26,745 nucleotides of DNA. It comes from a virus. This document shows positions 1-26,745 of the stretch, piece after piece (the stretch's first letter is position 1; every line of letters starts with the position of its first letter). Location of the stretch: IMG/VR virus record IMGVR_UViG_3300017951_000098, positions 1 through 26,745 of that record, one strand, 5' to 3'. The notes under the pieces are model-generated. The model saw only the letters and a list, made by a program, of their open reading frames with translations, ran no database searches and was not told the origin of the DNA. The translations under genes and the position numbers were made by a program.

Positions 1-1
1 A

Positions 2-2350
2 GCAACAGCAGCTGCTGGCAGCGCAAGCAACGCAAGTCAATCCGCTGCGAATGCAGCTTCTAGTGCAACTCAAGCAGCTACAAGTGAGTCCAATGCTGCT
101 GGTAGCGCGAGTTCAGCTTCTAGTTCAGCTACAAATGCGGCAGCGAGTGAAAGCAACGCTAGTCAATCCGAGGCCAATGCAGCTTCAAGCGAAACCAGTG
201 CCGCTACAAGTGAATCAAATGCAGCGGGCAGCGCGTCTGGTGCAGCTACTAGTGCTACAAATGCGGCTGCTAGCGCAAATGCAGCAAATACAAGCGCTGG
301 TAATGCAGCAACAAGTGAAACTGCTGCAGCCGGTAGTGCTACAAACGCAGCAGGTAGCGCTTCTATTGCCCAAAGTGAATCATCAAATGCAGCGAGTAGC
401 GCGACACAAGCTGCTGGCAGCGCGACCGCAGCGCAAACAAGCGCTAGTGGAGCTGCTTCTTCAGCTAGCGCTGCGGCAGCATCGGCTACTGCCTCCGCGT
501 ACAATTTTAATCAGATTACTGCCCGATTAGATGACGTATCGGGCAATTCGTCAGGTGTCACTATAGAGGAAGCGTATCAAGTAACGGCGACTAATCAAGA
601 CGACATAACAGATCTTGAAGGTCAGTACACAATTAAAATTGATACCGGGGGTACTGTTGCTGGTTTTGGGTTAGCAAGTTCTTCAAATACATTCAGCGGC
701 TCTAGTTCTGAATTTTATGTTCGCGCAGACCGGTTTGCTGTTTTACCTGCGACAACAGTTTCAAATGGATCTTTCCCGACTACTAATCTTTACGCCGGGC
801 GTACTGTATATCGTAGCGATTTAGACGAGACTTATTATTACGACGCAGATAATACTCAGTGGAGTACAACATTAACTCATTTACCGTTTGCGGTTATAAC
901 TAGTCCAACAACGCTGCAAGGCGAAACAGTGCCTGCCGGTGTTTATATTGACACTGCTTTTATGAATAAAGGCCGTGTCCTTGACCTAATTGCAGGCAGC
1001 GTTGTTGCTGATTTTATAACAGCGACAGCAGCTCTAACCGCGCCAAATATCTTTGGCGGCACATTTAACATGGGGCAAATCAGTTACAACAATAGTACTG
1101 ATCCCCGTGATTGGACTATTACTAATAGTAATACACGCGCTAGTAATTTCTCTGTCGATGCACTCGGCGTGATGCATGCCAACTCTGCTGTGATGGAAGG
1201 CGTTACGATCAAGGCTCCTGACGGTACGGTGCTTGTTGACGCAGGTGGCATGACCGGGAGCAGCGGCGGTAATCTTGTTTATAACGCGAATTTTAGACGT
1301 GGTGAGCTTACTTTTAACGAAAACACGTCGACGTGGACAGAAGACACAGCAGATATTGATGGATTTGTTAGCTATAGCGGCACGGTATTAGAGCGAAATG
1401 ACCTTGGCTACATACGTGCTGGTGATAATTCAACTGGCACTGGGTATGTCCGCTCTAATACGCAGCGTTTTCCAGTAGTGCCGGGAGAAAAACTATACGT
1501 TTATGCACAGACGAGTACTTTAACTGGGCTGTGGATGGCAGTTACGTTTTACTCTCATTCAGATGGCACATCGACAACTGGGTCTGTGGGGACCGTTTCC
1601 GCGTCAAATTCAAATGGTGACTTTGACTCCGAAGCGATTACTGCGGGTGGGAATAATCGACAGTCGTCTATTGCAGCGATAACAGTCCCAGCTTCTGCTG
1701 AGTATGGGGAAATTAGATTCGGTTCTAATACGGGTGATTACGTCTATTACTACAATGTAGGTGTATCACGAACCCCGCCGCAGATTACACCTAAGTATGT
1801 GTCTACATATATTCGTGATCTTTCGGTCGATACACTTCAGATTGCGGGCAATGCTGTCACCGTTCCTATCGGTGTTGATGATATTAATGTTGGTGACTGG
1901 GTAGCGTATTCCGGCACTACTTCTGATACTGCTATTGGCACTAACTGGGGGCTTGCGGCGCACACTGGGAGCGCAGGTGGACAAACAGCGGTTCCTCTGA
2001 GCTGGGATGATGCTGACAAAGCTCCCGAGGCGATTAATCTTATAGCCTGCATTAATGTTCTTGGTCAGTCCGGTAGCGCTCATAAAACTGTGCGCGTCCG
2101 TTTGATTCGGTCAACCAGCCCTACGTTTTCTTCTAATGTGATTCAGGTTCAGCAGGTGGGGGGGTCGCAACGCACGGATTTCAGTGCGACTTATTCGCTG
2201 AATGCCACTATCGACGTGTCGTCTGCGAATCTTCAGCCAAACACAAACTATTACTTTGGCTTGCAAGTTCACGCAAATGATCAGGTAAACAGCACTGCGC
2301 CTTATAAGATAGGGGCTAATGGTTTGACGGTATTGGCGGCTAAGAAATGA
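2..2350 (+). CDS. Tail fibre / host-specificity protein, 5'-truncated by window edge
   Basis: The reading frame is open from the first bases of the window to a stop at 2348-2350, so the N-terminus lies outside. Residues 1-165 or so are a low-complexity Ala/Ser/Asn/Thr repeat (units such as SNAASSAT, SNAAGSAS), as in the stalk of lambda Stf-type side fibres. Then comes a region (TIEEAYQVTATNQDDI... FYVRADRFAVLP) resembling the DUF1983/gpJ C-terminal module of lambdoid tail-tip proteins, then a beta-rich C-terminal half with NLVYNANF and IRDLSVDTLQIAGNAVTVP, typical of fibre heads. It probably forms a trimeric fibre for receptor binding. A GTG at 929 could be mistaken for a start, but the continuous repeat-containing frame upstream argues against that. 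The stop overlaps the next start (ATGA). Confidence 0.88.
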   Translation, partial: ATAAAGSASNASQSAANAASSATQAATSESNAAGSASSASSSATNAAASESNASQSEANAASSETSAATSESNAAGSASGAATSATNAAASANAANTSAGNAATSETAAAGSATNAAGSASIAQSESSNAASSATQAAGSATAAQTSASGAASSASAAAASATASAYNFNQITARLDDVSGNSSGVTIEEAYQVTATNQDDITDLEGQYTIKIDTGGTVAGFGLASSSNTFSGSSSEFYVRADRFAVLPATTVSNGSFPTTNLYAGRTVYRSDLDETYYYDADNTQWSTTLTHLPFAVITSPTTLQGETVPAGVYIDTAFMNKGRVLDLIAGSVVADFITATAALTAPNIFGGTFNMGQISYNNSTDPRDWTITNSNTRASNFSVDALGVMHANSAVMEGVTIKAPDGTVLVDAGGMTGSSGGNLVYNANFRRGELTFNENTSTWTEDTADIDGFVSYSGTVLERNDLGYIRAGDNSTGTGYVRSNTQRFPVVPGEKLYVYAQTSTLTGLWMAVTFYSHSDGTSTTGSVGTVSASNSNGDFDSEAITAGGNNRQSSIAAITVPASAEYGEIRFGSNTGDYVYYYNVGVSRTPPQITPKYVSTYIRDLSVDTLQIAGNAVTVPIGVDDINVGDWVAYSGTTSDTAIGTNWGLAAHTGSAGGQTAVPLSWDDADKAPEAINLIACINVLGQSGSAHKTVRVRLIRSTSPTFSSNVIQVQQVGGSQRTDFSATYSLNATIDVSSANLQPNTNYYFGLQVHANDQVNSTAPYKIGANGLTVLAAKK

Positions 2351-2916
2351 GCACATTAATTTCATTTGATAGTCAGGGAAAAATTATAGGTCGCACAAGT
2401 GCACCCGCAGCGATGGTTGAACGGGCGGCAGAAGGGTCCGATTTTGCGATTGCCGTAGATGGCATTTTTGCAACAGAGCAGACTCATTACGTTGAAGACG
2501 GTGCTTTGGTAGAAAAGCCAGATCGCCCAACTGACGAGCATATCTTTAATTACGCCACGAAACAGTGGGTTTATGACCTGACCAATCATCGGCTACAGAA
2601 ATGGGCTGAGATTAAAGCGGCTCGTGACACTGAAGAATTCAGCACTTTTACATGGAGCACGCACACGTTTCAGTGTGATGAAACAAGTCAACGCCGCATA
2701 CAAGGCGCTGTTCAGTTAGCTCAGCTTGACTCTACTACTACCCTGGATTGGACATTAGCAGACAACACAGTACAGACATTTAACGCGACGGAGCTGCAGC
2801 AGATAGGGCAGGCGCTTGCAGCACACGTCAACGCATGTCACGTCAAATCCCGTACAAAACGTGGGGAAATAGACGCTGCAACGACTCAAACTGCGCTCGA
2901 CGCAATTACTTGGTGA
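2347..2916 (+). CDS. DUF4376 tail-fibre-associated protein (possible fibre assembly protein)
   Basis: A 189-aa protein whose ATG overlaps the tail-fibre stop by 4 bases, implying translational coupling. The C-terminal half carries the signature of DUF4376 proteins found next to phage tail fibres: RLQKWAEIKAARD, then FTWSTHTFQCDETSQRRIQGAVQLAQ, WTLADNT, ELQQIGQALAAHVNACHVKSRTKR. The N-terminal ~80 residues look like the small beta domain of tail-fibre assembly proteins (GKIIGRTSAP, YVEDGALVEKPDRP). Role as fibre chaperone or distal fibre component is inferred from position; the fold assignment is from remembered family motifs. Confidence 0.8.
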   Translation: MSTLISFDSQGKIIGRTSAPAAMVERAAEGSDFAIAVDGIFATEQTHYVEDGALVEKPDRPTDEHIFNYATKQWVYDLTNHRLQKWAEIKAARDTEEFSTFTWSTHTFQCDETSQRRIQGAVQLAQLDSTTTLDWTLADNTVQTFNATELQQIGQALAAHVNACHVKSRTKRGEIDAATTQTALDAITW

Positions 2917-2924
2917 GGTGAGAA

Positions 2925-3032
2925 ATGCATAAGGGTAAACAGTGTTACATTAACGAAAAGCCCGGCAAGAAGCAGAAGATGCCGAAATCTAAACCTGCTC
3001 GTGGGTATACAAAAAAGAAGAGCAAGAATTAG
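2925..3032 (+). CDS. 35-aa lysine-rich peptide
   Basis: ATG at 2925 is preceded by a good Shine-Dalgarno (GAGGTGAG), 8 nt after the stop of the DUF4376 gene. The product is 35 residues, strongly basic (KPGKKQKMPKSK, YTKKKSKN), with one Cys. Tiny basic proteins at the end of tail operons are common in marine phages, but no function is known. Its stop codon touches the first attP direct repeat. No transmembrane segment is visible. Confidence 0.6.
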   Translation: MHKGKQCYINEKPGKKQKMPKSKPARGYTKKKSKN

Positions 3033-3052
3033 GTACAGTTTTGGGTACAGTT
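3032..3052 (+). promoter_or_regulatory. Left pair of putative integrase arm-type sites (GGTACAGTT x2)
   Basis: GGTACAGTT occurs at 3032-3040 and 3044-3052, 12 bp apart in direct orientation. The same 9-mer (GGTACARTT) recurs as a second pair at 3236-3255 on the other side of the tRNA-derived core. Paired direct repeats flanking a core are the arrangement of arm-type sites bound by the N-terminal domain of lambda-like integrases. Confidence 0.6.
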
Positions 3053-3091
3053 GAAGTCAAAAAGTGTCTAAATAAGACCTATATTCCTGTC

Positions 3092-3106
3092 TAGTAGATG
3101 CTACTA
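3092..3106. repeat. Inverted repeat TAGTAG-ATG-CTACTA in left att arm
   Basis: A perfect 6-bp inverted repeat with a 3-bp spacer lies between the left arm-type repeats and the attP core. It could be a site for the excisionase-like protein or another accessory factor; this is inferred only from symmetry and location. Confidence 0.35.
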
Positions 3107-3145
3107 AAACCAAGAAAGTCTAACTAAATCAGTTGATTACGATCT

Positions 3146-3165
3146 GATTCCGACCCGAGCCTCCA
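3146..3165 (+). other. attP: attP core: 3' end of tRNA-Cys
   Basis: The 20 bases starting GATTCCGACC and ending GCCTCCA read as a tRNA 3' end: last part of the T-loop (GATT), T-stem 3' strand (CCGAC), 7-nt acceptor 3' strand (CCGAGCC), discriminator T and CCA. A U73 discriminator with GCCTCCA is characteristic of bacterial tRNA-Cys. The rest of the tRNA is absent upstream, so this is the identity block of an attP site rather than a tRNA gene. It lies about 100 bp upstream of the integrase start and centrally between the two pairs of arm-type repeats. Confidence 0.75.
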
Positions 3166-3170
3166 CAGAA

Positions 3171-3196
3171 AACGGCCTTTGTAAGTGCCTGTTTTT
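3171..3196 (+). terminator. Weak rho-independent terminator after tail operon
   Basis: AAC-GGC pairs with GCC-T-GTT (one bulged T), with a 10-nt loop, and runs into TTTTT. It would end rightward late transcription before int, and could also be the terminator acquired with the host tRNA 3' flank. The stem is short and the loop large, so confidence is low. Confidence 0.35.
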
Positions 3197-3197
3197 G

Positions 3198-3226
3198 TTG
3201 ATATTAAAAAATCGCTGTTGTAATTT
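3198..3226 (+). promoter_or_regulatory. Putative sigma70 promoter of integrase
   Basis: TTGATA (3198-3203), 17-bp spacer, TAATTT (3221-3226). The predicted start near 3233 lies directly before the right pair of GGTACARTT repeats, so integrase bound to its arm sites could repress its own transcription. Confidence 0.5.
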
Positions 3227-3235
3227 CTATCAAAA

Positions 3236-3255
3236 GGTACAATTTAGGTACAGTT
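3236..3255 (+). promoter_or_regulatory. Right pair of putative integrase arm-type sites
   Basis: GGTACAATT (3236-3244) and GGTACAGTT (3247-3255), 11 bp apart, same orientation and sequence as the pair at 3032-3052. The pair lies between the predicted int promoter and the int start codon. Confidence 0.6.
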
Positions 3256-3268
3256 GATAGGAGCCAAG

Positions 3269-4315
3269 ATGGCGTCGATACAGCAAAGAGGCGATAAGTG
3301 GCGGGCGGTTGTTAGGAAAGCAGGATATCCAACGACTGTCCAAACATTTGACACTAAAACTGAAGCCAGACAGTGGGCAAAGCGGACGGAAGCAGACATT
3401 GAGTCCGGCGCTTTGTTGGCACGCAAGCGACAATCACAAAAGAAAACTACGTTTGGCGACCTGATTGATCGTTACATTGAAGAAGTCCATCCGCTCAACA
3501 ATTTCTGCGAATCCAAAATTGCTACTTACCGGCTGACGCAACGCGACATCGGGCACTACAAGCTGCATGAGATTACGATTGAAAAAGTCTTGGACTATGG
3601 GCGGCAACGTAGGCTTGGTACAGACGACAGGAAAGGTGTAGCACGAAGCACGCTTAATACTCAGCTGCAGTATATGGCGGAGCTTGTTGAGTTTGCTCGC
3701 ATCTCATGGGACATGCCATTTGAAACAAACCCTGTGAGAGACGCGCGCTACGCGCTTGCAAAGATGAAGTTGGTGGGTCCGAGTCGCAAGCGTGCACGTA
3801 GGCTTGCTTCTGGCGAGTACGAAAAACTTATGGAAGCGTCAAAAGGACACTGGATCTCACACTTTATTGTTATTGCTGTGCACAACGCTATGCGTCTTGG
3901 GGAGATACACCGGCAGACTTGGGAAGATGTGGACTTTGACAATCGCACACTAACTATCCGAGACCGCAAAGATCCTCATGAGAAAGAAGGCAACGATGAA
4001 ACAATCCCCATGCTCCATGAGACATGGACCCTGCTTCATGGTTTATGGTTGTGCAGCAAGCAGCGGGGCAGGGTGTTTTGTCAGGTGGCTACAGCGGGTG
4101 CTGTGTCAGACAAGTTTGCAGACGTTGCCCAGTTAGCCGGATGTCCTGATCTGCGTTTTCATGATCTTAGACACGAGGCATGTAGCCGTTTGTTTGAGCA
4201 AGGGCTTTCAATAGAACAGGTAGCCTTGGTATCCGGTCATAAGTCATGGGACACCTTGAAGCGCTACACGCAGCTGAAACCTGGAGAGGTGTTGGCTGTT
4301 ATAGAGGGTAATTAA
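3269..4315 (+). CDS. int: Tyrosine site-specific integrase
   Basis: A 348-aa phage integrase. ATG at 3269 follows TAGGAG by 5 nt; a TTG at 3254 lies in frame but inside the arm repeat and has no ribosome site. Domains: N-terminal arm-binding domain (about 1-50, SIQQRGDKWRAVVRKAGYPTTVQTF), SAM-like core-binding domain (60-165), catalytic domain (180-348). All catalytic residues are visible: R209 (AMRLGE), K234 (DRKDP), H298/R301 (HDLRHE), H324 (GHKSW) and nucleophile Y333 (KRYTQL). It should recombine the adjacent attP with a host tRNA-Cys gene. It is convergent with the xis-like gene and overlaps its end by 17 bp. Confidence 0.95.
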   Translation: MASIQQRGDKWRAVVRKAGYPTTVQTFDTKTEARQWAKRTEADIESGALLARKRQSQKKTTFGDLIDRYIEEVHPLNNFCESKIATYRLTQRDIGHYKLHEITIEKVLDYGRQRRLGTDDRKGVARSTLNTQLQYMAELVEFARISWDMPFETNPVRDARYALAKMKLVGPSRKRARRLASGEYEKLMEASKGHWISHFIVIAVHNAMRLGEIHRQTWEDVDFDNRTLTIRDRKDPHEKEGNDETIPMLHETWTLLHGLWLCSKQRGRVFCQVATAGAVSDKFADVAQLAGCPDLRFHDLRHEACSRLFEQGLSIEQVALVSGHKSWDTLKRYTQLKPGEVLAVIEGN

Positions 4316-4508
4316 TGACTTTTGATTCAAGGTAAGCAGCAACTTCGGGCGTGGGAAATAAATATTTTTTACCGTTTTTGATATAAGGCAGCGTTAATTT
4401 ACCGCGCGCTGCCTGTTTGTAAATTGCATCCTTTTGTACTTTGAGAAGGTCTGCCATTTCACAGAGGTCCATAAACGGACCATACTTTTCAAGAAGTATC
4501 TGTTCCAT
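4299..4508 (-). CDS. Excisionase-like / AlpA-type HTH DNA-binding protein
   Basis: A 69-aa protein with a MerR/AlpA-like winged helix: FMDLCEMADLLKVQKDAIYKQAARGKLTLPYIKNGKKYLFPTPEVAAYLES. The pattern (helix, recognition helix, wing with KxGKKYLF, then a helix starting xPEVAAYLES) is that of phage excisionases and AlpA regulators. It overlaps the 3' end of int convergently and lies at the distal end of the leftward operon, the position expected of a recombination directionality factor. The start overlaps the DUF3310 gene stop by 20 nt. Function as Xis is inferred from size and position. Confidence 0.75.
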   Translation of the reverse strand: MEQILLEKYGPFMDLCEMADLLKVQKDAIYKQAARGKLTLPYIKNGKKYLFPTPEVAAYLESKVINYPL

Positions 4509-4752
4509 CGTGGAAGGTTCCTAAGAGTCGATTTAAATACCACCTTGCCTTTTCAAGGTCTTGTATTGGTTTGCCTTTGTATTGATATCGCCAAAGATAT
4601 TTAAGGCAATTTCCTTTGAGGTAACCCTGAAATTCGTCTCGAGACATTGATGCTTGGATTGCTGCAATACATTCAATGTTGCCGCTGTTGTAATGACTTG
4701 GTTTGTTTACCTCGTCTTGAATATTACCTTGACTAATATCGTTTTTCATCAT
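4489..4752 (-). CDS. DUF3310 protein (T7 gp1.7-like)
   Basis: About 87 aa with the DUF3310 signature: VNKPSHYNSGNIECIAAIQ, FQGYLKGNCLKYLWRYQYKGKPIQDLEKARWYLNRLL. The family includes T7 gp1.7, a nucleoside monophosphate kinase-like protein, so a role in nucleotide supply during replication is possible. ATG at 4752 (or the adjacent ATG at 4749, 7 nt from TTGAGA) is preferred over an in-frame TTG at 4761. One of the nine RTTAGYNNNGSTAAT sites lies inside its first codons. Confidence 0.85.
   Translation of the reverse strand: MMKNDISQGNIQDEVNKPSHYNSGNIECIAAIQASMSRDEFQGYLKGNCLKYLWRYQYKGKPIQDLEKARWYLNRLLGTFHDGTDTS
4723..4737 (-). promoter_or_regulatory. Operator-like site, within DUF3310 gene start
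   Basis: ATTAGTCAAGGTAAT on the - strand, followed by AT to give a TAATAT -10-like hexamer. It matches the 15-bp consensus RTTAGYNNNGSTAAT found nine times in the window. It lies in the 5' coding part of the DUF3310 gene, where a bound protein could act as a roadblock or control an internal promoter for the xis-like gene. No good -35 is seen. Confidence 0.55.
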
Positions 4753-4779
4753 TAATCTCAAATAAAACTGTTTTTTTGC

Positions 4780-5370
4780 TCAATTAATTACATAAGTTAA
4801 AAGTGGCAAGAGTTTTGCTTCTAATGTGTTGGAAGGAGGGCAATTTGGTATGGCTATTACTTCGAGCGTATCGTAATTTTTACGTTTGATGATATACCAC
4901 TCGGGTGTTCTACCGGGTGTGAGTCGAGGTTTTTCAAGTTTTAGCATATTGGAACACAAGACCATTTGACCGCTATACCCAATAGGTCGCAGGTCTTTTT
5001 CCAGACGAATAGCGCAAACAGCTTTGTTATTTTCTTCGCAGACTGTAGTAATAATACGTCTTCTATAAGCTATTTCGTGGAAGTTTGGGGGTGTTTTTGG
5101 GTAGACATACAGCACGGGGACGCGAATGCGTTGCGCTTCTATTGGTTTAAAATCTGGATCGATTTCTAAAGGGTCGACTTCGAGGAAATTAGCAAGCTTA
5201 GCAACGGCTTCAGCGTGCAGTTCAGTCATGTTGTTTAGATACTGACTAAACGCTCCTTGTGTCCAGCCTAATGCAACAGCTGCTTGGGTTTGGTTTATTT
5301 CTAGTTGATGCTTTTTTTGATCCCATATACGTCTCAGATTTTGTACCGCTTTGGGCAATTGTCCGCCCAT
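4780..5370 (-). CDS. XRE/CI-like phage repressor
   Basis: A 196-aa protein with an N-terminal Cro/CI-type HTH (about residues 27-60: TQAAVALGWTQGAFSQYLNN, then LHAEAVAKLANFLEVDPLEIDP). The C-terminal part (VPVLYVYPKTPPNF... AVCAIRLEKDL... YSGQMVLCSN) is shaped like a LexA/CI dimerisation region, but no GDSM-type serine or partner lysine motif of an S24 peptidase is visible, so RecA-stimulated self-cleavage is doubtful. ATG follows AGGAGG by 8 nt. It is transcribed in the same direction as the replication genes rather than divergently, and an RTTAGYNNNGSTAAT site lies 33 bp upstream, suggesting autoregulation. It is the best candidate for the protein that binds the nine dispersed sites. Confidence 0.8.
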   Translation of the reverse strand: MGGQLPKAVQNLRRIWDQKKHQLEINQTQAAVALGWTQGAFSQYLNNMTELHAEAVAKLANFLEVDPLEIDPDFKPIEAQRIRVPVLYVYPKTPPNFHEIAYRRRIITTVCEENNKAVCAIRLEKDLRPIGYSGQMVLCSNMLKLEKPRLTPGRTPEWYIIKRKNYDTLEVIAIPNCPPSNTLEAKLLPLLTYVIN

Positions 5371-5374
5371 GTTG

Positions 5375-5770
5375 CTATCCTCCTGATAAGCAGTGTTTCG
5401 TTATTAGCGCCGCTAACTCTTTGAAATTATAAGAGTTTGGCACAAGCTTATCTTGTGTTGATGTTGTTGTGATGTTGGGTCCGTAAAAAACTTGCGCTGA
5501 CTGCGCCCACCCCACAACCAGGAGAGTAGTTTGTCCGTACAAAGCAACTTTTGTCAACCAAATTTGCTGTAATTTGGATAAGCCAAAGGTGACCATTGTT
5601 GTTTTGCGTTTGGGTAGTTTTATGTACTTGTACTCAACCCACAAAGAACCGGCGGGTCCACAGTAGAAAGCATCAGGGACGCCGCCGGTATAGGTATCGT
5701 GGATTTTCCAGCGATACACTTCAGGTGAAAGATGCCGATGCACGGCTTTAATAAAGCCGTGCTCGTTCAA
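5375..5770 (-). CDS. VRR-NUC-like PD-(D/E)XK nuclease
   Basis: A 131-aa protein with a compact nuclease core: GGVPDAFYCG (D33), then LWVEYKYIK (E46-x-K48), i.e. PD...ExK with the short spacing of VRR-NUC and Holliday-junction-resolvase-like enzymes. The start is TTG at 5770, with TAGGT a few nt upstream and no other in-frame start before the motif. Such nucleases belong to the polA/SNF2/D5 replication cassettes of temperate phages, where they may resolve branched DNA. An operator-like site overlaps its 3' end. Confidence 0.8.
   Translation of the reverse strand: MNEHGFIKAVHRHLSPEVYRWKIHDTYTGGVPDAFYCGPAGSLWVEYKYIKLPKRKTTMVTFGLSKLQQIWLTKVALYGQTTLLVVGWAQSAQVFYGPNITTTSTQDKLVPNSYNFKELAALITKHCLSGG
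5403..5417 (-). promoter_or_regulatory. Operator-like site upstream of the repressor gene
   Basis: GTTAGCGGCGCTAAT on the - strand, followed by AA to give TAATAA. It lies 33 bp upstream of the repressor start codon, inside the end of the VRR-NUC gene. It matches the shared 15-bp consensus and would fit repressor autoregulation. Confidence 0.6.
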
Positions 5771-5776
5771 TCAAAC

Positions 5777-6463
5777 CTACTTATCGAAAGGCACGTTTGC
5801 ATACTCTTCGTATACATCCCCTGCTTTTTCGTAGGCTTCTTTTGTGGCCCAACCCAGCTTGTTAATAGTGATGTTCTGGTAGCTTGAGCCACCTGCTTTA
5901 GATGTCTTCAGCTCAGAACCCACTTCCCAAACTGTAGCAAAGCGGTCGCCACCAATGTTGCGGAGATTTGTGTTCCACAGCTTTGAGGTTTTGGCTTTGC
6001 TTTTGTTAAGGTGAAACATAACTGGCTGGTCCGCGACTTCACCTGTTTTTGGGTCAATAGTTAGTACCATGTGCGCGTGATTCTCATATATCTCGTAGTT
6101 TTGCTTGTTAGCATCTTCGAGATTATTGAGGTGCTCGTGCGCTTCAGCTTCTGTTTCAAAGTGATAAGCACGGTAGTCATTGACCTGTACGCCGTATTTT
6201 GGCTTGCAAGTCCAATAACAGAACACCGTGATATTGAGACAGGTAAAACTTTTTGGAAATCGCTCATCAGTCACGATGTTGCGAAAATCGCCCGGCTTCC
6301 AGTCGCCGTCACCTTCTTGTACTACCTTAGATGAAGCATGCACCTGTACAATCTGCGGAATGATAACGTTGTTACCAACGTTCTCGTTGCCGCGACCGAT
6401 GCCATCCATGACATCTTTGAGGTGAGCAGGGATTTTGTCTTCAAGAATTGCTAAGTTAGTCAT
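5777..6463 (-). CDS. Conserved phage protein, possible ssDNA-binding protein
   Basis: A 228-aa soluble protein with no catalytic motif that I can name. The N-terminus (IPAHLKDVMDGIGRGNENVGNNVIIPQIVQV) resembles a group of phage proteins encoded beside DNA polymerase and helicase genes, with a conserved GNENVG and IPxIxxxxA pattern. The middle is beta-rich (FTCLNITVFCYWTCKPKYGVQV, AHMVLTID, QPVMFHLNKSK) as in OB folds. In comparable cassettes the gene at this position encodes a DUF2815-type ssDNA-binding protein, so that role is suggested by context only. It sits between the VRR-NUC gene and a coiled-coil gene with gaps under 15 bp. Confidence 0.6.
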   Translation of the reverse strand: MTNLAILEDKIPAHLKDVMDGIGRGNENVGNNVIIPQIVQVHASSKVVQEGDGDWKPGDFRNIVTDERFPKSFTCLNITVFCYWTCKPKYGVQVNDYRAYHFETEAEAHEHLNNLEDANKQNYEIYENHAHMVLTIDPKTGEVADQPVMFHLNKSKAKTSKLWNTNLRNIGGDRFATVWEVGSELKTSKAGGSSYQNITINKLGWATKEAYEKAGDVYEEYANVPFDK

Positions 6464-6476
6464 CTTTGGTTTCCTA

Positions 6477-6842
6477 TTAATTTACACGTATTGCTATTTT
6501 GCGAAGCTCTCGCGGTGTTACTCCAGGGATTGCAACGCCCAAAGCCCACAGTTCTCTGCATGCAGTGCTTGATAGCCGGCGTTGTAAAACTTCAAAGTTG
6601 CGTGTCTCTGCAAGCCATTCAAAAAACTGTTCCCAGTCTTCGACTTGCGGTACAACTTCTTCACGGACAGCTACAGATGCAGCGTCGTTTGCTGCTTTGG
6701 TCTGCCCTTGTTGATCTAATGTCTGGATGAGATCCCAGTCGAGTTCGCTTTTTTGCTTGTTAAGCTCTTTAAGTTGAGCATTAACATCATCAATTGCTTT
6801 TTTGTTAGCAACGCGTTTTTCGATTATGTCACCTAGGTTCAT
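6477..6842 (-). CDS. Hypothetical protein with N-terminal coiled coil
   Basis: A 121-aa protein. Residues 1-45 (EKRVANKKAIDDVNAQLKELNKQKSEL) form a predicted coiled coil; the C-terminal half is a helical domain (WEQFFEWLAETRNFEVLQRR, STACRELWALGVAIPGVTPRELRKIAIRVN). ATG overlaps the helicase stop (ATGA) and follows AAGGA by 7 nt, so it is co-translated with the helicase. The layout (coiled coil plus small helical domain next to a helicase) recalls small phage replication accessory proteins, but no family is recognised. Confidence 0.7.
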   Translation of the reverse strand: MNLGDIIEKRVANKKAIDDVNAQLKELNKQKSELDWDLIQTLDQQGQTKAANDAASVAVREEVVPQVEDWEQFFEWLAETRNFEVLQRRLSSTACRELWALGVAIPGVTPRELRKIAIRVN

Positions 6843-8188
6843 GCTGTTTTCCTTAGTTCATTAAGTTTGTTGAGTACATTAAGTAAGTCTTCCATTCGTC
6901 CGAGTTTGGTTTGTAATTTGTCGTAGACATCAGGTTCCCAAGTGTCGCGAGCGGCAATCTGAATTACCTCGGTCTTAGCTGTTTGACCGGCACGGTAGAT
7001 CCGTCGATTGAACTGCTGATAATGCTCAGCGTTGTAAGTGGGTGATGCCCAGATAACTGATGTAGCGCGAGTTAACGTAAGACCGTGACCTGCAGACTGT
7101 GGATGTGCATACACAACCTGCAGCTGACCTGACTGCATGTGGTCAACGATGTCTTTGCGTTTGTTGGCAGGTGTGCTGCCGTCGATAAAGTCGTATTTAA
7201 TACCGGCTTGTTCTGACAGCTCGGTTAGCTTTTCGCGCTCGTGTCGCCAGTTGAATGCAACGAGCGAGTGCTCGCGTGCTTGCACAAGATCTAAAACTAG
7301 CTTGTAGCGGTCATCATGAACCGTAATAGGTGTGCCATGATCGTCGTAAATGGCACCAGTACACAGCTGTAAAAGCTTTTTGACTTTGGCACCTGCATGA
7401 ATTGCATTGATTGTGCCTTTGCCGGTGTACAGCACTGACTCATCAGCGAGCGTGTTGTATTGCTTGAGTATATTGGGTGGCAAGTTCACATACATGGTGT
7501 GGACAGATTGCTCTGGCATATCAAGACAAGCTTCCAAGGTGTATCGGATGTTGATGTCTTTAATAGCAGCAGCAACGATTTCCTGCGCTTCGGGCTTGTC
7601 GACCCACACATTGGCAAAGCCGTTGAACTGAGGAGTACAGACAGCGTTACGGAAACCATAGAACCGGTGACCGAGACGAACACCGTCATCGACTAGTAGG
7701 GTAGGGTGCCATACGTCAAGAATGGTATTGCTGTTAGGCGTACCGGACATAGCAATGCGGTACTCAAATAGCTTGACCAGTTTTGCCATGGCTTTGCTGC
7801 GCTGACTGTCTTTGTTTTTGAACGCTGTAAATTCGTCAATACAAATAGTGCTAAAGCCATCCAGTACGTCTGGGTTTTTAACCAACCACTTCACCGCGTC
7901 ATGGTTAGTGATAACGATATCTACGTCGGCTTTGAATGCGTCTGCCCGATTGCGGGCGTATGCGATGGAGTACTTTAGTTTCGGTTGAAACTTAGCGCAG
8001 TCGTCTCCCCAACTGGCTCCAAGGATGCTGAGTGGTGCAAGTACAAGAAGTTTGCCGTCATTCCGTTTGGCGTAAGCATCAAGGACAGAACGTGTTTTTC
8101 CTGTGCCGGGATCGCTTGTGATGAGAACTCTGGGGTTATTGAGAATGAAGTCGGTTGTTGCTTTTTGATGCTCAAAGGGTTTTTGCAT
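6839..8188 (-). CDS. SNF2-family superfamily 2 helicase/translocase
   Basis: A 449-aa two-lobed ATPase. Motif I is SDPGTGKT (25-32), motif II IDEF (117-120), motif III MSGTP (147-151); the C-terminal lobe has SLVAFNWRHEREKL, IDGSTPANKR and motif VI in the form QQFNRRIYRAGQ, with the RxYRxGQ typical of SNF2 enzymes. The length is that of the minimal phage SNF2 protein without extra domains. It probably remodels DNA or replication intermediates alongside the polymerase and nucleases of this operon. Only a weak GGAAAA ribosome site precedes the ATG. Confidence 0.92.
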   Translation of the reverse strand: MQKPFEHQKATTDFILNNPRVLITSDPGTGKTRSVLDAYAKRNDGKLLVLAPLSILGASWGDDCAKFQPKLKYSIAYARNRADAFKADVDIVITNHDAVKWLVKNPDVLDGFSTICIDEFTAFKNKDSQRSKAMAKLVKLFEYRIAMSGTPNSNTILDVWHPTLLVDDGVRLGHRFYGFRNAVCTPQFNGFANVWVDKPEAQEIVAAAIKDINIRYTLEACLDMPEQSVHTMYVNLPPNILKQYNTLADESVLYTGKGTINAIHAGAKVKKLLQLCTGAIYDDHGTPITVHDDRYKLVLDLVQAREHSLVAFNWRHEREKLTELSEQAGIKYDFIDGSTPANKRKDIVDHMQSGQLQVVYAHPQSAGHGLTLTRATSVIWASPTYNAEHYQQFNRRIYRAGQTAKTEVIQIAARDTWEPDVYDKLQTKLGRMEDLLNVLNKLNELRKTA

Positions 8189-8208
8189 TTTCTATTTTCC
8201 ATATCTGT

Positions 8209-8373
8209 TTACTTTTTTCCGATAACTTTTAATTTCTTTTCAGCTTCTTCAGTAGGTAATTCTTCAGGATCTGGTTCATCACTGGCGTATTCGTCAGGCG
8301 GTAAAAGCTGGATATGAAGAGTGCGGCCATCCCATTCATAGGCGTCGAGATTGATTTCGACTTTGATCCGCAT
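8209..8373 (-). CDS. 54-aa acidic protein
   Basis: ATG at 8373 follows AGGAGG with ideal spacing. The product starts MRIKVEINLDAYEWDGRTL and has a highly acidic middle (DEYASDEPDPEELPTEEAEK) with a lysine-rich tail. The beta-hairpin-like N-terminus plus acidic segment could make it a small inhibitor or DNA mimic, but no family is recognised. It directly precedes the helicase gene and follows an operator-like site at 8396-8410. Confidence 0.65.
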   Translation of the reverse strand: MRIKVEINLDAYEWDGRTLHIQLLPPDEYASDEPDPEELPTEEAEKKLKVIGKK

Positions 8374-8395
8374 GTGTCCTCCTGACTGCAGGCAT

Positions 8396-8410
8396 ATTAG
8401 CTATGCTAAT
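8396..8410 (-). promoter_or_regulatory. Operator-like site upstream of the 54-aa gene and helicase
   Basis: ATTAGCATAGCTAAT on the - strand is a perfect 6-3-6 palindrome, the most symmetric of the nine sites, and is followed by AT to give TAATAT. The -35 region 17 bp upstream (TCCAGC) is poor. It lies just after the stop of the Cys-rich gene and about 23 bp upstream of the start at 8373. Confidence 0.6.
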
Positions 8411-8411
8411 A

Positions 8412-9110
8412 TTAATGCTGGAAAAATACAACATTTTTGTCCTGAGATTCCCAGCATATAGTGCAAGTGGCGCAGCTTTTTACGTGCCCAGTTTGCTCAG
8501 GGCAGGCTAAATCGGTGCGTCCAAAATGCCAGTCGTCTGGTCCTCCTTGAACACATGATGTACTAAATAAAGTAGCAGTATCGTCCGAAAAGCGAACACG
8601 GCATCTCTCCTCATATTTTCGATTCATTTTGACTATTGAATAGCCGATTTGTGAAAAACTACGGTGGTGGGTATACCCATAAATATGCAGATTTGGGATG
8701 CTGTTTAGCATGCAACGCCACCATGCAACGTACTCTCTGCAGTAAAAGTCACCCAGTACATGCAGCCGGACCACGAAACCTGATTCATGTTTCATGGATA
8801 ATGCTTCAAGCTGGGATCGAAGTAGTGGTAGAAAATCTGGGTGGGTATGATCGTAACGGATCGCAAACGGCATGTTGTTACCGTAACAGTTGTCCCATTG
8901 CTCGCAGTAAGATGGGCAGCTGGTCCGTTCTTCGAGAGTCAGTGAGTACAAGGGCATTCCTTTCCAGCGACCTTTGGTAATGTAGTTACCTAGCTTTTTA
9001 TTATTTCTCCCCGACTTCAGCATGTTGTCGGCGGGCGGCTTGACGCTTTTTACGTATTTTGTCCTCAATCGACGGTTTGGGTTTGGACTGCTCGTGTCGA
9101 GTGATTTCAT
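8412..9110 (-). CDS. Cysteine-rich conserved phage protein (GP88-like)
   Basis: A 232-aa protein with a conserved-looking core: KKLGNYITKGRWKGMPLYSLTLEERTSCPSYCEQWDNCYGNNMPFA, then RLHVLGDFYCREYVAWW, IYGYTHH, VRFSDDT and a Cys-rich end (CVQGG, CPEQTGHVKSCATCTICW). The C-x3-C-x5-C block and later cysteines suggest a metal site. It resembles the phage GP88 family by motif memory; biochemical function is unknown. ATG at 9110 has AAGGA 8 nt upstream and gives a 110-bp overlap with the preceding gene; ATG 9023 is a shorter alternative without a ribosome site. Confidence 0.7.
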   Translation of the reverse strand: MKSLDTSSPNPNRRLRTKYVKSVKPPADNMLKSGRNNKKLGNYITKGRWKGMPLYSLTLEERTSCPSYCEQWDNCYGNNMPFAIRYDHTHPDFLPLLRSQLEALSMKHESGFVVRLHVLGDFYCREYVAWWRCMLNSIPNLHIYGYTHHRSFSQIGYSIVKMNRKYEERCRVRFSDDTATLFSTSCVQGGPDDWHFGRTDLACPEQTGHVKSCATCTICWESQDKNVVFFQH

Positions 9111-9315
9111 CGCATATTTCCTTAGCTAAGGCAGATTTTGTTTTGCGGTCATATTTTCCAACTACTTTTATATGACTGGGTTTGAGTTTGTATGTTGTCC
9201 AGAAAGCAGCTTCAGGTGGATCTGTCTTCAGTTTGTATTCGATGGTGGTACCGTCGTCTCTGGTGTAGAAACATCCTGGGATGCATCCGTCTCGGTCGAG
9301 GAGTCCTGTTGACAT
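9001..9315 (-). CDS. Hypothetical protein, 104 aa, basic C-terminus
   Basis: ATG at 9315 follows AAGGAGAG. The N-terminal half looks like a small beta domain (GCFYTRDDGTTIEYKLKTDPPEAAFWTTYKLKPSHIKVVGKYD); the C-terminal part is helical and very basic (SIEDKIRKKRQAARRQHAEVGEK), suggesting nucleic-acid contact. No family is recognised. Its end overlaps the N-terminal coding part of the Cys-rich gene by 110 bp. Confidence 0.6.
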   Translation of the reverse strand: MSTGLLDRDGCIPGCFYTRDDGTTIEYKLKTDPPEAAFWTTYKLKPSHIKVVGKYDRKTKSALAKEICDEITRHEQSKPKPSIEDKIRKKRQAARRQHAEVGEK

Positions 9316-9398
9316 TCTTGCTCTCTCCTTGCTTTCGCAATTGCTTTGAACAGAAAAAATATTTCAAGAACAGTCAATATTCTTGATAACCAAATCAT
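9228..9398 (-). CDS. 56-aa membrane-anchored peptide overlapping the next gene
   Basis: ATG at 9398 overlaps the stop of the upstream membrane-protein gene (ATGA) and has GGGGGA close upstream. The product begins with a hydrophobic anchor (MIWLSRILTVLEIFFLFKAIA) followed by a basic then Ser/Thr/Asp/Pro-rich tail (STETDASQDVSTPETTVPPSN). It extends 88 bp into the gene starting at 9315 in another frame. The anchored plus low-complexity tail layout is spanin-like, but no lipobox is seen and no lysis genes are nearby. It could also be a chance extension of a shorter peptide. Confidence 0.45.
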   Translation of the reverse strand: MIWLSRILTVLEIFFLFKAIAKARREQECQQDSSTETDASQDVSTPETTVPPSNTN

Positions 9399-9568
9399 TG
9401 ATCCCCCTTGTTGTGTCTTGTAAAAACAACGACTGCGACTGCGGCAAGAAAGAACACAGGCAGTACGAATGCGCTCAGCCCAACCATAAATAAATAGGTG
9501 AAATACATAAGCGTAAAAATAACGAGCGCAGCAATAACGTATTGCAGCGTTTGAAGTAGCTGTTTCAT
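9395..9568 (-). CDS. Small membrane protein, two transmembrane segments
   Basis: 57 aa from ATG 9568 (GAGG about 6 nt upstream). Two hydrophobic stretches (YVIAALVIFTLMYFTYLFMV and LSAFVLPVFFLAAVAVVVF) are followed by a short charged tail (TRHNKGDQ). A longer in-frame version starting at 9610 would run through the terminator hairpin and is not supported. It lies just downstream of that terminator, so it depends on read-through or a local promoter. A holin-like shape is possible but without supporting context. Confidence 0.6.
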   Translation of the reverse strand: MKQLLQTLQYVIAALVIFTLMYFTYLFMVGLSAFVLPVFFLAAVAVVVFTRHNKGDQ

Positions 9569-9581
9569 ATCAGCCTCACAT

Positions 9582-9608
9582 AAAAAAAGACCCCGCCGAA
9601 GCAGGGTC
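9582..9608 (-). terminator. Rho-independent terminator with UUCG loop
   Basis: On the - strand GACCCTGC-TTCG-GCGGGGTC folds as an 8-bp stem (one G-T pair) with a UUCG tetraloop and is followed by seven Ts. It lies downstream of the Cas4/RecB-like nuclease gene and should end much of the leftward transcription from that gene, separating it from the helicase block. Confidence 0.85.
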
Positions 9609-9653
9609 AAGGACCACTTTTAGGAGTTCTCCCGTGTCAGGGAGCTGGTCAGG

Positions 9654-10406
9654 CTATTCGACACCCCATGTACATGCGGGATCGTCACCTTGTCTGTAAG
9701 AGCACCATCGGCACGCCGACTTTGATGGCTTTGGCTCAAAATCAAATTCGCTTGTCATGCGTGTGGCACGAGCATGAAAGCCGGGGAAAAACGCCATAGC
9801 TTCGGCGCGGGTGTATGACTGCTTGGTTGTCTCAGCATGGTCGAGGTACCACAGCTCAGTCTGCACATATTCTAAATTCGAATACCGTATGAATGACGCA
9901 ATTGCGTAAAGCAGCGCTTGCTGTGAGTGACCAATTTCGTTACCAAACTTTTTGCCCGTTTTGTAATCGATGACACGGGCGCTGGTGTCTGAATCATGGA
10001 CTAGTGCATCAAGTTTGATGCGTGCCCATGTTCGGTTCTCTACCCAACCACAAGGTTGCCACTCTTCGGTAAATGCCCATTCACCTTCTAGCTCGACTTT
10101 TGCCTCAGCAAAAAGATGGCGCAACTCTTCAAACTCAGCTTTAAACTTCTTTAGTGAGTCAGGAAATTCGCCTAGTGTGCCGTTAACATAGTCTTCGGCT
10201 TCTTGGTGTATTTGAGAACCACGGTCAGCTGCCGGGCTAGAAGGCTCCGGTATGCGTTTTACTCGCGATAGGAATGTGCGATAGGGGCACTCTTCAAAGA
10301 CTTTTAACGCAGAGTAAGACCAAGCGGTGACTGGTCCTAGTGGAGTTTTGTCTATAAAGAGGCTATCTGCGTCTGGTCGTGCGTCTTGCGTAATAACAGA
10401 ATTCAT
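9654..10406 (-). CDS. Cas4/RecB-like PD-(D/E)XK exonuclease with probable Fe-S cluster
   Basis: A 250-aa nuclease of the PDDEXK_1 group. Motifs: SYSALKVFEECPYRTFL (C40), RGSQIHQEAEDYV (H67), KLDALVHD (D133), VIDYKTGK (D147, K149), SQQALLYA (Q-x3-LY), and CRWCSYR...C near the end (C232, C235, C245). The four cysteines match the Fe-S ligand pattern of Cas4/AddB-type nucleases. It likely resects DNA ends in recombination-dependent replication. The ATG has only a weak ribosome site; an operator-like site lies 25 bp upstream. Confidence 0.88.
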   Translation of the reverse strand: MNSVITQDARPDADSLFIDKTPLGPVTAWSYSALKVFEECPYRTFLSRVKRIPEPSSPAADRGSQIHQEAEDYVNGTLGEFPDSLKKFKAEFEELRHLFAEAKVELEGEWAFTEEWQPCGWVENRTWARIKLDALVHDSDTSARVIDYKTGKKFGNEIGHSQQALLYAIASFIRYSNLEYVQTELWYLDHAETTKQSYTRAEAMAFFPGFHARATRMTSEFDFEPKPSKSACRWCSYRQGDDPACTWGVE

Positions 10407-10430
10407 ATTGATACCAGCCGTTTAGCAGCT

Positions 10431-10445
10431 ATTAGTGTAGCTAAT
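10431..10445 (+). promoter_or_regulatory. Operator-like site between primase-helicase and nuclease genes
   Basis: ATTAGTGTAGCTAAT on the + strand (ATTAGCTACACTAAT on the gene strand, continuing to TAATAG). It covers the stop codon of the primase-helicase gene and lies 25 bp upstream of the nuclease start. No convincing -35 is seen at 17 bp. Confidence 0.55.
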
Positions 10446-12933
10446 TATTATGTTTATGCAAGAGCACAGAATCTTGTTCTTTGAAATAAACGTTAATTAA
10501 ATTTTGTATTTTAAGATCGTCAGTATGCCAAGTGACTTCTACTCCTCGCATTGGATGCGATGAGGAGTCGGCGTTTGCAGGTCTTTTACGAACGGTTGTA
10601 ATGTTGTTCCGCTGCAGCCGTTTTCTAAACTCATGCAACGACAACTTTGCATCAGCGTATACATTGAATACATTTCTAAAATGATCGACGGGTATTAATG
10701 AAGGTACCTTTTGGTGGGCGTTGGATATCCATAGCTTGATACTCCGTTGCGCTGCGTCAATAGCGCCGCTGTTCATGACATCAGTAACATTGATATCCAA
10801 TACCTCACTGAAGTATTCAATGTTGCCGTCTCGAATGGCGTCACAGTACTCCTCGAAAACAGACAGTGATGCTGTTTTCATCATTACTTTTGCTTCATTA
10901 TCGATAGGCATACGGACAAGTGTTTCGTCGTATTTAAACGTCGCAAGCGCACCCGCAAAATGCAGCAGCTCGCGGGGTATAAGTTTATCCATTGTAGATA
11001 CTAGTTTTGGGTGCGCTTCAATCAGCTTTCTTTCTTGACGAGGGGCAATGTTGTAGCGCCTGTCGCCTGGTTCTATACGAACTGCGTCAACGTGGTTTGT
11101 TAAGAAGATAAAGCTTGTGTAGTTAGGTACTTCTACCTGATTGCTTCGCATCTTACGAATGGTGACGCTTGGCTCAGTAATCTGATTTTTGAGTTTGTTT
11201 GCAACTTTTTGCATAGCAGCGCTGCTTGCCATGTGAAACTCATCAACTACACATAACAAAGCTGTCTGTAAGTAAGAGTTAAACTGCTCTTCAAGGTTCT
11301 CTAGGGTTTTGACAGGTGCTTGATCTTCGCTAAATAACGGTCGCAGAACAGAGTATGCAAAGACACCTTTACCTGTACCGGGTACGCCGCTGAGTACCCA
11401 TGCTGTCTTAGCTTTCTTTTTGGTTTGATAAATGTAAGCAAGCCAGTTTACAAACCGTTCTACTTCTTGGTCGCCATCCCCCAGTATGTGTTTGAGCAGT
11501 GTATAGATAGTCGGGCACCGCTCTTGTATTTTGCAAGCATATCCTATGCTCAGCGGCTCTTCTGGTGGAATAGCGTTGAGCATGTACATAGTTCGTCGAA
11601 ACGTGTTGATCCGGTATGGCATTGTTTTCAAGTCAACACTTGGGCCGTCATGAGTTGGATCAAATGCCATATTTGCATCTGGCACAAAGTCGGGAGAAGG
11701 GCGTCCATGAGTTCGCATAAACCCTTCTATTGAGCTTGGGGATGTAGGCTTTAGCTCAGTAAATTCATTAAGGTTTGGATCAAACAACCCGTTCCAATAC
11801 ACGTCGGTGTTAAAATCCCGAAAAACAACTGGGTATTCAGGGCGACCTTCTTTCTTCATTTCATCTTCAAACACGTCGAAGATTGATTGATAAAAATCAG
11901 CGTCGGCTTTTTCAATCAAAAAGATTGGCTCGCCTTTAAAGTTGTACATGTACACTGGGTTGTTCAAGTTGAACCAGTAAGCATTGCTGTCGCCGCCGTT
12001 GATGTTGCAGCGTATGTAAGGCGCAGTATTAATGTCTGCAATGCTAATAGACATTTTGTCTGGGTTGAGCAGGACTTCTTCTGATCGATCATCGACCTGC
12101 ATGACTTTTATTTTTTCTTCTTTCTTTGACAATCCGGCTTTTTGACGCAGTTCGTTTTTAAACTTCTGCGATCTGTCATACATAGCCTGTGCGCTAAGAT
12201 GAGCCATAGTGCCAAGATCAAAGGCATCGTAGCTTTTCTTCACCAAAATAATGCGATCATTTGGTGCGTTAAACGGGTCAACAGTAGGGTTATCAAAAGA
12301 TGGGGGCGCGATAAACAAGATTTTGCTGTTGTCTGCGACTGATGTGTCTAAGCCGTACTTGAGCGACTGCCCGTTAGCCGATAATTCGATTTGGTCAGCA
12401 AACACTTTTTGTGTGTAATTGACTTGCTGCAGCCACAACTTGAGTGTTTTAGGTGGCATAGGCACTTTTAACACCATAAAAATGTGCATGCTGACCGTGT
12501 TGTTTTTTAAGCCTAGACTCGACGACGCTTGTGCAATGTAGCTAATGTGCTGTAACTCGGCAGGCAGCAATGCCACCAGTTCTTCAGCCATGGTTTGCAG
12601 TTTTGCGGCATCGATGTCTCGAAATGATAAGGCGTCAAGTGTTGCTAATGCGATGCCGTCAAAGTCGAGAGCTAAAAACTGGGTCAAGCCTGCGCGATCT
12701 GTAGCACCTGCACGGCTTTCGTCTTGCAATTGCTTACGTAGATTGCCTTTTAGTAAGCAATGGCCTTTTGCGGCATGGTCCACAATAGCCTGATGCATGT
12801 CGTCGATGCATGTTGCATGAATTTCATGACTGTTGAAGTTCTTAACGTGTGGGTAAGGGCAAAATTTGTTTTCTGAAGTGAAGTGTTTACTCAATGGAAG
12901 GCCGTTTGATGCCTCCAAAAATGTAAGCTTCAT
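10441..12933 (-). CDS. D5-like primase / superfamily 3 helicase
   Basis: An 830-aa replication protein. The N-terminal third contains LALDFDGIA (near residue 90), a DxD-type acidic motif as in archaeo-eukaryotic primases, followed by SMHIFMVL. The C-terminal part is an SF3/D5 helicase: Walker A SGVPGTGKG (about 513-521), Walker B LLCVVDEFHM (about 560), sensor segment FIFLTNHVDAVRIEPGDRRYNI. It should open the origin and prime DNA for the family A polymerase encoded just upstream. AGGAG precedes the ATG by 9 nt. A promoter with an operator-like site lies directly before it. Confidence 0.9.
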   Translation of the reverse strand: MKLTFLEASNGLPLSKHFTSENKFCPYPHVKNFNSHEIHATCIDDMHQAIVDHAAKGHCLLKGNLRKQLQDESRAGATDRAGLTQFLALDFDGIALATLDALSFRDIDAAKLQTMAEELVALLPAELQHISYIAQASSSLGLKNNTVSMHIFMVLKVPMPPKTLKLWLQQVNYTQKVFADQIELSANGQSLKYGLDTSVADNSKILFIAPPSFDNPTVDPFNAPNDRIILVKKSYDAFDLGTMAHLSAQAMYDRSQKFKNELRQKAGLSKKEEKIKVMQVDDRSEEVLLNPDKMSISIADINTAPYIRCNINGGDSNAYWFNLNNPVYMYNFKGEPIFLIEKADADFYQSIFDVFEDEMKKEGRPEYPVVFRDFNTDVYWNGLFDPNLNEFTELKPTSPSSIEGFMRTHGRPSPDFVPDANMAFDPTHDGPSVDLKTMPYRINTFRRTMYMLNAIPPEEPLSIGYACKIQERCPTIYTLLKHILGDGDQEVERFVNWLAYIYQTKKKAKTAWVLSGVPGTGKGVFAYSVLRPLFSEDQAPVKTLENLEEQFNSYLQTALLCVVDEFHMASSAAMQKVANKLKNQITEPSVTIRKMRSNQVEVPNYTSFIFLTNHVDAVRIEPGDRRYNIAPRQERKLIEAHPKLVSTMDKLIPRELLHFAGALATFKYDETLVRMPIDNEAKVMMKTASLSVFEEYCDAIRDGNIEYFSEVLDINVTDVMNSGAIDAAQRSIKLWISNAHQKVPSLIPVDHFRNVFNVYADAKLSLHEFRKRLQRNNITTVRKRPANADSSSHPMRGVEVTWHTDDLKIQNLINVYFKEQDSVLLHKHNN

Positions 12934-12949
12934 GCAGGTAGTCTCCTAA

Positions 12950-12978
12950 ATATTACCTGGACTAATAACGTTAGTCAC
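12950..12978 (-). promoter_or_regulatory. Promoter-operator before primase-helicase gene
   Basis: The - strand has GTGACT (12978-12973), a 17-bp spacer and TAATAT (12955-12950). The operator-like site ATTAGTCCAGGTAAT (12966-12952) covers the spacer end and the -10. The extra half-site GTTAG at 12970-12974 on the + strand forms a second partial palindrome (ACTAATAACGTTAGT, 12961-12975). The promoter overlaps the end of the csrA-like gene. Confidence 0.6.
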
Positions 12979-13147
12979 TTTTTTTGGGTGATTTGTGCCG
13001 AATTATCCGAACCGATGGGTCTGCTTCAAAAGTTAAACGAACTTGGTTTCGATCTATTTTTCCTACAGAGATGACAGCAATATCTTCATCTTCTTTTTTC
13101 AAAGTGATCTTGTCGGCGGTCTTTTGTGTTAACACGAGTCGGGACAT
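12971..13147 (-). CDS. csrA: CsrA/RsmA-like translational regulator
   Basis: A 58-aa protein, close to the usual 61 aa of CsrA. It begins MSRLVLTQKTADKITL and continues IAVISVGKIDRNQVRLTFEAD then PSVRIIRHK, aligning over its length with the CsrA pattern (LxLTRRxGE..., NQVRxGxxAPxxVxVxRxE). The NQVR core strand and the RNA-contacting Arg near the C-terminus (equivalent of E. coli R44, here R50) are present; the first-strand R6 is replaced by Gln. ATG lies 3 nt after the polymerase stop with only a weak AAGTGA upstream, implying translational coupling. It may bind GGA motifs in phage or host mRNA leaders. Confidence 0.8.
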   Translation of the reverse strand: MSRLVLTQKTADKITLKKEDEDIAVISVGKIDRNQVRLTFEADPSVRIIRHKSPKKSD

Positions 13148-13150
13148 GCA

Positions 13151-14971
13151 TCACTTACTGTAGTTGGTGGCATAACCGCCTTCAGCGTCTAAGGGCAAGT
13201 CAGGTGCCCAAATTGGAGGCGTGCAAAGAGTATTGATAACCTGTGACATTGTAACATCAGGCTCCTTGTCAGAGCCAATCAAAACGACCTCATCATGGAC
13301 TGTGAGAGCAACGGCTGCGTCTGGAAGCTTTTGTTCAAGACGAAGCATGGCGTCTGTAATAACAATCCGTGATAAGGCTTGCACGACATTTTCGGCCAGT
13401 CTGCCACCATACGTTTTTTCAAGCCCGTTGCGCCCTGTGTAAACAAGTTGTCCGTCCTGTAGAGTTAAACCTTTGTATTTGAGCCACATTTTATTAGGCA
13501 GCTGAATATTGCCCTGATCGAAAAGCAACACGCGAAACGGCAGCGCTGGCTGGTTGTGTTGCAGGGACATCATTAGGAAATTTTCTAGGCGTCGCCACAG
13601 CAGGGGGATTTTGGCGTATGACTGTCGGTATTTTGTGACAACAGCAGCGGCTTCAGCGTCTGTAAATTCCAATGAAGGACCGCCTGCGCCCGATGCTAGG
13701 GTGGCTTTGAACTTTTTAGCCCCCATGCCATACCCAAGACCAAGGATTGCTGTTTTGCCAACAAACCGTTCTGTTGGGTCATCGGCCTTATTAATCGGGC
13801 GGTTGTACACAGTTGAGGCAAAGTTGGAGTAAATGTCATCTCCGTGGGCAAACTGTGCCAGCAAATCGTCTTGGTCTGCGAGCCATGCCAGCATGCGTGC
13901 TTCAATGTTGCTCAGGTCTGCAACATAAACCAGCTCCCCCGGTGGCGCGACAAGACATTTCCGCAGCTCACTGCCGCGTGGCAAATTCTGTAGATTTAGC
14001 TTTTCGGTGCCGCCAAAACGCCCTGTATGCGCCGCGTAATAACGAAGTGGGGCGGGGAGAGTGTTGTTGACTGGGTCTGCTGCTGCCAAAAACCGTGAGG
14101 CTCGGGTCTCATTAATGCGCGACTTGACCGCTGTGCGCCCGTCCCAAATGTGTTGTAGGTCAGGATACATTTCACACATTTGCTTCCACCCCGCATCGTT
14201 TTTACCCAAGGCAGGTATGGATTGGCCTGTTGTGGGGCTGATTTTTGTTGGCACGCTGATGTCATGGTCTGCTTGCAACACGGCAGTAAACTTTTGATTC
14301 GAAGCCAATACATCACGCGTGTAGCCTGATGCATGAATCGCTGCTTCACTCGCCATGACTTCTGCTTCATGGTACGTAGTCAAGCGTTCCCTATCGATTC
14401 GCAGCGTTGGTTCGCAAAACATGCGCGTCGTTAAGTCGATTAAATCCAGCTCTGACTGTGGAAATGCCTCATAAAGCTGTTTGTAAATAGCATATGTCAG
14501 CGCTACGTCTTGTATGCAGTAGCCTGCAATTTGGTCTTCAATATCGGGAGGGAGGTCGACAATGCCTTTTGCGTTGATCAGCTCGTCGCCTTTACGCATG
14601 GTATTGTCGTGTGGGAAGCAGCGTTCAGCCGTGGCACGCAGTGATGCAGACATTCCCGGCCAGTAGCCACGGGACATTGCTGCAGTATCTAGGTAATAAG
14701 CGGGGCGATAGCCATAATAGTGTGTCAAAACAAAACCGTCGAAAGGTGTGTTATGACACAGTAAGTGTATGTCATTCCAATCAAACTCGGCGAGTGCATC
14801 GGTGACTTCATCTTCACCAACCCAATATGGTTCGCCGTCGTTTACCTGAAGACCAACCCCCCACACTTTAAATTCAGGAGCGCGCACATACTCCATCGTG
14901 GTAATTTTTGTCAGGGAAAGCTTGGTGTCGTAGTAGGTTTCAAAATCAAGAGTCAGGAGCATCTTGCTCAC
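13151..14971 (-). CDS. Family A DNA polymerase with 3'-5' exonuclease
   Basis: A 606-aa replicative polymerase. Exonuclease motifs: LTLDFETYY (D9, E11), HNTPFDGF (N74, D78), YCIQDVALTY (D155). Polymerase motif A is VADLSNIEAR (D352), motif B RFVGKTAILGLGYGMG (K406, Y414), motif C LTVHDEVVL. There is no 5'-3' exonuclease domain. The GTG at 14971 is preferred because GAGGT lies 7 nt upstream; ATG 14962 is an alternative. A longer frame up to 15028 lacks a ribosome site and is not conserved-looking. It overlaps the upstream gene by 26 bp. Confidence 0.92.
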   Translation of the reverse strand: MSKMLLTLDFETYYDTKLSLTKITTMEYVRAPEFKVWGVGLQVNDGEPYWVGEDEVTDALAEFDWNDIHLLCHNTPFDGFVLTHYYGYRPAYYLDTAAMSRGYWPGMSASLRATAERCFPHDNTMRKGDELINAKGIVDLPPDIEDQIAGYCIQDVALTYAIYKQLYEAFPQSELDLIDLTTRMFCEPTLRIDRERLTTYHEAEVMASEAAIHASGYTRDVLASNQKFTAVLQADHDISVPTKISPTTGQSIPALGKNDAGWKQMCEMYPDLQHIWDGRTAVKSRINETRASRFLAAADPVNNTLPAPLRYYAAHTGRFGGTEKLNLQNLPRGSELRKCLVAPPGELVYVADLSNIEARMLAWLADQDDLLAQFAHGDDIYSNFASTVYNRPINKADDPTERFVGKTAILGLGYGMGAKKFKATLASGAGGPSLEFTDAEAAAVVTKYRQSYAKIPLLWRRLENFLMMSLQHNQPALPFRVLLFDQGNIQLPNKMWLKYKGLTLQDGQLVYTGRNGLEKTYGGRLAENVVQALSRIVITDAMLRLEQKLPDAAVALTVHDEVVLIGSDKEPDVTMSQVINTLCTPPIWAPDLPLDAEGGYATNYSK

Positions 14972-15194
14972 TTGGTTTACCTCGCATCTTGTTTGGCATA
15001 AATTGCACGGCGTCTTCATTCCAAGCACTTGCTGCTGGAGGTAATCGAGTAATCGTGCCGCCGCGCGCTAAAAAATCGTCAATATCTTTGGCGATCTGTC
15101 TGCTTGCTTCCTGTTTTGCTGGTGTCGCCCTCAAAGTCGGGCTGTCTCCAGGCATCGTCAAATACAGTAAGCCCTCTAATTTTTCGGTGTTCAT
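14946..15194 (-). CDS. Small protein with RQIAxDIxxFLARGG motif
   Basis: 82 aa from ATG 15194 (starts MNTEKLEGLLYLTMPGD). The central segment ASRQIAKDIDDFLARGGTITRLPP matches a short motif common in small proteobacterial and phage regulators, which predicts a helix followed by a beta turn. No ribosome site is obvious, and it overlaps the preceding gene by 116 bp and the polymerase gene by 26 bp, so the start is uncertain; ATG 15155 would be shorter. Confidence 0.5.
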   Translation of the reverse strand: MNTEKLEGLLYLTMPGDSPTLRATPAKQEASRQIAKDIDDFLARGGTITRLPPAASAWNEDAVQFMPNKMRGKPSEQDAPDS

Positions 15195-15468
15195 TTGAAA
15201 AATGTATCCAGTCGATGTTGTTGCGATCACAGACCTGCAACAGTGATGCATATGCAAACGAACAACCTTCTCTGACGATCTGTCCTAGATATTCAGTATC
15301 TTCTCTCGGTACTTTTTTCCATGCCGAATCGGCATCAGCAGGTGATATCCACCCCCAATCGGTGGGTGAGACATGCATTTTGTTAACGTAAATAACCTTG
15401 CCTAGTGACTCGGTAAAGTCTCGTGGAGAGTTGTTATCTAAAAGCTTCGTGCTCACGACAGAGTTCAT
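15079..15468 (-). CDS. Hypothetical protein, 129 aa
   Basis: ATG at 15468 follows GGGGG; a promoter with an operator-like site lies immediately upstream at 15492-15520. The sequence (SLGKVIYVNKMHVSPTDWGWISPADADSAWKKVPREDTEYLGQIVREGCSFAYASLLQVCDRN, DWIHFSN) is a plausible mixed alpha/beta domain, but I recognise no family. The last 35 residues share DNA with the next gene in another frame and look less ordered (GDTSKTGSKQTDRQRY). It leads the polymerase operon. Confidence 0.6.
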   Translation of the reverse strand: MNSVVSTKLLDNNSPRDFTESLGKVIYVNKMHVSPTDWGWISPADADSAWKKVPREDTEYLGQIVREGCSFAYASLLQVCDRNNIDWIHFSNEHRKIRGLTVFDDAWRQPDFEGDTSKTGSKQTDRQRY

Positions 15469-15491
15469 TCTTTTGCCCCCAGTGCATTTCG

Positions 15492-15520
15492 ATATTAGCC
15501 CCACTAATTATTTAGTGCAA
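15492..15520 (-). promoter_or_regulatory. Promoter-operator of the polymerase block
   Basis: The - strand has TTGCAC (15520-15515), a 17-bp spacer and TAATAT (15497-15492). The operator-like site ATTAGTGGGGCTAAT occupies 15508-15494, covering spacer and -10. It would drive the 129-aa gene, the small regulator-like gene, polymerase and csrA. The -35 overlaps the end of the vWA gene. Confidence 0.65.
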
Positions 15521-16627
15521 CAAATAAGTGGTAATTCCCCACGGCGCTTCCTCACTTGCGTCAGTGGAAACCCAAATAACAGGGTAGGGTGGTTCGTCTG
15601 GAAACTCATCGGCAGGGCACAAATCTGTAAAAAAGACCATGCCTTCCGGTTCGATGTGTTGATCGGTTACCCAGTCAAAGACAGGCTGAAACAGCGTACC
15701 ACCACCGCCGCCCACGTTGAGAATGTCTTGGGTTAGCTCTTCGTCTGCAGTCACATCAACAATGCGTGCTTCGTCTACTTGAGTGTCACATTGGATAAAC
15801 ACCATACGCTCGGGACGCATGTCATTGTGGATAGCAACGATCTCTGACAGAAACTTGTGGATCTGTCTGTGAGTCGACCCAGATGTGTCCATGGCAACAA
15901 CATATGTGCCCGGTCCTTCGTCATACATTGACGGAAAATATTCGTCTTCGCTGATATAAGCACGGTGCGGGCGTCGCCATGTGAAGTCGTTTTTGGTTGT
16001 CGCTGCAAAGAAAGGCCACAGATGATCACGAAAATCGATGGTGGCTTTGCCTAACTTGTCAACAAGACGTTCGATTGCTCCCGGTAATTTGCCAGCTTGC
16101 CGTGCAATTTCAGCAGCTTGTTGGACTGCAAGCGTCCAATCAACTTCGAGCTGACCTGCATCAACGTCAATGGCACTGTTGTCTGCATCTGTTACATGGC
16201 CCCATTTACATGGATCACCTGCATCTTCGGGCAGCAACTCGTAGATTGCTTCGGCTGACATGTCGCGATACTGCGGATCATGTAAACCCCCGTCAGGTAA
16301 CACAAAACCACAGTCGAGCAGAATGTGGTTAATCGCATGGTCGCACGCAATGTTCCAACGGTCTGGATCACGTCCGTTGCGGCGAGTCATGTGGGTGTTA
16401 GCGCAGTGCAGTACTTCGTGTGCAATGAGGCCTAATAGCTGCGACGCGTCCTGCTTTTCGACAAATTTAGGGTTGAAGTCTAAGTGTGTGCCATCAGTAG
16501 ATGCTGTCTTGCATTCGTCTAGTTCACGAATTTTTAGCTTGAGACTGAGCACGCCGAAAAACGGCTCGTTGAGGATAAGCTGCGACCGTGCGCTGGTGAC
16601 AGCTTTGTAAGTAGGTGAATATTCCAT
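15512..16627 (-). CDS. vWA-domain metallopeptidase (DUF2201-like)
   Basis: A 371-aa two-domain protein. The N-terminal half is a putative zincin: LIAHEVLHCANTH (H70, E71, H74) with the downstream DRWNIACDHAINHILLD block of the DUF2201 N-terminal family. The C-terminal half is a von Willebrand A-like domain with the MIDAS motif MDTSGSTH (D247, S249, S251), the GGGGGT loop and FFTD. Genes of this type are paired with MoxR ATPases, and the MoxR-like gene is two genes upstream in the same operon. The substrate is unknown; a role in protein remodelling or host take-over is a guess. GGTGG precedes the ATG. Confidence 0.88.
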   Translation of the reverse strand: MEYSPTYKAVTSARSQLILNEPFFGVLSLKLKIRELDECKTASTDGTHLDFNPKFVEKQDASQLLGLIAHEVLHCANTHMTRRNGRDPDRWNIACDHAINHILLDCGFVLPDGGLHDPQYRDMSAEAIYELLPEDAGDPCKWGHVTDADNSAIDVDAGQLEVDWTLAVQQAAEIARQAGKLPGAIERLVDKLGKATIDFRDHLWPFFAATTKNDFTWRRPHRAYISEDEYFPSMYDEGPGTYVVAMDTSGSTHRQIHKFLSEIVAIHNDMRPERMVFIQCDTQVDEARIVDVTADEELTQDILNVGGGGGTLFQPVFDWVTDQHIEPEGMVFFTDLCPADEFPDEPPYPVIWVSTDASEEAPWGITTYLLH

Positions 16628-16628
16628 G

Positions 16629-17291
16629 CTATGCCACCAGTTTGGATGTGAGTACTACTTGGTTTAGGGAGTCAATGTCGACGCCTGACGTATCGACGCG
16701 TCGTTTTGCAGCTTGTTTGCGCGTGATTTTCTCGTGCATTTGACGAATATCATCAGAGTCAACAAACTCTTTTGCAGCAGGCCACGATTCCAGCAGCTGT
16801 TTGAGTGTGTTGCATTCTGATAGAAGCTTTGCGGTTTGACTGTAGAACTTGTTATAACGTTCTGTTAACTGATCGCGTTGTGTTACGCAGTCTTTAACTG
16901 CTTCTTCGATTTTGGCGTTGTCTTCCTCAGAGTTACCACCAAGGCTGCTACGGCGCAGAGCGTGTAAATAATTATTCCGCCCGCAAAACAACTTTCTTTC
17001 TGTGGGCCAATGAAACTCTATCCCACACTCTTTGCCGTCAAGTTGAAATTTGTAATTGACTCTGTCAGTTTCAACGCGACTGACGTGGATTCGACGATCC
17101 TTTAATCCAGTACGGTTGTCTTCGACAAATTGACGACAAGCAACCTGGATAGGGTCTCCGTATGCACCTTGCCAAATGAGATCTTTGATCTCTGCTGAAA
17201 GCATTGGCTGCGGATTGGCTAGTTCAAATGCTTTAATAGCTTTGCGATGAATACGGTTTTGACGATCTTTGGTAAGTCTTACTGAACCCAT
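16629..17291 (-). CDS. Hypothetical protein between MoxR and vWA genes
   Basis: 220 aa from ATG 17291 (AAGGAG 6 nt upstream). It begins MGSVRLTKDRQNRIHRKAIKAFE, a start resembling phage proteins labelled nucleotide-modification-associated (Nmad5-like), but I cannot confirm this. The middle is a beta-rich region (VSRVETDRVNYKFQLDGKECGIEFHW) and the C-terminal third is a long helical coiled coil (DNAKIEEAVKDCVTQRDQLTERYNKFYSQ). It sits 1 bp from the vWA gene and 10 bp from the ATPase gene, so it may be a third component or adaptor of that pair. Confidence 0.7.
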   Translation of the reverse strand: MGSVRLTKDRQNRIHRKAIKAFELANPQPMLSAEIKDLIWQGAYGDPIQVACRQFVEDNRTGLKDRRIHVSRVETDRVNYKFQLDGKECGIEFHWPTERKLFCGRNNYLHALRRSSLGGNSEEDNAKIEEAVKDCVTQRDQLTERYNKFYSQTAKLLSECNTLKQLLESWPAAKEFVDSDDIRQMHEKITRKQAAKRRVDTSGVDIDSLNQVVLTSKLVA

Positions 17292-17301
17292 AGTGGTCTC
17301 C

Positions 17302-18303
17302 TTAGAATACGATGGATGCGTTATCGGTAGTCCAGCTTTGAACAGCTGGGTCGGTAATAAGTGAACGGTCTTTGCCGATGATGTCTTTGACTGCAACAAC
17401 CTGATACTCAGGCGGCAAACGACGTAAGTACGTCACAATTGGCTTGATATCTTGCTGGTTTGCACGAGCAGACAGAGCACCAGCGACGGCATACAAAGTA
17501 GATGCTGACGTTGGGACACGCACACTGCCGGGGCTGCGAATAATCTGATCAATGTCAGGCAACTCGTGGAAAATCTTGCGGTGTGCAATGAACTCACCAG
17601 CTGCACCGTCGCCAATGCTGGCTGCAATGCCGTGGAACTCGTCAGCAAGATGTGGCAACTTTTGGTTGAGTCGAATCCAGCTACGGGGTGTTGGAAACGC
17701 TTTTTCCTGCGTATCTGCGTCGTGTAGCAGATTAGGTCGGTAACGTAAAAACGACGGAATCGACGGATCACAACCGATTTGGTATGCGTGCACGCAGAAG
17801 TCGTCAATGTGTGGCTCGACAGTATAGTGGTCGAAGCGATCTGCAACTGCTTGACCCATGTCGTTAGCACCAGCGCGGTCGTATGTCCGGTTACCTGCAG
17901 CGATAATGATCGTATTAGCTGGTAATTCATAAGTGCCGATGCGCTTCATTAATAGCAGCTGAAGCAATGCGTTCTGTGTCGCTTTGGGTGCGTGTGTCAA
18001 GTCGTCGATAAAGAGCACGACAGTACCTGGATAGTTGGTATCAGGGTAATCTTCAGGCACGCCGTATCGGGTGCGGTACGAACCATCTACCTGTTCGACA
18101 ACTTTGAGACCACCGCGAACGTCGACTGGGTCAAACAAGTTGGCACGGATTTCGTACAGCTTGGCGTTCTGTGACTTGGCGTATTGATACACCATCTCGG
18201 ATTTGCCGATACCGGGTGCACCCCAGATCATCATGGAAAGATTAGCCGTGGCGCATGCTGCTATTTCTGCAGGCAGTTGGCTGGGTCTAATTGTCATGCT
18301 CAT
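17302..18303 (-). CDS. MoxR-type AAA+ ATPase
   Basis: A 333-aa AAA+ protein. Walker A is GAPGIGKS (28-35), Walker B VVLFIDDL (95-102), sensor 1 IIAAGNR (133-139), and the arginine-finger segment is ADRFDHY. The DPVDVRGGL and PTPRSW segments are typical of MoxR/YifB-like ATPases. MoxR ATPases work with vWA-domain partners, as found here at 15512-16627. The ATG is preceded by AGGAG at 6 nt. It probably forms a hexameric chaperone or activating machine. Confidence 0.9.
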   Translation of the reverse strand: MSMTIRPSQLPAEIAACATANLSMMIWGAPGIGKSEMVYQYAKSQNAKLYEIRANLFDPVDVRGGLKVVEQVDGSYRTRYGVPEDYPDTNYPGTVVLFIDDLTHAPKATQNALLQLLLMKRIGTYELPANTIIIAAGNRTYDRAGANDMGQAVADRFDHYTVEPHIDDFCVHAYQIGCDPSIPSFLRYRPNLLHDADTQEKAFPTPRSWIRLNQKLPHLADEFHGIAASIGDGAAGEFIAHRKIFHELPDIDQIIRSPGSVRVPTSASTLYAVAGALSARANQQDIKPIVTYLRRLPPEYQVVAVKDIIGKDRSLITDPAVQSWTTDNASIVF

Positions 18304-18475
18304 ATGTGTCTCCTCTTGAGAACTGCTCGTTGGATAAAACAGACAGCACCTGCGTAAGTTCCGCAGGGTCTATCTGAATGTAAAATCGGGGTTCGGCGTC
18401 GGTTGCTGTGTGCAGTAGGTGATGTTGCAGATGCTTCATGCACCACAAAATAATTTCTTGACGGGTTTTGATCAT
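18287..18475 (-). CDS. Hypothetical protein, 62 aa
   Basis: ATG at 18475 lies just after TAGGAG. The sequence (MIKTRQEIILWCMKHLQHHLLHTA, then FYIQIDPAELTQVLSVLSNEQFSRGD) predicts two helices around a beta strand. It overlaps the MoxR start by 17 bp, so it is probably co-translated. No family is recognised. Confidence 0.6.
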   Translation of the reverse strand: MIKTRQEIILWCMKHLQHHLLHTATDAEPRFYIQIDPAELTQVLSVLSNEQFSRGDTYEHDN

Positions 18476-18480
18476 GTCTC

Positions 18481-18648
18481 CTATCCCATGTTGTCTGGTG
18501 CATGTTTCATGAACTGCTCCTGTCGGTACTCACAGAGCATGTCGTAGTGGCAGTCTTGGTGGTAAAGGTCGCCGTGTTCACAGCGCTGGGTTTCTTCGTG
18601 CGACTCAATTGGGTCTTCGCACCATTTGCAGCATTTCTTTTCGCTCAT
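18481..18648 (-). CDS. 55-aa Cys/His-rich zinc-finger-like protein
   Basis: ATG at 18648 with AGGAGG 4 nt upstream. The product has C6-C7-x2-C10, then C23-x-H25, H30-x2-C33-H34 and C39, the spacing of a compact treble-clef or LIM-like zinc site (KCCKWCEDPIES, RCEHGDLYHQDCHYDMLCEY). Its stop overlaps the ribosome site of the next gene. It could bind nucleic acid or act as a host-protein-binding peptide. Confidence 0.65.
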   Translation of the reverse strand: MSEKKCCKWCEDPIESHEETQRCEHGDLYHQDCHYDMLCEYRQEQFMKHAPDNMG

Positions 18649-18839
18649 GCTTCCTCCTCAATTGGCTCGTCGGCGTGATAGTTTGAGTCGGTCAGTACGT
18701 CGCGCCGGTACATAGCAAGCTTGGTTTTGACGCATTTAGTACAAACACGGCACAAATAAATGCCGCGCGCGTCGTACTCTTCCCAGCTGTAGTCCACGTC
18801 TGGGTCTTGCTTGCATAGGTGGTGTTGGAGATCACTCAT
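18645..18839 (-). CDS. 64-aa protein with CxxC knuckle
   Basis: ATG at 18839 follows AGGAGG by 6 nt; the stop overlaps the next start (ATGA). There is an acidic N-terminal part (CKQDPDVDYSWEEYD) and a zinc-knuckle-like GIYLCRVCTKCVKT followed by an acidic tail. No family is assigned. Confidence 0.6.
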   Translation of the reverse strand: MSDLQHHLCKQDPDVDYSWEEYDARGIYLCRVCTKCVKTKLAMYRRDVLTDSNYHADEPIEEEA

Positions 18840-18849
18840 ACGGTTCCTC

Positions 18850-19128
18850 CTAATAGCCGTGTGACTTACTTTCGTAGTCATCAGGTTCGTTGGGGTCATG
18901 CTCGGGGGGCTGGGCACGATCACGTTGCTCGCGGTAAGCGTCGAAGCAGTCTTCCTCTTCCTGCTCTGCATACGGCCCCGTCCTGTCGTGCCAGTGGGAG
19001 TAATCGTAAGAAGGGTCGTCTGAAATGCGACAGGGCATGCGACCCTCGGCAGTATCAAGCAGCATGGCATATGCCTCCGTGTGGTCTTTGATTTGTTGGA
19101 GTAGGAGTTTGGTGATGTCAGTTGTCAT
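18850..19128 (-). CDS. Hypothetical acidic protein, 92 aa
   Basis: ATG at 19128 follows GAGG by 7 nt and overlaps the preceding stop (ATGA). The N-terminal helix is TDITKLLLQQIKDHTEAYAMLLDTAEG; the rest is rich in D/E/P (AEQEEEDCFDAYREQRDRAQPPEHDPNEPDDYESK) and probably disordered. An alternative start at 19197 has no support. Confidence 0.6.
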   Translation of the reverse strand: MTTDITKLLLQQIKDHTEAYAMLLDTAEGRMPCRISDDPSYDYSHWHDRTGPYAEQEEEDCFDAYREQRDRAQPPEHDPNEPDDYESKSHGY

Positions 19129-19307
19129 GACGCAGCCTCTTTGGTCACATCTACAACGCGTGTATGGCTGGTCATTTTGTGGTGTCTGATCAGCCACATT
19201 TTTTTGTCCATCGCAGTTTTCTTGGGGCTAGGTTTCAGCAACATGTTTCTCCATGTGCCGTCACTGGATAACTGCTGGCATTGCCAAATGTGTTTGCGTT
19301 CGTTCAC
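19125..19307 (-). CDS. Hypothetical basic protein, 60 aa
   Basis: The GTG start at 19307 has GGGAG upstream and overlaps the previous stop (GTGA). The product (MNERKHIWQCQQLSSDGTWRNMLLK, MDKKMWLIRHHKMTSH) is basic and aromatic with a beta-hairpin-like start. Unknown function. Confidence 0.55.
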   Translation of the reverse strand: MNERKHIWQCQQLSSDGTWRNMLLKPSPKKTAMDKKMWLIRHHKMTSHTRVVDVTKEAAS

Positions 19308-19609
19308 GACGACACTCCCTTTGGATCGTGAGTGCGCCAGCCGAGCTTGCGGTAGGGAAACTTGTCGGTCTTGATCATGCCGTATGATTCATGGCGCATG
19401 GTTCGCTTCATGAAGAACAACAGCACGCTGACGATGGTGCCCGCTGTGAGTGCTGCCATCATGCCGCTGAAGGTGCCAGCGAGCAGGAACATGAGCAGCA
19501 CGGTGACGAACAGATCGACATAAATGTCGTAGTTGATGATCTTGCGGACACCGAATTTGAACAACAGAAACAGCATGCCAGCAGCAGCAATTAGTCCCGC
19601 TAATAACAT
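19304..19609 (-). CDS. Membrane protein, 101 aa
   Basis: ATG at 19609 with AGGAG upstream. An N-terminal hydrophobic segment (MLLAGLIAAAGMLFLLF) is followed by two more (VDLFVTVLLMFLLAGTF and MMAALTAGTIVSVLLFF) and a basic cytoplasmic tail (MKRTMRHESYGMIKTDKFPYRKLGW). It is probably an inner-membrane protein. An operator-like site lies inside its first codons. Possible role in superinfection exclusion is speculative. Confidence 0.65.
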   Translation of the reverse strand: MLLAGLIAAAGMLFLLFKFGVRKIINYDIYVDLFVTVLLMFLLAGTFSGMMAALTAGTIVSVLLFFMKRTMRHESYGMIKTDKFPYRKLGWRTHDPKGVSS

Positions 19610-19616
19610 AAGTCAC
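19588..19616 (-). promoter_or_regulatory. Promoter-operator at the start of the membrane-protein gene
   Basis: The - strand has GTGACT (19616-19611), a 17-bp spacer and TAATTG (19593-19588). The operator-like site ATTAGCGGGACTAAT occupies 19604-19590, i.e. codons 2-7 of the gene starting at 19609. The same GTGACT hexamer and spacing occur before the primase-helicase gene. The predicted transcript starts inside the gene, so it would serve downstream genes or act as a regulated roadblock. Confidence 0.45.
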
Positions 19617-19798
19617 TCCTTTTTGCTTGAATCGGTTAGAAACTTCACCAACACATCCCGCTTGTTGGCGGTGTTGTTGCACAGCTCGGTGATGAACTGC
19701 TGCACAGCTCGCCTGTTTTCGAAACGGACGAGCATTTCCACGCGAGCTGCTGCCATATCAGTCAGCTTGGTCCATGGATCATGGTTCAGATTGGACAT
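19613..19798 (-). CDS. Hypothetical protein, 61 aa
   Basis: ATG at 19798 follows GGAGG by 6 nt. A helical protein (PWTKLTDMAAARVEMLVRFENRRAVQQFITELCNNTANKRDVLVKFLTDSSKKE). It overlaps the upstream gene by 20 bp and ends 3 bp before the next start. No family is recognised. Confidence 0.6.
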   Translation of the reverse strand: MSNLNHDPWTKLTDMAAARVEMLVRFENRRAVQQFITELCNNTANKRDVLVKFLTDSSKKE

Positions 19799-20006
19799 TG
19801 TCATCCTCCGCGTCAGCCACAAATATAAATCCATCGGGTTTGTCTGTTTTGGGAACAACATTTAGCACCGTCTTGGTGGCTGCATTAAGAGAGTCAGACG
19901 CTTGCTCTAGCTCAATGCGTGCTTCTTGCAGGATTTTGATGATTTCCATCATCTCGCCGTCAGGCTGGAATTCGATGGTGATTTCGGGGTCTTGATCGTT
20001 AGACAT
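19779..20006 (-). CDS. Hypothetical acidic protein, 75 aa
   Basis: ATG at 20006 follows AGGAG by 7 nt. Sequence: MSNDQDPEITIEFQPDGEMMEIIKILQEA, a helix (ARIELEQASDSLNAATKTVLNVVP) and an acidic C-terminus (ADAEDDNVQSEP). Longer forms reaching 20213 lie within another gene and lack a start site. Unknown function. Confidence 0.6.
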   Translation of the reverse strand: MSNDQDPEITIEFQPDGEMMEIIKILQEARIELEQASDSLNAATKTVLNVVPKTDKPDGFIFVADAEDDNVQSEP

Positions 20007-20406
20007 AGCCGTGCTCCTGTAATAGAGGGGTGAACTCTTGGTTTTCGGTGACATTGATAACCAGCACGATGTCGCCGGTTTGGGTGACGCGGTAGGTGAT
20101 GGCGACAGTGCTACCTGGATCAGCAAACGCTTTGATGCCAGAGATGCTAAAGCGTTTGTCGCCACGATTCTTGGTGCGATAGAACATGAGCTGTGTTGCG
20201 TCACCTTCGACAAACTCAGCGTCTACCGCACGCTTTTCCCCCGGCTTCATGGTGTCGTAGTCGATACCGAGCAGCTTGGCGAAGGCACGCACTGACGCGT
20301 TGGCATCAATGATGTGTTTTTCAAGCATGGTGCGGGTTAGTTTGAGTACGGCAGGTGGGTTGCTGCCGAGTGTGACGACGTTACCGTCGTTGGTTTTGAT
20401 GTTCAT
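19999..20406 (-). CDS. Hypothetical protein, 135 aa, two-part (helical + beta)
   Basis: ATG at 20406 overlaps the previous stop. Residues 1-60 hold a short beta hairpin (MNIKTNDGNVVTLGSN) and a helical segment (LEKHIIDANASVRAFAKLLGIDYDTMKPGEKRAVDAEF). The rest is a beta domain (TQLMFYRTKNRGDKRFSI, GSTVAITYRVTQTGDIVLVINV). This domain pairing suggests a small DNA-binding or structural accessory protein, but no family is recognised. Confidence 0.65.
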   Translation of the reverse strand: MNIKTNDGNVVTLGSNPPAVLKLTRTMLEKHIIDANASVRAFAKLLGIDYDTMKPGEKRAVDAEFVEGDATQLMFYRTKNRGDKRFSISGIKAFADPGSTVAITYRVTQTGDIVLVINVTENQEFTPLLQEHGYV

Positions 20407-20666
20407 GGTGGGTAGTCCTCTGAAGTAAAAGCCCAATCAGCTACGGTCTCTATAGGCCATTCAGTGCTGGGTTCTTTGTTGTCTTCGGCGTTAGTAACAG
20501 TGATATCTGGTTCGTAAAAATCTAACCCCCTGTCTGTTATTAACAGATCGCTTACAGCCTCATGCATATGTTTGTCGGCAATACGGAAAGCTTCGTCGTA
20601 GTTGTCGGCAATGACATCTATAAACTTGTCGGTAATAAACTGGCCGTGAAATCGGTAGTAGTTCAT
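20403..20666 (-). CDS. Hypothetical protein, 87 aa (MNYYRF type)
   Basis: ATG at 20666 with GGAGG 4 nt upstream. It begins MNYYRFHGQFITDKFIDVIADNYDEAFRIADKHM: a beta strand, then a D-N-Y-D-E-A helix start, a pattern shared with the neighbouring 52-aa protein (MTYYRVYVKET...DADSPEEAEEIY). The two may be distant duplicates. Acidic C-terminal half. Start overlaps the upstream stop. Confidence 0.6.
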   Translation of the reverse strand: MNYYRFHGQFITDKFIDVIADNYDEAFRIADKHMHEAVSDLLITDRGLDFYEPDITVTNAEDNKEPSTEWPIETVADWAFTSEDYPP

Positions 20667-20821
20667 TGTTCCTCCACTTCGATTACTTCGGACTCGTCGC
20701 AGTTGAGGTACTTGTAGCTGAAGTCGTCCCAGTAAATTTCTTCGGCTTCTTCAGGGCTATCAGCATCCACGTAGTAAACGACTAAGTTGGTTTCTTTTAC
20801 GTAGACTCTGTAATAAGTCAT
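20663..20821 (-). CDS. Hypothetical acidic protein, 52 aa
   Basis: ATG at 20821, overlapping the upstream stop; the stop overlaps the next ATG (ATGA). The product is MTYYRVYVKETNLVVYYVDA followed by DSPEEAEEIYWDDFSYKYLNCDESEVIEVEEQ: beta-beta-helix-beta with a very acidic surface. Its small size and acidity resemble phage anti-host inhibitors, but nothing specific is recognised. Confidence 0.6.
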   Translation of the reverse strand: MTYYRVYVKETNLVVYYVDADSPEEAEEIYWDDFSYKYLNCDESEVIEVEEQ

Positions 20822-20964
20822 TGATCAATGCCTTCCGTTTCCCGAATGAAAAACTTGACGTGGATAAAGCCGCCCTGCATCGATGAGATGGCGTAATCAA
20901 ATGGGCAGTTCTCTACCCAGTTAAGGAAGCTTTGAATGTTTTTTGCTTGCAGTGTCAGTGCCAT
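20818..20964 (-). CDS. Hypothetical protein, 48 aa
   Basis: ATG at 20964 with AAGG 8 nt upstream; the stop overlaps the next gene's ATG. Sequence: MALTLQAKNIQSFLNWVENCPFDYAISSM, then GGFIHVKFFIRETEGIDQ, a helix then two beta strands. It begins 18 bp downstream of the tRNA-Tyr 3' end. Confidence 0.6.
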   Translation of the reverse strand: MALTLQAKNIQSFLNWVENCPFDYAISSMQGGFIHVKFFIRETEGIDQ

Positions 20965-20981
20965 GCTTCGTGCCTTATATT

Positions 20982-21066
20982 TGGTGTGGGAGGTAGGAAT
21001 CGAACCTACTCACCTTTCGGGTCAGATTTACAGTCTGATGCGACTCTCCTACTTCGCCGCTCCCAC
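20982..21066 (-). tRNA. tRNA-Tyr (anticodon GTA)
   Basis: The - strand folds as a full cloverleaf: acceptor GTGGGAG/CTCCCAC (7 bp), D-stem GCGA/TCGC, anticodon stem TCAGA/TCTGA with loop CTGTAAA (anticodon GTA), a class II extra arm (ACC-CGAAA-GGT), T-stem GTAGG/CTTAC-type pairing around TTCGATT with CCTAC, discriminator A and encoded CCA. The long variable arm is as expected for bacterial tRNA-Tyr. It is embedded in the leftward early operon between small genes and is overlapped by a coding frame. Confidence 0.95.
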
Positions 21067-21185
21067 TTGTTTGTTAAGAAAAGCATCCAGCTTCTCCATT
21101 CTTCGGGAGACATTGACTCTTTGTTTTCAATGAACGCGCGCTTATAAACGTCTCTACGTCGTTCTTCATACTCACATCGGTTCAT
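21006..21185 (-). CDS. 59-aa basic protein running into tRNA-Tyr
   Basis: ATG at 21185 has GGAG 8 nt upstream. The product MNRCEYEERRRDVYKRAFIE, NKESMSPEEWRSWMLFLTNK looks like a genuine helical peptide up to the tRNA 5' end (21066); the last 20 residues are encoded by the tRNA itself and the stop TAG lies in the T-arm region. Either the ORF has read into the tRNA after insertion of the tRNA gene or the overlap is tolerated because mRNA and tRNA processing compete. Confidence 0.5.
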   Translation of the reverse strand: MNRCEYEERRRDVYKRAFIENKESMSPEEWRSWMLFLTNKWERRSRRVASDCKSDPKGE

Positions 21186-21236
21186 GCTTCATGCTCCATG
21201 GTCCGGCACGCTAACTCCCCCGCCGGAGGCAAAAAT

Positions 21237-21270
21237 AAAAAAACCCCGATGCCAAAAGGTGGCACCGGGG
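21237..21270 (-). terminator. Strong rho-independent terminator
   Basis: On the - strand CCCCGGTGCCA pairs with TGGCATCGGGG (11 bp including one G-T), loop CCTTT, followed by seven Ts. It lies 12 bp after the stop of the 220-aa gene at 21282 and separates it from the tRNA/small-gene cluster. Confidence 0.9.
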
Positions 21271-21281
21271 GTGGAGTAACA

Positions 21282-21944
21282 CTACGCGGCTAGTCGCGCG
21301 TCGAGCATCTTGGCGCGATTTGCCATGAAGCCAGCGAGCTTGGTCTTGGTCTCGTTGGCCTTGAGTTCTGCAACGATCTCGTCCATGACCTGCATAGCCG
21401 CGTCGTAGGTATCAGCTGGCGTGGCGTGGACCCACGAGTCTGATGTCTCGTCGTAGCTGGACGGGTTGAAGAACAACAGGTCGATGTCGAGCGCCTCACC
21501 GTCGATGTCCAACTCGTTCATGATCAGCGTCTGAGTCTGGAACAACAGCTCGTAGTCAGACTGAACGGCGTCCTTGATGCGATCCACGGGCAGATTGACA
21601 CCTGTCTCGTCGATAGCGGTCTGAGCAAGGTCAACACCGTAGATGCCACCAGACTCCTCTTCCTGCTGAGCGGCACGGTCGAGGTCAACTTTGAGCCTGC
21701 GCGCGTTCCACATGATGCGATCCATGAGGGTCTGCATGTGGTTGATGACAGCAAAGACGTGGAACGGAGCCGTGTCTCTGTCAGAGTTGCACTCAAACGC
21801 GGCTTTGGCATAGGCCACATCGATGGGGGTCTCTGAGTTGGTAAACCCAGCGATGTAGTTAGCCAAGTTGGTGTAGTAGGTGTTGGACTTACCCGCACAC
21901 AGCTTGTTGAGGGCACCGGGGATGAATGAATCGTTCATGTTCAT
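21282..21944 (-). CDS. Hypothetical protein, 220 aa, monocistronic
   Basis: ATG at 21944 follows AAGGAG by 5 nt. The protein is acidic and mostly helical (NKLCAGKSNTYYTNLANYIAG, FHVFAVINHMQTLMDRIMWNARRLKVDLDRAAQQ, DRIKDAVQSDYELLFQTQTL, AAMQVMDEIVAELKANETKTKLAGFMANRA). No family is recognised. It has its own operator-bearing promoter (21958-21986) and a strong terminator (21237-21270), so it forms a separate regulated unit, which suggests an abundant or tightly timed product. Confidence 0.75.
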   Translation of the reverse strand: MNMNDSFIPGALNKLCAGKSNTYYTNLANYIAGFTNSETPIDVAYAKAAFECNSDRDTAPFHVFAVINHMQTLMDRIMWNARRLKVDLDRAAQQEEESGGIYGVDLAQTAIDETGVNLPVDRIKDAVQSDYELLFQTQTLIMNELDIDGEALDIDLLFFNPSSYDETSDSWVHATPADTYDAAMQVMDEIVAELKANETKTKLAGFMANRAKMLDARLAA

Positions 21945-21957
21945 AAGAACTCCTTGA

Positions 21958-21986
21958 TTGTTAGTACAGCTAATAATGGGAAGCAA
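21958..21986 (-). promoter_or_regulatory. Promoter-operator of the 220-aa gene
   Basis: The - strand has TTGCTT (21986-21981), a 17-bp spacer and TAACAA (21963-21958). The operator-like site (GTTAGTACAGCTAAT read on the + strand, 21960-21974) covers the spacer and -10. The start codon is at 21944. Confidence 0.6.
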
Positions 21987-21995
21987 TGCAACAGA

Positions 21996-22259
21996 CTATG
22001 TCCTAGTAAAGTCCGCGCACTGCTCATTGGTAACGACCGGCTGCGAGGAACGAGCAGTCGTTGGTTCGTTGAAGACGATGTCGCCGTCATGCTCCGTGTG
22101 GTAGACGAAGGGACGCTCTCGCTCGTCAAGAAAATCTGCCAACGGGCACTCGTTTCTGCGTGTTGCCTGCAAAAAGAGATGCACTGAGTCGTCAAGACAA
22201 AAATCTTCGGGAGTGTTAAGGCGCAGTGGTATCTGCGTGTTGCTGAATACATGGGTCAT
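21996..22259 (-). CDS. Hypothetical protein, 87 aa
   Basis: ATG at 22259 follows GAGGAGG by 8 nt. Sequence: MTHVFSNTQIPLRLNTPEDFCLDDSVHLFLQAT, then CPLADFLDERERPFVYHTEHDGDIVFNEPTT. Acidic, mixed beta/helix, no family recognised. Its end lies just upstream of the 220-aa gene's promoter. Confidence 0.6.
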   Translation of the reverse strand: MTHVFSNTQIPLRLNTPEDFCLDDSVHLFLQATRRNECPLADFLDERERPFVYHTEHDGDIVFNEPTTARSSQPVVTNEQCADFTRT

Positions 22260-22262
22260 GGT

Positions 22263-22493
22263 TTATGCCTCCTCTCCTATGTCTTCGAGAAACGCTTCGT
22301 GGCAGGACTTGCACTGGTACACACCAGTTCGCCAGCCAACGATGACTTCGCGGAACCAAGTGTCGGTATCGGGCCAGACTTTCTGAACAAGCTCACCGAT
22401 TTGGTATCGATCAAGCTCATGGCTGGCAACGACAACGTGGTTTTCTTCGCCGCAGTCGTAGCAAGTTGCGTTGAGTCGGTATTGTTTAGTCAT
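22263..22493 (-). CDS. Zinc-ribbon-like protein, 76 aa
   Basis: ATG at 22493 with AGGAG upstream. Two CxxC knuckles, C11-YD-C14 and C61-KS-C64-H, flank about 46 residues (HELDRYQIGELVQKVWPDTDTWFREVIVGWRTGVYQ), the arrangement of a zinc ribbon. It may be a small DNA-binding regulator. It is the first gene downstream (in transcription) of the repeat array at 22.6-22.9 kb. Confidence 0.65.
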   Translation of the reverse strand: MTKQYRLNATCYDCGEENHVVVASHELDRYQIGELVQKVWPDTDTWFREVIVGWRTGVYQCKSCHEAFLEDIGEEA

Positions 22494-22613
22494 GGTTCAT
22501 GGCTCCTGATTCATGGATCGATGTACAGTGGTGTATATCGATACAGGTAAAAAATGGGTGAAAAAGGTGAAAATCGCTGTGGAGATCGACGAAGATCACA
22601 GCAATTAGCTACA

Positions 22614-22914
22614 TGTGCCAGCATGTGCCAGCATGTGCCAGCAATGTGCCAGCAAAAGAGAGAAAAAAGTCAATAAAAACAACGATGTGCCACTTGTGCC
22701 AGCAAAATTGAGTTTTACTCACACTGTAAAAAAAGCGTGTCGAATTTCGTTTTTGCGTCAAAAAACCCGTAGGTGAAAATGGCAAAAAGGTGGCACAGGT
22801 GGCACAAAATGGCACAAAATTAACAAAAGGACATTAAAAACAACAGGTTAGCCCTGTGCCAGAGGTGGCACAAAGGTGGCACAAAGCCGGCACAGCACTG
22901 GCACAGGTGGCACA
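22614..22914. repeat. Iteron-like array of TGTGCCA / TGGCACA, candidate replication origin
   Basis: The 523-bp gap 22494-23016 has no credible gene. TGTGCCA occurs at 22614, 22624, 22634, 22645, 22686, 22695 and 22855; the reverse complement TGGCACA at 22791, 22800, 22810, 22866, 22877, 22899 and 22908, plus CGGCACA at 22888. Neighbouring copies are mostly 9-11 bp apart, i.e. one helical turn, so bound protein molecules would line up on one face. The left half is mainly one orientation and the right half mainly the other, around an AT-rich centre (22702-22780). This is the layout of iteron origins or partition sites. Confidence 0.7.
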
Positions 22915-23006
22915 AGCTCGTTGTAGCACGTCACATGCCCGATGAAACATGAAAAATGGCTCATGCATCATGCACTGTGGCACGCAAACCTCCTGGCCCT
23001 CGGTAG

Positions 23007-23026
23007 AAAAGGGAGCTTACGCCCCC
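23007..23026 (-). terminator. Possible terminator at the end of the 23.0-24.1 kb cluster
   Basis: On the - strand GGGGGC-GTAA-GCTCCC forms a short stem (one mismatch) with a GTAA tetraloop, followed by TTTTCT. It overlaps the stop codon of the 76-aa gene and precedes the repeat array. Confidence 0.5.
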
Positions 23027-23247
23027 CTGTCCTGATCGATGAACAGATATCCATCCATTTCTTCGATGTTGTCGAGTGAGTCAGCGATGTCCAATGCTGA
23101 GAAGGTGAGTAAACCGAGGAGTACGTCGCCGGGGTTCTCCTTGGTGTATTGCCATGCTTTCGATGCATAGGGCTTGCTCTTGTCGATGAGGGATAAAGCG
23201 GTGGGTTTAGCTTGATCCATGAGACGGTCGAGTGCTGTGAATTTCAT
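23017..23247 (-). CDS. Hypothetical protein, 76 aa
   Basis: ATG at 23247 with AAGGAG 8 nt upstream. Sequence: MKFTALDRLMDQAKPTALSLIDK, YASKAWQYTKENPGDVLLGLLTFSALDIADSLDNIEEMDGYLF. There is a weakly hydrophobic helix in the middle (DVLLGLLTFSALDIADSL), so membrane association is possible. The end overlaps a terminator hairpin. Confidence 0.6.
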   Translation of the reverse strand: MKFTALDRLMDQAKPTALSLIDKSKPYASKAWQYTKENPGDVLLGLLTFSALDIADSLDNIEEMDGYLFIDQDRGA

Positions 23248-23519
23248 GATGCATGCTCCTTGAGCCATTGGTTGTTGAGTGCTTCTGCGTGATCCAGTGC
23301 GCTGGTTTGTGCGTGACGTGCCATTGCGGCGAGAAGGGCGTTGAGGTTAGTCATTGCGACGGTGGTGATAATGATATGAAAGAAGAAGCCAGCGATGATG
23401 GTGAGAATAGAGGTACTGCCAACGAGAGCGCAGAAACCGGTGATGGTGATGGTGAACATGATGGCGCTGACGATGAGACTGCTAACCGCAAGCGCGTAGA
23501 GCTTAAGATTCTGAAACAT
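23244..23519 (-). CDS. Membrane protein, 91 aa
   Basis: ATG at 23519 with AGGAG 9 nt upstream; the stop overlaps the next ATG. Two or three hydrophobic helices (LYALAVSSLIVSAIMFTITI, FCALVGSTSILTIIAGFFFH, IIITTVAMTNLNALLAAM) and a soluble C-terminus (ARHAQTSALDHAEALNNQWLKEHAS). Likely an inner-membrane early protein. Confidence 0.65.
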   Translation of the reverse strand: MFQNLKLYALAVSSLIVSAIMFTITITGFCALVGSTSILTIIAGFFFHIIITTVAMTNLNALLAAMARHAQTSALDHAEALNNQWLKEHAS

Positions 23520-23531
23520 GGGATAAGTCTC

Positions 23532-23609
23532 CTAAATAAAAGTCATGAGAAGCCACGGGAAAGCGGCGGCAAACAAAAGAACGAAAGATTCAAAAACGAT
23601 AGGTCTCAT
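23532..23609 (-). CDS. 25-aa transmembrane micropeptide
   Basis: ATG at 23609 with AAGGAG 8 nt upstream; the stop TAG lies in the ribosome site of the next gene. The product MRPIVFESFVLLFAAAFPWL followed by LMTFI is one hydrophobic helix. Strong ribosome site, tight packing between neighbours and hydrophobicity support translation despite the small size. Confidence 0.55.
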   Translation of the reverse strand: MRPIVFESFVLLFAAAFPWLLMTFI

Positions 23610-23621
23610 GGGTAGATCTCC

Positions 23622-23753
23622 TTAGTGGAAGGGACAGGGGTCGTCTTCGTCGTAGTGGCAGTCACAGACTTCGCAGTAGATTTCTTTAGGCTCGAAGTCG
23701 AGTTCTACGGTCGGGTCTTCGAACTTGTTGAATGGCAGGTCGTACTGTTCCAT
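23622..23753 (-). CDS. 43-aa acidic Cys-rich protein
   Basis: ATG at 23753 with AAGGAG 7 nt upstream. An acidic N-terminus (QYDLPFNKFEDPTVELDFEPKE) is followed by a metal-site-like end: C27-x2-C30-x-C32-H33...C40-x2-H43. The arrangement could hold one zinc ion. Its stop overlaps the ribosome site of the 25-aa gene. Confidence 0.6.
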   Translation of the reverse strand: MEQYDLPFNKFEDPTVELDFEPKEIYCEVCDCHYDEDDPCPFH

Positions 23754-23764
23754 GGTGGGTCTCC

Positions 23765-24064
23765 TTATGCCCAAGCTACAGCGTTAAATGTGATGCGGTC
23801 GTTGTGGACAATAGGTGCCCAGACCATGTCGACGCCAAACACGTCAGCCATCGCGTCAATCCACAGTTCGAGGTCGTAGGAGTCTTCCTGCTCCATGAGT
23901 CCTGAAACATGCTCAAGTGCTCTGATGCCTGCTTTGGTATCAGCGAAGGCGTAGGTGTATCCAGTGTGACCGGTAGGGTGCTCGTCCTCCTCGATGAGAA
24001 CGAAAAGGTCTTCGGTGCAGACGATGGCGTTGTCCGCTGGGTGTAGCTCAAGGTACTGATTCAT
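23765..24064 (-). CDS. Hypothetical acidic protein, 99 aa; first gene of leftward cluster
   Basis: ATG at 24064 with GGAG 7 nt upstream; a longer frame to 24106 has no start site. Sequence: MNQYLELHPADNAIVCTEDLFVLIEEDE, TYAFADTKAGIRALEHVSGLMEQEDSYDLELWIDAMADVFGVDMVWAP: alpha/beta and strongly acidic. As the first gene of the leftward cluster it is likely expressed early. No family recognised. Confidence 0.6.
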   Translation of the reverse strand: MNQYLELHPADNAIVCTEDLFVLIEEDEHPTGHTGYTYAFADTKAGIRALEHVSGLMEQEDSYDLELWIDAMADVFGVDMVWAPIVHNDRITFNAVAWA

Positions 24065-24333
24065 GGTGTATCTCCAAAGTAAGCGAGCGTCATTGCTCAC
24101 AAACACGAACGGTCAAGCGCGAGGAACGAGTGGTTGAGGGGGTTACTGCCAGACAAGGTTCATGCGACATGGTGCGAAACAAGGTTCCAAGTCGGAAAAC
24201 GGGGGAAACGGGCGCGTAACTATCCGGCAGGGGAGACAATGAGTGAGTGATTCAGATAAATTTTTTCAAATTTTTTTCTAGTAAAAATTTTTCGCCGCCC
24301 TATCTTGTGTAACAGGCAGCTGGGGGGCTGTAT
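24065..24333. promoter_or_regulatory. Divergent intergenic region with A/T tracts
   Basis: 269 bp between the leftward early genes and the rightward HNH/terminase operon. No gene is seen. Three A/T tracts (24258-24266, 24268-24277, 24283-24292) suggest bent DNA or an UP element. ACAAGGTTC is repeated near 24153 and 24179. I find no clear sigma70 box pair here, so the early promoter may use a non-canonical or activator-dependent sequence. Confidence 0.4.
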
Positions 24334-24810
24334 GTGAAAAAACAAATGTGTACGCTCTGTAACGAAGAGCTACCGATCAGTGAATTCGAACAATACCCAA
24401 GCGGAAAATGGCGCATGCAATGTGAACCATGCCGCATGAAGCATAAGCAGCGTAAACGTCACATGGTCATGCAGCAGTCGCATGAGGCGTATCTCAGAAA
24501 CCTGCATACAAAGCTAAAGTCCACGCGTAAAAAGACCCATCCCTGGAACTTGGTTCCTGAAGACTTAATTGATATTTGGGACGAGCAGGGCGGAAAATGC
24601 GCGGTATCGGGCGTTGCGTTAACACATCACCTAGATGGCTCAGGTGCCAAAGAGTTCAACGCGTCAATTGATCGTATAAACAATGATCAGGGCTATTCGC
24701 GAGAAAATGTCCGGTTAGTCGCGTACAGAATAAACATCATGCGGCATACATTAGCGACAGATATGTTTTGGTGGTGGATCAAGACTATTCATGATCACTC
24801 TTGTGAATAG
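24334..24810 (+). CDS. HNH endonuclease with N-terminal zinc finger
   Basis: 158 aa from GTG 24334 with a G-rich stretch upstream (ATG 24346 is the alternative). The N-terminal zinc finger is C6-TL-C9...C30-EP-C33 with KWRMQ between; a basic linker (RMKHKQRKRH) follows; the nuclease core is GGKCAVSG (89-93), ASIDRINNDQGY (110-121) and N125-VRLVA, the pattern of phage HNH/endonuclease VII-like proteins. HNH enzymes next to terminase genes often assist DNA packaging, so this is the likely role. Confidence 0.85.
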   Translation: MKKQMCTLCNEELPISEFEQYPSGKWRMQCEPCRMKHKQRKRHMVMQQSHEAYLRNLHTKLKSTRKKTHPWNLVPEDLIDIWDEQGGKCAVSGVALTHHLDGSGAKEFNASIDRINNDQGYSRENVRLVAYRINIMRHTLATDMFWWWIKTIHDHSCE

Positions 24811-24829
24811 ATATTAGTACAGGTAATAT
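24801..24829 (+). promoter_or_regulatory. Promoter-operator of the terminase operon
   Basis: TTGTGA (24801-24806), 17-bp spacer, TAATAT (24824-24829), the best sigma70 match of the set. The operator-like site ATTAGTACAGGTAAT (24813-24827) lies across the spacer and -10, so a bound protein would block polymerase. The predicted start (about 24836) is at the ATG of the next gene, giving a leaderless or nearly leaderless mRNA. Confidence 0.7.
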
Positions 24830-24836
24830 TATAGCT

Positions 24837-25118
24837 ATGTCCGATTACCAGACAGAAGCATACGCGATAGAGGGTCTGGCTGAAGCTGTCATCGGGGTTG
24901 GACTTCGCGACTCGGGTCAGCAAGTGCTGGTCTATGACGCACTAAGTGTGCAAAACATATTAGAAAGCTCAAATTCTGGGCTTTCGTTTGACACGTTCTT
25001 AGAGGCCTTGCAGATGGAAGACCTCGGCGAGCGTGCACCTTTATTTATATGGTTAGACGACGACCTTAAATATGGACTGCAAGCAGTTGGAACAGGATCA
25101 AGCCATCGACTCCATTAG
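24837..25118 (+). CDS. Hypothetical protein, 93 aa, upstream of terminase
   Basis: ATG at 24837 with no ribosome site; the promoter just upstream would give a leaderless transcript. Sequence: MSDYQTEAYAIEGLAEAVIGVGLRDSGQQVLVYDALSVQNILESSN, SFDTFLEALQMEDLGERAPLFIWLDDD: alpha/beta and acidic. It overlaps the small terminase start by 47 bp. No family recognised. Confidence 0.6.
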   Translation: MSDYQTEAYAIEGLAEAVIGVGLRDSGQQVLVYDALSVQNILESSNSGLSFDTFLEALQMEDLGERAPLFIWLDDDLKYGLQAVGTGSSHRLH

Positions 25119-25608
25119 TGGCCCCGTGGAGCTGACGCATACTGAGTTCCAATCCCATCTACCTTATATGGGCTTGGACCTGAATTCCTTGAGCGTGCAG
25201 CAAGAGAAGCTGGTCATGCTCGTCGCGTCGGGTATGTCGATTGCAGCGGCTGGAAGGGCAGCGGGTTACTCGCACCGCAACAAAGCGTATGACGCGATGG
25301 CGCGGCCTGAATGTAAGCGGGCACTGGAGTATTTCCGTGAGCAAGCGCGGGAAAAGGTGAATTTTACCGTCGCGAACGCCCACACCATGTATATGGAGGC
25401 GTACTCCGCGTCGGCGACTGCGACCGAGATGAAGAACACGACGGATAGCCTCGTGAAGTTGCACGGTTTGGTGCAGAACGAGCCGCAGGCGCAGGTCAAC
25501 GTGCAGATCAACGCGTCGGCTAAGCAGCTGGAACGGTTGTCGGATGAAGAGTTGATCAAGCTCGTGGGGAAAGAAGAGAACTATCTGGAGCCGGTCGTTG
25601 GAGGTTGA
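25072..25608 (+). CDS. terS: Small terminase subunit
   Basis: 178 aa. Residues about 40-80 form a helix-turn-helix of the small terminase type (LSVQQEKLVMLVASGMSIAAAGRAAGYSHRNKAYDAMARPECKRALEYFREQAREKV), followed by a helical oligomerisation region (ANAHTMYMEAYSASATATEMKNTTDSLVKLHGLVQ) and an acidic tail. The start is uncertain: no ribosome site precedes ATG 25072; GTG 25126 and ATG 25168 are in frame. It recognises the packaging site and loads the large subunit encoded immediately downstream. The HTH plus ring-forming helices fit the family; the identification also rests on adjacency to terL. Confidence 0.82.
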   Translation: MDCKQLEQDQAIDSISGPVELTHTEFQSHLPYMGLDLNSLSVQQEKLVMLVASGMSIAAAGRAAGYSHRNKAYDAMARPECKRALEYFREQAREKVNFTVANAHTMYMEAYSASATATEMKNTTDSLVKLHGLVQNEPQAQVNVQINASAKQLERLSDEELIKLVGKEENYLEPVVGG

Positions 25609-26745
25609 GCAGCGCGAGTGCGGTGTCTGTCGGACTCTGCAGCCCGAGACGCTGTACGCCAGCACCGAGCAGCGCATCTGCGTCTACTGCGTTGCCAAGA
25701 AGCAGGAAGCGCTCCCCGCCGCAAAAGAGAAAGAGGAAGAACAACAACCCAAGGAGGAGATGAGTCTTGAAGATAAGGCCAAAGCTGAACTGGCACTACG
25801 CATACTCACCCGGAAAAGGTTGCTCCCGTTCGTTGAGAGGTTTAACCCTGACTACAGTGCCGGTTGGGTCCATAAAGACATCTGTCGTCGGCTGGAGCAG
25901 TTCAGCCGTGACGTGGCTGAAAAGAAGAGTCCGCGACTTATGCTCTTTATGCCACCCCGACACGGCAAAAGCACACTGGCGTCGATTGCATTCCCGGCTT
26001 GGCATTTGGGCCGACATCCAGACCACGAATTTATATCTTGTTCGTACTCGGGTTCGCTTGCGATGGGGTTCAGTCGTAAGGTCCGTTCGTTATTACGTGA
26101 CCCTTCCTTTAAAACGGCGTTCAAAACGCGTCTGGACCCGGATTCGCAAAGCGCTGAAGCATGGCTTACTACCAATGGTGGTGGTTACGTTGCTGCTGGT
26201 GTTGGTGGTGGTATTACTGGTAAGGGCGCTCATGTCCTTGTCATCGATGATCCAGTAAAGAACCGTGAAGATGCTGAAAGTCAGAATAATCGCGAAGCTA
26301 ACTGGGACTGGTACACATCGACTGCTTATACGCGTCTTGCCCCTGGGGGTGGCGTACTTGTCATTCTCACTCGCTGGCATGATGACGATCTTGCTGGAAA
26401 GCTCCTTCGAGCCAGTTCCGAAGGTGGTGACGAGTGGACCGTCGTTAAGTACCCCGCTATCGCCGAGGAAGATGAAGAGTTCCGCGCCACTGGAGATGCA
26501 CTACACCCAGAGCGCTACGACGTAGAGTCGCTGCAGCGTATCCAGCGCGCGGTTGGACCCAGAGACTGGTCGGCGCTGTACCAGCAGAATCCGGTTGCAG
26601 ACGACGGCGACTACTTCTCACGAAGCATGATCCAGTACTACGACCCAGACGACATAGATCTGGATCGGATGAAGTTCTACTGCGCGTGGGACTTGGCGAT
26701 TGGTAAGAAGGATCGCAACGACTACTCGGTCGGCATGGTCGTCGG
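25598..26745 (+). CDS. terL: Large terminase subunit with N-terminal zinc knuckle, 3'-truncated by window edge
   Basis: Frame continues past the window end. The TTG at 25598 has GGAG 7 nt upstream and overlaps the terS stop by 11 bp; the ATG at 25760 (residue 55) has AGGAGG only 2 nt away. From the TTG the protein opens with C8-GV-C11...C28-VY-C31, then an acidic linker, then the terminase proper: LLPFVERFNPDYSAGWVHKDICRRL, Walker A PPRHGKS, SCSYSGSLAMGFSRKVR, GGGITGKGAHVLVIDDP (Walker B), LTRWHDDDL (motif III region), YQQNPV and the first nuclease Asp in AWDLAIGKKDRNDYS. The zinc-knuckle extension is unusual. Confidence 0.9.
   Translation, partial: MEVEQRECGVCRTLQPETLYASTEQRICVYCVAKKQEALPAAKEKEEEQQPKEEMSLEDKAKAELALRILTRKRLLPFVERFNPDYSAGWVHKDICRRLEQFSRDVAEKKSPRLMLFMPPRHGKSTLASIAFPAWHLGRHPDHEFISCSYSGSLAMGFSRKVRSLLRDPSFKTAFKTRLDPDSQSAEAWLTTNGGGYVAAGVGGGITGKGAHVLVIDDPVKNREDAESQNNREANWDWYTSTAYTRLAPGGGVLVILTRWHDDDLAGKLLRASSEGGDEWTVVKYPAIAEEDEEFRATGDALHPERYDVESLQRIQRAVGPRDWSALYQQNPVADDGDYFSRSMIQYYDPDDIDLDRMKFYCAWDLAIGKKDRNDYSVGMVV

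Follow-up and report, generated by a model that had tools for sequence, protein, structure and literature searches.

The window, a 26,745-nucleotide stretch of viral DNA (IMG/VR record IMGVR_UViG_3300017951_000098) analyzed here at full length, contains nine scattered copies of a short inverted repeat. Which protein reads these sites, and what would it control through them? An earlier note on this DNA had proposed operators of a dimeric helix-turn-helix (HTH) protein, most simply the repressor encoded at 4780–5370. Our results favor this proposal: we put at about 0.9 the probability that all nine serve the phage's own lambda-CI-like repressor as operators, many of them lying in promoters and silencing transcription units singly.

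Candidate operator sites and repressor in the window

All nine site coordinates reported earlier are exact. The pattern RTTAGYNNNGSTAAT matched at nine places, corresponding to 10 strand-matches (the 8396 site was hit on both strands), and 100 dinucleotide shuffles gave a mean of 0.01 and a maximum of 1. The reversed pattern had no match in the window. When two mismatches were tolerated, 32 strand-matches were found versus 10.4 expected; the clear excess is thus confined to the strict sites. Because the consensus was fitted to the same nine sites, relatives provide the independent test, and the excess over shuffles holds in the window and in relatives. The symmetry of the proposed 15-bp operator was borne out, but its core is better given as 17 bp, TATTAGY-NNN-RCTAATA (class 1). 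Half-site position 5 is C in 3 of 18 window half-sites. The motif being symmetric, strand matches are mixed relative to genes.

The centers of all nine sites fall between −45 and +40 of gene starts, a zone making up 14% of the sequence, with the 44 window starts picked by hand when the sites were already known. In a 61-kb relative, G005, where ORF starts are uncurated, 8 of 13 sites lie in start windows covering 10%. As claimed, seven sites (5403, 8396, 10431, 12952, 15494, 21960, and 24813) are upstream of a gene start, which for 15494 and 21960 requires the homology-supported ATG and not the longest ORF, and two (4723 and 19590) are in first codons. Every window site has a counterpart in G005.

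The site at 4723–4737 (minus strand) occupies the first codons of a DUF3310 gene directly downstream of the repressor gene (counterparts: G005 13107, G002 437 and 479, and G003 2945). The center of the 5403–5417 site (minus strand) is 40 bp upstream of the repressor start, within the end of the preceding gene, and G005 has its counterpart (13794) at equal distance. A perfect palindrome at 8396–8410 precedes a 54-aa gene followed by the SNF2-type helicase gene, and its counterparts (G005 16835 and G002 4105) are 30–31 bp from the start. The 10431–10445 site (plus strand) is upstream of the exonuclease gene and overlaps the end of the primase gene; the 12952–12966 site (minus strand) is upstream of this 830-aa primase gene. 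Three sites are candidate operator/promoters: 15494–15508 (minus strand), upstream of g15079, with TTGCAC, 17 nt, and TAATAT (counterparts: G005 23925 and G006 11445); 21960–21974 (plus strand), upstream of leftward g21282, with TTGCTT, 17 nt, and a weak −10, TAACAA (counterparts: G005 31737 and G006 4515); and 24813–24827 (plus strand), upstream of the rightward gene 24837 that precedes the terminase genes, with TTGTGA, 17 nt, and TAATAT. The remaining site, 19590–19604 (plus strand), covers codons 2–6 of g19304, and its position is conserved. The g19304 protein is itself conserved there, which may partly account for the retention of this site.

The proposed reader of all sites is a 196-aa CI-like protein (4780–5370, minus strand) with a lambda-type HTH domain (Pfam HTH_3; helix LGWTQGAFSQYLNN) and a beta-rich, variable C-terminal domain. 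The best phmmer match was lambda CI (3kz3, E = 9e-5). An AF2 model had lambda CI and the lambda-186 hybrid repressor as its best PDB matches: the modeled N-terminal domain aligned to 3kz3 with Z = 12.2 (77 residues, rmsd 2.5; Z about 12 across lambda CI chains), and the whole model to the hybrid repressor with Z = 11.8 (rmsd 6.8 over 171 residues). A search for the S24 family gave no match to the repressor at E ≤ 0.01. The recognition helix is unchanged in four relatives, and the C terminus varies. The window also has genes for an excisionase-like HTH_17 protein (4299–4508, minus strand; Pfam HTH_17, TIGR01764) and a tyrosine integrase (3254–4315, plus strand; PF00589, E = 3e-22); the latter indicates a temperate phage. 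The operator noted upstream of the repressor gene is present in the window (5403) but is not general among relatives, since, of the 13 records in which the repressor was mapped, 4 had a site within 110 bp upstream, and 2 of these belong to one strain. The closely related loci L025–L028 also have it.

Conservation and specificity classes among relatives

Two records, G001 and G004, represent the same strain as the window (99.9% and 99.99% identity over the overlaps); window and G001 together, about 54.6 kb, have 12 sites at a position weight matrix (PWM) score of at least 15 and one more at 14.6. Positional conservation was assessed by gene start in 14 records, two of which (window and G001) are one strain, and by chance 5%–29% of the 171-bp windows examined would contain a site with up to three mismatches. 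A site with at most two mismatches marks the exonuclease start in 11/11 records having the orthologue and the start of g24837 in 9/9, in both cases across both operator classes; the primase start has one with at most three mismatches in 11 of 13. The earlier note had regarded dispersed operators as odd for such a phage; among these relatives such an arrangement is the norm.

In de novo dyad searches the class-1 dyad ranked first in G009, G013, G016, G023, G028, and G031, was among the best five in the window, G001, G004, G005, G007, G008, G010, G026, and G035, and fell outside the best five in G006, G019, G020, G021, G022, and G025. In the second of these groups a different dyad, often CATG-N3-CATG, was on top. 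Annotated phages yielded no near DNA match to the window, nor did any match its repressor at the default limit; at E ≤ 1 the G005 repressor matched 60 annotated records, the best 20 of them weakly (E of at least 0.08, at most 52% of the query). A profile search of genome contigs with the repressor alignment returned 72 stretches, none confirmed.

Helix and operator were tallied in 53 loci, some of them near-copies (24 distinct C termini among 29 loci with helix QGAFSQY, 5 among 6 with QSNFSHY); one of the two scan patterns was a peptide from the recognition helix itself, so QGAF is over-represented. Relatives with the same repressor and no sites, the case that would count against the earlier proposal, did not turn up: all 29 QGAFSQY loci carry class-1 sites (144 sites in 541 kb), along with a single class-2 word. 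Class-1 sites are found in 0/6 QSNFSHY loci, and five of the six have class-2 words (30 words). The class-2 word, found de novo, is a 17-bp palindrome, TAGTAC-N5-GTACTA; TAGTA-N7-TACTA was the top de novo dyad in G032 and G033, with 13 and 12 copies versus 0.05 and 0.04 expected. In these two records class-2 words lie at the starts of the g24837, primase, exonuclease, SNF2 helicase, excisionase, and major head protein genes, thus occupying several gene starts also marked by class 1. In an SNF2 tree from which duplicates and fragments were left out, the switch to class 2 forms one clade and does not represent many independent events. A related prophage in Parendozoicomonas haliclonae has yet another helix, QSTISQY, and another word, TATAGG-N5-CCTATA (7 copies versus 0.003 expected in 55 kb), which is absent from the last 24 kb, a region taken as host.

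Helix residues alone are insufficient to fix the class, since 4 of 16 loci with helix QGAISHY are devoid of class-1 sites at the threshold used. In L045, L046, L052, and L053 no class-1 site reached PWM ≥ 15; weaker mixed words, e.g., TAGTAC..CTAATA, were seen. L048 (QGAISHY) has a class-1 site together with TAATA-N7-TATTA, and L112/L113 (helix QSLFSHY) have less symmetric TAGTAC-containing sites.

One further phage, G035/L069, has a helix nearly the same as that of the window repressor and is otherwise different. Compared with 111 window and G005 proteins, it matched only at the repressor N terminus (49% over 72 aa) and, weakly, in the integrase; at its own repressor the class-1 word occurs in lambda-like clusters spaced 24 bp. 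Together with the covariation of helix and word, this phage indicates that the lambda-CI-like protein at 4780–5370 is very probably the reader. Covariation, the modeled fold, and the 17-bp dyad thus all support the attribution made in the earlier note.

Promoter register and alternative readings

We analyzed the register of promoter elements in 110 class-1 sites. These remained of 202 sites that scored PWM ≥ 15 and had complete 60-bp flanks, after flanks more than 60% alike had been merged and G004 (as the same strain), G035 (as a different phage), G020, G025, and four class-2 records (G032, G033, G034, and G037) had been left out. A −35-like TTG stands at canonical spacing from the −10-like half-site in 33/110 sites, versus 1/110 on the mirror strand. 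None of 50,000 label permutations reached the observed value, and per-offset counts agree (33 on the gene strand). We conclude that many class-1 sites are probably operators inside promoters. Class-2 sites gave no such signal (5 versus 3 of 25). When a generic consensus was used for scanning, promoter-like sites were fewer than in shuffles, and the promoter evidence hence rests on the register test.

The sites could instead act mainly like the stoperators of phage L5, with repressor bound within or between genes blocking elongating RNA polymerase and not promoters. The in-gene sites (4723 and 19590 in the window, 26334 and 20501 in G001, and 49528 in G005) fit this reading, as do the two thirds of class-1 sites without a TTG at the expected spot. 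We consider it unlikely, however, because the motif is symmetric with mixed strand matches, sites crowd at gene starts, and in a third of class-1 sites a −35-like element stands at the exact distance, and does so only on the gene strand; even the in-gene site 26334 has TTGCAA 12 nt upstream. Very unlikely is the view that the sites are conserved promoters with a variant −10 and no regulator. It would explain the TTG at 17-bp spacing and the TAATAT hexamers, but both half-sites are conserved, the mirror strand has TAATAT just as often (41 versus 44 of 110) although one half at most can be a −10, and both halves of the word change between classes.

A reader other than the repressor, be it the excisionase-like HTH_17 protein, an unlisted phage activator, or a host regulator, seems improbable to us. 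The excisionase gene, linked to that of the repressor, does diverge along with the operators (about 40% identity in class-2 phages), but L069, found through the repressor HTH alone and matching little else, has the word beside its own repressor. The site geometry also suits lambda CI, and a host regulator should not vary with the phage repressor inside one phage family. CtrA, whose word is the direct repeat TTAA-N7-TTAA, was rejected as a reader: this repeat fits neither the word nor its class changes. Least credible of all are RNA hairpins acting in translational control. Inverted repeats with a 3-nt loop near start codons would suit them, yet three of the nine sites have a G-G mismatch at pair 5, matches fall on either strand with respect to the transcripts, and the word covaries with a DNA-binding helix.

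Under the preferred reading, in which the phage repressor is the reader, a presumably dimeric repressor would bind the 17-bp palindrome TATTAGY-NNN-RCTAATA, in many cases inside a sigma-70-type promoter whose −35-like TTG is followed, after 17 bp, by a −10-like TAATAT that belongs to the downstream operator half. On DNA, the repressor would directly shut off the replication, nuclease, and terminase-side units, each separately, and in relatives also those that surround the major head and tail genes; silencing in a lysogen would then not be confined to a single lambda-like OR/OL switch. A specificity class would correspond to an immunity group.

Known systems and significance

The lambda operator consensus is TAtCACCGCcaGTGaTA (PMC10742460). 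The window shares with lambda CI the N-terminal domain fold and, as predicted from sequence, a 17-bp dyad beginning T-A-T; the half-site around the 5-bp center is TATCAC in lambda and TATTAG here. Lambda has two clusters of three operators, whereas here single operators mark many gene starts, and OR/OL-style clusters occur only in the other phage, L069. C1 of phage P1 represses separate units from 22 operators dispersed over the genome, each an asymmetric 17-mer (PMC8546580). P1 thus has a like layout, with operator-like sites scattered near the starts of several transcription units; the likeness is one of layout only, as the dyad here is symmetric and of the lambda type and the protein resembles lambda CI.

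L5 and its Cluster A relatives have 20–30 dispersed sites, with words varying between subclusters; the L5 sites are asymmetric 13-bp words that follow the direction of transcription and mostly lie outside promoters (PMC6550527). A Cluster A repressor is described as a monomer reading DNA through two domains (PMC9283540). The earlier comparison with L5 stoperators therefore stands for the dispersal of many predicted repressor sites and for words differing between groups, but not for site type: here the sites are palindromes on mixed strands, a third of the class-1 sites having promoter elements. The layout is more like that of P1 than that of L5 stoperators.

By three proteins, the nearest annotated phages are Pseudomonas phages KPP25 and phiR18 and Aeromonas phage phiA008 (identities: primase about 30%, polymerase 30%–35%, terminase 42%–50%). 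None of the three has a match to the window repressor, and no operators of this kind were found in the 50 kb scanned of each of KPP25 and phiA008. Dispersed inverted-repeat operators are also a feature of the phiC31 repressor.

Dispersed operators are already known from P1 and Cluster A; what is new is this layout with a lambda-type repressor and several natural specificities. Related uncultured phages offer several helix/operator pairs at orthologous gene starts, and in another, otherwise different phage a nearly identical helix goes with the class-1 word, arranged in lambda-like clusters. A specificity change followed by a dozen scattered operators can be tested using cloned parts, and the prophage relative in a bacterial isolate genome gives experiments a starting point. 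Sequence could also allow the immunity groups of uncultured phages to be predicted. It is possible, at somewhat less than even odds, that in many promoters the operator also serves as the −10 box, and that the helix and at least 10 operators have nonetheless switched in concert. A new immunity specificity could then arise only through those half-site changes that the promoter can bear (TATTAG, TAGTAC, TATAGG, and mixed words), and these phages would provide a naturally occurring set of lambda-CI specificities, within a network that silences the whole genome promoter by promoter.

Dispersed sites in the window

A pattern scan found RTTAGYNNNGSTAAT at nine places in the window (4723, 5403, 8396, 10431, 12952, 15494, 19590, 21960, and 24813), exactly the coordinates claimed in the earlier note. 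There were ten strand-matches, because the copy at 8396 is a perfect palindrome matched on both strands. Dinucleotide shuffles of the window gave a mean expectation of 0.01, and the reversed pattern had no match in the window. With a weight matrix (PWM) built from these same nine sites, all nine score at least 17, and the next best score elsewhere in the window is 12.9. The claimed placement near gene starts also held: all nine site centers fall within −45 to +40 of a start, in windows covering 14% of the sequence, for 44 starts hand-picked after the sites had been seen.

In this virus record of 26,745 bases, a tail fiber and an integrase are annotated rightward. Leftward genes encode an excisionase-like HTH_17 protein, DUF3310, a CI-like repressor, Pam3 gp33/gp34-like proteins, an SNF2-type helicase, GP88, an exonuclease, a primase, PolA, and many small proteins. 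Also leftward (15512–18303) are a DUF2201 metallopeptidase/VWA-like protein and a MoxR-like AAA ATPase, a pair for which orthologue mapping in G020, G028, G032, and G033 gave none. An endonuclease VII-like protein, gene 24837, and the terminase genes are rightward, and a tRNA-Tyr (anticodon GTA; 20982–21066, minus strand) lies inside the small-gene region. At the left edge (1–530), three copies of a repeat of 126-nt period (60%–100% identity) border a region matching longer tail genes in G001 and the 61-kb relative G005. G001 and G004, IMG/VR records both from sample 3300022934, are the same strain as the window (99.9% over the overlap with 1–6134 and 99.99% over that with 6091–26745, respectively). 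Window and G001 together span ∼54.6 kb, with 12 sites at PWM scores of at least 15 and one at 14.6. The closest annotated phages, KPP25, phiR18, and phiA008, are all distant.

A second dispersed word, CATG-N3-CATG, occurs in 16 copies (0.4 expected), and heptad-phased CATGNNN runs are present at 14 places in the window (3705, 4009, 8786, 12809, 18501, 19390, 19773, 21183, 22250, 22491, 22962, 23245, 24161, and 24428). This word is also first or high-ranked in G004–G010 and G013; it is absent from the best five dyads in G016 and G019–G037.

Conservation and predicted promoter context of the sites

G005 carries 13 sites at PWM scores of at least 15, compared with 0.19 in shuffles. Counterparts at the same gene start were found for 9/9 window sites in G005 and for 5/5 in the stretch that G006 covers; their arms are kept and their 3-bp centers mostly changed. 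In a 14-record matrix, where the chance of a site with at most three mismatches per 171-bp window is 5%–29% depending on the record, a nearby site was present at the exonuclease start in 11/11 and at gene 24837 in 9/9 records with an orthologue, at the primase (at most three mismatches) in 11/13, and at the repressor start in 4/13. In contrast, terS had a nearby site in 0/9 records, and PolA had one weak site among 13.

To the 110 non-redundant sites of the class-1 word (TATTAGY-NNN-RCTAATA), aligned by gene direction, a promoter register test was applied. A TTG starts exactly 12 nt ahead of the site in 33/110 cases, versus 1/110 on the mirror strand, a contrast reached by 0 of 50,000 strand permutations. 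Counting a 17-nt spacer from this TTG, the −10 hexamer falls in the half-site downstream, where TAATAT is found in 44/110 cases (41 on the mirror strand, nearly as many because the site is palindromic). TAATAT is commoner where the TTG is present (22 of 33 TTG-bearing sites versus 22 of the other 77). In the window, the register position holds TTG at 15494, 21960, and 24813, and GTGACT at 12952 and 19590. The TTG register, together with a −10 hexamer on the half-site, argues that many sites are predicted operators within sigma-70-type promoters. Since the class-2 word (TAGTAC-N5-GTACTA) gave no register signal (5 versus 3 of 25 sites) and most class-1 sites lack the TTG, the remaining sites may belong to weaker promoters or act as roadblocks.

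Repressor recognition helix and predicted operator word

The N-terminal domain of the repressor (4780–5370), the proposed reader of the sites, has a sequence match to lambda CI. In the protein's AlphaFold2 model (mean pLDDT 84.9, pTM 0.58), this domain aligns with lambda CI (3kz3) at Z 12.2; over the full length, 7jvt, the lambda-186 hybrid repressor, matches best, with Z 11.8 but rmsd 6.8. Gln44 and Ser45 of lambda CI are contact residues, and we take the aligned helix positions to be Q-G-A in class 1, Q-S-N in class 2, and Q-S-G in lambda.

An alignment-based scan gave 53 loci with a repressor relative, among which the QGAF helix is favored because GWTQGAF was one of the two peptide patterns of the scan. 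The reading in the earlier note requires that homologous phages with the same repressor keep the sites, and QGAFSQY loci do so in 29/29 cases (144 class-1 sites; near-copies included, with 24 distinct C termini). Class-1 sites were also found with QGALSQY (1/1 locus), QGAFGQY (1/1), and QGAISHY (12/16), but in 0/6 QSNFSHY loci (5 distinct C termini). Class-2 words number 30 in 5/6 QSNFSHY loci, versus 1 across all QGAFSQY and 2 across QGAISHY loci. An open search for dispersed dyads ranked TAGTA-N7-TACTA highest in two QSNFSHY records, G032 and G033 (13 and 12 copies versus 0.05 and 0.04 expected). In the 17-bp frame, the half-sites TATTAG (class 1) and TAGTAC (class 2) differ by two changes each. 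For lambda operators, the consensus is 17 bp long and starts TAtCAC (PMC10742460).

Class-2 sites in G032 and G033 precede gene 24837, primase, exonuclease, SNF2 helicase, and excisionase genes, as well as the orthologue of a G005 gene with matches to major head proteins; the leftward gene g21282 has one in front in G032 only. The excisionase-like HTH_17 protein (4299–4508) is a possible but unlikely alternative reader of the sites. For the repressor, knowing only the helix residues is not enough to predict the word in every QGAISHY locus. Among the scanned loci, L044 contains a TTAA array of 8-bp period (8711–8759), and L048 contains ACTAA-N4-TTAGT repeats (18378–19002), 153 bp apart in two of three spacings.

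Some class-1 relatives have a backbone at least as distant as that of the QSNFSHY phages: against G005, terL is 78% identical in G032 and G033 and 76% in class-1 G023 and G031. In a 41-row SNF2 tree, QSNF rows form one starred clade amid class-1 rows, with nesting forks of only moderate support. The class switch consists of a single clade plus two comparisons, each with a distant or different phage, rather than of many independent events.

Comparison phages and known dispersed operators

Head-protein alignment led to a Parendozoicomonas haliclonae prophage (G038:C28 262001–317000, L125–L127) with homologues of terL, portal, head, PolA, primase, SNF2, and repressor. The helix QSTISQY is found in its repressor-like protein, which matches a PHROG transcriptional repressor and HTH_3. 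The first 55 kb of the examined stretch contain neither class-1 nor class-2 words, and TATAGG-N5-CCTATA is present there in 7 exact copies (0.003 expected) and 10 with at most one mismatch; the last 24 kb, taken as host DNA on an assumed boundary, have none. The prophage repressor gene is directly preceded by a pair of operator-like sites, which are separated by 19 bp and carry 1 and 2 mismatches.

Locus L069 (in record G035; locus G+C 57%) matches the 111 window and G005 proteins only in the repressor N terminus (49%, 72 residues) and, weakly, an integrase (20%). Its QGAF-type repressor adjoins three class-1 words at 24-bp spacing, the middle one imperfect, and two further words, likewise 24 bp apart, lie 2 kb on. 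In the 50 kb covered of each record, KPP25 and phiA008, which we take to be virulent phages, contain neither word and no notable dispersed dyad.

Among the matches listed, titles and abstract openings revealed no open-licence PMC paper describing the operators of these phages. Dispersed operators as such are already known from P1 and Cluster A mycobacteriophages. P1 has 22 asymmetric dispersed operators (PMC8546580), and the 20–30 sites of Cluster A phages are asymmetric and oriented, lie mostly outside promoters, and differ in word between subclusters (PMC6550527). An asymmetric repeat is also present in siphophage Stevie and in T1 (PMC4319613). Judged from sequence, the window system would resemble the P1 network in its working, but would pair a lambda-type repressor with palindromic operators, unlike the asymmetric operators of P1.
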